From a virus: a stretch of DNA of 32,997 nt. Positions 1-32,997 of the stretch are shown here, one piece after another; position 1 is the first letter of the stretch; each line of letters begins with the position of its first letter. The stretch is taken from positions 1-32,997 of the IMG/VR virus record IMGVR_UViG_3300007735_000628, one strand, 5' to 3'. Under the pieces are notes generated by a model. That model did not search any database. It was not told the DNA's origin and saw nothing but the letters and a program-made list of their open reading frames with translations. The translations under genes and the position numbers were made by a program.

Positions 1-105
1 AACAACCCGGCCGACCTTGTAGGTGGTGTCCATCATCAGCTTCACTGTGCGGTTGAGAGTGATGGTTTTCTCGGTGATCCGTTTGGTAGTGTTCGTCGGT
101 TTCAT
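1..105 (-). CDS. hypothetical protein, N-terminal fragment
   Basis: The first 35 codons (MKPTNTTKRITEKTIT...) of a minus-strand gene that runs off the left edge. The start is chosen because ATG at 105-103 follows a full promoter (-10 TATTCT at 117-112), with 6 nt between -10 and ATG. It is Thr/Lys-rich at the start. Function unknown. Confidence 0.65.
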   Translation of the reverse strand, partial: MKPTNTTKRITEKTITLNRTVKLMMDTTYKVGRVV

Positions 106-111
106 GGTTAA

Positions 112-141
112 AGAATACCATTTATTTGATAAAAAAGTCAA
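112..141 (-). promoter_or_regulatory. leaderless-type promoter
   Basis: -35 TTGACT (141-136), 18-nt spacer, -10 TATTCT (117-112). The -35 overlaps the T-rich tail of the terminator hairpin of the upstream minus-strand gene. Confidence 0.75.
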
Positions 142-171
142 GCCGTCAATGCGATTAAACACTGACGGCTT
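132..171 (-). terminator. hairpin terminator overlapping a promoter
   Basis: Perfect 9-bp stem (AAGCCGTCA/TGACGGCTT, 140-148 and 163-171). Read on the minus strand it is followed by GACTTTTTT. It lies 21 nt after the stop of the 42-aa membrane protein gene, and its T tail is also part of the next -35 region. Confidence 0.7.
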
Positions 172-192
172 AACTTACGTGATTTGAACAGG

Positions 193-321
193 TTAGACGG
201 ATTGACCCTTCTTCCACTGTTTAGCCTTCTCTACTGCGGCTTCTACCTTCTTTTGATTCCGGCGAGTAACCAAGGCTCCGATTACTACTCCGACCACTAC
301 ACCTGCGATGAACAATACCAT
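193..321 (-). CDS. small single-pass membrane protein
   Basis: 42 aa. Residues 2-19 (VLFIAGVVVGVVIGALVT) form one hydrophobic segment with small-residue spacing. A basic, Lys-rich tail with a short helix (NQKKVEAAVEKAKQWKK) follows. The layout resembles YtxH-like or phage small membrane proteins, but no family is assigned. Unlike most genes here it has a Shine-Dalgarno-like AAAGGAAG 5 nt before ATG. A terminator hairpin follows the stop. Confidence 0.65.
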   Translation of the reverse strand: MVLFIAGVVVGVVIGALVTRRNQKKVEAAVEKAKQWKKGQSV

Positions 322-337
322 AAACTTCCTTTCGTTG

Positions 338-358
338 TTGAAACCGTTATGGTTTCAA
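338..358. repeat. 8-bp inverted repeat in a divergent gap
   Basis: TTGAAACC-gttat-GGTTTCAA lies between the minus-strand gene (start 321) and the plus-strand promoter at 372. It could be an operator or a 5'-UTR hairpin of the minus gene. There is no T run. Confidence 0.4.
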
Positions 359-371
359 TGATAAATAGGGC

Positions 372-399
372 TTGATTTCTATAAAATCTGAGGTAAAGT
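372..399 (+). promoter_or_regulatory. leaderless-type promoter
   Basis: -35 TTGATT (372-377), 16-nt spacer beginning TCTATAAAA, -10 TAAAGT (394-399). ATG follows after 10 nt. Confidence 0.7.
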
Positions 400-409
400 G
401 TCCTCACAA

Positions 410-673
410 ATGAAAAAGAACCGCAACCACAGTTTCAGAGTCGGTGACACGGTTTATACCTACCACAATCATTCGTGGGGGATGAAGCCAATGAAGGTGT
501 TGAGTCTCACCGAGGACGGTATCTACTGTAGGCACGAGGATTACTCTGGTGATGGGTGGTTCCGAGCCAGTGAGTGTCTGTTGGCCACATCTGGCCGTAA
601 GTTGGCCCTTGCTGTTCTGCAGGATAAGATGGACGAGGTTGACCGTTTGAAGAAAAGTCTGTTCAAGGCTTGA
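410..673 (+). CDS. hypothetical protein (87 aa)
   Basis: Starts at ATG 410, 10 nt after the -10, rather than at the in-frame GTG at 398, which lies inside the -10. A beta-rich N-terminal half (FRVGDTVYTYHNHSWGMKPMKV) looks like a small barrel (SH3/KOW-like) that may bind nucleic acid or protein; this is inference. A C-terminal helix follows (KMDEVDRLKKSLFKA). The TGA stop lies inside the next -35 TTGACA. Confidence 0.7.
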   Translation: MKKNRNHSFRVGDTVYTYHNHSWGMKPMKVLSLTEDGIYCRHEDYSGDGWFRASECLLATSGRKLALAVLQDKMDEVDRLKKSLFKA

Positions 674-697
674 CATTCGATAATAACCAGATAAACT
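670..697 (+). promoter_or_regulatory. leaderless-type promoter overlapping a stop codon
   Basis: -35 TTGACA (670-675) contains the TGA stop of the upstream gene. 16-nt spacer, -10 TAAACT (692-697), ATG 9 nt later. Confidence 0.8.
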
Positions 698-706
698 GTT
701 TCCACA

Positions 707-844
707 ATGAACTTCATCTCTGCTAACCGTCGCCCTCTCTGTCTCGTTCTCCTCTGTGGTTGTATCGGATACTTCCTTGGTGCATTCGTCACCGGGTTGG
801 TTATCGGTGCTGCCATCGTGTGTCTGGTGACCCTCATCTTTTAA
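707..844 (+). CDS. small membrane protein (45 aa)
   Basis: MNFISANRRPLCLVLLCGC... has a basic N-terminus and two hydrophobic stretches (about residues 11-25 and 27-45), rich in Cys and Gly. It is either a two-helix hairpin or one long segment. Start fixed by the promoter. The next gene follows after a 4-nt gap. Function unknown. Confidence 0.65.
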   Translation: MNFISANRRPLCLVLLCGCIGYFLGAFVTGLVIGAAIVCLVTLIF

Positions 845-848
845 TCTT

Positions 849-1112
849 ATGAACAACGTCACTAACTACGCTTCCTTCGCCGAATGGCATAACCTCAACC
901 ACGGGTCCGCTTACCTGACCCCTTCCTTCGATGCCATCGTGTCCGATTTTAAGTTCCTTGGCCGGCAGTTTGACGCCGAGAAGAACGTGTTTTTCTACTT
1001 CACAGGTCAGTTTCATGCGACTCCTAACGTCCGGGTGGATGTGGATTGGAAGGAAGTGGCGATGCGTTACGACAGTATGTATTCGGACTTCGCCCGTTAC
1101 GGAACTAATTAA
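849..1112 (+). CDS. hypothetical protein (87 aa)
   Basis: Second gene of the 707 unit, starting 4 nt after the preceding stop with no Shine-Dalgarno (TTAATCTT before ATG), so reinitiation or coupling is likely. Tyr/Phe-rich. A WHNLNHGSAY segment near the N-terminus is followed by a beta-rich middle. Not recognised. Confidence 0.65.
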   Translation: MNNVTNYASFAEWHNLNHGSAYLTPSFDAIVSDFKFLGRQFDAEKNVFFYFTGQFHATPNVRVDVDWKEVAMRYDSMYSDFARYGTN

Positions 1113-1115
1113 CGG

Positions 1116-1144
1116 TTGACTTTCTATAAAACTTCGGTTATTCT
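1116..1144 (+). promoter_or_regulatory. leaderless-type promoter
   Basis: -35 TTGACT (1116-1121), 17-nt spacer beginning TTCTATAAAA, -10 TATTCT (1139-1144). ATG 9 nt later after TTTTAACAC, the initial sequence shared by one class of promoters here. Confidence 0.85.
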
Positions 1145-1153
1145 TTTAACACT

Positions 1154-1504
1154 ATGGGATACATTACAAGTTACAAATTGAAATGGGACTGTAAAAAGTC
1201 GAAAACCACTTGGGATGAAATTTCCGACGAGATTGCTCTCCGACAGAAAGCTGGCACCGATTTCTTTTATGGGGTAGATGAGAATGGGGATTGTTCCGAT
1301 TCTTGTAAGTGGTATGACCACGAGACGGAAATCGCACAGTTCTCCAAGATTTACCCCGACGTTCTCTTTGAACTGCGTGGTGAAGGGGAGGATTCGGGAG
1401 ACATCTGGAAGAAATACTTCAAGAACGGAAAGATGCAGCTCTGTCCGGTCAAGATGACTTTTGACCCGTATGACGAATCGAAACTCAAAACGGTGAGGGC
1501 TTGA
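1154..1504 (+). CDS. hypothetical protein, MGYI-type (116 aa)
   Basis: Starts MGYITSYKLKW, a beta-strand-like opening, and contains a LRGEGEDSGDIWKKYFKNGK segment late in the chain. I recall similar openings and the GEG...D.W..YF..GK pattern in uncharacterised phage proteins, but no function is known. Acidic overall. The TGA stop (1502-1504) sits inside the next -35. Confidence 0.75.
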   Translation: MGYITSYKLKWDCKKSKTTWDEISDEIALRQKAGTDFFYGVDENGDCSDSCKWYDHETEIAQFSKIYPDVLFELRGEGEDSGDIWKKYFKNGKMQLCPVKMTFDPYDESKLKTVRA

Positions 1505-1529
1505 CTTTCTATAAAACCTCGGTTAGACT
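1501..1529 (+). promoter_or_regulatory. leaderless-type promoter overlapping a stop codon
   Basis: -35 TTGACT (1501-1506) contains the upstream TGA. 17-nt spacer, -10 TAGACT (1524-1529), ATG 9 nt later. Confidence 0.8.
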
Positions 1530-1538
1530 CTTGCCACG

Positions 1539-1745
1539 ATGAACAAACAATGGAAAGACAATAGCATTCAGTTTCCCCGATTGATTGCGGAACTTGAGGC
1601 CGCTGGGGCGTTCACCAATCAAGTCACGCAAGAACTGTGTGAGAACATGGATTTGACCGTCGATGAAATTTCGGAGATTGTTGACCGTGCTCAAGACGAG
1701 TGGGAAGCCATCAAGTATATAACGCTGCCGGTCAAACGAAAGTAA
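1539..1745 (+). CDS. hypothetical helical protein (68 aa)
   Basis: Mostly helical by composition, acidic middle (MDLTVDEISEIVDRAQDEWE) and basic tail (PVKRK). The TVDEISEIVDRA segment could be a short helix pair. First gene of a three-gene unit with the genes at 1750 and 2090. Confidence 0.7.
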   Translation: MNKQWKDNSIQFPRLIAELEAAGAFTNQVTQELCENMDLTVDEISEIVDRAQDEWEAIKYITLPVKRK

Positions 1746-1749
1746 AATT

Positions 1750-2088
1750 ATGGGTTACACACAGTACTGGGATCACAAAGGTTTCACTGATGAACAGTGG
1801 AAGAAACTCGTCACGTTCACACGGAATTTGATTTCCGACACCAAGGTTCCGATTGTCAACGGAGAGGGCGACGAGTCGTGTGAGACGTTCAACCTGACCA
1901 AGGCTGCACAGGACTTCGAGTTCTGCAAGACCCGTCAGTTTCCTTATGACGAGGTTGTGGTCGCCATCATGCGTGAGGCAATGGAAATCAATCCTACGTT
2001 CAATCCTCGTTCGGATGGCGGTTGGGCGGTGTTTGGTGATGTGGCACCTCGGACTGTTATGGGTTATGTCGTGGAATCACGCCAGTAA
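1750..2088 (+). CDS. conserved phage protein, MGYTxYW family (112 aa)
   Basis: MGYTQYWDHKGFTDEQW opening and a later FCKTRQFPYDEVVVAIM segment. This combination (MGYTHYW-like start, FCKT.R.PYD in the middle) recurs in uncharacterised phage and bacterial proteins, so the family is probably real though its role is unknown. Starts 4 nt after the previous stop, with AAAATT before ATG and no Shine-Dalgarno. Confidence 0.8.
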   Translation: MGYTQYWDHKGFTDEQWKKLVTFTRNLISDTKVPIVNGEGDESCETFNLTKAAQDFEFCKTRQFPYDEVVVAIMREAMEINPTFNPRSDGGWAVFGDVAPRTVMGYVVESRQ

Positions 2089-2089
2089 T

Positions 2090-2278
2090 ATGGATCTCCC
2101 ACAGACAGCTGTGCGTGACCAAATGTGGAACATTGCATTTGGTGGATTTGAAGATAAAATCAATCACAAAGACGTAGATACGTCAGTTGTTAGGGCGGGC
2201 ACCAGAACCGTTAGAAGTGGCTACGCCAACAGTTTCGATGACGTAAGGATTGACCTTGCTCAAAAAAGAAACGGTTGA
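2090..2278 (+). CDS. hypothetical protein (62 aa)
   Basis: MDLPQTAVRDQMWNIAFGGF... ends QKRNG. The ATG at 2090 lies 1 nt after the previous stop (TAATATG) and is preferred to upstream in-frame starts that would overlap the preceding gene extensively. TGA stop lies in the next -35 TTGACT. Not recognised. Confidence 0.6.
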   Translation: MDLPQTAVRDQMWNIAFGGFEDKINHKDVDTSVVRAGTRTVRSGYANSFDDVRIDLAQKRNG

Positions 2279-2302
2279 CTTTCTATAAAAAACCTCTACA
2301 CT
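2275..2302 (+). promoter_or_regulatory. leaderless-type promoter overlapping a stop codon
   Basis: -35 TTGACT (2275-2280) contains the upstream TGA. 16-nt spacer with TTCTATAAAA, -10 TACACT (2297-2302), ATG 10 nt later. Confidence 0.8.
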
Positions 2303-2312
2303 GGTTGAACGT

Positions 2313-2552
2313 ATGAAACAGCCTGACCAAAACTTTCTGTGTTCCTTCAAGTGTCCCTTCTGTGGGGATAGGGTGGAAGTCACCACCGAGAAATACGCGG
2401 ATAGCTGGTCAAACGTCCGTGGTTTCTGTGATTCTCAGACTTCAAAAATCTGTGGAATGGAGTTCAACTTCGGAATCTTCGGTCAAGGTTTCACTCGTCA
2501 GGAAATGAAAGAGTCGGTCATGGAAGTGGTCGGTATCAACTTCATCAACTAA
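2313..2552 (+). CDS. putative zinc-ribbon protein (79 aa)
   Basis: CPFCG at about residues 14-18 and a second Cys pair further on (GFCDSQTSKICGMEF) suggest one zinc site of the zinc-ribbon type. The second pair is widely spaced (C-x7-C), which is unusual. Acidic helical C-terminus. Role unknown. Confidence 0.7.
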   Translation: MKQPDQNFLCSFKCPFCGDRVEVTTEKYADSWSNVRGFCDSQTSKICGMEFNFGIFGQGFTRQEMKESVMEVVGINFIN

Positions 2553-2556
2553 CACA

Positions 2557-3003
2557 ATGAGCACGTTTCTAAACAAAAAGTGGGTGACTACGGTTCGGAT
2601 TCCGTCCTTCGGTTCCACGGGAACTCTGGAGTATCTCAAGTTCCTCTCGTTTGTGGCATCAAAGGATACCAATCGTGATTGTGGCAAGAGCCAACGTGAG
2701 GTTGAGTTCGAGTTTGTCCACGAGTATCAAGCCACCAACTTCACAGTGGCTTTGGCCAAAACTTTCAATCCATCCTTCATTGAGTACGTGACCGAGAGCC
2801 GCCCGGTGTTTAACAGTTGTTGGGAACACCTTGAAGCGATGTGTAAGGCTCACGATTTCTACCACGAGATGTCCGACGACCATCGGGTGTGGCTGAATGG
2901 TCAACATGAGCTGAAACAAATCAAGCAGCTGGCCGACAAACTGGCTATCATTGACAAGGATCGAGTTCAACAGATTGTGACGGGAATTTACAAGTTGAAA
3001 TAA
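2557..3003 (+). CDS. hypothetical protein (148 aa)
   Basis: Begins 4 nt after the previous stop (TAACACAATG). The N-terminal half is beta-rich; the C-terminal third is helical (HELKQIKQLADKLAIIDKDR). No family recognised. Co-transcribed with the zinc-ribbon gene. Confidence 0.7.
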   Translation: MSTFLNKKWVTTVRIPSFGSTGTLEYLKFLSFVASKDTNRDCGKSQREVEFEFVHEYQATNFTVALAKTFNPSFIEYVTESRPVFNSCWEHLEAMCKAHDFYHEMSDDHRVWLNGQHELKQIKQLADKLAIIDKDRVQQIVTGIYKLK

Positions 3004-3007
3004 CTGG

Positions 3008-3035
3008 TTGACTTTTTCTAAAATTGGTCTAAACT
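3008..3035 (+). promoter_or_regulatory. leaderless-type promoter (copy A of a duplicated block)
   Basis: -35 TTGACT (3008-3013), 16-nt spacer, -10 TAAACT (3030-3035), ATG 9 nt later. Nearly identical from the spacer through codon 3 (MKRN) to the promoter at 3319. Confidence 0.8.
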
Positions 3036-3044
3036 GGTTCCACA

Positions 3045-3314
3045 ATGAAACGTAATCAACAAATCGACAAACATATCGACGCCGCATTAGGACTCTACGC
3101 TGCTGAAGCAAAAAGTCGGGAATATGATGCTGGCTGTGCTGGTCAAATGTCCGATGGTGGATGTAGTAGGATGTTGGGGGAGATTGATGCATACAACTGT
3201 GGTCGGAAAGGCACCATTCCAAAGTGGTTGGAACCTTATATGACGAAAGTGGTTCGGCAAAATGACCCTGAGTACGAGATGTATCTCCGTCTCCAGAAGA
3301 AATTTGGAAAATAA
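3045..3314 (+). CDS. hypothetical protein (89 aa)
   Basis: MKRNQQIDKHIDAALGLYAA... contains a Cys/Gly-rich middle (AGCAGQMSDGGCSRM) and ends LQKKFGK. The last 24 nt, from the QKKFGK codons through the stop, recur exactly at 5022-5045 behind a separate promoter, pointing to a decayed duplicate. Function unknown. Confidence 0.7.
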   Translation: MKRNQQIDKHIDAALGLYAAEAKSREYDAGCAGQMSDGGCSRMLGEIDAYNCGRKGTIPKWLEPYMTKVVRQNDPEYEMYLRLQKKFGK

Positions 3315-3318
3315 CCAG

Positions 3319-3346
3319 TTGACTTCTTATAAAATTGGTCTAAACT
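3319..3346 (+). promoter_or_regulatory. leaderless-type promoter (copy B of a duplicated block)
   Basis: -35 TTGACT (3319-3324), 16-nt spacer, -10 TAAACT (3341-3346), ATG 9 nt later. Confidence 0.8.
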
Positions 3347-3355
3347 GGTTCCACA

Positions 3356-3637
3356 ATGAAACGTAACAAAGACAGTGTGGTGAAGTTGAACACCGTTGAA
3401 ATTCGCCGGGCGGTTCGTTCCATCTACATCAACTCTTTCGCGGGTGATTTCGATGGTGACATTCCCCTCAGCAAAATCCAAATCTCCGACCGGAATTACA
3501 CCACAAAGATTAACGGTAAGGTGGTTCTTCGTTACGACCGACACTGTCACTACATCAACGAACTTGATCATCAGACCGCTGTGTATCTCTATCTTCAGTC
3601 CGTTGAACAGGTTTTGAACTTTCCAGAGGAAGAATGA
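3356..3637 (+). CDS. hypothetical protein (93 aa)
   Basis: MKRNKDSVVKLNTVEIRRAV..., mixed alpha/beta with a basic N-terminus and acidic end (NFPEEE). The first four residues match the neighbouring 3045 gene because the promoter/start block is duplicated; the rest does not. Stop overlaps the next start (ATGA). Confidence 0.7.
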   Translation: MKRNKDSVVKLNTVEIRRAVRSIYINSFAGDFDGDIPLSKIQISDRNYTTKINGKVVLRYDRHCHYINELDHQTAVYLYLQSVEQVLNFPEEE

Positions 3638-4071
3638 TTCTCACTTCTAAAGAAAAGTGGGTGGTTGACCGTCTAAAACGACAAGGGTGGCGGACGGACA
3701 CACACTTCATGTCATACTCGCCGGATCAGTGTCTCCTTTGGCTGCCCGGTAAGGTTGTGAATACATCCTTTGACTGGTGTGGTCGCCCGTTTTTTTACAT
3801 GGACCGGAGAAAGGGATTGTGGCTGCACTTCCGCCCGAAACAGAATCCGGCAATGCATTTGACCTATCACATTTCGTGGTTAACGGTAAAGAATTGGGAT
3901 AAGTCAATCAATCCATTCCTCCAAATGTGTGCCAAGTTGAATGATGATTGGGATTTGATGAACTTCGAGAAATTTTCGGAAAAGCACGGTGCGAGTGAAA
4001 GAAATTCTTACGTTATTGAAAAAGAAAGATTGACTTCTTCTAATCTCCACGGTATTCTATTACCACAATGA
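3634..4071 (+). CDS. hypothetical protein (145 aa) with a promoter inside its 3' end
   Basis: Overlaps the previous stop by 4 nt (ATGA). Basic and aromatic (FDWCGRPFFYMDRRKGLWLHF). Its last ~14 codons (LTSSNLHGILLPQ) are encoded by the next gene's promoter (4030-4058), and its stop again overlaps the next start (ATGA). The tail may be a run-on after loss of an earlier stop. Not recognised. Confidence 0.6.
   Translation: MILTSKEKWVVDRLKRQGWRTDTHFMSYSPDQCLLWLPGKVVNTSFDWCGRPFFYMDRRKGLWLHFRPKQNPAMHLTYHISWLTVKNWDKSINPFLQMCAKLNDDWDLMNFEKFSEKHGASERNSYVIEKERLTSSNLHGILLPQ
4030..4058 (+). promoter_or_regulatory. leaderless-type promoter inside a coding region
   Basis: -35 TTGACT (4030-4035), 17-nt spacer, -10 TATTCT (4053-4058), ATG 9 nt later. 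Confidence 0.8.
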
Positions 4072-4400
4072 ATCAACCGATTTACCATGAAACCAAATCC
4101 GCAACTTATTTCGATAATGGTGACGGAAGTCTGACCGTTAAACGAAAGACAAAGACAAAAGTTTCCCAAACCCTAGCGGTGTTCAAGAATGATCCTCAAG
4201 GTCACGCAGCGTATCGTCGGTTTCGTGAAACCCTTGTAAATAACGGAAAACGTCTATACACCCTCTATCGATGTCCCAATGACGGTCGATCCTATAAGCA
4301 AATCGCGACAGACTCAAATACCTACGGATGGCGCAGTAGTCGTGGGTCTATTCCTAAAAGGTTCGCCAAAGTTCTTGTGGTTCTTCGTTCCATCAACTAA
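4068..4400 (+). CDS. hypothetical basic protein (110 aa)
   Basis: Rich in Lys/Arg (VKRKTKTKVSQT, KRFAKVLVVLRSIN) with a YHETKSATYFDNGDGSLTVKR opening that reads as a beta hairpin. Possibly nucleic-acid binding by charge only. The last gene before a change in start-site style at 4435. Confidence 0.65.
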   Translation: MNQPIYHETKSATYFDNGDGSLTVKRKTKTKVSQTLAVFKNDPQGHAAYRRFRETLVNNGKRLYTLYRCPNDGRSYKQIATDSNTYGWRSSRGSIPKRFAKVLVVLRSIN

Positions 4401-4420
4401 CATTGAATAAACTATTTTTG

Positions 4421-4426
4421 AAGGAG
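4421..4426 (+). promoter_or_regulatory. canonical Shine-Dalgarno (exception)
   Basis: AAGGAG 8 nt before ATG 4435. Almost all other genes here lack one, so this gene was probably acquired separately or is translated differently. Confidence 0.8.
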
Positions 4427-4434
4427 ATTAAAAC

Positions 4435-4626
4435 ATGAAAGCAATCGATTTCATTCGCATCCTTTTCAACAATGTCACTTATTACACTGAAAAAACTCCT
4501 AATTGGGAGAAAAATGAAGTGATTTCCCGCGCCGAATGGCGGGCGATGCTGACTCTGCTCGCCGAAAATGGGGAATTCATTAAAAATGAAGCGGGTGATT
4601 GGATTGCGATTGACGTTTCCCGATAA
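4435..4626 (+). CDS. hypothetical protein (63 aa) with a strong RBS
   Basis: MKAIDFIRILFNNVTYYTEK... is helical, ending ENGEFIKNEAGDWIAIDVSR. It has AAGGAG upstream and no consensus promoter directly before it. The -35 of the next promoter lies in its last codons. Not recognised. Confidence 0.7.
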   Translation: MKAIDFIRILFNNVTYYTEKTPNWEKNEVISRAEWRAMLTLLAENGEFIKNEAGDWIAIDVSR

Positions 4627-4638
4627 TTAACGTAAGAT
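4610..4638 (+). promoter_or_regulatory. leaderless-type promoter
   Basis: -35 TTGACG (4610-4615, inside the end of the upstream gene), 17-nt spacer, -10 TAAGAT (4633-4638), ATG 7 nt later. Confidence 0.65.
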
Positions 4639-4645
4639 TAAAACC

Positions 4646-4960
4646 ATGAAGACACAATTAGACATTCGTGTTAAAAATCCCACTAATCCCGCTGAAGTTT
4701 TAGTTCTTGAGCGAGGACTTGATTGCCAAGTGCGGAAAACGGAAAAGGGAAATTGGCGTTGTTTTATTCCACATCCTTCTCGACCTGAAAAACCTTTCCA
4801 AGTTCGGATTGAAAGCGCATTTCGCGCTCCTAGCGTCAAGACAATGGAAAAGTGGAGTTTTGATGGGATAGCAAAGTCAATTGGTGGCAAGAAAGTTGAG
4901 CCTGACGGTTACGACGAAAACGGGCTTCCCTCTTGGTTTCTTGTTTTGGGTTTGATTTAA
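4646..4960 (+). CDS. hypothetical protein (104 aa)
   Basis: MKTQLDIRVKNPTNPAEVLV... is beta-rich with GNWRCFIPHPSRPEKPFQV, ending in a hydrophobic strand (PSWFLVLGLI). Unrecognised. Downstream lies a promoter with a broken start codon (4972-5042). Confidence 0.65.
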   Translation: MKTQLDIRVKNPTNPAEVLVLERGLDCQVRKTEKGNWRCFIPHPSRPEKPFQVRIESAFRAPSVKTMEKWSFDGIAKSIGGKKVEPDGYDENGLPSWFLVLGLI

Positions 4961-4971
4961 TCGTTTTCCGT

Positions 4972-5042
4972 TTGCAAAGGAATTTCCTTTGATTTAGTAT
5001 TAAACCACGAAGATTGATTTTCAGAAGAAATTTGGAAAATAA
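4972..5042 (+). pseudogene. promoter plus vestigial gene tail
   Basis: TTGCAA (4972-4977), 17-nt spacer, TAGTAT (4995-5000). Exactly 9 nt on, where a start codon belongs, stands AAG (5010). The frame then reads IDFQKKFGK-stop, ending with the same QKKFGK-TAA as the 3045 gene (24-nt identity, 5022-5045 versus 3294-3317). Best read as a paralogue of that gene that lost its interior and start codon. Confidence 0.55.
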
Positions 5043-5045
5043 CCA

Positions 5046-5073
5046 TTGACTTTTTGTAAAATCAGTCTATACT
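5046..5073 (+). promoter_or_regulatory. leaderless-type promoter
   Basis: -35 TTGACT (5046-5051), 16-nt spacer, -10 TATACT (5068-5073), ATG 6 nt later. Confidence 0.8.
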
Positions 5074-5079
5074 TTTTAT

Positions 5080-5232
5080 ATGAATCGATACAAGACTGTT
5101 GGTGTTCATGGTGAGTATGAGACGGAGTTTGCATCTGACGGTGAGGCGGTCAATTGGAACATCGGCTTTACCGATGGACCTGACAGTTATCCACTCATGA
5201 AACTTGTCGACGGTGAGTGGCTGGAAATTTGA
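5080..5232 (+). CDS. hypothetical protein (50 aa)
   Basis: MNRYKTVGVHGEYETEF... ends LVDGEWLEI, beta-rich and acidic. Start set by the promoter. Stop is 1 nt before the next -35. Too short for a family call. Confidence 0.65.
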   Translation: MNRYKTVGVHGEYETEFASDGEAVNWNIGFTDGPDSYPLMKLVDGEWLEI

Positions 5233-5233
5233 G

Positions 5234-5261
5234 TTGACTTTTTCTAATCCCACGGTATTCT
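5234..5261 (+). promoter_or_regulatory. leaderless-type promoter
   Basis: -35 TTGACT (5234-5239), 16-nt spacer, -10 TATTCT (5256-5261), ATG 9 nt later. Confidence 0.8.
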
Positions 5262-5270
5262 GTTCCCACA

Positions 5271-5648
5271 ATGAAATACGAAATCGAAGTCTTGATCCCT
5301 GCCACGGGCGGCGAGTCTGATAGTGTCAATATGACTTTGAACCTTGAGATGACACGTTCCGAGGTTCTGGAAATGTTGTTCGGTTGGTTCAATCATGGCA
5401 GTGGTTCTGAGTGTCAGATGTTTCTCGAACGAGGGATCAGATCACTCTCTGTCAATGACTTCGTCCGGTTGAATAACGAGTGGTTTCAGTGTCGTTCGGT
5501 GGGATGGGACAGGGTTGACGATTCTCTGGTGAAAAATCAAATCGATCAGGCAAAGGCTATCTGCGTTCAGGGACACGGTCAGGTTTCGATGTGGTCCGTT
5601 CTCCACACGTTGAACCGTAATAAATTTGTTGGTAGTTTCAAAGACTGA
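5271..5648 (+). CDS. hypothetical protein (125 aa)
   Basis: MKYEIEVLIPATGGESDSVN... gives a beta strand and acidic loop, then helices. LSVNDFVRLNNEWFQCRSVGWDRV resembles a small beta-barrel segment. No known family. Confidence 0.7.
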   Translation: MKYEIEVLIPATGGESDSVNMTLNLEMTRSEVLEMLFGWFNHGSGSECQMFLERGIRSLSVNDFVRLNNEWFQCRSVGWDRVDDSLVKNQIDQAKAICVQGHGQVSMWSVLHTLNRNKFVGSFKD

Positions 5649-5652
5649 GGGC

Positions 5653-5680
5653 TTGACTTCTGATAAAACCCCTCTATACT
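5653..5680 (+). promoter_or_regulatory. leaderless-type promoter
   Basis: -35 TTGACT (5653-5658), 16-nt spacer, -10 TATACT (5675-5680), ATG 9 nt later. Confidence 0.85.
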
Positions 5681-5689
5681 GATCACACA

Positions 5690-5914
5690 ATGAAAATCAA
5701 GTTCAAGAAAGACGTTGAGTTACAAATCGTGGTCGATTTCGATCATGCGACCGATGAAGCTACCTACGAAACCGCTACCTTCCTCCGAGACGATGAAACC
5801 GATATTGACATCTGCGATGCAGCCAATCCTCCTCTCGCACGAGAGATTCAATTCGGCGATGGTTCGGTTGCTTTTGTCACCCCGGAGTTTTGGGCTGTGG
5901 TGGAAGTTCTGTAA
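5690..5914 (+). CDS. hypothetical acidic protein (74 aa)
   Basis: MKIKFKKDVELQIVVDFDHATDE..., acidic, with a beta strand opening. FGDGSVAFVTPEFWAVVEVL closes the chain. No family recognised. First gene of a two-gene unit. Confidence 0.7.
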   Translation: MKIKFKKDVELQIVVDFDHATDEATYETATFLRDDETDIDICDAANPPLAREIQFGDGSVAFVTPEFWAVVEVL

Positions 5915-5932
5915 GTTTCTTTCTCTATTCGT

Positions 5933-6223
5933 ATGAAAATCGAAAATCTACCAATCGCGATTCGTCTCAACGGTCAACTCAAGGACCTTGACAAAGCACT
6001 GGCTGAACTGGCCAATTCCGAGTGTTTCACCAAAAACTCTCCTGGGTGGGGAGTGAGTAACGAAACATCGTTGTATCAGTTGCACATCACTCAATACAAG
6101 GACGGCAGCGGATTTCATGTTGACCTGGCCGGTCTGGAGGTCGGCGTCGAAATTCTCAAATATACCAAACAACTTCTCGAAGCGAAGCGGGCTGACATCC
6201 TTCGGGAGATTTCTGAACTGTGA
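5933..6223 (+). CDS. hypothetical protein (96 aa)
   Basis: Starts 18 nt after the previous stop with no promoter of its own. The C-terminal ~25 residues form a charged helix (YTKQLLEAKRADILREISEL), possibly a coiled coil. Not recognised. Confidence 0.7.
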   Translation: MKIENLPIAIRLNGQLKDLDKALAELANSECFTKNSPGWGVSNETSLYQLHITQYKDGSGFHVDLAGLEVGVEILKYTKQLLEAKRADILREISEL

Positions 6224-6235
6224 GTGTCGGGAGGC

Positions 6236-6264
6236 TTGACTTTTTATAAAATCTGGCCCATACT
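6236..6264 (+). promoter_or_regulatory. leaderless-type promoter
   Basis: -35 TTGACT (6236-6241), 17-nt spacer, -10 CATACT (6259-6264). Initial sequence GTCCACACA then ATG, a second recurring class. Confidence 0.8.
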
Positions 6265-6273
6265 GTCCACACA

Positions 6274-6579
6274 ATGAAACTGTTCACAAAAGAAATCAAC
6301 GAGAAGTTGTCGAAGTGTGGTTACGACCATAAGCGTCCGGTCCTCAAACTATTTGTTCCGTGGGGTGCTGGAACGTGGTTGGTCACTGGTGAAGAGGACG
6401 GCATTTTGTATGGGTGGGGAGATTTGGGCATGGGCTGTGTCGAGTGGGGCGGTCTGTTCTCCCGTGAGGAAGTGGAAGCCATTCGTGGCCCGTTTGGTTT
6501 GACGATTGAACGGGATCTCCATTTCAAGGATGACGGCGTGACGGATTACGGCTCGTTGGAAACCCTTGCTGGGATTTAA
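6274..6579 (+). CDS. DUF2958-like protein
   Basis: 101 aa. MKLFTKEINEKL opens the chain, then a strand with WLVTGEEDGILYGWGDL, and the hallmark EAIRGPFGLTIERDLHF near residues 68-85. This order (L.KE..KL, T..D.D....G..D, RGPFGL.IERDL.F) matches what I know of DUF2958, common on plasmids and phages and of unknown function. Length fits the family. First of three genes. Confidence 0.85.
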   Translation: MKLFTKEINEKLSKCGYDHKRPVLKLFVPWGAGTWLVTGEEDGILYGWGDLGMGCVEWGGLFSREEVEAIRGPFGLTIERDLHFKDDGVTDYGSLETLAGI

Positions 6580-6582
6580 GTT

Positions 6583-6759
6583 ATGAACGAAGACAACCCT
6601 CACTACAAGATCGCCTCCATCATCTATTTCAAGGATGATGTGGAGATGGCAAGAATCCTTCGGTGGATTGAAGCATTGAAGGAAAAGGGTGTTATTGACG
6701 GTCACGACACCCGTGAATACATCAGTGATTACGGTGACCCGTGTTGGTATATCCCTTGA
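6583..6759 (+). CDS. hypothetical protein (58 aa)
   Basis: MNEDNPHYKIASIIYFKDDV... begins 3 nt after the DUF2958 stop (TAAGTTATG). An alpha/beta plan (KIASIIYF strand, VEMARILRWIEALKEKGVI helix, HDTREYISDYG) suggests a compact fold. No family recognised. Confidence 0.7.
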   Translation: MNEDNPHYKIASIIYFKDDVEMARILRWIEALKEKGVIDGHDTREYISDYGDPCWYIP

Positions 6760-6764
6760 AACCT

Positions 6765-6977
6765 ATGAACATCAAAGAGTTACGACTTGAGTTGCACGAC
6801 ATCGCAGATGATCTTGATGGCGTCGTTAATGACAACGGTCCGATGGGGGAGGATGCTCCGTTCAGAGACAAAGCCCGGAGGCTCCGTGAACTTGCCCGTA
6901 ACCTCAAGAAGTTTGATGGCGATGATGGTCGAACTGACACCGGCGACTTTCGTGATGCACCGTGGGAGCCACGGTAA
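6765..6977 (+). CDS. hypothetical charged helical protein (70 aa)
   Basis: ATG 6765 is 5 nt after the previous stop. MNIKELRLELHDIADDLDGV and ARRLRELARNLKKFDGDDG form two charged helices, perhaps a hairpin. Third gene of the DUF2958 unit. Confidence 0.65.
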   Translation: MNIKELRLELHDIADDLDGVVNDNGPMGEDAPFRDKARRLRELARNLKKFDGDDGRTDTGDFRDAPWEPR

Positions 6978-6982
6978 GAGGC

Positions 6983-7010
6983 TTGACTTTCTATAAAAAC
7001 AACCTACACT
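6983..7010 (+). promoter_or_regulatory. promoter with a longer leader
   Basis: -35 TTGACT (6983-6988), 16-nt spacer, -10 TACACT (7005-7010). The ATG is 34 nt downstream, so this is one of few units with a real 5' leader (about 27 nt, no Shine-Dalgarno). Confidence 0.8.
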
Positions 7011-7044
7011 GGTTTCAGTCAGTTAAACACTAACCCAAAAACTT

Positions 7045-7383
7045 ATGCCTTGTCGTGATGACCGTGATTCGTGCCGAGTTGAAACCGTGAAGGTGGAGAA
7101 CCCTGAAACCAAACGAAAGCTGGCTCATGTCGAATCGTTGTTGTGTTCGGCGTGCCGGACATTGGAAATCCTCGTAAGCAGAGGCGTGGAGTTTGATTTT
7201 GACACCAATCCCGCTCTAAGTGAATGGTGGGCAGACCACAAAGCGGAGGATGACCGTCGGATGGTTGCCGAGGCAAAGCGGCGACTGGAGTTTAGCCGGG
7301 CCACATCGGTTGCAGAAAAACGGTTTAAGGATCTGACCGAAGAAGACAAGAAGCTTCTCAAGAAACACGGATTTCTTGATTGA
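7045..7383 (+). CDS. conserved phage-type protein (112 aa)
   Basis: MPCRDDRDSCR start and a LLCSACRTLE segment (residues about 32-41), followed by a charged helical tail. MPCRD and C.ACR.LE recur in uncharacterised phage proteins as I remember them; role unknown. The four Cys could bind a metal. The TGA stop lies in the next -35. Confidence 0.75.
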   Translation: MPCRDDRDSCRVETVKVENPETKRKLAHVESLLCSACRTLEILVSRGVEFDFDTNPALSEWWADHKAEDDRRMVAEAKRRLEFSRATSVAEKRFKDLTEEDKKLLKKHGFLD

Positions 7384-7408
7384 CTTCTTATCAAAGTTGG
7401 TTTAATGT
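7380..7408 (+). promoter_or_regulatory. leaderless-type promoter overlapping a stop codon
   Basis: -35 TTGACT (7380-7385) contains the upstream TGA. 17-nt spacer, -10 TAATGT (7403-7408), ATG 9 nt later. Confidence 0.75.
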
Positions 7409-7417
7409 ATTCAAACA

Positions 7418-7642
7418 ATGAACGCATGGAACCAACAAGAGATGGATTCTGATCCGTCCGGTCTGACGGAATCCTGCGACTGTTGTAATCGAATCATCCG
7501 TAATTGGAGTTGGATGCATATGAGCTTCCTCGACTTCAACGGAAAGATTCGGTGTATTTGGTGCAAATCAGAATTTGTTAAGGAATGTGTGGCCAACAAA
7601 GAATTCGATAAAATCGGTTGTACAGAGATTGACTTTCTATAA
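7418..7642 (+). CDS. putative zinc-binding protein (74 aa)
   Basis: CDCC (about residues 20-23) and CIWC (about 46-49) make a likely four-Cys zinc site with a ~22-residue loop. The last residues (IDFL) are encoded by the next promoter's -35 and TTCTATAAA spacer motif, so the stop TAA sits in the promoter spacer. Confidence 0.7.
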   Translation: MNAWNQQEMDSDPSGLTESCDCCNRIIRNWSWMHMSFLDFNGKIRCIWCKSEFVKECVANKEFDKIGCTEIDFL

Positions 7643-7656
7643 AAATCCTCTACACT
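7629..7656 (+). promoter_or_regulatory. leaderless-type promoter inside a coding end
   Basis: -35 TTGACT (7629-7634), 16-nt spacer with TTCTATAAAA, -10 T-ACACT (7651-7656), ATG 8 nt later. Confidence 0.8.
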
Positions 7657-7664
7657 ATCCCTAC

Positions 7665-8024
7665 ATGAAACCAATGTGTAAGTCTGAGTCTGACCTATTC
7701 TACCGTTACCTTTACTTCGTTTTCACTCCGAGGTTGACGGCGAAGTATAAGTCATTTGATTCAGATCAGATGTCCGGTTCTATCTTACTCGAAAAGTGTG
7801 GTGAGTGGGAAGGGAAGCCGTTCACCGCAATCTACTGTTCTCCTATGTGGGAAGGCGAAGTTGACACGGTTACGTTCGAGTTCAGCGGTGATGACGGCTA
7901 CATCGGAAGCAAAACTGTTCCGTTTCTCCTCAATGGTTGGACGATGGATGTGGAGAAGGATGTTGACCGATTCGCCAAGATGGTGAGTAACTTCATCAAG
8001 GACAACGAACTGCTTGCTATTTAA
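7665..8024 (+). CDS. hypothetical protein (119 aa)
   Basis: ATG 7665 is taken from the promoter; upstream in-frame starts would put coding through the promoter. Alternating strands (FTAIYCSPMWEGEVDTVTFEF), then a helix (DVDRFAKMVSNFIKDNELLAI). Its last 8 bp overlap the end of the convergent GIY-YIG gene. Confidence 0.7.
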   Translation: MKPMCKSESDLFYRYLYFVFTPRLTAKYKSFDSDQMSGSILLEKCGEWEGKPFTAIYCSPMWEGEVDTVTFEFSGDDGYIGSKTVPFLLNGWTMDVEKDVDRFAKMVSNFIKDNELLAI

Positions 8025-8679
8025 TTGTTGGTTTATCCTCGAATTCACGGATGAGTCTCGATAACAGTTTGGAACCGATTCCATTTGATTTTGCTATAAC
8101 GGCGAGCTTTCTGGAATGCTTAAACCGTCCCGTTGAAATGTAGGCGTCGAATATCAGTTGACGGGTTGTTTGGTCAACTTCTCTCCAGTTCGGATTTTTA
8201 TTTCCAGAATGATTGTGCCTGCCCTTCATCGGAGATACTCTTCCTTTCAATTTCTCCGAAATCTTCCGTTTGGTGTCTTCCGTATGTTTATGGTCTAAAT
8301 GCCCTCCGCCACAAGCAGAAAAACTGAGGTTGTAGCATACTTCTCGACGAACCGGCTTTAGATATGATAAATACGACTGTTCCACTTCTAACAACTTATC
8401 CGGTTCAACAAATTCGATCACGGTGAACTTAAATGAATTTTCTCCATACTTGTCCCACGCCCTTTGAAGATATTCATTGTCGTGAACTTTTCGTCTTAAA
8501 AGGTTAATGTGTTCTGCCCATCTTCCATGTGGTCCGAATATATTATTGGAACTTCCTAAGTAATAAATGCCATTTGTCTTGTTTGTTATCTTGTAAATTC
8601 CGCTGGCATTTTCAATCGACTCATCAAATGAAATATCAGTATTCAATCTCTTTAAAATTTCTTCGTTGACATTTTCCAT
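8017..8679 (-). CDS. GIY-YIG homing-type endonuclease
   Basis: 220 aa on the strand opposite to its neighbours. GIY at residues 27-29, YYLG at 39-42 (the YIG half) and Arg53 in the catalytic helix match the GIY-YIG nuclease fold. HTEDTKRKISEKLKG (about 134-148) is a NUMOD-type DNA-binding helix, and a helix-turn-helix-like tail follows. This is the layout of free-standing T4 Seg-like enzymes, which cut DNA and spread themselves. AT-rich compared with flanking genes. A weak TACACT precedes the ATG. Confidence 0.9.
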   Translation of the reverse strand: MENVNEEILKRLNTDISFDESIENASGIYKITNKTNGIYYLGSSNNIFGPHGRWAEHINLLRRKVHDNEYLQRAWDKYGENSFKFTVIEFVEPDKLLEVEQSYLSYLKPVRREVCYNLSFSACGGGHLDHKHTEDTKRKISEKLKGRVSPMKGRHNHSGNKNPNWREVDQTTRQLIFDAYISTGRFKHSRKLAVIAKSNGIGSKLLSRLIREFEDKPTIK

Positions 8680-8739
8680 AAGAAGTGTAGTCTATTATAA
8701 ATAGAATGAACCGATTGGTTTGAACTACTTATAAACATT

Positions 8740-8904
8740 ATGGGTCGCACATACCGTGGAGAACAAAGGGACCATTTCAAAGGTCGTAACAAAAACAAGA
8801 ACCATTCTAAGAAGAACCAAAAGAAGAATTGGTCCGAGGATGGTGGGAAATCCGACAACTGGTCGGAACGTGACATGGAAACCACCGAGAGTTGGGATCG
8901 ATAA
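8740..8904 (+). CDS. small basic phage protein, MGRTYR type (54 aa)
   Basis: MGRTYRGEQRDHFKGRNKNK... Lys/Asn/Arg-rich first half, acidic Trp-containing second half. Likely disordered. Short M-(G/A)-x-TYR...K-rich proteins occur in other phage genomes; role unknown, with nucleic-acid binding a guess from charge. Its promoter is not clear. Confidence 0.65.
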   Translation: MGRTYRGEQRDHFKGRNKNKNHSKKNQKKNWSEDGGKSDNWSERDMETTESWDR

Positions 8905-8911
8905 CAATGGC

Positions 8912-8939
8912 TTGACTTCTGGTTTATTTAATATAGAAT
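8912..8939 (+). promoter_or_regulatory. leaderless-type promoter
   Basis: -35 TTGACT (8912-8917), 16-nt spacer, -10 TAGAAT (8934-8939), ATG 7 nt later. Confidence 0.75.
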
Positions 8940-8946
8940 CTTAACC

Positions 8947-9081
8947 ATGAAAGTCACCAAAGCAATGAAGTCGGTTCGGAAGACTTGGGGAGAAATTTCT
9001 CCAATTACTAAAGTGATTCCGTCGAAAAAGAATCGTTACTCTCGAAAGATGAAACATCGGCGGGATTTTGAGGCGAATTAA
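8947..9081 (+). CDS. small basic phage protein (44 aa)
   Basis: MKVTKAMKSVRKTWGEISP... then a ITKVIPSKKNRYSRKMKHRR core. The W...P.TKV.PSKK.Y.RK pattern recurs in tiny basic phage proteins of unknown role. Highly basic (about one-third Lys/Arg). Confidence 0.7.
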   Translation: MKVTKAMKSVRKTWGEISPITKVIPSKKNRYSRKMKHRRDFEAN

Positions 9082-9141
9082 CTATCCACTTATGGTGGGA
9101 TTTCGACTCTCCTCTAACCAATTGATTTACTTATTAACAAT

Positions 9142-9339
9142 ATGGCTGACAACAATATTAAACACCGTTACGAGTTGGCAAGCGAATTCCTCCTTAGTAA
9201 GCTCCCCTATTGGAAGCGAGAAGCGGTGAAAGAGGATCGTGCTAACGGAAACTTCGACAGCCGAATCATGGAAGAATTTGCCAAGGAAGTGATCACATTG
9301 GCGGAGAGCGACAAAGAAATCTTCACCACCACAGAATAA
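9142..9339 (+). CDS. hypothetical protein (65 aa)
   Basis: Helical, acidic C-terminus (EEFAKEVITLAESDKEIFTTTE). Upstream elements TTCGAC and TTTACT may be a weak promoter with ATG 10 nt downstream. Function unknown. Confidence 0.6.
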   Translation: MADNNIKHRYELASEFLLSKLPYWKREAVKEDRANGNFDSRIMEEFAKEVITLAESDKEIFTTTE

Positions 9340-9498
9340 AATTAATCGTTTCGGCAGACCAGTCAACTAATTATCGGGAAAGTCAGTTCGCTTCGCTCAG
9401 AACGAAACTGACGCTTCGCTAAAAAAAGCGCCTTCCGCTGGACGGGAGAAAGTTAGAAAAACCCCCGCTAGTGTACACTGGGAAAGTTAAAATAACTG
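9340..9498. other. gap with imperfect repeats and a hairpin
   Basis: No gene seen. GTCAGTT (9382-9388) pairs with AACTGAC (9406-9412). CTTCGCT occurs several times, and GGGAAAGT-like strings recur near 9376 and 9480. Could be a 3'-UTR structure or decayed DNA. Confidence 0.4.
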
Positions 9499-9526
9499 TT
9501 GACTTCTTTTGATTCCCAGATACACT
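9499..9526 (+). promoter_or_regulatory. leaderless-type promoter
   Basis: -35 TTGACT (9499-9504), 16-nt spacer, -10 TACACT (9521-9526), ATG 11 nt later. Confidence 0.8.
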
Positions 9527-9537
9527 CTTAGAACCTT

Positions 9538-9861
9538 ATGAAATGGTATCAATACAGACAGAACAACTCAGGTGGTCAGTTCGATCAGAACAAATACGTG
9601 TCCCGCTACGTTCTCATTCAGGCTCGTAATGGTGTTCATGCCGATAAACGTGCGGAGAAAATCGGTATTTACTTTGACGGCGTCGAAAACGGATATGATT
9701 GTGAGTGTTGTGGCGACCGATGGCATCCTTGCTTCGGCGATCGTGGCGACGAGTCTCCGATGGTGTATGATCGACCGCCGAATGATGAGGCGGAAACTCG
9801 AATCTACCCGATTGGTTGTGATGAACCAGTCAGCATTGCTGAAGCTTTGACTAAGAGTTAG
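9538..9861 (+). CDS. conserved phage protein with DCxCCGDRW motif (107 aa)
   Basis: MKWYQYRQNNSGGQF opening, a IYFDGVENGYDCECCGDRW core (about residues 44-62) and an acidic tail. This order recurs in uncharacterised phage proteins as I know them. The Cys cluster may bind metal. Ends with TAG, rare in this window; a hairpin terminator follows. Confidence 0.8.
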   Translation: MKWYQYRQNNSGGQFDQNKYVSRYVLIQARNGVHADKRAEKIGIYFDGVENGYDCECCGDRWHPCFGDRGDESPMVYDRPPNDEAETRIYPIGCDEPVSIAEALTKS

Positions 9862-9867
9862 GTGATT

Positions 9868-9889
9868 GAACCGTCTCAGACGGTTCTTT
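9868..9889 (+). terminator. short hairpin terminator
   Basis: GAACCGT-ctcag-ACGGTTC followed by TTTC, directly after the 9538 gene and before the RNA ligase promoter. Confidence 0.6.
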
Positions 9890-9913
9890 CGCACGTAATT
9901 TACCAAAATCTGG

Positions 9914-9941
9914 TTGACTTTTTCTAAAAACACAGTAGTCT
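9914..9941 (+). promoter_or_regulatory. leaderless-type promoter of RNA ligase
   Basis: -35 TTGACT (9914-9919), 16-nt spacer, -10 TAGTCT (9936-9941). ATG only 6 nt later, so the start codon could be at the mRNA 5' end. Confidence 0.8.
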
Positions 9942-9947
9942 GTCCAC

Positions 9948-11039
9948 ATGGTTATAGATCTGTCATCTATTGACACCACCCAATTCAATGTTGTTCCACA
10001 TCTTTTGTGTGGAGAAACGGTTTATTTGGTTACTCCACAGAGGATGGGAGTAGAATGGTCACAGAAGAATAAAATTTTTCGTTCATCGGTGTGGAATTCC
10101 GACGGAGAACTTATCAGCGCGTCGTTTCCAAAGTTTGTAAATTGGGGAGAAAACCCGGAAGCATTTCCAATTCCACATACTCTCCATAACACTACGGTTG
10201 TTGAAAAATTAGACGGGTCTTTATTATGCATTTCAAAATTCAAAGGTGAATTCATCATCCGGACCCGTGGAACTGTGGATGCGTCCAAGCTTGACAACGG
10301 TTTCGAGATTGAGTTGTTCAAGCAGAAGCATTCTCTGGTGTTGAATCACGATATGTCCGAGACTTGGGATCATTCGGTTCTTTTCGAGTGGACCACGCCG
10401 ACAAATCGCATCGTGATCGACTACGGTGCTGAACCGGCGTGGAAGCTGATTGGTTTGATTTACCACGACGATTATTCTCTCGCTGGTCAAGACACTTTGG
10501 ATTTCGTGGCGAACAAGTTGAACCTTGAACGTCCAGAGACTTTCACCTTCCGTTCTACTGAGGAACTTATCGCTTCCGTTGAACAGTGGAAGGGTAAGGA
10601 AGGTGTTTGTGTCTATTCCAATGGTGGTCAGGAAATCCACAAGGTTAAGGGTGCCGACTACCTTCTCAAGCACCGTTTCAAGGAGAATGCGACCTTGGAG
10701 AACACCTTGGATTTGTTCGTGGCCTACGGGTATCCGAACTATCAGGACTTCGAGGCGAAGCTTGTGGAACAGTTCGACTATGAGTGTTTCGGGATGGTCC
10801 GTGGATATGCAAGCACTGTGGTTGACGCCTTCAAGACTGTGAAGGAGATTGAGTTTGGTATGCAACGGTTTGTGGATGAGAAGCTTAAGCCGCTTCCGAC
10901 CCGTGGATTACAGGCTGCCGTGGTCAAGCAGTCTTACGGTCAAACCAACCGTGCTTCATTCATCTTTACTTTACTGGATGGTAAGCCTTTCGGTGGTAAG
11001 GAATACACCAAGTTGATGTGGCAGGTCCTCAAGAAGTGA
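9948..11039 (+). CDS. rnlA: T4 Rnl1-type RNA ligase
   Basis: 363 aa, close to T4 RnlA (374). Nucleotidyltransferase motifs are in order: KLDG at 87-90 (motif I, the adenylated Lys), RTRG at 106-109, LFEWTTP near 145-151 (motif IIIa), KEGVCV near 217-222 (IV) and KVK at 232-234 (V). FPKFVNWGE just before motif I is typical of the Rnl1 branch. The family joins 5'-phosphate and 3'-OH RNA ends with ATP; in T4 it repairs tRNA cut by host anticodon nuclease. No end-healing kinase is seen in this window. Transcribed alone; a hairpin follows. Confidence 0.93.
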   Translation: MVIDLSSIDTTQFNVVPHLLCGETVYLVTPQRMGVEWSQKNKIFRSSVWNSDGELISASFPKFVNWGENPEAFPIPHTLHNTTVVEKLDGSLLCISKFKGEFIIRTRGTVDASKLDNGFEIELFKQKHSLVLNHDMSETWDHSVLFEWTTPTNRIVIDYGAEPAWKLIGLIYHDDYSLAGQDTLDFVANKLNLERPETFTFRSTEELIASVEQWKGKEGVCVYSNGGQEIHKVKGADYLLKHRFKENATLENTLDLFVAYGYPNYQDFEAKLVEQFDYECFGMVRGYASTVVDAFKTVKEIEFGMQRFVDEKLKPLPTRGLQAAVVKQSYGQTNRASFIFTLLDGKPFGGKEYTKLMWQVLKK

Positions 11040-11053
11040 CGGCCGGGAAGGGG

Positions 11054-11093
11054 CCAGGTTCGCTTAGGATTACGATCCAAGGTCTGAACCTGG
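11054..11093 (+). terminator. long hairpin after RNA ligase
   Basis: CCAGGTTC (11054-11061) pairs with GAACCTGG (11086-11093). The inner arm CTT-a-GGAT / ATCC-AAG closes a TACG loop. No T run. Shares TTCGCTTAGGAT (11059-11070) with the element at 16611. May end transcription or protect the 3' end. Confidence 0.6.
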
Positions 11094-11134
11094 TCCAAGG
11101 TCGGAGAAGATTGTGGACAAATAACTGTTGAGGC

Positions 11135-11163
11135 TTGACTTTCTATTAAATAAACCCCATACT
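11135..11163 (+). promoter_or_regulatory. leaderless-type promoter
   Basis: -35 TTGACT (11135-11140), 17-nt spacer, -10 CATACT (11158-11163), ATG 9 nt later after GTCCGCACA. Confidence 0.8.
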
Positions 11164-11172
11164 GTCCGCACA

Positions 11173-11358
11173 ATGAAACATAAAGGCAAATACATGGCAC
11201 AGAGACAGGGATTATTTGGGTTGAACATCGGTTACGCCAAAACCATAAAGGAAGCCTTCAGGAAAGCAAAAATAAACCCCAAGATTGATGATTACGGTCT
11301 GTTTACTTGTTTGAACGGCGATATTGTGAGGATTAAGGAAAACGGGCAGTTGTATTAG
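11173..11358 (+). CDS. hypothetical protein (61 aa)
   Basis: MKHKGKYMAQRQGLFGLNIG... basic N-terminus, YAKTIKEAFRKAKINPKI helix, then strands ending NGDIVRIKENGQLY. Start fixed by the promoter. Ends with TAG. Not recognised. Confidence 0.65.
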   Translation: MKHKGKYMAQRQGLFGLNIGYAKTIKEAFRKAKINPKIDDYGLFTCLNGDIVRIKENGQLY

Positions 11359-11360
11359 GC

Positions 11361-11388
11361 TTGACTTTTCATAAATTTCAGTTAAACT
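11361..11388 (+). promoter_or_regulatory. leaderless-type promoter
   Basis: -35 TTGACT (11361-11366), 16-nt spacer, -10 TAAACT (11383-11388), ATG 11 nt later. Confidence 0.8.
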
Positions 11389-11399
11389 CTAATCAAACT

Positions 11400-11810
11400 A
11401 TGAAGCCAACGACCGAAATGGTCTTCCATGTCACGGGATACACTGATAAAATCATCGCTGCAACCGGCCAGGTATTCGTTACCCGGCCTTGGTTGACCTT
11501 CACCCGTAAGCAGCTAACCTCGGACATCATCCGAAGTCTGCCTTGGTTGAATGGGAAGATTCTCACTGCCGGTCAAACCACAGTCTTGAACCATGTCATT
11601 TCAACCGGTATTCGACTCTTGATTCAACGGGGGGTTATCAAGAAGGTGAAGGGTCCAACCACAGTTGAACCTGAATGGCAGGCAGTGACAGGCATCAACT
11701 TGGAAGTGTATAAAAACATCACCGGCGACGATTGTGTGGCCAAAGACCCTGCCAAGGTTGGCAATCGTGCGTTGAATCTCAAGCAGTTACGTCAGTTGAA
11801 TACAGTTTGA
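11400..11810 (+). CDS. hypothetical protein (136 aa)
   Basis: MKPTTEMVFHVTGYTDKIIA... includes RKQLTSDIIRSLPWLNGKI and VISTGIRLLIQRGVIKKVKG, which could form a winged-helix-like core (helices then a VIKKVKG wing), ending KQLRQLNTV. A DNA-binding role is only a suggestion from this pattern. Confidence 0.65.
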   Translation: MKPTTEMVFHVTGYTDKIIAATGQVFVTRPWLTFTRKQLTSDIIRSLPWLNGKILTAGQTTVLNHVISTGIRLLIQRGVIKKVKGPTTVEPEWQAVTGINLEVYKNITGDDCVAKDPAKVGNRALNLKQLRQLNTV

Positions 11811-11857
11811 CTTTTTCTAAAATAGTTCGTCGGAGAATAAAACGACGAAGAAAAGTG

Positions 11858-11885
11858 TTGATTTATTTTCCGAAAGTGATAAGAT
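11858..11885 (+). promoter_or_regulatory. promoter placing TTG at the start position
   Basis: -35 TTGATT (11858-11863), 16-nt spacer, -10 TAAGAT (11880-11885). TTG 11894 lies 8 nt downstream, where other units have ATG. This decides the start of the phosphoesterase. Confidence 0.65.
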
Positions 11886-11893
11886 TTTGGTGC

Positions 11894-12493
11894 TTGATAA
11901 TACTTTCTGACGTCCACTCTGATTGGAACCGGGTCGAACAGGTGTGTCGGCTCTGGCCTGACCAGACGGTTGTCCAACTCGGCGACCTCGGCATCGGTTT
12001 TCTCCGCACAGAGTTTGTCCTTGAAAACACTCCGAAGAACTTCCGTTTTTTTGTCGGCAACCACGATAACCGCACTCTTGCCAACACAATGCCGGCCTGT
12101 CTCGGTGACTTCGGTGAGTTTGAGAACATCTTTTTCGTCAGCGGTGCACATTCCATTGACGCTCACGATAGGATTGAGGGAAAGACCTGGTGGGCCAACG
12201 AGGAGCTTTCTTACGGCCAGGCATCGGCCTGCCTTGACGCATGGGAGAAGAACGACAAGGACATCATCGTCAGTCACGACACCACCCAAAGCTTCGTTGA
12301 GCGGTTTATGTTGATTTATGACCGTTCAATCACTCGGACACTGTTGCAATCCATGATCGAAGTTCGCAAACCCAAGATGGTCATTTTTGGTCATCACCAT
12401 CGCCGGTATGAGATTGACCACGACGGCATTCAGTATCGTGGTCTGGCTATCAATGCAACTTTCGTCCTTGACTCTGATAAAAAGTCGGTGTAA
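11894..12493 (+). CDS. calcineurin-like metallophosphoesterase
   Basis: 199 aa from a TTG start. Metal-binding motifs are in order: LSDVHSDW (D-x-H), VVQLGDLG (GD), FFVGNHDN (GNHD), IVSHDTT and VIFGHHHRR (GHxH). This is the calcineurin-like phosphoesterase fold, which hydrolyses phosphomono- or diesters with two metals. Substrate cannot be told; phage relatives include cyclic-nucleotide and nucleic-acid enzymes. Upstream in-frame starts run through the previous gene. The stop TAA is inside the next -10. Confidence 0.88.
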   Translation: MIILSDVHSDWNRVEQVCRLWPDQTVVQLGDLGIGFLRTEFVLENTPKNFRFFVGNHDNRTLANTMPACLGDFGEFENIFFVSGAHSIDAHDRIEGKTWWANEELSYGQASACLDAWEKNDKDIIVSHDTTQSFVERFMLIYDRSITRTLLQSMIEVRKPKMVIFGHHHRRYEIDHDGIQYRGLAINATFVLDSDKKSV

Positions 12494-12496
12494 AGT
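12468..12496 (+). promoter_or_regulatory. leaderless-type promoter inside the phosphoesterase end
   Basis: -35 TTGACT (12468-12473), 17-nt spacer, -10 TAAAGT (12491-12496) containing the upstream TAA. ATG 9 nt later. Confidence 0.8.
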
Positions 12497-12505
12497 ATAA
12501 AAACC

Positions 12506-12658
12506 ATGAAGAAACTTGTAAAACTCGCAGTCATTGTCTGTTTGTTGACTTCCACCGGATGTGTTACATTCAATATGAGGGTCGTCGACCTAAACAAAAC
12601 TCCTCCAACACCCGGAGAACAAACCCCTGTCGTCAAGGCTGAAATTCTTACTTTTTAA
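12506..12658 (+). CDS. small lipoprotein (50 aa)
   Basis: MKKLVKLAVIVCLLTSTGCV has a basic start, hydrophobic core and lipobox LTSTGC, so signal peptidase II would leave a ~32-residue lipoprotein with a Pro-rich stretch (NKTPPTPGEQTP). Size and Pro content fit an Rz1-like outer-membrane spanin, but no inner-membrane partner is identified, so this is only a possibility. First of three membrane-related genes. Confidence 0.7.
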   Translation: MKKLVKLAVIVCLLTSTGCVTFNMRVVDLNKTPPTPGEQTPVVKAEILTF

Positions 12659-12661
12659 TTT

Positions 12662-12907
12662 ATGGCAAAACTAATCGGTTACACACTCGCTACACTCATC
12701 CTCTCCGGCATTTTCTGCTGGTATAACTACATCTGGTGGGCGACATCTATTCCCTTTCTGGCACTCATGCTGATTGCCGCTTTGGCAATTTGGGTGGTGC
12801 AGGAACAGAAGCCCATTGGAGTGTTTTTCGGCTGTCTGTTTTTCGTGTCGTCCGCCCTTCAAATCTTGAAGTGGTTTTCAGTGGTTTCCTTACCAATTTT
12901 CAAGTAA
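12662..12907 (+). CDS. membrane protein, about three segments (81 aa)
   Basis: Hydrophobic stretches near residues 4-20, 28-46 and 53-70 separated by short loops, including WYNYIWWATS. Starts 3 nt after the lipoprotein stop. Holin-like in size but with no diagnostic feature. Confidence 0.7.
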   Translation: MAKLIGYTLATLILSGIFCWYNYIWWATSIPFLALMLIAALAIWVVQEQKPIGVFFGCLFFVSSALQILKWFSVVSLPIFK

Positions 12908-12930
12908 AACGACGGTCAACTCATAAAACT

Positions 12931-13149
12931 ATGGAAAAATTCCTCGGTTATCTCGTTATTGGTGTCGGTTTTGTCGCACTCGTTATCGGCCTTAGTGCAC
13001 TGATGGCTCTTCCGTTCATGTGGTTGTGGAACGGTTTGATGCCTGAGATTTTCGGGCTGAAGTCACTGAGCTTTCTCCAATCTTGGGGATTGTTGATTCT
13101 CTCAGGATTTATCTTCAAGAATCATCAGATTTCTTCAAAGAAGGATTGA
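12931..13149 (+). CDS. membrane protein, two segments (72 aa)
   Basis: MEKFLGYLVIGVGFVALVIG and a second segment LQSWGLLILSGFIFK flank MWLWNGLMPEIFGLKSLSF. I recall the LWN.LMP.IFGL...F.Q..GLL.LS..LF pattern from small membrane proteins in phages and bacteria. ATG 12931 is used because upstream frames run through the previous gene. Function unknown. Confidence 0.75.
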   Translation: MEKFLGYLVIGVGFVALVIGLSALMALPFMWLWNGLMPEIFGLKSLSFLQSWGLLILSGFIFKNHQISSKKD

Positions 13150-13174
13150 CGAATCGGGTTGGTTGTAGTATTCT
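13146..13174 (+). promoter_or_regulatory. promoter of a candidate noncoding RNA
   Basis: -35 TTGACG (13146-13151), 17-nt spacer, -10 TATTCT (13169-13174). No start codon at the usual distance; a structured noncoding stretch follows. Confidence 0.75.
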
Positions 13175-13180
13175 TTTAAC

Positions 13181-13495
13181 AGTTCTTTGATTGAATTTCA
13201 GTAGTGGGTCGCTCCCCTCTGATTAACGGGATTTGGTGAGTTCCCGTGAGAGAGACGTGAGTAGTTTAATAGGAAAAAACATTCTGCCTAACGCGGAAAG
13301 ATATGGGTTCGAGGCCCCTCCACGGAACAACACTTTATCCTTGTTATGGGTAATTCGTGTGAAGTGAAATCCTCAAAAGAATCATCAACTCGGGAGTAAT
13401 TACCCCGACGAGGCCTATGACCGGGACGCTTGTTAGCGGACCTAGCGAAAGTATATCGTCCCTCCCGTAAGGAGGAGTTGGTTAAGCCTCCAATT
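13181..13495 (+). ncRNA. candidate structured RNA 1, with a tRNA-like part
   Basis: About 315 nt without a credible gene between a promoter and the promoter at 13502. Pairings seen: GTTCC(c)GTG 13240-13248 with CACGGAAC 13321-13328, enclosing TTCTG-cctaacg-CGGAA (13282-13298) and a T-loop-like GGG-TTCGAGG-CCC (13305-13317). Then GGGTAATT 13348-13355 with AATTACCC 13398-13405, GGGACG 13423-13428 with CGTCCC 13457-13462, and CCTCC-cgtaa-GGAGG 13461-13475. Not a normal tRNA (D arm poor, no U33). Class unknown. Confidence 0.55.
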
Positions 13496-13501
13496 TCGCG
13501 G

Positions 13502-13530
13502 TTGACATCTTTTAATCCTCGTGGTAACGT
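13502..13530 (+). promoter_or_regulatory. leaderless-type promoter
   Basis: -35 TTGACA (13502-13507), 17-nt spacer, -10 TAACGT (13525-13530), ATG 9 nt later. Confidence 0.75.
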
Positions 13531-13539
13531 AGTTGCACA

Positions 13540-13719
13540 ATGAAACTAAACATTCGAGATTTCTCTCTGAGGCATCTGATAGACATGCGGTATTCCATCC
13601 TCCACGAAAATCAGAAGCTGCGGTTCACTGTTCAAGAAATCAACGCTGAGTGTGACCGCCGAGCACGGATGAACACCCCTCTTTCCGTCCGCAAAGATCC
13701 TTCAATTTACACGCCGTAA
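13540..13719 (+). CDS. hypothetical protein (59 aa)
   Basis: MKLNIRDFSLRHLIDMRYSI... helical and basic (NAECDRRARMNTP). Start fixed by the promoter. No family recognised. Confidence 0.65.
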   Translation: MKLNIRDFSLRHLIDMRYSILHENQKLRFTVQEINAECDRRARMNTPLSVRKDPSIYTP

Positions 13720-13723
13720 TTTG

Positions 13724-13752
13724 TTGACTTTCTATAAAATCCACGTCATACT
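13724..13752 (+). promoter_or_regulatory. leaderless-type promoter
   Basis: -35 TTGACT (13724-13729), 17-nt spacer with TTCTATAAAA, -10 CATACT (13747-13752), ATG 9 nt later after GTCCGCACA. Confidence 0.85.
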
Positions 13753-13761
13753 GTCCGCACA

Positions 13762-13926
13762 ATGATACCTAAAGTTCGTGATTGGAAAGTGACCGATAAG
13801 AATACCGGTCAAGTCGTCATCGTCTCCACCATCAACAAACGGTTCGCAACATGGATGGCTGCCAGCGAACATGGAATCTACGGCACCGTGTCAGTTTCAC
13901 TTGTTCGTAACAAAAAGAAAAACTAA
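13762..13926 (+). CDS. hypothetical protein (54 aa)
   Basis: MIPKVRDWKVTDKNTGQVVIV... two strands, then STINKRFATWMAASEHGIYG and a basic end (VRNKKKN). First of a chain of closely packed small genes. Confidence 0.65.
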   Translation: MIPKVRDWKVTDKNTGQVVIVSTINKRFATWMAASEHGIYGTVSVSLVRNKKKN

Positions 13927-13929
13927 AAT

Positions 13930-14091
13930 ATGAAGGATAAAGTTCTCTACGGTTGTCTTCGTGACGGTGATATTCGGGTCTTTTCCACCAAGGCAAAGAT
14001 GCTTCAGTGGTATATGGACATGCATGATTGTTCCAAACAGGAAGCAAAGGATTTGATGGCCTCCGAAATGCAGGAAATTTATGTAGAATAA
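13930..14091 (+). CDS. hypothetical protein (53 aa)
   Basis: Starts 3 nt after the previous stop. MKDKVLYGCLRDGDIRVFST then an acidic helix (KQEAKDLMASEMQEIYVE). Met-rich. Unknown. Confidence 0.65.
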   Translation: MKDKVLYGCLRDGDIRVFSTKAKMLQWYMDMHDCSKQEAKDLMASEMQEIYVE

Positions 14092-14093
14092 TT

Positions 14094-14246
14094 ATGGAAA
14101 AGGAACAGACAATCAGAACGGTCGAGGAAACACTTGCCAAACTCCGTTCGTTGGGAGATGTGACGATGCCCGCAAGTGTTGCCAGAAAAATCATCGAGGT
14201 TGAGAGTATTCTGGAAGAAGCGAGAAAACTGCTGTTGTTGAAATGA
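14094..14246 (+). CDS. hypothetical coiled-coil-like protein (50 aa)
   Basis: ATG 14094 follows the previous stop by 2 nt. Two amphipathic helices (QTIRTVEETLAKLRSLG and ARKIIEVESILEEARKLLLL). The stop overlaps the next ATG (ATGA). Confidence 0.65.
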   Translation: MEKEQTIRTVEETLAKLRSLGDVTMPASVARKIIEVESILEEARKLLLLK

Positions 14247-14350
14247 GTCTTACCGCAATCAGAGGCAGGAGCCGGAAAGGATTCTCCAAGTCAGAGAATC
14301 TTTTCCGTCGTGGCATCCACGGTGGAACGCCGAATACGCTCAAGACTTGA
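14243..14350 (+). CDS. possible basic micro-protein (35 aa)
   Basis: ATGA overlap with the previous gene. MSLTAIRGRSRKGFSKSENL..., very basic. A 13-bp hairpin (14274-14306, with one G-U pair) covers half of it, so the sequence may be kept for RNA structure rather than protein. Confidence 0.4.
   Translation: MSLTAIRGRSRKGFSKSENLFRRGIHGGTPNTLKT
14274..14306 (+). terminator. 13-bp hairpin, possible intra-operon terminator
   Basis: GGAAAGGATTCTC (14274-14286) pairs with GAGAATCTTTTCC (14294-14306), 7-nt loop. Some T bases follow the stem but no long run. Confidence 0.45.
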
Positions 14351-14373
14351 AAACTCACCTAGCGGGGAAGTTT

Positions 14374-14541
14374 ATGACGGATGTATCCAGTCGTCTCTCC
14401 CCCGTTCACAAAGGGTATCGAGAGAAGAAGGCGAGACTGTTGCTCGCTAAGATAAAACGGGGTGAACTTTCCCCTCAATCCGAGGCAACGGTCCGAAGGG
14501 ATTACAAAAAAGAATTCAAGAAACTTGAATCGAAGGCTTGA
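14374..14541 (+). CDS. hypothetical basic helical protein (55 aa)
   Basis: ATG 14374 has GGGGAAG 3 nt upstream; an earlier TTG at 14347 overlapping the previous TGA is the alternative. Basic helices (GYREKKARLLLAKIKRGEL, VRRDYKKEFKKLESKA). TGA stop in the next -35. Confidence 0.6.
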   Translation: MTDVSSRLSPVHKGYREKKARLLLAKIKRGELSPQSEATVRRDYKKEFKKLESKA

Positions 14542-14565
14542 CTTCTGATAATAAACTGATATTCT
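14538..14565 (+). promoter_or_regulatory. leaderless-type promoter overlapping a stop codon
   Basis: -35 TTGACT (14538-14543) contains the upstream TGA. 16-nt spacer, -10 TATTCT (14560-14565), ATG 9 nt later. Confidence 0.8.
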
Positions 14566-14574
14566 ATTTACACA

Positions 14575-14757
14575 ATGAACAACGAAACTGTCTCTGAAAT
14601 CTCCACCTCGAAGCCTGAAATGACCTACGACGAGAAGATGGCCTTCCTCGCCACCATCCGCAAGGAGTGTGGTCTGGACAAGGTTGATACCGACAACCTC
14701 ACCGACGAGGCGCCCGCCGGTAAGTATGTGACGGAATACACCTTCGGAACGATTTAA
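14575..14757 (+). CDS. hypothetical acidic protein (60 aa)
   Basis: MNNETVSEISTSKPEMTYDE..., acidic, with a central helix (EKMAFLATIRKECGLDKV) and ending YVTEYTFGTI. Probably partly disordered. Unknown. Confidence 0.65.
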   Translation: MNNETVSEISTSKPEMTYDEKMAFLATIRKECGLDKVDTDNLTDEAPAGKYVTEYTFGTI

Positions 14758-14760
14758 CGA

Positions 14761-14895
14761 ATGAACGGTCGCCCTTACCCAGAATCCTATCAGAGAACCG
14801 AGTGGGAAATCCTCGGAAGGGCACTCTGGTTCTGTTTAGGGGCGACCGCAGGTGGGATTCTGGCCGTAGGGATTATTTACAGTATCGGCCTTTGA
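14761..14895 (+). CDS. single-pass membrane protein (44 aa)
   Basis: Starts 3 nt after the previous stop. A polar ~20-residue N-terminus is followed by one membrane segment (LWFCLGATAGGILAVGIIYS). Promoter for the next noncoding RNA begins 3 nt after its stop. Confidence 0.65.
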   Translation: MNGRPYPESYQRTEWEILGRALWFCLGATAGGILAVGIIYSIGL

Positions 14896-14898
14896 TGG

Positions 14899-14927
14899 TT
14901 GACAATCGGAACGGTTTGCGGTATTCT
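14899..14927 (+). promoter_or_regulatory. promoter of a candidate noncoding RNA
   Basis: -35 TTGACA (14899-14904), 17-nt spacer, -10 TATTCT (14922-14927). No start codon at the usual distance; ~490 nt without a credible gene follow. Confidence 0.75.
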
Positions 14928-14933
14928 TTTACC

Positions 14934-15304
14934 ATCTTAGTGATGTCTTGGTGATGGATTGATGATAAGTCGTTCATCCCTCCGTAAAATCGGACGTCTG
15001 GGGCGCGATAGGCTCCACCAATTTTTGTCGGTATGGATAAGTTGACAACTCATAAGGGCGTGTCTTGCTTGTATGAGAGTATGTAGCTCTCCGTTCTGAA
15101 AACGACGCCAGATCGGATGTAGTAGCAACGAACGAGTTGGGCGAAATATAAGTAGTCCGGCGCTTACCGATGAATTTTTAATTGTTCCCTCTTGGGATAC
15201 GGATTGAGTGTTAGGTCGGTGTTCAGACTGATAATCTGCGAACCTAATAACAAGTGCCTCATCAGCAGCCGTAGTTGGATCGATGCCAACGGGAGCAACC
15301 ATTT
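14934..15304 (+). ncRNA. candidate structured RNA 2, 5' part
   Basis: About 370 nt with no convincing plus-strand gene; the minus-strand open frames are not supported by any promoter. Visible folds include CTCATA/TATGAG around 15050-15082, CGTT-ctgaa-AACG around 15091-15103, and a longer arm (TTAGGTCG ... CGaACCTAA) around 15210-15246. It ends directly in the tRNA-like element at 15305. Class unknown. Confidence 0.5.
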
Positions 15305-15420
15305 GAAAGTGTGGCGGAAGATAACCGCACTCAGTAAGTAACTATAACTTAGACACACGAAGGCCAAGTGTGAGGCGGAGTTACCGAGAGACAATGCAGG
15401 TCCGAACCCTGCCACTTTCA
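15305..15420 (+). tRNA. tRNA-like element with very long variable region
   Basis: Acceptor GAAAGTG/CACTTTC (15305-15311, 15413-15419), D stem GCGG/CCGC (15314-15328), arm TAAGT-aactata-ACTTA (15335-15351), and T arm GCAGG-tccgaac-CCTGC (15396-15412) are all perfect. The anticodon position reads CTA (amber) but residue 33 is A, not U. 44 nt separate the anticodon and T arms and form extra hairpins (CACAC/GTGTG). No encoded CCA. Either an odd suppressor-like tRNA or the tRNA-like end of RNA 2. Confidence 0.6.
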
Positions 15421-15429
15421 CAAAAATTT

Positions 15430-15609
15430 ATGAATGTTGTTCAAATATCTTTAATCATAATGTTGTGGGTATCCACCGTCGCCGTGTGGCTGCTGGATTA
15501 TATCGATAAACGTCCTATTGGTACCACATCGGTATGTAGTCGTGGATCGGTGTTATTCGCAATCACCGTCACTATCCACCTCGCCATGACCGCAGTCACT
15601 CTAAAATGA
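15430..15609 (+). CDS. small membrane protein (59 aa)
   Basis: MNVVQISLIIMLWVSTVAVW and SVLFAITVTIHLAMTAVTL make two membrane segments around a polar loop (DYIDKRPIGTT). ATG is 9 nt after the tRNA-like element, so it is probably on the same transcript. Stop overlaps the next start (ATGA). Confidence 0.7.
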   Translation: MNVVQISLIIMLWVSTVAVWLLDYIDKRPIGTTSVCSRGSVLFAITVTIHLAMTAVTLK

Positions 15610-15905
15610 AAACTCCCAAAGATTGGCAAGACTCGTTCGAGTATGTCGAATACCAAGAACATCCGACCGACAAACAGTTGGCATTTGAGGAGTTTGTTAA
15701 AACCGTGCAAGATGATGCACGTCAGTCTCAAGCTGAAACGATTCTTGGAATTGTGGCTGCCGCGGGAATTGATGTCAGCGACTGTGACGGAGACGATAAT
15801 CCCTCGGTGGTTCTAGCGAATTGGATTGTCGGTCGTATTGAAGGTTTGATTGAGAACAACCGGGAGTTGGAAGAACGTCTCGGAAATTTGGTTGATCAAT
15901 TCTAA
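15606..15905 (+). CDS. hypothetical acidic helical protein (99 aa)
   Basis: ATGA overlap with the membrane protein gene. Acidic (VSDCDGDDNPS) with long helices (LANWIVGRIEGLIENNRELEE), likely coiled coil at the end. Unknown. Confidence 0.7.
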   Translation: MKTPKDWQDSFEYVEYQEHPTDKQLAFEEFVKTVQDDARQSQAETILGIVAAAGIDVSDCDGDDNPSVVLANWIVGRIEGLIENNRELEERLGNLVDQF

Positions 15906-15914
15906 AATAACTGG

Positions 15915-15942
15915 TTGACTCCCTGCCTGGTTGGTGTAATCT
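15915..15942 (+). promoter_or_regulatory. leaderless-type promoter
   Basis: -35 TTGACT (15915-15920), 16-nt GC-richer spacer lacking TTCTATAAAA, -10 TAATCT (15937-15942), ATG 8 nt later. Confidence 0.7.
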
Positions 15943-15950
15943 GTCCCCAC

Positions 15951-16586
15951 ATGAAACTTCTTCCTAACAAATTCGTCAAGAACTACGACAAGATGGGTGA
16001 CAACACTTTCACTCAGGTGAAGATGGTCCCCACCGTTACCCTTAACGCTTACATCTACCGTCGTGAACGGATGGACGGTTCATTTGTCTCGTTTGAAGTC
16101 TTCGTGGCCAAACAACGGTTCAAGGGTCAACCTTTGCCGGGCGGTTTGTTCGAGGAAGAAGATCGTGAACAATATCCGACCTCCAACAACTTCGGATTCA
16201 CCGCCAAGGAGGCCAAGACTATCGAACAGGCCGAACGGTTCCTTGGTGAGTTTGTCGAAAAGATGCAGGCGAAGGAAGACAAGAAGAATGGTGTGAAACC
16301 CGTTGAGGAAGAGGGATTTATGGAGGCTATCACGGCCAAGATGAACCTCCCCAAGAAGCAACGTGGCCGGAAGCGTAAGGAACGTCCGGCTATTGTCTAT
16401 CCCACTGGAAATCAGTGGCTTATGAAGGATCTTCTGTCTCTCAACCCCGCGTGGAATCAACCGCTGGCCTACATTCAGGTCCAAAAGGATATGGAAGCCG
16501 GTGTGGTTGTTGAGGTTGCACGGATCAAGTCGGCCAGTGGCAAGGGGCGTGCTGCCGTTGCCTACAAGGCCGTCAAGACGGTTTAA
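15951..16586 (+). CDS. hypothetical protein with basic linker (211 aa)
   Basis: One of the largest genes here. The N-terminal ~130 residues are alpha/beta with a charged helix (KEAKTIEQAERFLGEFVEKM). KKQRGRKRKERP (about residues 142-153) is a basic linker with an AT-hook-like GRKRK core; a C-terminal domain contains NPAWNQPLAYIQVQKDME. DNA binding is plausible but unproven. Followed by a strong hairpin with TTCGCTTAGGAT. Confidence 0.75.
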   Translation: MKLLPNKFVKNYDKMGDNTFTQVKMVPTVTLNAYIYRRERMDGSFVSFEVFVAKQRFKGQPLPGGLFEEEDREQYPTSNNFGFTAKEAKTIEQAERFLGEFVEKMQAKEDKKNGVKPVEEEGFMEAITAKMNLPKKQRGRKRKERPAIVYPTGNQWLMKDLLSLNPAWNQPLAYIQVQKDMEAGVVVEVARIKSASGKGRAAVAYKAVKTV

Positions 16587-16590
16587 TAGG

Positions 16591-16610
16591 ATGGCCAGGG
16601 ATGGCCAGGG
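16591..16610 (+). repeat. 10-bp tandem repeat
   Basis: ATGGCCAGGG occurs twice in a row just after the 15951 gene's stop, directly before TTCGCTTAGGAT. Confidence 0.7.
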
Positions 16611-16623
16611 TTCGCTTAGGATA

Positions 16624-16651
16624 TGTGGACCAGGTTTCGACCTGGTCCACA
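16624..16651 (+). terminator. perfect 12-bp hairpin with TTCG tetraloop
   Basis: TGTGGACCAGGT-TTCG-ACCTGGTCCACA. No T run, so it may act as a 3'-end protector or processing signal rather than an intrinsic terminator. Confidence 0.65.
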
Positions 16652-16688
16652 GACCACACAAGGGTTAAAGCGATTTCTATTCAAGGGC

Positions 16689-16717
16689 TTGACTTTCTAT
16701 AAAATCTAGCCCATACT
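16689..16717 (+). promoter_or_regulatory. leaderless-type promoter
   Basis: -35 TTGACT (16689-16694), 17-nt spacer with TTCTATAAAA, -10 CATACT (16712-16717), ATG 9 nt later after GTCCACACA. Confidence 0.85.
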
Positions 16718-16726
16718 GTCCACACA

Positions 16727-16990
16727 ATGAATCTAACTTCTCTCAAATCTGTCGGCGACTTGATTCTCTCGTCGGGCTGTAAGCCTAATGCCAGGTATCG
16801 TCGGGCACTTCGGGCGTTGACCAAACTCGAACAGATTAACAATCGTCCGTATGTTCCTCCGGAGGGAACTGATTACAACGTGGTGTTGGTCAATGGTCGG
16901 GAAGTCAAGTTGTTCGTTCCCAAAGGCCAGAACGTGTTCAAGGTGGCACACGAAAACGGTTATCAGGTCCAATCGGTGATGAAGGCTTGA
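16727..16990 (+). CDS. hypothetical protein (87 aa)
   Basis: A helical first half (PNARYRRALRALTKLEQIN) then strands (YNVVLVNGREVKLFVP). Ends VMKA, with the TGA stop inside the next -35. Unknown. Confidence 0.7.
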   Translation: MNLTSLKSVGDLILSSGCKPNARYRRALRALTKLEQINNRPYVPPEGTDYNVVLVNGREVKLFVPKGQNVFKVAHENGYQVQSVMKA

Positions 16991-17014
16991 CATTCTATAA
17001 AAACCAGATAAACT
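16987..17014 (+). promoter_or_regulatory. leaderless-type promoter overlapping a stop codon
   Basis: -35 TTGACA (16987-16992) contains the upstream TGA. 16-nt spacer, -10 TAAACT (17009-17014), ATG 9 nt later. Confidence 0.8.
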
Positions 17015-17023
17015 ATTCCCACA

Positions 17024-17254
17024 ATGAAAACAAAGAAAGCACTTGTCTCCAAAGTCGTCTCCATCGGCGATCTCCGTCAACGGGCATCGAAGGATGATCG
17101 GTATCTCCAACTGGCCATGATTTCCGCCCGTAATCTCGGGGGGTCCCCAAAGAATCTGGACGACGCCATCAACTGGCTGAGCACTAATGCCATGGAGACG
17201 GATGAGGATGGTGTGGTCGGTGAAATCAACTTCTGCCGGGATTTGGTGAAGTAA
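17024..17254 (+). CDS. hypothetical protein (76 aa)
   Basis: MKTKKALVSKVVSIGDLRQR... basic start, then helices (LDDAINWLSTNAMETDEDG) and acidic end. Unknown. The alarmone-hydrolase-like gene follows on its own promoter. Confidence 0.65.
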   Translation: MKTKKALVSKVVSIGDLRQRASKDDRYLQLAMISARNLGGSPKNLDDAINWLSTNAMETDEDGVVGEINFCRDLVK

Positions 17255-17258
17255 TTGG

Positions 17259-17287
17259 TTGACTTTCTATAACCGCCAAGGTATTCT
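17259..17287 (+). promoter_or_regulatory. leaderless-type promoter
   Basis: -35 TTGACT (17259-17264), 17-nt spacer, -10 TATTCT (17282-17287), ATG 9 nt later after TTTTAACAC. Confidence 0.85.
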
Positions 17288-17296
17288 TTTAACACG

Positions 17297-17743
17297 ATGA
17301 ACGACGACATTGACCAGATTGAACTTGCGAAGAAAATCGCCAGCATGGCCCACGAGGGTCAGTTCCGCCGTGGCGGTGAGGAACCTTACATTGTTCATCC
17401 GGCTCGGGTGGCCAAACGGGTGTTAAAGGAGTTTGATAACTACATTGGAGATTCGGAGTTTTACGTGGCGGTGGCTTGGTTGCACGACTCCATCGAAGAC
17501 TCTGACGGAAAGGTTCACGCCAACTGGCTTCTTTATAAAGGTGTCGATCCGGAGATTGTGGATGGAGTAGTGGCTATCACGAAGGTCGATGGGGAGGACT
17601 ATGAAAAGTATCTTGCACGTGTGAAGGCGAACAAGTATGCTCGAACGGTCAAGATTCAGGATATGTTGGACAACCTTTCCGATTCACCTTCTCAACGTCA
17701 GATTGTGAAGTATGCGAAGGGATTGCAGTTTCTTCTTTCTTAA
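17297..17743 (+). CDS. HD-domain protein, MESH1/SpoT-like hydrolase
   Basis: 148 aa. AHEGQFRRGGEEPYIVHPARVA (residues ~18-39, metal-ligand His34), AWLHDSIED (HD at 63-64, ED at 67-68) and VKIQDMLDNLSD (Asp122) are the ordered motifs of the RelA/SpoT hydrolase and small alarmone hydrolase group, which removes the 3'-pyrophosphate of (p)ppGpp with Mn2+. There is no synthetase domain and the length suits a stand-alone hydrolase. A phage could use it to blunt the stringent response; substrate is inferred from motifs only. Confidence 0.85.
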   Translation: MNDDIDQIELAKKIASMAHEGQFRRGGEEPYIVHPARVAKRVLKEFDNYIGDSEFYVAVAWLHDSIEDSDGKVHANWLLYKGVDPEIVDGVVAITKVDGEDYEKYLARVKANKYARTVKIQDMLDNLSDSPSQRQIVKYAKGLQFLLS

Positions 17744-17744
17744 A

Positions 17745-17930
17745 ATGACTAAAAAAGATTTTAATAAAGCTCAAAAGATTCTTAAAAAGCACTTTCCTTA
17801 TTATGAGTTTGAATTGTCAGAAGAAGGAAGAATTTATCAACCCGGAGTATTTGGTTCTGATACTGATTTTGTGGAAATTTCAGTTGACTCTTTGTTTGCT
17901 TTGGTGTTGAATCCTTCTAAAGAGGCTTGA
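17745..17930 (+). CDS. hypothetical protein, AT-rich codons (61 aa)
   Basis: Starts 1 nt after the HD gene stop (TAAAATG). MTKKDFNKAQKILKKHFPYY then GRIYQPGVFGSDTDFVEISV. Codon use is more AT-rich than its neighbours, hinting at separate origin. TGA stop in the next -35. Confidence 0.65.
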   Translation: MTKKDFNKAQKILKKHFPYYEFELSEEGRIYQPGVFGSDTDFVEISVDSLFALVLNPSKEA

Positions 17931-17954
17931 CTTCTTCTAAATTCAGTCTATACT
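17927..17954 (+). promoter_or_regulatory. leaderless-type promoter overlapping a stop codon
   Basis: -35 TTGACT (17927-17932) contains the upstream TGA. 16-nt spacer, -10 TATACT (17949-17954), ATG 9 nt later. Confidence 0.85.
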
Positions 17955-17963
17955 GGTTTCACA

Positions 17964-18476
17964 ATGAAAACAGCATCAATCAAACGTGGTTCAATCGTCA
18001 CCAACGTTGTCCCTGTCAAGGAATACAACAAGGTGAATCCTGTCGGCACCCTCGGTCAAGTCACTCGGGTTCTTCGCAAGAAGGCCAGTGCATCGGTCAA
18101 GTTCGGTAATGGATACGGTTGCATCGTTCCACTGGCGGACATTCAGGTGGTGGCACAGACCAACCAGAAAGTTCCCAAGGTCGGTGACTTGTTCTATTCC
18201 AGTTGGGGTTACGACCAGACCAACATTGATTTCTATCAGGTGACCGCCGCAATCAGCGCCAACACCATCGAGGTCCGTCGTTGTGGTAGTAAGCAGACCG
18301 ACTACCAGAACCTCAGCGGTCACGTCAAGGCGGACAAAGGCAACCTCCAAGGCGAGCCAAAGAAGCATCGGGTTCTCTACGATATGAACGGCAACCCGTC
18401 GTTCAAGGTGGCCTCTTACGCTCGGGCCTGGCCAACCACCGAGAACGAGGAACACTTTTTCTCGGAATGGCATTGA
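17964..18476 (+). CDS. conserved protein with SSWGYDQTNxDFYQV motif (170 aa)
   Basis: The middle carries VGDLFYSSWGYDQTNIDFYQ (about residues 74-93), a signature I recognise from a family widespread in phages and plasmids, of unknown role. It is preceded by a beta-rich basic domain (VRKKASASVKFGNGYGCIVP) and followed by strands ending VASYARAWPTT. TGA stop lies in the next -35. Confidence 0.82.
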   Translation: MKTASIKRGSIVTNVVPVKEYNKVNPVGTLGQVTRVLRKKASASVKFGNGYGCIVPLADIQVVAQTNQKVPKVGDLFYSSWGYDQTNIDFYQVTAAISANTIEVRRCGSKQTDYQNLSGHVKADKGNLQGEPKKHRVLYDMNGNPSFKVASYARAWPTTENEEHFFSEWH

Positions 18477-18501
18477 CATTTCGGTGAACACCGTTTAACC
18501 T
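18473..18501 (+). promoter_or_regulatory. leaderless-type promoter with hairpin spacer
   Basis: -35 TTGACA (18473-18478) contains the upstream TGA. 17-nt spacer holding CGGTG-aa-CACCG, -10 TAACCT (18496-18501), ATG 8 nt later. Confidence 0.7.
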
Positions 18502-18509
18502 CTACCTAC

Positions 18510-18776
18510 ATGAAGAAATCAATCTTAATCCTCCTCGTCGCAATTGGATTCTCAACCGGCTGCACAGAGAATCAACGGGCAAAACGTTTTGGTGGCACGG
18601 CGAACGTCAATCTGCCTGCCAGTCAGAAGTTGGTCAATGTGACTTGGAAGAACGAACAGTTGTGGATCCTCACCAAACCAATGGCAACCAACGACGTGGC
18701 AGAGACTTACACATTCAAGGAGAATTCGAGTTACGGTTTGATTCAGGGAACGGTGGTCATCGTGGAGAAGAAGTAA
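18510..18776 (+). CDS. phage lipoprotein (88 aa)
   Basis: MKKSILILLVAIGFSTGCTE gives a basic start, hydrophobic core and lipobox FSTGC. The mature part reads NVNLPASQKLVNVTWKNEQL then LTKPM...ETYTF.E.SS.G, a pattern I know from uncharacterised phage lipoproteins. Likely membrane-anchored after signal peptidase II cleavage. Confidence 0.78.
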   Translation: MKKSILILLVAIGFSTGCTENQRAKRFGGTANVNLPASQKLVNVTWKNEQLWILTKPMATNDVAETYTFKENSSYGLIQGTVVIVEKK

Positions 18777-18780
18777 TTTT

Positions 18781-18888
18781 ATGGAAAACATCTCTTGGCC
18801 ACAATCATTTGTTTTAGTCTCTCTCGTCATCGGTGCAACATTGGTTCTGCTGAACGTGGGTGGATGTAGAATGCCGTGGGAGAAGTAA
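18781..18888 (+). CDS. tiny membrane protein (35 aa)
   Basis: MENISWPQSFVLVSLVIGATLVLLNVGGC... one membrane segment and a short basic tail. Starts 4 nt after the lipoprotein stop. Possible partner of it. Confidence 0.55.
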   Translation: MENISWPQSFVLVSLVIGATLVLLNVGGCRMPWEK

Positions 18889-18932
18889 AAAAGAACCTCG
18901 GACTATGGGAGTCTAACTCCTGAATTCATTGT

Positions 18933-18963
18933 CCTCAGCAGCCTGAGGGTCCAACGTGCTGAG
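18933..18963 (+). promoter_or_regulatory. two mutually exclusive hairpins before a terminator
   Basis: CCTCA (18933-18937) can pair with TGAGG (18944-18948), or CTCAGCA (18934-18940) with TGCTGAG (18957-18963). They share bases, so only one forms. The strong terminator follows at once. Confidence 0.45.
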
Positions 18964-18967
18964 TAAG

Positions 18968-18998
18968 GGCCGACTGATTAAGTTCAGTCGGCCTTTTT
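18968..18998 (+). terminator. strong intrinsic terminator
   Basis: GGCCGACTGA-ttaagt-TCAGTCGGCC followed by TTTTT. Perfect 10-bp stem, the best intrinsic terminator on the plus strand here. Confidence 0.9.
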
Positions 18999-19015
18999 CT
19001 TTACTAAATGGAGGC

Positions 19016-19044
19016 TTGACTTTTTATCAGTTTAAGAGTATTCT
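19016..19044 (+). promoter_or_regulatory. leaderless-type promoter
   Basis: -35 TTGACT (19016-19021), 17-nt spacer, -10 TATTCT (19039-19044), ATG 9 nt later after TTTTAACAC. Confidence 0.85.
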
Positions 19045-19053
19045 TTTAACACG

Positions 19054-19260
19054 ATGAACGAACAACTTGACCCACAGAACGAATCCCACGAACTGGCAGT
19101 GATGTCCGTTGAGGAACAAATCCAGGAACAGAAGTTCATGGATGAGGCCCGAGAAATCCGTGAAGCTGACATGGCCCGTGGTTGGCCCGGTGATGGTTCC
19201 GGTATGGACGACTTCGCGGACATGAACGCCAACGAGGTGATGGATTACTGCAACGAATAA
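19054..19260 (+). CDS. hypothetical very acidic protein (68 aa)
   Basis: Glu/Asp/Met-rich (VEEQIQEQKFMDEAREIREA, GMDDFADMNANEVMDY). A DNA-mimic-like charge is noticeable, but short acidic phage proteins are common. Followed by a zinc-ribbon gene on the same transcript. Confidence 0.65.
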   Translation: MNEQLDPQNESHELAVMSVEEQIQEQKFMDEAREIREADMARGWPGDGSGMDDFADMNANEVMDYCNE

Positions 19261-19264
19261 ATTT

Positions 19265-19408
19265 ATGGACAACATCAACTGGTCGGAGATTTACGAAGAT
19301 GGAAAGTGTCCTGATTGTGGCGAACACATTCCCGGCTACACTCAAGACGGCGAATCGTGTCTCAACTGTGAACACACTTTCATTGCGTTTCCTCAGCCGA
19401 ACGAGTGA
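19265..19408 (+). CDS. small zinc-ribbon protein (47 aa)
   Basis: CPDCG (residues 15-19) and CLNC (about 32-35) form a compact four-Cys zinc ribbon. It starts 4 nt after the preceding stop (AATTTATGG). Confidence 0.7.
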   Translation: MDNINWSEIYEDGKCPDCGEHIPGYTQDGESCLNCEHTFIAFPQPNE

Positions 19409-19411
19409 GGC

Positions 19412-19439
19412 TTGACTTTCTATAAAAATCATCTACACT
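19412..19439 (+). promoter_or_regulatory. leaderless-type promoter
   Basis: -35 TTGACT (19412-19417), 16-nt spacer with TTCTATAAAA, -10 TACACT (19434-19439), ATG 8 nt later. Confidence 0.85.
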
Positions 19440-19447
19440 GTCCCTAC

Positions 19448-19744
19448 ATGAAAACCATTCCATTGAAGACGGCACACGAGTTGATTGAGAACGCGGCTGC
19501 TATCATCGCCGACCATAATGCTCTCATGTATCCCTCGGTGTCGGATTTGACTGGTGAGGAAGACAACGAGTTTCTTTACATCAGCTGGACCGACGGGGAC
19601 GGATATGAATATCGGATTAAGGCCAACGAAGGTCCGAATCAAACCGTCAAGGTCACTGACCAAGGCGACCTTGTGTTGGTTGACGATGAGGGGGATGAGT
19701 TTGAGATCACCCTTCTCAAGATGAATGTAGTTAGAGTTGATTAA
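19448..19744 (+). CDS. hypothetical acidic beta-rich protein (98 aa)
   Basis: An N-terminal helix (AHELIENAAAIIADHNALMY) then strands (FLYISWTDGDGYEYRIKANE, GDLVLVDDEGDEFEITLLKM). Acidic. Unknown. Co-transcribed with the following membrane gene. Confidence 0.7.
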   Translation: MKTIPLKTAHELIENAAAIIADHNALMYPSVSDLTGEEDNEFLYISWTDGDGYEYRIKANEGPNQTVKVTDQGDLVLVDDEGDEFEITLLKMNVVRVD

Positions 19745-19749
19745 AATTT

Positions 19750-19953
19750 ATGAATAACACCAAAGTTGAAGAAACCATCGTTACTGTTTTGATTACGACA
19801 GTGTCCGTGATTATAACGATGTGTTTAACAGAAATTATGGTGGTGAAACGAATGTCCCGCCAATCCCTTGAAGGATACAAGGGGTACGTCACCTACAAAA
19901 CCAATTCGGTCGGCGAAACCACGATTGACAAGTTGAGTTGGGAAAAGAAGTAA
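19750..19953 (+). CDS. single-pass membrane protein (67 aa)
   Basis: One hydrophobic segment (TIVTVLITTVSVIITMCLTE) after a 9-residue start, then a basic, polar C-terminal part. Starts 5 nt after the preceding stop. Confidence 0.65.
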   Translation: MNNTKVEETIVTVLITTVSVIITMCLTEIMVVKRMSRQSLEGYKGYVTYKTNSVGETTIDKLSWEKK

Positions 19954-19956
19954 GGC

Positions 19957-19985
19957 TTGACTTCTTATCGTTTCTGAGATAATCT
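19957..19985 (+). promoter_or_regulatory. leaderless-type promoter
   Basis: -35 TTGACT (19957-19962), 17-nt spacer, -10 TAATCT (19980-19985), ATG 9 nt later. Confidence 0.8.
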
Positions 19986-19994
19986 ATTCCCACA

Positions 19995-20282
19995 ATGAAC
20001 ACTACATCTGCCACCGAGTCGCTCGTCGAGTTCTACCATCTGCCTGGCCTTGGGGTCAAGGAGACTGCTACGCTCGTCCACACCGGCACCCACGACAGCT
20101 GCCATGAGATGTATTCCCATCTCCGTAAGGTCAACCTGGCCACAGGGGATACCGAGGGTTATCGTTACAGCATCCTCCCTACGGCTGAGGCTGGCCGTGT
20201 GGTGAAGGAGACGAATGATGCCCGTGACCGGGACCTCGCTGAGTTTCGGCATCGTGTGTATGGTGAGCCGAAGTCGGTCTAA
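19995..20282 (+). CDS. hypothetical protein (95 aa)
   Basis: His-containing middle (LVHTGTHDSCHEMYSHLRKV) could bind metal but matches no family I know. A charged helix (VVKETNDARDRDLAEFRHRV) near the end. GC-richer codons than neighbours. Confidence 0.65.
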   Translation: MNTTSATESLVEFYHLPGLGVKETATLVHTGTHDSCHEMYSHLRKVNLATGDTEGYRYSILPTAEAGRVVKETNDARDRDLAEFRHRVYGEPKSV

Positions 20283-20293
20283 GTTGTTATCTT

Positions 20294-20428
20294 ATGAAGA
20301 CTTACATCGTGTTTGACGCGGCCGGAAGGGAGCTCGGCTTTATTAAGGCGGGGAGCTTAAATTCCGCTGAAAAGAAGGCAAAGAAAAAGTTCGGTGGTTA
20401 TTTCAACGTCTGTTACACTGAGATCTGA
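20294..20428 (+). CDS. conserved small phage protein, MKTYxVFD family (44 aa)
   Basis: MKTYIVFDAAGRELGFIKAG then AEKKAKKKFGGYFNVCYTEI. The strand-turn-strand, helix, strand order with GFIKA and Y-T-E-I recurs in small phage proteins. Function unknown. Confidence 0.75.
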   Translation: MKTYIVFDAAGRELGFIKAGSLNSAEKKAKKKFGGYFNVCYTEI

Positions 20429-20431
20429 TTT

Positions 20432-20644
20432 ATGAACCAAGACCCCAATTTTGATGGTCACGAACAACGTGGGCATGATGATGCCTTGACGCAGGCGGGC
20501 CTGATACTTATCGGCATAGTCTTAACCGCAATCATCATCATTGTAGTGCTTGTGGACAATTCTGAGGCTCCCTGGCAGATCAAAGCGAGTTGTGTCGGAG
20601 CAGCATTGATGGGATTCACTATCTTGGCAGGATGGCTGGAGTAA
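20432..20644 (+). CDS. two-segment membrane protein (70 aa)
   Basis: A polar His/Asp-rich ~20-residue start, then GLILIGIVLTAIIIIVVLV and a second segment (SCVGAALMGFTILAGWL). Starts 3 nt after the previous stop. Holin-like size only. Confidence 0.65.
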   Translation: MNQDPNFDGHEQRGHDDALTQAGLILIGIVLTAIIIIVVLVDNSEAPWQIKASCVGAALMGFTILAGWLE

Positions 20645-20646
20645 GG

Positions 20647-20675
20647 TTGACTTTGTTTAACCGCCGAGCTATTCT
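20647..20675 (+). promoter_or_regulatory. leaderless-type promoter for a micro-ORF
   Basis: -35 TTGACT (20647-20652), 17-nt spacer, -10 TATTCT (20670-20675), ATG 9 nt later after TTTTAACAC. Confidence 0.75.
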
Positions 20676-20684
20676 TTTAACACA

Positions 20685-20714
20685 ATGCCGAGTGGTCAAC
20701 GCCGATTTTTTTAA
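20685..20714 (+). CDS. possible 9-residue micro-ORF or gene stump
   Basis: MPSGQRRFF-stop at the exact start distance from a full promoter, ending in a T-rich stretch, before another promoter at 20724. May be a remnant of a deleted gene or a short regulatory transcript. Confidence 0.35.
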   Translation: MPSGQRRFF

Positions 20715-20723
20715 GAAAAATAG

Positions 20724-20752
20724 TTGACTTTTTATACCTTCCATTGTAGTCT
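20724..20752 (+). promoter_or_regulatory. leaderless-type promoter for a broken gene
   Basis: -35 TTGACT (20724-20729), 17-nt spacer, -10 TAGTCT (20747-20752), ATG 9 nt later. Confidence 0.75.
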
Positions 20753-20761
20753 CTTCCCGTA

Positions 20762-20860
20762 ATGAACGACGGCGGCAGTCGATAACTGCCAGTGAGGCGA
20801 TCAAACGCCAACGATTGGGGGACCAGAGGGTGCGCAAATTCCTTTACCGTTATCTTTAGT
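20762..20860 (+). pseudogene. probable frameshifted small gene
   Basis: From ATG 20762 the frame stops after 7 codons (MNDGGSR). The frame shifted by -1 is open and gene-like: ERRRQSITASEAIKRQRLGD then QRVRKFLYRYL to a TAG at about 20858-20860. A single-base change or programmed slip would give a ~33-residue basic protein. Confidence 0.4.
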
Positions 20861-20877
20861 TTTGATTAAATAAAGGC

Positions 20878-20906
20878 TTGAGGTCCGACCTTGGTGCTGA
20901 TATTCT
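20878..20906 (+). promoter_or_regulatory. leaderless-type promoter with TTGAGG
   Basis: -35 TTGAGG (20878-20883), 17-nt spacer, -10 TATTCT (20901-20906), ATG 9 nt later after TTTTAACAC. Confidence 0.7.
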
Positions 20907-20915
20907 TTTAACACG

Positions 20916-21257
20916 ATGAAAGTTACCCAGAAGCAAATCCGTTCCTTCCTCAAAAAGCAGCTTTCCACGAATGAGGCGTGGGCGCTTCGCGCATTGGTGA
21001 GAATCCATGAGTTCCAGACGATGGACGAGCAGGCTGCGGGTGTCACCCGTGAGGCGAATTCGGTCGGATTCAGTGGGTGCGACGCCGAGTTTCTGACCAG
21101 CCTCACCCGCCAATACCTGACTCGGGGTTCGCTTAGCCCGAAGCAGATGGGTTTCGTCTTCAAGAAGATGCCTCGTTACTGGGGACAAATCAAGGGGCTC
21201 ATTCCGGCGGAGAAATTGAATCAGTTGGTCGAGTCAGATTTATCGGTTGTGGCTTGA
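20916..21257 (+). CDS. conserved protein, EFQT-DEQ / LSPKQM family (113 aa)
   Basis: Helix with WALRALVRIHEFQTMDEQAA, then NSVGFSGCDAEFLTSLTRQY and RGSLSPKQMGFVFKKMPRYW. I recognise this order from a common phage and plasmid family with no assigned role. Stop TGA lies in the next -35. Confidence 0.85.
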   Translation: MKVTQKQIRSFLKKQLSTNEAWALRALVRIHEFQTMDEQAAGVTREANSVGFSGCDAEFLTSLTRQYLTRGSLSPKQMGFVFKKMPRYWGQIKGLIPAEKLNQLVESDLSVVA

Positions 21258-21281
21258 CTTTCTATAAAAACTCGATAAACT
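21254..21281 (+). promoter_or_regulatory. leaderless-type promoter overlapping a stop codon
   Basis: -35 TTGACT (21254-21259) contains the upstream TGA. 16-nt spacer with TTCTATAAAA, -10 TAAACT (21276-21281), ATG 6 nt later. Confidence 0.8.
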
Positions 21282-21287
21282 TTTGAT

Positions 21288-21560
21288 ATGAAAATGAAAA
21301 TCACACCATTCGATGAAGCTGGTTCATATAGAACCGGTGGACTCATCCACGTCACTGCGGCTGATATTGAAAAGAAACTCGGCTTCCCTTCAAATATCGA
21401 GGATGATTCCTCTAAGGTGAAGTATAGTTGGGGATTCAAGGTCAACGGCGTTCCGTGTGGCATTTGGGATTACAAGGGAAGTTGGATGGTTGGATCGTTT
21501 AGCACATTCGGTCCAAACGAAATCTTTGTTAAACTCTTCGACAAAAAATACGTTGCTTGA
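21288..21560 (+). CDS. conserved phage protein, IWDYKGS type (90 aa)
   Basis: IHVTAADIEKKLGFPSNIED then KVKYSWGFKVNGVPCGIWDY, KGSW and FSTFGP. The LGFPSN..DD..KV..SWGF..(G)..C.IWDYKGS...FST.G order recurs in uncharacterised phage proteins. The tRNA-Thr promoter begins inside its last codons (21557). Confidence 0.75.
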   Translation: MKMKITPFDEAGSYRTGGLIHVTAADIEKKLGFPSNIEDDSSKVKYSWGFKVNGVPCGIWDYKGSWMVGSFSTFGPNEIFVKLFDKKYVA

Positions 21561-21584
21561 CCTGTGGTTTAAATGGTGTAGAGT
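21557..21584 (+). promoter_or_regulatory. tRNA promoter
   Basis: -35 TTGACC (21557-21562), 16-nt spacer, -10 TAGAGT (21579-21584). The tRNA begins 7 nt downstream, so transcription should start about at its first base. Confidence 0.75.
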
Positions 21585-21590
21585 GTTGAT

Positions 21591-21666
21591 GCCCGAGTAG
21601 CTCAATTGGCAGAGCATCCGCTTTGTAAGCGGACGGTTGGCGGTTCAATCCCGTCCTCGGGCTCCA
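21591..21666 (+). tRNA. tRNA-Thr (TGT)
   Basis: Acceptor GCCCGAG/CTCGGGC, D stem GCTC/GAGC, anticodon arm TCCGC-tttgtaa-GCGGA, T arm GGCGG-ttcaatc-CCGTC, encoded CCA. Fully regular. Reads ACA. Confidence 0.95.
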
Positions 21667-21698
21667 TACGTTACTTTAACGGTCTAACGATAACGGAT

Positions 21699-21908
21699 AT
21701 GAAAGCGACATTTCTGAAAGATACTGCGGTGGATATGCTAGATTCACACGAGGAACTTTTTTATAAATTCTTTCGTAAGGGTGATGAAGTTCAGGTCTCT
21801 TCTGCGGATATAACCAGTCAGTGTGGCAGTCAGTTCACCAACATCCTTTTGATGAACGGCGATCTTCTCCTTGACGTTCCCCGTAATAGTGTTACCATTC
21901 TTGAATGA
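21699..21908 (+). CDS. hypothetical protein (69 aa)
   Basis: ATG 21699, 32 nt after the tRNA-Thr end, probably on its transcript. MKATFLKDTAVDMLDSHEEL then KGDEVQVSSADITSQCG and NGDLLLDVPRNSVTIL, a small beta-barrel-like plan. The stop overlaps the next start (ATGA). Confidence 0.65.
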   Translation: MKATFLKDTAVDMLDSHEELFYKFFRKGDEVQVSSADITSQCGSQFTNILLMNGDLLLDVPRNSVTILE

Positions 21909-22192
21909 GTGCTAACAATATCCTTCCATTTTCTGGTGCATCTGCACCACAATCACGTCAACCGAGTATCACATTGAAAGACACCACGAGTGTTGAATGT
22001 GATGCGTGTAAGAATACCACCTTCAATGAATCGTTGATCATGCGTAAGGTCTCCCGACTCCTCACTGGAGCTCCAAAGGATTCCTATGTGCCGGTCCCTG
22101 TATTTCTTTGTTCAGCATGCGGACATCTGAACGAGGAGTTTCTGCCGGCTGAATTGAAGGCAGGACCTGCACCCAGTCTCGTCAAGGCCTAA
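21905..22192 (+). CDS. zinc-ribbon protein (95 aa)
   Basis: A Pro/Ser-rich start, VECDAC (about residues 31-36), then VPVFLCSACGHLNEEFLP (C-x2-C at about 71-74) make a four-Cys ribbon around a ~35-residue insert. Common in small phage proteins; role unknown. Confidence 0.78.
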   Translation: MSANNILPFSGASAPQSRQPSITLKDTTSVECDACKNTTFNESLIMRKVSRLLTGAPKDSYVPVPVFLCSACGHLNEEFLPAELKAGPAPSLVKA

Positions 22193-22193
22193 G

Positions 22194-22216
22194 GTCTGGT
22201 GGTACCCCTCCCAGAC
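22194..22216 (+). terminator. hairpin containing GGTACC-like core
   Basis: GTCTGG (22194-22199) pairs with CCAGAC (22211-22216), just after the zinc-ribbon stop. Resembles the hairpin at 25228-25244. Confidence 0.45.
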
Positions 22217-22225
22217 GGGGTGTTT

Positions 22226-22432
22226 ATGATTATCTCTTTAGCAGATTCTTTTCAAAGAAAAACCGAGTTAAGTTCTCGAAAAGATCTGGAATTTCTTATT
22301 CTTAATGCTCCAGAGATGAACTATGTAGAGAGGATTTTTTCTGTTTTGTATGTCCGAACCGGTTTAGATGAATCAGTTCCTTCCACTAGAGACTTTGTTG
22401 GGCAAGAGAATCGGATGTTGGAAGAGATGTGA
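22226..22432 (+). CDS. hypothetical protein (68 aa)
   Basis: MIISLADSFQRKTELSSRKD... helical with VERIFSVLYVRTG and an acidic end. No promoter of the consensus type directly upstream. Followed 2 nt later by the next ATG. Confidence 0.6.
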   Translation: MIISLADSFQRKTELSSRKDLEFLILNAPEMNYVERIFSVLYVRTGLDESVPSTRDFVGQENRMLEEM

Positions 22433-22434
22433 CA

Positions 22435-22620
22435 ATGGAACTTAAAACCTACGAAGCGACCGCAGCTGAAACCTTTGAAGGTATTTGGCATGCATCTGAG
22501 GACTCGAATGAGGTCCGAGAGTTCATTGATGTGCTCATGCCAAACACCGATAACACGTTCAGCACAAGACACTTCTGCGGAGATCCTTTCGCACAAATGA
22601 TTGAAGAATTATTTATTTGA
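22435..22620 (+). CDS. hypothetical acidic protein (61 aa)
   Basis: MELKTYEATAAETFEGIWHA... acidic, ends IEELFI. ATG 22435 is preferred; an in-frame GTG at 22429 overlaps the previous stop. TGA stop lies in the next -35. Confidence 0.6.
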   Translation: MELKTYEATAAETFEGIWHASEDSNEVREFIDVLMPNTDNTFSTRHFCGDPFAQMIEELFI

Positions 22621-22645
22621 CTTCTTTTAAGACCTGCGGTATTCT
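22617..22645 (+). promoter_or_regulatory. leaderless-type promoter overlapping a stop codon
   Basis: -35 TTGACT (22617-22622) contains the upstream TGA. 17-nt spacer, -10 TATTCT (22640-22645), ATG 9 nt later. Confidence 0.85.
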
Positions 22646-22654
22646 TTTAACAAC

Positions 22655-22978
22655 ATGAAGACACAAATTACTCTGTCGGTTTCTGAAGCGGAATTCCGTC
22701 TCGCCTCAAAAATGTTGGATGACCTTCCTTATTCCGATAATGAGGTGTCTGTCAAAATTGCCCTTCCCGAGGTCCGTAACGACAACCTCCCGCTCCAGCA
22801 AACTTCCAAGATTCATTTGATCAAGCTGATCCGCACTCTGGCCGAAGATATTCTTCAGAACCGTATCAGTGTTTCGACTCGTGAACCTGGCACCCCTGGT
22901 GCCGGTGAGAAATACCTCGGTATGGCGGACGCGAAGGAATACGTCGAGAAGTATCTCAAGGGCGCTCCGAGGTTTTAA
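22655..22978 (+). CDS. hypothetical protein (107 aa)
   Basis: MKTQITLSVSEAEFRLASKM... a strand and helices (IHLIKLIRTLAEDILQNRIS), then a Gly/Pro loop (REPGTPGAGEKYLG) and a terminal helix. Unknown. A hairpin follows the stop. Confidence 0.7.
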   Translation: MKTQITLSVSEAEFRLASKMLDDLPYSDNEVSVKIALPEVRNDNLPLQQTSKIHLIKLIRTLAEDILQNRISVSTREPGTPGAGEKYLGMADAKEYVEKYLKGAPRF

Positions 22979-22979
22979 T

Positions 22980-23010
22980 AGGTAGAGAAACTTAATCTTT
23001 TCCTCTACCT
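22980..23010 (+). terminator. hairpin between 22655 gene and HNH gene
   Basis: AGGTAGAG (22980-22987) pairs with CTCTACCT (23003-23010) across a 15-nt AT-rich loop. No clear T run after it. Confidence 0.5.
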
Positions 23011-23027
23011 CTTCCATATGTATCTGT

Positions 23028-23468
23028 ATGAGAACAAAATACAGAAACTATACAGACGAAGACGTAATAAACTTTTCAAAAGAGGTAACATCCATTGCGG
23101 GGTTGCTTAGAAAGTTGAATCTGGTGGAAGCGGGTGGAAACTACGGAAACATAAAACGGATAATTCAAAGGTTAAAAGTCGATACGAGTCATTGGACTGG
23201 ACAGGCTTGGAACAAAGAAAAACAACTTAAAGATTGGTCGGAATACACTAAATCGTCCTCTCTACGTAAACTTTTAATAAAAGAACGTGGAAATACTTGC
23301 GAATCATGTAAATTGAGTAAATGGTTAAATCTCCCAATTCCATTAGAGGTTCATCACGTAGATGGAGACAGAACGAACAATGTGGTTGACAATTTAAAAT
23401 TACTGTGTTGTAATTGTCATGCTCAAACGGATACATGGCGTCGACGAAACAAACTTACGGCTAAGTAG
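23028..23468 (+). CDS. HNH endonuclease
   Basis: 146 aa. An N-terminal helical part (YTDEDVINFSKEVTSIAGLL), then C-x2-C (TCESCK), LEVHHVDGDRTNNVVDNLKL and LLCCNCHAQT: the zinc-bound HNH core of phage free-standing nucleases. Markedly more AT-rich than neighbours, as expected for a mobile insert. Its last 10 bp, including TAG, form the 5' acceptor strand of tRNA-Leu. Confidence 0.9.
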   Translation: MRTKYRNYTDEDVINFSKEVTSIAGLLRKLNLVEAGGNYGNIKRIIQRLKVDTSHWTGQAWNKEKQLKDWSEYTKSSSLRKLLIKERGNTCESCKLSKWLNLPIPLEVHHVDGDRTNNVVDNLKLLCCNCHAQTDTWRRRNKLTAK

Positions 23469-23535
23469 TCCAACGGCAGGAGACACGCGACTTAAAATCG
23501 TGCCAGTATGGGTTCAAATCCCATCTTAGCCACCA
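23459..23535 (+). tRNA. tRNA-Leu (TAA) with short variable loop
   Basis: Acceptor GGCTAAG/CTTAGCC, anticodon arm CGCGA-cttaaaa-TCGTG (anticodon TAA, U33 present), T arm ATGGG-ttcaaat-CCCAT, encoded CCA. The variable region is only about 5 nt, whereas tRNA-Leu normally has a long arm. Confidence 0.88.
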
Positions 23536-23539
23536 CTTT

Positions 23540-23779
23540 ATGAACAGATTGGAATTGGAATTCGATTACGACGGTCAGGCTGACCTAAACCGTTACCGGC
23601 TTCATTCACGATACGGGTCCACGTTCATCACTCTCTGTGACCGACAGATTGTTGACTCGGTTGACCACTACAATAGTCCCGACATCTGGATTCAGAACCG
23701 AAACGAACTTCATACCACTTTGTCGGATTTGAGTCGTTTTTGGGCATTTCATCGGAACACAGTTGGCACCAGAAACTAA
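23540..23779 (+). CDS. hypothetical protein (79 aa)
   Basis: Begins 5 nt after tRNA-Leu, so it shares its transcript. MNRLELEFDYDGQADLNRYR... strand-rich, then helices (RNELHTTLSDLSRFWAFHRN). Unknown. Confidence 0.65.
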   Translation: MNRLELEFDYDGQADLNRYRLHSRYGSTFITLCDRQIVDSVDHYNSPDIWIQNRNELHTTLSDLSRFWAFHRNTVGTRN

Positions 23780-23780
23780 C

Positions 23781-24023
23781 ATGATCCTCGCTGCTGCAAT
23801 CCTCAAAGACGGTGTGATTTACACGGGCAAACGTCACTGTAACATCATCCGAGATACACCTAAACACCTTCGGGTGGGTAAAGGTCCACACGTTCAAGGT
23901 TTCGTTGACCATGAGGGTAATTTTTTAAATCGGGAGGATGCAGCTAGGCACGCTAAACTCTGGGGGCAGGTGGAGAAACTCAAGTTCAATTCAAAAGAAT
24001 TGTTTAGCGAAGATTTGTGGTGA
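23781..24023 (+). CDS. conserved phage protein, GKRHxxII / SEDLW type (80 aa)
   Basis: MILAAAILKDGVIYTGKRHC, then HVQGFVDHEGNFLNREDAAR, GQVEKL and a terminal ELFSEDLW. This sequence order recurs in small phage proteins of unknown role. ATG 23781 follows the previous stop by 1 nt. Confidence 0.8.
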   Translation: MILAAAILKDGVIYTGKRHCNIIRDTPKHLRVGKGPHVQGFVDHEGNFLNREDAARHAKLWGQVEKLKFNSKELFSEDLW

Positions 24024-24047
24024 CAGAATATAAAAGTGTGGTAGTCT
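24020..24047 (+). promoter_or_regulatory. leaderless-type promoter with GTGACA
   Basis: -35 GTGACA (24020-24025, overlapping the upstream TGA), 16-nt spacer, -10 TAGTCT (24042-24047), ATG 8 nt later. Confidence 0.7.
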
Positions 24048-24055
24048 GGTGTGAC

Positions 24056-24274
24056 ATGAACGTATCACTAAAATTTCACGAAAAGGATTTCACGGATTTC
24101 CGTTCGTTCGAGGCGTCCGTAAAACGGCAGTTGGGCCCAACCGTCTATGTTGGCACTGACAGTTTAACTTTTTGGTTTCGTTATCCCAAGGCGTTAGTTG
24201 AAAGACTTCGACCGAGCTGCCCGAACAATCAACTTGAATTTGAACTCACGTCAGAAAATCCAGAGAAAAAGTAA
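24056..24274 (+). CDS. hypothetical protein (72 aa)
   Basis: MNVSLKFHEKDFTDFRSFEA... alpha/beta, ends ELTSENPEKK. Start placed by the promoter; an upstream start at 24017 would run through it. Unknown. Confidence 0.65.
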   Translation: MNVSLKFHEKDFTDFRSFEASVKRQLGPTVYVGTDSLTFWFRYPKALVERLRPSCPNNQLEFELTSENPEKK

Positions 24275-24280
24275 ATCGGC

Positions 24281-24308
24281 TTGACGATAAAAACTTTTGG
24301 TGTAGTAT
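24281..24308 (+). promoter_or_regulatory. promoter with a longer leader
   Basis: -35 TTGACG (24281-24286), 16-nt spacer, -10 TAGTAT (24303-24308). ATG is 35 nt downstream. Confidence 0.7.
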
Positions 24309-24343
24309 TAAAACCGTTAGAGAAACAACAAATAAAACATACA

Positions 24344-24748
24344 ATGAACCGAGTCCATTCACTCCGCAAGTCAGGCAATAAGGTCCGTGTCACCCATCGT
24401 CGTCGTTACTTTGACCCCGTGAACCGTCGGTGGACACTGTTGTCACGTTACGAGCGTGCTCTTGCTCCTCTCCCTAGCTTCGTCACTGCTGACGTTCGTG
24501 GTGGTGAGACGGAGGTTTCGCTTCGCACGAAGGAAGGTCGGGAGTTGACTTCCGTGGCGAAGTGTTCCAAGAAGGACATCTACGTTCGTTCAGTCGGTCT
24601 GAACACGGCGCTTGATGGGCTGTTGTTTGAGGCGACCAAGCCGGTCGAAGTGAAGACGCTTGGTCCGAATCCAAACGTGTTGACCCAAACCGGGTTCTCA
24701 ATTCGTCCGGATGGAACCGAGGTCCACGATCTTGTTCACCGAAGTTAA
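24344..24748 (+). CDS. hypothetical basic protein (134 aa)
   Basis: MNRVHSLRKSGNKVRVTHRR then RYFDPVNRRWTLLSRYERA: a strongly basic first third, and a beta-rich remainder (FVTADVRGGETEVSLRTKEG). Last plus-strand gene before the convergent tRNA array; hairpins at 24757 and 24877 follow. Confidence 0.68.
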   Translation: MNRVHSLRKSGNKVRVTHRRRYFDPVNRRWTLLSRYERALAPLPSFVTADVRGGETEVSLRTKEGRELTSVAKCSKKDIYVRSVGLNTALDGLLFEATKPVEVKTLGPNPNVLTQTGFSIRPDGTEVHDLVHRS

Positions 24749-24876
24749 TTTGGCTCCCGAGACAGCCACAGGCAAGTAAGTCTCGGTTGGAAGGAAATCC
24801 AATCAAAACCAATGTACAGAGATATAATAGAAAAGAAGTTCGTGAGCATCTGAATAAGCTCTCTGGTGGAGGTGGT

Positions 24877-24908
24877 GAAAAGGAGCAGCAGCAATGTTGC
24901 TCCTTTTC
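24877..24908 (+). terminator. bidirectional terminator hairpin
   Basis: GAAAAGGAGCA (24877-24887) pairs with TGCTCCTTTTC (24898-24908). A-rich on the left and T-rich on the right, so it can serve both directions. Confidence 0.75.
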
Positions 24909-24923
24909 CATGTCCACGGACAC

Positions 24924-24948
24924 AAAAAAACCGACTTCAAGAGTCGGT
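24924..24948 (-). terminator. intrinsic terminator of the tRNA array
   Basis: On the minus strand ACCGACT-cttga-AGTCGGT followed by TTTTTT, 5 nt after the last tRNA. Confidence 0.88.
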
Positions 24949-24953
24949 GAATC

Positions 24954-25027
24954 TGGAGCCCAGAGTTGGAATTGAACCAACGCTATTCGTTTACGAAACG
25001 AAGGTACTACCGTTATACTATCCGGGC
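24954..25027 (-). tRNA. tRNA-Thr (CGT)
   Basis: Acceptor GCCCGGA/TCTGGGC, anticodon arm TTCGT-ttcgtaa-ACGAA, T arm GTTGG-ttcaatt-CCAAC, encoded CCA. Reads ACG. Confidence 0.92.
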
Positions 25028-25040
25028 GGTAAAATTGATG

Positions 25041-25112
25041 AGCTCCTTGCTGGAATCGAACCAGCGTTCCCTCATTACCAATGAGGAGTAATAGCCATTA
25101 TACTAAAGGAGC
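25041..25112 (-). tRNA. tRNA-Thr (GGT)
   Basis: Acceptor GCTCCTT/AAGGAGC, anticodon arm CCTCA-ttggtaa-TGAGG, T arm GCTGG-ttcgatt-CCAGC. No encoded CCA. Reads ACC. Confidence 0.9.
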
Positions 25113-25118
25113 AGACTG

Positions 25119-25194
25119 CTACGGTTGACGGGCTCGAACCGCCGACTCCGGCATTTATACGTCGCCGGCCATGTTACCGCTACACCAAACCGTA
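25119..25194 (-). tRNA. tRNA with an 11-nt anticodon loop (specificity unclear)
   Basis: Acceptor TACGGTT/AACCGTA, D loop with GCGGTA, and T arm GGCGG-ttcgagc-CCGTC are normal. The anticodon stem CCGGC/GCCGG encloses GACGTATAAAT (11 nt, or 9 with a G-U pair). GTA (Tyr) or TAT (Ile) could sit at the anticodon, but neither has U33. Confidence 0.65.
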
Positions 25195-25203
25195 AGAAAA
25201 TTG

Positions 25204-25259
25204 ATGCGGATTTCACAGTGTTCCCCTCTGGGGGTACCTCCCAGTCAGGTCTATCGCAT
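25204..25259. ncRNA. small structured element between tRNAs
   Basis: ATGCG (25204-25208) and CGCAT (25255-25259) close a region holding CTGGG-ggtacct-CCCAG (25228-25244). Not a tRNA. Strand unknown, minus if part of the array. Confidence 0.35.
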
Positions 25260-25286
25260 TCTTGTGAACTTAGTTACTGCATTTGA

Positions 25287-25361
25287 AGTGAATACATGGA
25301 ATCGAACCATTTCCTCTGGCGAATAACCAGCGTGCCTTCCATCACACCCACATCTATTCTC
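25287..25361 (-). tRNA. degenerate tRNA (ATT, Asn-like)
   Basis: Acceptor GAGAATA/TATTCAC (one mismatch), anticodon arm GCTGG-ttattcg-CCAGA (one mismatch, anticodon position ATT), T arm AATGG-ttcgatt-CCATG (one mismatch). Mismatches in three stems and A34 suggest decay. Confidence 0.5.
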
Positions 25362-25383
25362 CAACCTTCTTCTCATCACAAAC

Positions 25384-25459
25384 TGGTAGGTCCGGAGGGA
25401 TTTGAACCCCCAAAAGTAGTTCCGAAGACTACTGTGATATCCAGTTTCACCACGAACCC
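25384..25459 (-). tRNA. tRNA-Arg (TCG)
   Basis: Acceptor GGGTTCG/CGGACCT (G-U pairs), anticodon arm GTAGT-cttcgga-ACTAC, T arm GGGGG-ttcaaat-CCCTC, encoded CCA. Reads CGA. Confidence 0.9.
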
Positions 25460-25465
25460 ATTAAA

Positions 25466-25762
25466 TCAAATCCAGAAGGTATGAATGTCCTTGTCCTCAT
25501 CGTGAGTGACCTGAACACTACCAAACTTAAATTCATTACCGTTCTCTTCAACCTGTCTGGCAAACTCTGACACCGAACCGAAGATTTCTTCGATCTTTAT
25601 ATCCTCCATTACATCAATCGTTTCAACCATCGTTGCAACCATCGTTGCAACCCTCGTTGCATCAATCGTTGGAACGAAAGTTGTATCAATTGCTGCCATC
25701 GTTGCAACCATCGTTGCATCCATCGTTGCAATGAAGGTTGCAAACTTCACGTCATTTTTCAT
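25466..25762 (-). CDS. Ala-Thr-Met repeat protein with C-terminal domain (98 aa)
   Basis: Residues ~8-49 are a degenerate four-residue repeat (VATM, DATM, VETI), encoded by a 12-bp DNA repeat (GCAACGATGGTT-like). A ~45-residue acidic domain follows (MEDIKIEEIFGSVSEFARQV...). The start is 4 nt after the preceding stop. A related repeat gene in the same frame lies at 32719-32997. Function unknown. Confidence 0.7.
   Translation of the reverse strand: MKNDVKFATFIATMDATMVATMAAIDTTFVPTIDATRVATMVATMVETIDVMEDIKIEEIFGSVSEFARQVEENGNEFKFGSVQVTHDEDKDIHTFWI
25620..25745 (-). repeat. 12-bp tandem repeat, locus 1
   Basis: Degenerate copies of GTTGCAACCATC (plus strand) at 12-nt spacing inside the 25466 gene. 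Confidence 0.8.
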
Positions 25763-25766
25763 AAAA

Positions 25767-25946
25767 TCAATTTCCGCCCATCAACTGAGCAAGTTCGTGT
25801 TGCCAAATGTGTTCCACTTGCTTCACTTTCTGTGGTTCCCCCTTATCGTTTACCCAGACGTGGGTCCAAACAATCATACTCCCCGTTCCACCGTCAATCT
25901 TTCCGGTGCCCTTTAAGTAAGTATCTTCATTGCCAGTGATAATCAC
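25767..25946 (-). CDS. hypothetical protein, GTG start (59 aa)
   Basis: (M)IITGNEDTYLKGTGKIDGG then SMIVWTHVWVNDKGEPQKV and a helix (KQVEHIWQHELAQLMGG). GTG at 25946-25944 is 6 nt after the -10 of a consensus promoter, the same geometry as the ATG-started genes. First gene of a unit with the repeat protein. Confidence 0.7.
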   Translation of the reverse strand: MIITGNEDTYLKGTGKIDGGTGSMIVWTHVWVNDKGEPQKVKQVEHIWQHELAQLMGGN

Positions 25947-25952
25947 GGGTAC

Positions 25953-25980
25953 AATTTATCACCACTTTTTATATTGTCAA
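25953..25980 (-). promoter_or_regulatory. leaderless-type promoter placing GTG
   Basis: -35 TTGACA (25980-25975), 16-nt spacer, -10 TAAATT (25958-25953), GTG 6 nt later. Confidence 0.75.
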
Positions 25981-25985
25981 GGGGA

Positions 25986-26068
25986 TGGTTGCTGAGGTCG
26001 GATTTGAACCGACGGTGTGTTATTCTGCCTTATGAGGACAGCGCAATCGACCACTATGCGACTCAGCA
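25986..26068 (-). tRNA. tRNA (CAT), Met or Ile2, with 11-nt variable loop
   Basis: Acceptor TGCTGAG/CTCAGCA, anticodon arm CTGTC-ctcataa-GGCAG, T arm GTCGG-ttcaaat-CCGAC, encoded CCA. The variable region is about 11 nt (AATAACACACC), longer than usual for this class. Its 3' end lies next to the -35 at 25975. Confidence 0.85.
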
Positions 26069-26151
26069 ATAAATTCTAATCTACCATAATTTCATCTTTT
26101 GTCAATCTTTTTGAACCGTAGCTTCCTATTTATATGAAGGAGAACAGAACT

Positions 26152-26784
26152 ATGGATATTGATTATTGTAAAAAATTGATAGAAGATAACGCAAGCTATA
26201 CTGACATAGCTAAGAAATTAGACCTTCCATTAAGCACGGTAAAAAGGAAATTATCTAAACTGGGATTAAAAACTCGATTTAATCCTTATGCAAGAGTGAA
26301 CCTAAATTTAGAGGAGTTAGAAACCCTTGTCAAGTCAGGGGATTCCATTTCAACTATTTCATCTAAACTAAAAACATCAAATACCAATGTCAGGTATTGG
26401 CTTAAAAAATGTGGATTAAAGACATCTCCTAAATATGGAAAATATACGTCCGCATACAAACCAAAGAATTCGACCAATTACTCTTTACAACGAAATCGAG
26501 GGCTTGAACGGAAGAAGTATTTCATATCATATTTAGGTGGAAAATGTTCTTCGTGTGGATACGATAAAAATGTAGCCGCTTTGGCATTTCACCATCTTGA
26601 TCCAAAATTAAAGTGTTTTACATTAGATATACGGAAAATGTCAAACAAAAAAATGGAAGCACTTAAGCAGGAAGTGGATAAATGTCAATTATTGTGTCAT
26701 AATTGTCACATGGAGATTGAATATCCACACTTAACGAAATTGGTGGGCCCTGAGGGAGTCGAACCCCCGACCTATCGGTTATGA
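26152..26784 (+). CDS. HNH endonuclease with two helix-turn-helix units
   Basis: 210 aa. ATG 26152 has a Shine-Dalgarno (AAGGAG, 26137-26142). Two repeated HTH motifs: YTDIAKKLDLPLSTVKRKL and ISTISSKLKTSNTNVRYWL. Then C-x2-C (CSSCG), LAFHHLDP and CQLLCHNCHMEIE, a zinc HNH core. Very AT-rich. Points against the flanking tRNAs; its last ~14 codons run through the tRNA (CAT) on the other strand, so the functional end may be earlier. Confidence 0.88.
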   Translation: MDIDYCKKLIEDNASYTDIAKKLDLPLSTVKRKLSKLGLKTRFNPYARVNLNLEELETLVKSGDSISTISSKLKTSNTNVRYWLKKCGLKTSPKYGKYTSAYKPKNSTNYSLQRNRGLERKKYFISYLGGKCSSCGYDKNVAALAFHHLDPKLKCFTLDIRKMSNKKMEALKQEVDKCQLLCHNCHMEIEYPHLTKLVGPEGVEPPTYRL

Positions 26785-26829
26785 GCCGATTGCTCTACAG
26801 CTTTCGCATACCATCTGAGCTAAGGGCCC
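26741..26829 (-). tRNA. tRNA (CAT), Met or Ile2, with enlarged D loop
   Basis: Acceptor GGGCCCT/AGGGCCC, D stem GCTC/GAGC, anticodon arm ATCGG-ctcataa-CCGAT, T arm GGGGG-ttcgact-CCCTC, encoded CCA. The D loop is 21 nt instead of 8-10, holding an insert with GC-GAAA-GC. Confidence 0.88.
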
Positions 26830-26835
26830 AATAAA

Positions 26836-27078
26836 TCAAAGTTTCTCAATCTTCAAATCCGTAGGAGGATACACCTTCGAGATAAGTGTGACCTTTCCGA
26901 CGTAAAACGGGCCAGGATCTTCATTGTTATTCTTGTAAATATATCGAATATCATTCAACGCATCGTCTTCGTCTTTATAAAGACAACACGACGTGTCACT
27001 TGTCGAACCGAGTTCATCAGTGATCTCTTTGTCGCTGTTGAGAATGACGTAAGGGAATTCCATTTTATCTGATTTCAT
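26836..27078 (-). CDS. hypothetical protein (80 aa)
   Basis: MKSDKMEFPYVILNSDKEIT, then acidic DEDDALNDIRYIYKNNNEDP and strands (YVGKVTLISKVYPP). The start is placed by the promoter; an upstream ATG would fall in the -10 region. Confidence 0.68.
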   Translation of the reverse strand: MKSDKMEFPYVILNSDKEITDELGSTSDTSCCLYKDEDDALNDIRYIYKNNNEDPGPFYVGKVTLISKVYPPTDLKIEKL

Positions 27079-27086
27079 AGGAGACA

Positions 27087-27114
27087 ATGTTACACCACTT
27101 ATTTTAGATTACAA
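27087..27114 (-). promoter_or_regulatory. leaderless-type promoter overlapping an upstream gene end
   Basis: -35 TTGTAA (27114-27109), 16-nt spacer with TCTAAAATA, -10 TAACAT (27092-27087), ATG 8 nt later. The upstream gene's LVI-stop codons lie in this -35 region. Confidence 0.65.
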
Positions 27115-27313
27115 GCCCCTTCTTTTTCAAAGTGCGTTTAAAAACGGTTGCATCACCAATCTCGTTCCAACTTGATTTCCTACCAAGAATATGTCGGATA
27201 GCGTTGAGTGCGTCGAAATTGGTCAAACTCTTACCCTTTGTTCCACCGGGAATAGAATCAGCGGTGTCAAGGATTTGGTTGATGGTTTCTACAAGTTCAG
27301 AGGGATGTTTCAT
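27104..27313 (-). CDS. hypothetical protein (69 aa)
   Basis: MKHPSELVETINQILDTADS then DALNAIRHILGRKSSWNEIG and a basic tail (FKRTLKKKGLVI). Helical. Unknown. It shares the DALN-IR-I pattern with the 26836 protein, perhaps by chance. Confidence 0.68.
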   Translation of the reverse strand: MKHPSELVETINQILDTADSIPGGTKGKSLTNFDALNAIRHILGRKSSWNEIGDATVFKRTLKKKGLVI

Positions 27314-27321
27314 GTAGGACA

Positions 27322-27349
27322 ACTCTACCACTTTTTATAGAATTGTCAA
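27322..27349 (-). promoter_or_regulatory. leaderless-type promoter
   Basis: -35 TTGACA (27349-27344), 16-nt spacer with TTCTATAAAA, -10 TAGAGT (27327-27322), ATG 8 nt later. Confidence 0.85.
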
Positions 27350-27359
27350 CAGCCGGTTT

Positions 27360-27453
27360 TGGTGGTTCCACCCGGACTCGAACCGAGACAGCGCCCCAAT
27401 CTAGAGCATATACAGGTTATAAGCCTGCCATTCTACCATTAAATTATGGAACC
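27360..27453 (-). tRNA. tRNA-Ile (TAT) with long variable arm
   Basis: Acceptor GGTTCCA/TGGAACC, anticodon arm GCAGG-cttataa-CCTGT, T arm CTCGG-ttcgagt-CCGGG, encoded CCA. A ~23-nt variable region, which can pair GCTC/GGGC, is not expected for an Ile tRNA. Confidence 0.82.
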
Positions 27454-27503
27454 AATTTAGAAAATTCTATCACCGTTTACTGTTAATGTCAATGAAGAAT
27501 TTA

Positions 27504-27577
27504 TGGTTGGCTATGACGGTAACGATCCGTCGTCTCTCAATTATCAGTTGAGGGTTTTACCTTTAAGCTAATAGCCA
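27504..27577 (-). tRNA. tRNA-Ile (GAT)
   Basis: Acceptor TGGCTAT/ATAGCCA, anticodon arm CTCAA-ctgataa-TTGAG, T stem GACGG/CCGTC, encoded CCA. T loop ATCGTTA departs from TTCRANY. Reads AUC. Confidence 0.82.
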
Positions 27578-27588
27578 ATGAAAACCAT

Positions 27589-27686
27589 GACGGAGTAACA
27601 CTGCCGTAGTTGGCTACGGATCCAATAGGTAATCGTGCACGGTAACAAACCGTTGAAAACCACGCCTACGTTACAGTTACTCCGTC
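27589..27686 (-). ncRNA. cloverleaf-like RNA closed by an 11-bp stem
   Basis: GACGGAGTAAC (27589-27599) and GTTACTCCGTC (27676-27686) are perfectly complementary. Inside are CCGTAG-ttgg-CTACGG (27604-27619) and ACGGT-aacaa-ACCGT. It sits between tRNA-Ile and tRNA-Lys and is tRNA-sized but lacks a T loop and CCA. Either a decayed Asn- or Thr-type tRNA or a distinct RNA. Confidence 0.55.
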
Positions 27687-27690
27687 AAAA

Positions 27691-27767
27691 TGGTGCGCTC
27701 GGTGAGACTCGAACTCACAACCAACAGATTAAAAGTCTGCTGCTCTGTCCAATTGAGCTACGGGCGC
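27691..27767 (-). tRNA. tRNA-Lys (TTT), copy 1
   Basis: Acceptor GCGCCCG/CGAGCGC (one mismatch), D stem GCTC/GAGC, anticodon arm GCAGA-cttttaa-TCTGT, T arm GTGAG-ttcgagt-CTCAC, encoded CCA. Confidence 0.93.
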
Positions 27768-27776
27768 ATTTTTTAT

Positions 27777-27953
27777 TTAAGAATTCCAACGTCCAACATC
27801 AAACCCCTCTTCATAACCGAGGGTGTAATTCCTTATCTCATCTTCTGAGTAGTTTTCGGGAAACTTAAAGGATGATTTATACGAACGGTCATGATAACCA
27901 TCATCCCAACCGTCTTCGGAACCAGATTGATATGCTTCGAGGTTTGCTTTCAT
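27777..27953 (-). CDS. hypothetical protein (58 aa)
   Basis: MKANLEAYQSGSEDGWDDGY... has Tyr/Gly/Asp-rich turns (Y.SG..DG.DDGY, LGYEEGFDVGRW) in two similar blocks, perhaps an internal repeat. Acidic. Start set by the promoter. tRNA-Lys follows its stop by 9 nt. Confidence 0.68.
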   Translation of the reverse strand: MKANLEAYQSGSEDGWDDGYHDRSYKSSFKFPENYSEDEIRNYTLGYEEGFDVGRWNS

Positions 27954-27961
27954 GTAAGACA

Positions 27962-27989
27962 ACTTTACCTTAAAACGATAAAAAGTCAA
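27962..27989 (-). promoter_or_regulatory. leaderless-type promoter
   Basis: -35 TTGACT (27989-27984), 16-nt spacer, -10 TAAAGT (27967-27962), ATG 8 nt later. Confidence 0.85.
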
Positions 27990-27995
27990 CTACAA

Positions 27996-28208
27996 TCAAG
28001 ATTTAAACAAACACCGTAATCCGTCCAAGTGCCACTCTAATCCATCCAAAAACATATCCTCGGTGGCAAAATTTTCTCCACCGTATCTTTTTCTGCTTTC
28101 GTCACTTAAATACGAACGCAAACTTGTTCGTAGAGCAGCTTCATCATAGATGTGTGTGCATCCATCTTTCTTGTAACAAACTAAAGTATTAGTAGTCTTT
28201 TTCCACAT
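27996..28208 (-). CDS. hypothetical protein downstream of tRNA-Cys (70 aa)
   Basis: MWKKTTNTLVCYKKDGCTHI, then a helical basic middle (ALRTSLRSYLSDESRKRYGG) and acidic end. ATG lies 4 nt after the tRNA-Cys 3' end with no promoter of its own, so it is read from a tRNA transcript. Confidence 0.65.
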   Translation of the reverse strand: MWKKTTNTLVCYKKDGCTHIYDEAALRTSLRSYLSDESRKRYGGENFATEDMFLDGLEWHLDGLRCLFKS

Positions 28209-28212
28209 AAGA

Positions 28213-28288
28213 TGGAGCACCGTGTAGGAGTCGAACCTACTTTAAACTCTTTTGCAGAGAGTTGCCTTGCCGTCCAGACCCACGATGC
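28213..28288 (-). tRNA. tRNA-Cys (GCA)
   Basis: Acceptor GCATCGT/ACGGTGC, anticodon arm ACTCT-ctgcaaa-AGAGT, T arm GTAGG-ttcgact-CCTAC, encoded CCA. Confidence 0.92.
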
Positions 28289-28294
28289 ATTAAA

Positions 28295-28519
28295 TTACTT
28301 CTTTTTCTTCTTCAATCCTTCACCACGATAGTTCCACGCGTCAAGTGCCTTCAAAAAGTTTCGGTCATCCGATTCATAAACACTTGGTCCACGAGCACCA
28401 CAACCCAGGCACTCAGCCACAGTCGGAACACCTTCACTCTCCTTCGTTCCACGAAAAAACGTGACTTCGTTCTTACCACTTGTGCCACAAAACGGGCAAG
28501 GTTTAACGTCGAGTTTCAT
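28295..28519 (-). CDS. Lar-like zinc-ribbon protein (74 aa)
   Basis: KPCPFCG (residues 7-13), VAECLGCGARGP (about 34-45) and ALDAWNYRG (about 58-66) follow the order of the Lar (restriction alleviation) family: CPFCG, then C..CGA.GP, then A..AWN.R. Lar of Rac prophage eases host restriction; most phage members are untested. Poly-Lys tail (GLKKKKK). Confidence 0.83.
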   Translation of the reverse strand: MKLDVKPCPFCGTSGKNEVTFFRGTKESEGVPTVAECLGCGARGPSVYESDDRNFLKALDAWNYRGEGLKKKKK

Positions 28520-28529
28520 TTGTAGGACA

Positions 28530-28557
28530 ACTCTACCACACTTCTTTTAATTGTCAA
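28530..28557 (-). promoter_or_regulatory. leaderless-type promoter
   Basis: -35 TTGACA (28557-28552), 16-nt spacer, -10 TAGAGT (28535-28530), ATG 10 nt later. Confidence 0.85.
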
Positions 28558-28558
28558 G

Positions 28559-28632
28559 TGGCAGTCCCTGATGGAATCGAACCACCATCGTCTGTTTCAG
28601 AGACAGAAGTAATACCACTATACCAAGGGACT
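28559..28632 (-). tRNA. tRNA-Gln (CTG)
   Basis: Acceptor AGTCCCT/AGGGACT, anticodon arm TCTGT-ctctgaa-ACAGA, T arm GGTGG-ttcgatt-CCATC, encoded CCA. The next promoter's -35 begins 2 nt after its 3' end. Confidence 0.92.
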
Positions 28633-28633
28633 A

Positions 28634-28707
28634 TGGCACCCGAAACTGGGCTCGAACCAATACAAAGACTTTCAAAGAGTCTCGTGCTGCCATTACACTA
28701 TTCGGGT
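28634..28707 (-). tRNA. tRNA-Gln (TTG)
   Basis: Acceptor ACCCGAA/TTCGGGT, anticodon arm AGACT-ctttgaa-AGTCT, T arm ATTGG-ttcgagc-CCAGT, encoded CCA. One nt separates it from the other tRNA-Gln. Confidence 0.92.
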
Positions 28708-28716
28708 ATAAATTGT

Positions 28717-28815
28717 GGCAGAGTGCTAGTAATTTACACCACACCCACGTAAATTCTTCGGATTCGACATCCTTACGTATTGGGTGTCCGGACTTTAAAC
28801 CCCGGAACTGCTGCC
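28717..28815. ncRNA. tRNA-sized structured element with a long arm
   Basis: GGCAG (28717-28721) and CTGCC (28811-28815) close the region. CACCCACGTAA (28742-28752) pairs with TTACGT...GGGTG (28773-28786), and GGAT-tcgac-ATCC sits at the tip. TCCGG/CCGGA forms another arm. No normal T or anticodon arm. Probably co-transcribed with the minus-strand tRNAs. Confidence 0.5.
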
Positions 28816-28827
28816 TTAATTATTAAA

Positions 28828-28904
28828 TGGTGGGCCGGATGGGACTCGAACCCATATCGCAACGCTTAAGAGGCGCGCATCTAATCCAGTTGAACTACCG
28901 ACCC
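28828..28904 (-). tRNA. tRNA-Lys (CTT)
   Basis: Acceptor GGGTCGG/CCGGCCC, anticodon loop CTCTTAA on a weak CGCGC/GCGTT stem, T arm ATGGG-ttcgagt-CCCAT, encoded CCA. Confidence 0.87.
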
Positions 28905-28913
28905 AAAAGAAGA

Positions 28914-28949
28914 CCTAACAGATTAAGCATTATTAAGAGGCTTGTTAGG
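28914..28949. repeat. 7-bp inverted repeat between tRNAs
   Basis: CCTAACA (28914-28920) and TGTTAGG (28943-28949) with an AT-rich interior. Possible processing hairpin. Confidence 0.45.
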
Positions 28950-28956
28950 TATGATA

Positions 28957-29031
28957 TGGTGCATCCACCCGGACTCGAACCGAGATCGTCTGATTAAAAG
29001 TCAGACAGTCTTCCAATTGACTTATGGATGC
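28957..29031 (-). tRNA. tRNA-Lys (TTT), copy 2
   Basis: Acceptor GCATCCA/TGGATGC, anticodon arm TCTGA-cttttaa-TCAGA, T arm CTCGG-ttcgagt-CCGGG, encoded CCA. Confidence 0.93.
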
Positions 29032-29042
29032 GTTAAACTTAC

Positions 29043-29117
29043 TGGAGCTCCTTCCCGGAATCGAACCGAGTTGTCAAGTTTACAAAACTCGTGCATCACC
29101 ATTTATGCTTAAGGAGC
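29043..29117 (-). tRNA. tRNA-Thr (TGT), second copy in the window
   Basis: Acceptor GCTCCTT/AAGGAGC, anticodon arm CGAGT-tttgtaa-ACTTG, T arm CTCGG-ttcgatt-CCGGG, encoded CCA. Same anticodon as the plus-strand tRNA at 21591 but a different body. Confidence 0.9.
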
Positions 29118-29126
29118 GAACTGAAA

Positions 29127-29201
29127 TGGGGTGATATACGGGAATTGAACCCGCGCTGACTTCTTCACAGGAAGTGATGCTACCATTACAACAATATCAC
29201 C
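29127..29201 (-). tRNA. tRNA-His (GTG)
   Basis: Acceptor GTGATAT/ATATCAC with an extra G-1 opposite C73 (the His identity pair), anticodon arm ACTTC-ctgtgaa-GAAGT, T arm GCGGG-ttcaatt-CCCGT, encoded CCA. Confidence 0.93.
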
Positions 29202-29214
29202 ATTCTAACTAAAC

Positions 29215-29306
29215 TGGCCCCGTCCATAGGATTCGGACCTATCTCTTCCCCTAAAGCGGGGATGCGATCTCCACAACCGGTTAAGGTATATCGTCGCTCG
29301 GGCGGG
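29215..29306 (-). tRNA. tRNA-like with 26-nt D loop and abnormal anticodon loop
   Basis: Acceptor CCCGCCC/GGACGGG (one mismatch), D stem GCGA/TCGC, T arm ATAGG-tccgaat-CCTAT and encoded CCA are good. The D loop is ~26 nt and contains the palindrome AACCGGTT. The anticodon stem TCCCC/GGGGA closes only 6 nt (GCTTTA), so no standard anticodon can be assigned. Confidence 0.6.
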
Positions 29307-29313
29307 ATAAAAC

Positions 29314-29389
29314 TGGCGCCTTTACTTGGACTCGAACCAAGAATTTTACTTTCGTAGAGTAACGTGATTTCCAATTTCACTATACAGGC
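29314..29389 (-). tRNA. tRNA-Arg (ACG)
   Basis: Acceptor GCCTGTA/TAAAGGC (one mismatch), anticodon arm TTACT-ctacgaa-AGTAA, T arm CTTGG-ttcgagt-CCAAG, encoded CCA. A34 is normally edited to inosine by host TadA. Confidence 0.9.
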
Positions 29390-29398
29390 AAACTAAAC

Positions 29399-29472
29399 TG
29401 GCTCCGAGGGCAGGAATTGAACCTACATAATTCGGGTAACAACCGAATGTAATACCATTATACGACCAGGGA
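29399..29472 (-). tRNA. tRNA-Asn (GTT), mismatched acceptor
   Basis: Anticodon arm TTCGG-ttgttac-CCGAA, T arm GTAGG-ttcaatt-CCTGC, encoded CCA. The acceptor TCCCTGG/CCTCGGA has two mismatches. Confidence 0.75.
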
Positions 29473-29473
29473 A

Positions 29474-29556
29474 TGAAAGCACGTCTGTCTCATTGCTGAG
29501 ACTTTACCCTGACGTAGGGATAGGTGGCAGTTTGTTCAGGTCGCCCTCTACACCTG
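29474..29556. ncRNA. three-hairpin element between two tRNA-Asn genes
   Basis: GTCTCA-ttgc-TGAGAC (29487-29502), CCCT-gacgt-AGGG (29507-29519) and AGGTG/CACCT (29522-29526, 29551-29555). tRNA-sized, no tRNA fold. Confidence 0.45.
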
Positions 29557-29564
29557 CTAGATTC

Positions 29565-29641
29565 ATGGCTCCGGACTCAGGAGTCGAACCTGAAACCACC
29601 TGATTAACAGTCAAGCGCTCTACCAATTGAGCTAGACCGGA
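29565..29641 (-). tRNA. tRNA-Asn (GTT), regular copy
   Basis: Acceptor TCCGGTC/GTCCGGA (one mismatch), D stem GCTC/GAGC, anticodon arm CTTGA-ctgttaa-TCAGG, T arm TCAGG-ttcgact-CCTGA, encoded CCA. Confidence 0.93.
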
Positions 29642-29653
29642 ATGAAATTGAAA

Positions 29654-29729
29654 TGGTCCTCATGGTAGGAGTCGAACCCACAACGTCTCGCTAATCGGGC
29701 GAGCATTCTATCCATTGAATTACATGAGG
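29654..29729 (-). tRNA. tRNA (GAT position, Ile?) lacking U33
   Basis: Acceptor CCTCATG/CATGAGG, anticodon arm CTCGC-ccgatta-GCGAG, T arm GTGGG-ttcgact-CCTAC, encoded CCA. Loop residue 33 is C; by position the anticodon is GAT. Confidence 0.75.
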
Positions 29730-29733
29730 ATAA

Positions 29734-29810
29734 TGGCGAGGCGTATGGGAATCGAACCCATCCTTCCACATAGACAGTGTGGCCGATACAAACCAGCTTT
29801 TCCACGCCCC
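29734..29810 (-). tRNA. tRNA-Asp (GTC)
   Basis: Acceptor GGGGCGT/ACGCCTC, anticodon arm CCACA-ctgtcta-TGTGG, T arm ATGGG-ttcgatt-CCCAT, encoded CCA. D arm poorly paired. Confidence 0.87.
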
Positions 29811-29831
29811 ATTATTATTTACTAAAAAGGG

Positions 29832-29903
29832 TCCCGATGGCCAGACTTGAACTGGCAACGCGTCGCTCTTCAGGCGACCGCTCTACATTGGAGCTACATC
29901 GGG
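29832..29903 (-). tRNA. tRNA-Phe (GAA)
   Basis: Acceptor CCCGATG/CATCGGG, D stem GCTC/GAGC, anticodon arm GTCGC-ctgaaga-GCGAC, T arm GCCAG-ttcaagt-CTGGC. The 3' end reads ACCC, so CCA is not encoded. Confidence 0.9.
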
Positions 29904-29925
29904 TTAAGATTTTTGACCTTTCGTT

Positions 29926-29985
29926 GGTAGCAAGAATTTCTCAACTCTTACCGGCGACTCCGTTCACTGGACCGCCTCTACGGTC
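29926..29985. ncRNA. structured element upstream of tRNA-Phe
   Basis: GGTA..AAGA (29926-29935) pairs with TCTT..ACC (about 29946-29952), and GACCG-cctcta-CGGTC at 29970-29985. Likely part of the 5' region of the tRNA-Phe transcript. No gene seen from 29904 to 30015. Confidence 0.4.
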
Positions 29986-30015
29986 TGACATCTTTTTTAG
30001 GGGAGACAGACTAAA

Positions 30016-30039
30016 AACCCCGAAGTTTTTCCAAACTTC
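30016..30039 (-). terminator. second terminator of the 30.2-kb unit
   Basis: On the minus strand GAAGTTT-ggaa-AAACTTC followed by GGGGTTTTTAG. Confidence 0.65.
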
Positions 30040-30044
30040 AAAAA

Positions 30045-30078
30045 CAAAAAACCGTCAACTACTTTCGGAGGTTGACGG
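30045..30078 (-). terminator. intrinsic terminator
   Basis: On the minus strand CCGTCAAC (30078-30071) pairs with GTTGACGG (30059-30052), followed by TTTTTT. Confidence 0.85.
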
Positions 30079-30104
30079 CGACATTCGGAACTAAACACGA
30101 ACTA

Positions 30105-30161
30105 TCAGCCGTTGCCTCCTTGGCAATCGCGCTTAATAAAATTGTGTTTGGTTGTCATCAT
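30105..30161 (-). CDS. possible 18-residue micro-ORF
   Basis: MMTTKHNFIKRDCQGGNG. ATG is 10 nt after a consensus -10, and a terminator lies 26 nt after the stop, so a ~110-nt transcript is expected. Could be a micropeptide or a small RNA; AAGGAGG near its end is notable. Confidence 0.4.
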   Translation of the reverse strand: MMTTKHNFIKRDCQGGNG

Positions 30162-30171
30162 TACGTCAATA

Positions 30172-30199
30172 AGTATAGACCGAGTTTTCTAAAAGTCAA
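30172..30199 (-). promoter_or_regulatory. leaderless-type promoter of a short transcript
   Basis: -35 TTGACT (30199-30194), 16-nt spacer, -10 TATACT (30177-30172), ATG 10 nt later. Confidence 0.8.
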
Positions 30200-30223
30200 A
30201 TCTTTTCGTTTTTTCTTTTCTGT

Positions 30224-30302
30224 AGCAGGCGTGGAAGTCGAATCCACCATAGCTTTCGCGGAGGTTATGAGCCTCCTTAGCATCCCACGGCTTGTGCCTG
30301 CA
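30224..30302 (-). tRNA. tRNA (CAT), Met or Ile2, with 12-nt variable loop
   Basis: Acceptor GCAGGC/GCCTGC (6 bp), anticodon arm GGAGG-ctcataa-CCTCC, T arm GTGGA-ttcgact-TCCAC. Variable region GCGAAAGCTATG carries the same GCGAAAGCT string as the D-loop insert of the tRNA at 26741. CCA not encoded (ACA). Confidence 0.8.
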
Positions 30303-30389
30303 ATTGTTTAGGTGTGTTACAAGTATCTGTATCAGGAACTTTTACGGGTTTGAGCCCGACCTGTTAGTTTCATGCTTACATGCACCAAA
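30303..30389. other. gap between tRNAs
   Basis: No gene seen. GGG-tttgag-CCC near 30345 and direct repeats of CATGC near 30372 are the only structure noted. Confidence 0.4.
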
Positions 30390-30466
30390 TGGTATCGCCG
30401 ATGGGAGTCGAACCCACATCGTCCTGTTTGAAAAACAAGCATCCTAATCCATTAGACGACAGCGAC
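30390..30466 (-). tRNA. tRNA-Glu (TTC)
   Basis: Acceptor GTCGCTG/CGGCGAT (G-U pairs), anticodon arm CTTGT-ttttcaa-ACAGG, T arm GTGGG-ttcgact-CCCAT, encoded CCA. Its promoter lies at 30497-30524. Confidence 0.9.
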
Positions 30467-30496
30467 ATTATCCTATCACCAAAAAGAACTACCAAC

Positions 30497-30524
30497 ACTC
30501 TACACCACTTTCTCTAACCGTCAA
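30497..30524 (-). promoter_or_regulatory. tRNA promoter
   Basis: -35 TTGACG (30524-30519), 16-nt spacer, -10 TAGAGT (30502-30497), upstream of tRNA-Glu with no start codon at the usual place. Confidence 0.78.
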
Positions 30525-30536
30525 CTACTTTCTGAA

Positions 30537-30639
30537 CAAGTGGGTGGATTTGAACACACCGGCCTAGGCATCCATCGTCACTTTTACGGCGTCTTTTACC
30601 ATCATAGACGTGCCTTGATCTACCACTGAACTACACTTG
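30537..30639 (-). tRNA. irregular tRNA-like (103 nt)
   Basis: Acceptor CAAGTG/CACTTG, a normal-looking D arm (TTCAGTGGTAGATCA) and T loop TTCAAAT on a bulged GGTG/CACC stem. The middle has an expanded arm (CGTC ... GACG with ~13-nt loop) and extra sequence with the palindrome GCCTAGGC. No CCA. Specificity cannot be read. Confidence 0.5.
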
Positions 30640-30641
30640 TC

Positions 30642-30715
30642 TGGAGCGGGTGAACGGAATCGAACCGTCGCGTGCTACTTGGAAGGAAGCCAGGCTACCA
30701 TTACATCACACCCGC
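30642..30715 (-). tRNA. tRNA-Gly (TCC)
   Basis: Acceptor GCGGGTG/CACCCGC, anticodon arm GCTTC-cttccaa-GTAGC (one mismatch), T loop TTCGATT, encoded CCA. Confidence 0.9.
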
Positions 30716-30718
30716 ATC

Positions 30719-30795
30719 TGGTACTGCCGATAGGAGTCGAACCTACCTAATACTGTTTAGAAGACAGTTGCCTAATCCAATCGAGCCACGGCAGC
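30719..30795 (-). tRNA. tRNA-Arg (TCT)
   Basis: Acceptor GCTGCCG/CGGCAGT, anticodon arm ACTGT-cttctaa-ACAGT, T arm GTAGG-ttcgact-CCTAT, encoded CCA. First tRNA of the array behind the promoter at 30813. Confidence 0.93.
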
Positions 30796-30812
30796 ATCAA
30801 AAGAACGATGCC

Positions 30813-30841
30813 AATATATAGTGGGAAATTTAGAAAGTCAA
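30813..30841 (-). promoter_or_regulatory. promoter at the head of the tRNA array
   Basis: -35 TTGACT (30841-30836), 17-nt spacer beginning TTCTAAA, -10 TATATT (30818-30813), upstream of tRNA-Arg (TCT). Confidence 0.82.
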
Positions 30842-30887
30842 CAGGTTTTTTAACCACCACACGGGAATTCTACCACTTGCGTTAAAT

Positions 30888-30918
30888 GAAAATGCCGGTA
30901 GCGATTAACACTACCGGC
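30888..30918 (-). terminator. intrinsic terminator
   Basis: On the minus strand GCCGGTAG (30918-30911) pairs with CTACCGGC (30901-30894), followed by ATTTTC. Ends the unit containing the 30938 and 31163 genes. Confidence 0.8.
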
Positions 30919-30937
30919 GCTTTCACGATTTTATTCC

Positions 30938-31141
30938 TTAATTGTAAAGCAATCCGTAAAGGGCACCCTTACCAGAACCTATCCGTCGGCCGGAACTGTC
31001 GGTCACATAGTCACCTGACTTGTAGTAATATCCGCAGTTGTTTCCACCGAACTTTCTTGCTCGGGCGTTACCGTTGGATTCGGTGATGATGTATCCAACA
31101 ATTTTATTGCTACCGTCTCTTACCGTTTCTTCGTCGTTCAT
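30938..31141 (-). CDS. hypothetical Gly/Tyr-rich protein (67 aa)
   Basis: IVGYIITESNGNARARKFGG then GYYYKSGDYVTDSSGRRIGS. The G-Y-I, G-x-Y-Y, T-x-D-x-x-G-R order reads as a short beta sheet with turns and recurs in small phage proteins. 21 nt after the preceding gene. Confidence 0.7.
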   Translation of the reverse strand: MNDEETVRDGSNKIVGYIITESNGNARARKFGGNNCGYYYKSGDYVTDSSGRRIGSGKGALYGLLYN

Positions 31142-31162
31142 AACGTGTTTTAACCGAAACTT

Positions 31163-31477
31163 TTAGTCACGGACGTTACGCAACTCGGCCGGAGTGTATT
31201 CGACCTGCTTAACAACCTTGTAGGTTCCCGTTGGGATCGAAATAGTGGAATGCTCTTGGTGAGTCAAGTCAGCGGAAGGAGCCGTGACTTCGACATACTC
31301 CACGAGCGCATCCACATCGGAAGAGTAACCAATGGCTCCTGCATGGATGGTGTGATGGTGGCCCGTGACTTCTCCGAGGGCCAGAGTTACCTTCTTGGTC
31401 GCCTTGAGGCCAGAAGGGATGGTGGAGATAGGAATGACGAGGACGTCTCCCTGCCGATAGATTTTGTTTGGTTTCAT
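31163..31477 (-). CDS. conserved phage protein, TGHHH / EHSTISIPxGxY type (104 aa)
   Basis: RQGDVLVIPISTIP near the start, LALGEVTGHHHTIH in the middle, LTHQEHSTISIPTGTYKVVK and EYTPAELRNVRD at the end. I recognise this order (RQGDVL, GE.TGH.H, H.EH..I.LP.G.Y.V..Q.EY.P) from an abundant phage family, role unknown. The conserved His residues suggest metal binding in a beta barrel (inference). Confidence 0.85.
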   Translation of the reverse strand: MKPNKIYRQGDVLVIPISTIPSGLKATKKVTLALGEVTGHHHTIHAGAIGYSSDVDALVEYVEVTAPSADLTHQEHSTISIPTGTYKVVKQVEYTPAELRNVRD

Positions 31478-31575
31478 ATTTGTGTTTGGTTCTACTGTTA
31501 AGTATCGTATCACAGATAAAAACGGTGTAAAGAACTATTTTAATCCTTTCATTCCTCTACATTCTATTTATTGCC

Positions 31576-32391
31576 ATGTTATGGGAAGAATCAAACTTAA
31601 CCGACCAATTAACGAACTTATTGAAGAACGTAGGAAAAGACAACTTCGATACTATTACCGAAATCAAGAACGTCTTGACAAAGAACGGAGTAACCGATAC
31701 CACCGTTCAAAAGAAACCGGGAATTTACTTAATAGTGAACAAAGTTAATGGGAAGTATTATGTCGGCAGTTCATGTAACGTCAAACGAAGAGTTTATGAA
31801 CATTTCTATTATTTAGAAAACTCCGTCCACAATAACCCAAAACTTCAGGCAGCATTCAATCTACATGGAAAAAATAATTTTGAAACAATCATGTTAGAAT
31901 CTTTGGATGGATTCTCTATGGAGGACATTCTCCCAATAGAACAAAAATATCTGACAATATGCAATTCTGTAAAATATAACAATTACAATTGTCGGTATTT
32001 GTCTACCGGTGGCAACCGACCTACGGTATCTTTCATGGAAAAATTATCTCTACCAAGAGGACCTTTGAAGGAATCCACGAAAGAAAAATTGAGAATAAGA
32101 TTCTCCGGTGAAAACAATCCAAATTTCGGAAAGAGACACACTCAAGAGTGGAAAGATAATATGTCAAAAATCAAGAAGAATATCTCAGAGGAGACAAGGG
32201 AGAAGATGCGTGCTGCAGCAAGACGAAGAGTACGCAGAAAAATGGGTCCAATGTCAGATGAGACTAAACAAAAACTTCGTCTTGCTGCGCTTAAGCGGTG
32301 GGATAAATTACCCGTTGAACTTCCTGTTGCAGACCGTCATGTGGAGGCCCCAATAGTTCCGACCATCATCCACACCAAGCTCCTTCTTTAA
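31576..32391 (+). CDS. GIY-YIG homing-type endonuclease with NUMOD repeats
   Basis: 271 aa. PGIYLIVNKVNGKYYVGSS carries GIY (49-51) and YYVG (61-64), with Arg71 in the catalytic helix. The C-terminal half has SGENNPNFGKRHTQEWKDNM (NUMOD3-like) and two further S.ET..K(M/L)R.AA repeats that track along DNA. Same class as the 8017 gene but clearly diverged. AT-rich. Its 3' end overlaps the convergent 2H gene by 84 bp. The start is uncertain because a second open frame overlaps the first 170 nt. Confidence 0.9.
   Translation: MLWEESNLTDQLTNLLKNVGKDNFDTITEIKNVLTKNGVTDTTVQKKPGIYLIVNKVNGKYYVGSSCNVKRRVYEHFYYLENSVHNNPKLQAAFNLHGKNNFETIMLESLDGFSMEDILPIEQKYLTICNSVKYNNYNCRYLSTGGNRPTVSFMEKLSLPRGPLKESTKEKLRIRFSGENNPNFGKRHTQEWKDNMSKIKKNISEETREKMRAAARRRVRRKMGPMSDETKQKLRLAALKRWDKLPVELPVADRHVEAPIVPTIIHTKLLL
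31580..31748 (+). pseudogene. Arg-rich open frame overlapping the GIY-YIG start
   Basis: In another frame, MGRIKLNRPINELIEERRKR then QLRYYYRNQERLDKERSNRY runs to TAA at 31748. RP..EL.EERR.R....YY.RN.E.L....R.RY resembles the N-termini of phage proteins, suggesting the truncated stump of a gene interrupted by the endonuclease. Confidence 0.4.
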
Positions 32392-32688
32392 CTCGTCGGC
32401 AAATGGGCAATGTATTGGTAGCCAAACATTCACCGATGAAATATGAGCCCGTTCAGGATAAACCTCGAAGGTGACCAGTCGGTTGGAATACTTTCGAGCC
32501 TTGGACCAGTTGATCCGATGAATCTTAGGATTGATCACGGTAACATGGGCACCATGAGCCGGAAGTTGGAACTTCTGACACCGATAGAAATACTGATTCA
32601 CAATCCAATGATAATACCGAATCGTGTCGTGAGACGTGATGATCCGGACACCATCTTGAACTTGAAGGTAGCCTGAAGCAGTAAACAT
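32308..32688 (-). CDS. 2H phosphoesterase-like protein (126 aa)
   Basis: Two H-x-T-x motifs, HVTV (His48/Thr50) and HMTV (His116/Thr118), 68 residues apart, are the catalytic signature of the 2H superfamily (RNA cyclic phosphodiesterases, 2'-5' RNA ligase-like enzymes, phage anti-CBASS Acb1). YYHWIVNQYF, LPAHGAHVTVI, a V-F-x-V-Y strand and ELGVDD..YWGLHMTV complete a layout I know from many uncharacterised phage proteins. Start 6 nt after the -10. Substrate unknown. Confidence 0.78.
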   Translation of the reverse strand: MFTASGYLQVQDGVRIITSHDTIRYYHWIVNQYFYRCQKFQLPAHGAHVTVINPKIHRINWSKARKYSNRLVTFEVYPERAHISSVNVWLPIHCPFADELKKELGVDDGRNYWGLHMTVCNRKFNG

Positions 32689-32694
32689 GAGATT

Positions 32695-32722
32695 ACATTA
32701 CCACTCAATTAAAAAAAGTCAA
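32695..32722 (-). promoter_or_regulatory. leaderless-type promoter overlapping a stop codon
   Basis: -35 TTGACT (32722-32717) contains the stop TGA of the repeat gene. 16-nt spacer, -10 TAATGT (32700-32695), ATG 6 nt later. Confidence 0.8.
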
Positions 32723-32997
32723 TCGTCGATTATTTCCCGTGTTGCATCCCGTGTTGCATCCAGTGTTGCAGCCCGTGTTGCAGTCCATGTTGCAGTCCAT
32801 GTTGCAGCCTCTGTTGCAGCCTCTGTTGCAGCCTCTGTTGCAGCCCGTGTTGCAGTCCATGTTGCAGTCCATGTTGCAGCCTCTGTTGCAGCCTCTGTTG
32901 CAGCCTCTGTTGCAGCCCGTGTTGCAGCCAGTGTTGCAGTCCATGTTGCAGCCTCTGTTGCAGCCTCTGTTGCATCCGATGTTGCAGCCCGTGTTGC
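32719..32997 (-). CDS. Ala-Thr-x-x repeat protein, C-terminal fragment
   Basis: In the frame that stops inside the next -35, the minus strand reads ATRA, ATSD, ATEA, ATWT, ATLA... for about 21 repeats, ending DATREIIDD. That frame is chosen because its stop shows the same TGA-in-TTGACT arrangement as elsewhere, and because it matches the frame of the 25466 gene (ATMV). Two other frames are also open (Cys-Asn-rich and Gln-Leu-rich) but are probably shadows of the repeat. Runs off the right edge. Confidence 0.6.
   Translation of the reverse strand, partial: ATRAATSDATEAATEAATWTATLAATRAATEAATEAATEAATWTATWTATRAATEAATEAATEAATWTATWTATRAATLDATRDATREIIDD
32738..32997 (-). repeat. 12-bp tandem repeat, locus 2
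   Basis: About 21 copies of TGTTGCAGCCTC and close variants (plus strand), with GTTGCA every 12 nt. The block continues past the window edge. Confidence 0.92.

Follow-up and report, generated by a model that had tools for sequence, protein, structure and literature searches.

Promoters abutting start codons predict leaderless transcripts as a rule in a lineage of T4-like phages

We analyzed a virus fragment of 32,997 nt (33 kb; IMG/VR record IMGVR_UViG_3300007735_000628, positions 1–32,997; hereafter the window), whose genes include an RNA ligase (phrog_562) that serves as the marker of its clade, an HD phosphohydrolase, and a tRNA-Thr (Table 1). No structural gene was identified in this fragment, and positions 1–8000 have no DNA similarity to known phages. 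Its promoter-led genes are preceded by a compact cassette consisting of a putative sigma70-type promoter (TTGACT, a 16–17-nt spacer, and TAnnCT), a further 6–11 nt, and an ATG. We interpret the window as what would be the early or accessory region of an uncultured T4-like phage.

Table 1. Promoters and associated features of the window (gap, nt between the −10 box and the next start or feature; S, strict scan; O, ortholog comparison)
Promoter	Strand	Elements	Gap	ATG	Gene or feature	Basis; relatives
372..399	+	TTGATT-16-TAAAGT	10	410	410–673	S; G003 ortholog gap 10
670..697	+		9	707	707–844	S
1116..1144	+		9	1154	1154–1504	S
1501..1529	+		9	1539	1539–1745	S
2275..2302	+		10	2313	2313–2552	S; same gap in G003, G002
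3008..3035	+		9	3045	3045–3314	S
3319..3346	+		9	3356	3356–3637	S
4030..4058	+		9	4068	4068–4400	S; same gap in G002, G003, G008, L131
4610..4638	+	TTGACG	7	4646	4646–4960	S
5046..5073	+	TTGACT-16-TATACT	6	5080	5080–5232	S
5234..5261	+		9	5271	5271–5648	S; CATACT variant in place in G003, G002
5653..5680	+	TTGACT-16-TATACT	9	5690	5690–5914	S; short gaps in seven relatives
6236..6264	+	TTGACT-17-CATACT	9	6274	6274–6579	
6983..7010	+		34	7045	Exception	
7380..7408	+		9	7418	7418–7642	S; same gap in G003, L130
7629..7656	+		8	7665	7665–8024	S
8666..8693	+	Promoter-like	46	8740	Exception	
8912..8939	+		7	8947	8947–9081	S, O
9499..9526	+		11	9538	9538–9861	S, O
9914..9941	+	TTGACT-16-TAGTCT	6	9948	RNA ligase	S; kept before Met1 in most relatives
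	+				RNA ligase (phrog_562), 9948..11039	Clade marker gene
11135..11163	+	TTGACT-17-CATACT	9	11173		
11361..11388	+		11	11400	11400–11810	S
12468..12496	+		9	12506	12506–12658	S
13146..13174	+				Apparently non-coding stretch	
13502..13530	+		9	13540	13540–13719	S, O
13724..13752	+	TTGACT-17-CATACT	9	13762		
14538..14565	+		9	14575	14575–14757	S, O
14899..14927	+				Conserved, apparently non-coding stretch	
15915..15942	+		8	15951	15951–16586	S; same gap in G003, L005, G002
16689..16717	+	TTGACT-17-CATACT	9	16727		
16987..17014	+		9	17024	17024–17254	S
17259..17287	+		9	17297	17297–17743, HD phosphohydrolase	S, O
17927..17954	+	TTGACT-16-TATACT	9	17964	17964–18476	S; same gap in G003, G002, G007, G008
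18473..18501	+		8	18510	18510–18776	S
19016..19044	+		9	19054	19054–19260	S; same gap in four relatives
19412..19439	+		8	19448	19448–19744	S; same gap in G003, G002
19957..19985	+		9	19995	19995–20282	S, O
20647..20675	+		9		9-codon micro-ORF, 20685–20714	
20724..20752	+		9		7-codon micro-ORF, 20762–20785	
20878..20906	+	TTGAGG-17-TATTCT	9	20916	20916–21257	
21254..21281	+		6	21288	21288–21560	S, O
21557..21584	+		6		tRNA-Thr, 21591–21666	
21871..21898	+	TTGACG	6	21905	21905–22192	S, O
22617..22645	+		9	22655	22655–22978	S, O
24281..24308	+	Promoter-like	35	24344	Exception	
112..141	−		6	105	Continues beyond window edge	S
27322..27349	−		8	27313	27104–27313	S, O
27962..27989	−		8	27953	27777–27953	S, O
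28530..28557	−		10	28519	28295–28519	S
32695..32722	−		6	32688	32308–32688	S, O

We scanned both strands for TTGAC, or at least five of six matches to TTGACT, followed by a 15–18-nt spacer and TAnnnT. Sites whose −10 box is followed after 4–12 nt by the ATG of an ORF with 30 or more codons formed the short-gap class, and 100 dinucleotide shuffles served as background. This strict scan returned 69 sigma70-type promoter-like sites (shuffles, 20.2 ± 3.8, maximum 29), and at 38 of them an ORF ATG lies 6–11 nt past the −10 box (shuffles, mean 0.64, maximum 4). The promoter-start geometry asserted in a preliminary description of this DNA is thus real and far above chance, and its modal distance of 9 nt holds as well (6 nt, 6 sites; 7, 3; 8, 6; 9, 18; 10, 3; 11, 2). 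One of the 38, at ATG 32035 (TTGTCT), is internal to another gene and probably matches by chance. In 29 of the 38 short-gap genes, no alternative in-frame start is found upstream of the ATG before a stop is reached. ORF starts are lacking within 60 nt of 23 of the 69 sites (chance alone would yield roughly 20 sites), and at a few sites the implied leaders are about 28–40 nt long. Additional sites carry CATACT as the −10 box with a 17-nt spacer (6236, 11135, 13724, and 16689) or TTGAGG as the −35 box (20878), each with a gap of 9 nt. A separate consensus scan of positions 1–20000 gave 55 sites against 25.6 ± 5.1.

The preliminary description had placed some 48 promoters between 1116 and 24344, all but two of them 6–11 nt before a start codon. 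The pattern stands, but we count about 43 on the plus strand, of which about 37 have the short gap, including two that head micro-ORFs (9 and 7 codons). About six are exceptions: those at 6983, 8666, and 24281 lie 34–46 nt before a coding start, and those at 21557, 13146, and 14899 are followed by a tRNA or by stretches that appear to be non-coding. The range was also too narrow, as further promoters occur at 372 and 670 (plus strand) and at 141, 27349, 27989, 28557, and 32722 (minus strand). A general leaderless arrangement of tRNAs was considered and rejected; only one tRNA, at 21591, begins 6 nt past a −10 box, the others being 9–64 nt away or promoterless.

Comparison with relatives shows that the short-gap layout, so far as alignments can reveal it, is under selection. 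Orthologous starts on other contigs (31–86% identity) have a promoter 4–12 nt upstream in 97 of 123 cases and one elsewhere in 3, and the gap of a given gene is the same in 43 comparisons and different in 18. The stretch from the −10 box to the ATG is 78% identical, against 35% immediately upstream of the −35 box. These alignments also bear on the possibility that start codons were misassigned, such that real starts lie further downstream and transcripts have ordinary leaders. Our ORF calls are mechanical and without proteomics; against this, the orthologs align from the same Met, codons 2–8 retain 65% ungapped nucleotide identity versus 35% upstream of the promoter, and the start regions contain no Shine-Dalgarno (SD) motifs. 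We find misassignment scarcely credible.

The layout extends well beyond close relatives. Met1 of the RNA ligase aligns in 15 sequences at 49–74% identity, most with a promoter 6–10 nt upstream, and among 962 distinct sites pooled from the clade defined by this gene, 538 have gaps of 4–12 nt versus 125 with gaps of 13–60 nt, with peaks at 6 and 9 nt. The layout is weak or absent in some clade members (L011, L132, and L187), and an RNA-ligase search in genome contigs yielded no relative. The longest clade members are contigs of 365 and 369 kb. The clade has a T4-type terminase, portal, and major head protein (all present in member G008), RIIA, and the phrog_562 RNA ligase in common with T4 and Aeromonas phage 25 (Straboviridae). 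Unlike the clade, these two phages have strong SD signals (39% and 48% of genes, respectively), and the strict scan found 0 genes in them with TTGAC-N15–18-TAnnnT within 70 nt of the start.

The window sites meet the usual description of sigma70 promoters: a TTGACA-like −35 box, a 16–18-nt spacer, a TATAAT-like −10 box, and an excess over chance. Alternatively, TTGACT/TAnnCT could serve as an operator or another kind of binding site, or be the promoter of a polymerase that the phage has modified and that starts at an unusual point, in which case +1 would not fall some 7 nt beyond the −10 box. The element is indeed longer than a plain promoter in the window and its close relatives, where AGGCTTGACTTTCTATAAAA recurs, and no polymerase has been shown to read it. 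However, the hexamers and their 16–17-nt spacing fit sigma70 promoters, relative G005 has textbook TTGACA/TATAAT with gaps of 5–6 nt, and one site ends 6 nt from a tRNA 5′ end. In addition, none of 13 phage records gave a Sigma70_r4 match that passed the curated cut-off, so we set aside a phage-encoded sigma factor and consider a host factor the likeliest reader of these promoters. Together, we judge an operator or modified-polymerase site very improbable.

We favor, as the best explanation of the whole and with considerable though not full confidence, a T4-like phage lineage with leaderless early, and probably late, transcripts. A host-type RNA polymerase would start about 7 nt past the −10 box, giving predicted mRNA 5′ ends of 5′-AUG at a gap of 6, 5′-ACAUG at 8, and 5′-ACAAUG at 9. 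The resulting leaders, of 0–5 nt and without a ribosome-binding site, would be translated by leaderless (5′-AUG-first) initiation in a host not dependent on SD pairing. Promoter activity, the position of +1, leaderless translation, and an SD-independent host are all inferred. Near-zero leaders (0–4 nt in the preliminary description) are well supported, because the geometry is real and conserved at distant orthologs and sigma70 transcription begins about 7 nt past the −10 box; without RNA 5′ ends, leaderlessness remains a prediction.

The rule is one of promoter-led genes, small operons containing second genes without a promoter of their own. About half of these downstream cistrons begin 12 nt or less from the stop codon of the gene before them, and they would probably be translated via coupling or via an A-rich start context. 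SD motifs do not exceed background in any gene class, genes without their own promoter included. The absence of a ribosome site noted earlier is thus borne out, but since it is phage-wide it is not in itself a mark of leaderlessness.

This general absence is compatible with a reading in which the short leaders are real but a by-product of compact packing; an SD-independent host would read an A-rich, Kozak-like context regardless of leader length, and most protein might come from polycistronic read-through RNAs. Promoterless genes do have A-rich sequence at −6 to −2 and T at −1. Terminator-like sites are no more frequent in the window than expected by chance, so leadered read-through transcripts may also exist. 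Against this reading, the gaps are not just short but concentrate sharply at 6 and 9 nt, and most are retained gene by gene. The intergenic spacing ahead of promoter-led genes, about 40 nt, would fit a promoter, yet the −10 box is placed abutting the ATG, and the SD-less Flavobacterium phage immuto (MW353176) does without this layout. We therefore regard a packing by-product as unlikely, and retain leaderless transcripts as the preferred interpretation.

Phage immuto, whose major capsid protein is 52% identical to that of the clade, shares with it an enrichment of TATTTAT(A) upstream of genes and, unlike the clade, has no TTGAC-type promoters near starts. The enriched TATTTAT(A) is the reverse complement of the T4-like late promoter TATAAATA, which is read by a gp55-type sigma factor; a late role for it here is inferred. 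In clade structural regions, this motif lies mostly 4–8 nt before the ATG, compared with mostly 12–26 nt in immuto, and 77 of 105 clade cases fall 2–8 nt from the ATG versus 2 of 16 in immuto. Judged by this position, the leaderless layout seems to extend to late genes. Separately, TATTTATA is a sequence presumed to be read by some factor.

Leaderless mRNAs are already known, both for scattered genes and in some bacteria, and are commonly seen as a minor mode of initiation. Among phages, individual messages, of which lambda cI is an example, start at or next to the AUG, but these are single genes and not a genome-wide rule. In cellular genomes, TA-led genes, with TAnnnT about 10–12 bp before the start and no SD, have been taken as leaderless and make up a minority (about 19% in Actinobacteria and 39% in Deinococcus-Thermus; Zheng et al. 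2011, PMC3160421). The window sites fulfill this −10-like box criterion, and the clade likewise combines TAnnnT near the start with a lack of SD; it differs in that promoter-led genes follow the layout as a rule, their −35 box is strong, and their gaps peak at 6 and 9 nt. Like the clade, the phages that encode bS21 are large freshwater phages, and they have been tied to SD-less Bacteroidetes (PMC9723584). One large freshwater phage, Microcystis phage Mel-JY01, shares 53% capsid protein identity with G008 and carries rpsU in its genome; unlike the clade, it has moderate SD and no leaderless layout. The S21 gene is absent from 13 clade records (no PF01165 match), and we rejected a phage S21 as translation switch.

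The preliminary description had called such a rule unusual for a phage region, and we extend this to a large phage clade, late promoters apparently included. Within the open-access literature alone, we found no report of a phage run on leaderless promoters or of a leaderless rule across a phage clade; the novelty lies in the layout as a rule for a large phage clade, leaderless mRNA itself being known. A phage lineage with this rule for early and probably late genes would be a natural large-scale system bearing on how ribosomes choose leaderless messages, how a phage takes over translation without SD, and which hosts favor this. The sharp 6- and 9-nt gap classes and mostly kept gene-specific gaps yield testable predictions of +1 and leader length, and the layout offers a sequence signature for locating such phages and their hosts.

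The host is a separate question, for which SD-less Patescibacteria are a weak lead. One metagenome-assembled genome (MAG), G013, contains a 3.9-kb clade-type capsid contig, has a 16S tail without CCUCC, and carries a −10-like box (consensus TATAcT) 5–9 nt before the ATG of about one-third of its genes, with T at −1 of starts as in the phages. Co-binning as evidence for a Patescibacteria host rests on this single contig, with no second strong match in the 380 and 397 Patescibacteria genomes searched. The ends of the tmRNA tags of G008 and G007 resemble some Patescibacteria tags; we discarded this as a host link, since the tags of the MAG's family are mostly uncalled and similarity between the tmRNA sequences is confined to regions near their ends. 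A tentative proposal, which we hold more doubtful than not, is that the hosts of the large T4-like clade are SD-less Patescibacteria, or another bacterial group whose anti-SD is degenerate, and that these phages express early and late genes all leaderlessly to match the leaderless habit of their host. Bacteroidota are not our first choice, because the phage elements (TTGACT/TAnnCT, with no TTTG after TA) do not fulfill the sigma-ABfr consensus TTTG/TAnnTTTG (−33/−7) and because Flavobacterium johnsoniae mRNAs are mostly leadered (PMC6847099). Such a host is still possible, given the capsid relation to phage immuto.

A strict scan of the window (TTGAC or at least 5/6 of TTGACT, a 15–18-nt spacer, and TAnnnT) returned 69 TTGACT-type promoter-like sites, whereas dinucleotide shuffles gave 20.2 ± 3.8, and 38 sites have the ATG of an ORF 6–11 nt past the −10 box, against 0.64 in shuffles. 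The same rule applies to four sites with a CATACT −10 box and to one with a TTGAGG −35 box. The short gaps reported in the preliminary description, which placed about 48 such promoters between 1116 and 24344, are thus real; the layout also occurs on both strands and beyond those coordinates. Exceptions number about six, not the two claimed. Transcription by sigma70 holoenzymes begins ~7 nt past the −10 hexamer, and the recurrent contexts CACAATG and CTACATG have an A at the expected +1. With this start, gaps of 9, 8, and 6 nt would yield mRNAs beginning 5′-ACAAUG, 5′-ACAUG, and 5′-AUG, respectively; leaders of 0–5 nt are therefore predicted, an inference from gaps without RNA 5′ ends.

Queries with the window's proteins led to 123 orthologous start sites in other contigs, each with its own sequence context. 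A promoter lies 4–12 nt upstream of 97 and elsewhere within 45 nt of only 3; several of the 20 without a promoter call have a CATACT variant at the same place. Gap length tends to be gene specific (same in 43 comparisons, different in 18; examples in the table). Identity among orthologs is 78% between −10 box and ATG and 61% in the spacer, but 35% immediately before the −35 box; the detection rule itself inflates the values for the hexamers (94% and 81%). At the RNA ligase gene, whose Met1 could be aligned in 15 sequences (49%–74% identity), most have a promoter 6–10 nt before Met1 despite differing spacers.

RNA-ligase searches of IMG/VR yielded 80 loci of related, uncultured T4-like phages, most with mainly short gaps, which were almost absent from block shuffles. 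When these loci were pooled with longer contigs, 538 of 962 distinct sites had gaps of 4–12 nt versus 125 over 13–60 nt, with peaks at 6 nt (185) and 9 nt (136). Promoters of four related contigs (G002, G003, G007, and G008) resemble those of the window (TTGACT ... CACAATG), and a fifth, G005, has TTGACA/TATAAT-like boxes with gaps of 5–6; such differences among lineages suggest that the layout was maintained for long rather than copied recently. In some members of the clade (L011, L132, and L187) the layout is scarce or absent.

By one method, strong Shine-Dalgarno (SD) sequences precede 39% of genes in T4 and 48% in Aeromonas phage 25 (background, 3%), but only 4%–9% in the window, G002, and G003, at or below background. 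Genes lacking their own promoter likewise have no SD above background; they are mostly A-rich at −6 to −2 with T at −1, and 36%–60% begin ≤12 nt after the preceding stop, which is compatible with translational coupling.

Single phage genes are classic leaderless cases. In bacteria, leaderless genes with a TAnnnT box ~12 bp upstream account for ~20% of genes in Actinobacteria, and their share in Deinococcus-Thermus is ~40% (PMC3160421). What appears new is the layout as the rule for a phage clade, of which we found no report in the open-access literature.

G008 encodes a terminase, a portal protein, and a major head protein of T4 type; among 95 genes in this contig, 21 have TATTTAT upstream, where 2.0 would be expected. 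Across three capsid-region locus groups it lies 2–8 nt before the ATG, typically 5–6, in 77 of 105 motif-bearing genes, so late-type promoters, a role we infer for the motif, also appear to adjoin the start codon. In Flavobacterium phage immuto (capsid protein identity, 52%) the motif has this position in only 2 of 16 genes and mostly lies 12–26 nt off. The T4 late consensus is TATAAATA; the enriched TATTTAT(A)/TATTTATA in the structural region of G008 and relatives is its reverse complement, an orientation that remains unexplained.

The window's promoters differ from the Bacteroidota consensus (PMC6847099). One metagenome-assembled genome (G013) contains a 3.9-kb contig whose capsid gene is of the clade type (81% identity across 117 overlapping residues). 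We take G013 as Patescibacteria on three grounds: a genome of ~0.7 Mb, the genome sizes of its phylum mates, and its 16S rRNA gene. The 3′ end of that gene (L298) reads GGATTAATTCAATG where CCUCC is expected; judged from this, G013 appears to lack a canonical anti-SD. Its genes lack SDs, ~36% have a TAnnnT box (consensus TATAcT) 5–9 nt before the ATG, and its starts, like the phages', have T at −1. A Patescibacteria host is only a lead, and several points count against it: co-binning of one contig is weak evidence, searches covering 380 and 397 genomes of Patescibacteria turned up no second strong hit, and an ultra-small cell would be a surprising home for a large T4-like phage.

The window is a fragment, one entire 32,997-bp IMG/VR contig (GC 45%), with 28 tRNA genes (ARAGORN), 26 on the minus strand in the right-hand quarter; its first 8 kb had no DNA match among 50,697 phage records. 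The ~135-nt stretch behind promoter 14899 is more conserved than most proteins in these phages and is a candidate new structured RNA. The tags of the two phage tmRNAs are near-identical (AKNVIAYDFIPVEEEVLVVA for G008 and AKNVIAYDFTPVEEEVLAVA for G007).

Features of the window and related contigs
Feature	Position (strand)	Remarks
Gene	2313-2552	gap 10 kept
RNA ligase	9948-11039	phrog_562
Non-coding (apparent)	13175-13500 (+)	behind promoter 13146
tRNA-like match	13255-13326	weak; 24.6 bits, below gathering score
Non-coding	15186-15320 (+)	identity 96% G002, 92% L005, 84% G003; no Rfam match
Gene	17964-18476	gap 9 kept in four relatives
Gene	19448-19744	gap 8 kept in two relatives
Micro-ORFs and conserved stretch	20640-20890 (+)	leaderless-type promoters 20647, 20724 before micro-ORFs of 9 and 7 codons and before a stretch conserved at 76-77% in G003 and G002; no Rfam match
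Homing endonuclease, HNH	23028-23468	profile; in/around tRNA region
Homing-endonuclease-type gene	26134-26784	HNH-like by eye only; in/around tRNA region
abiF RNA match	28913-28949 (-)	RF03085, 40.8 bits; between tRNA genes
Homing endonuclease, GIY-YIG-type	31576-32391	profile; in/around tRNA region
Metallophosphoesterase		phrog_1649
HD-type phosphohydrolase		recognisable gene
tmRNA gene (G008)	L108:17225-17603	
tmRNA gene (G007)	L117:5012-5386
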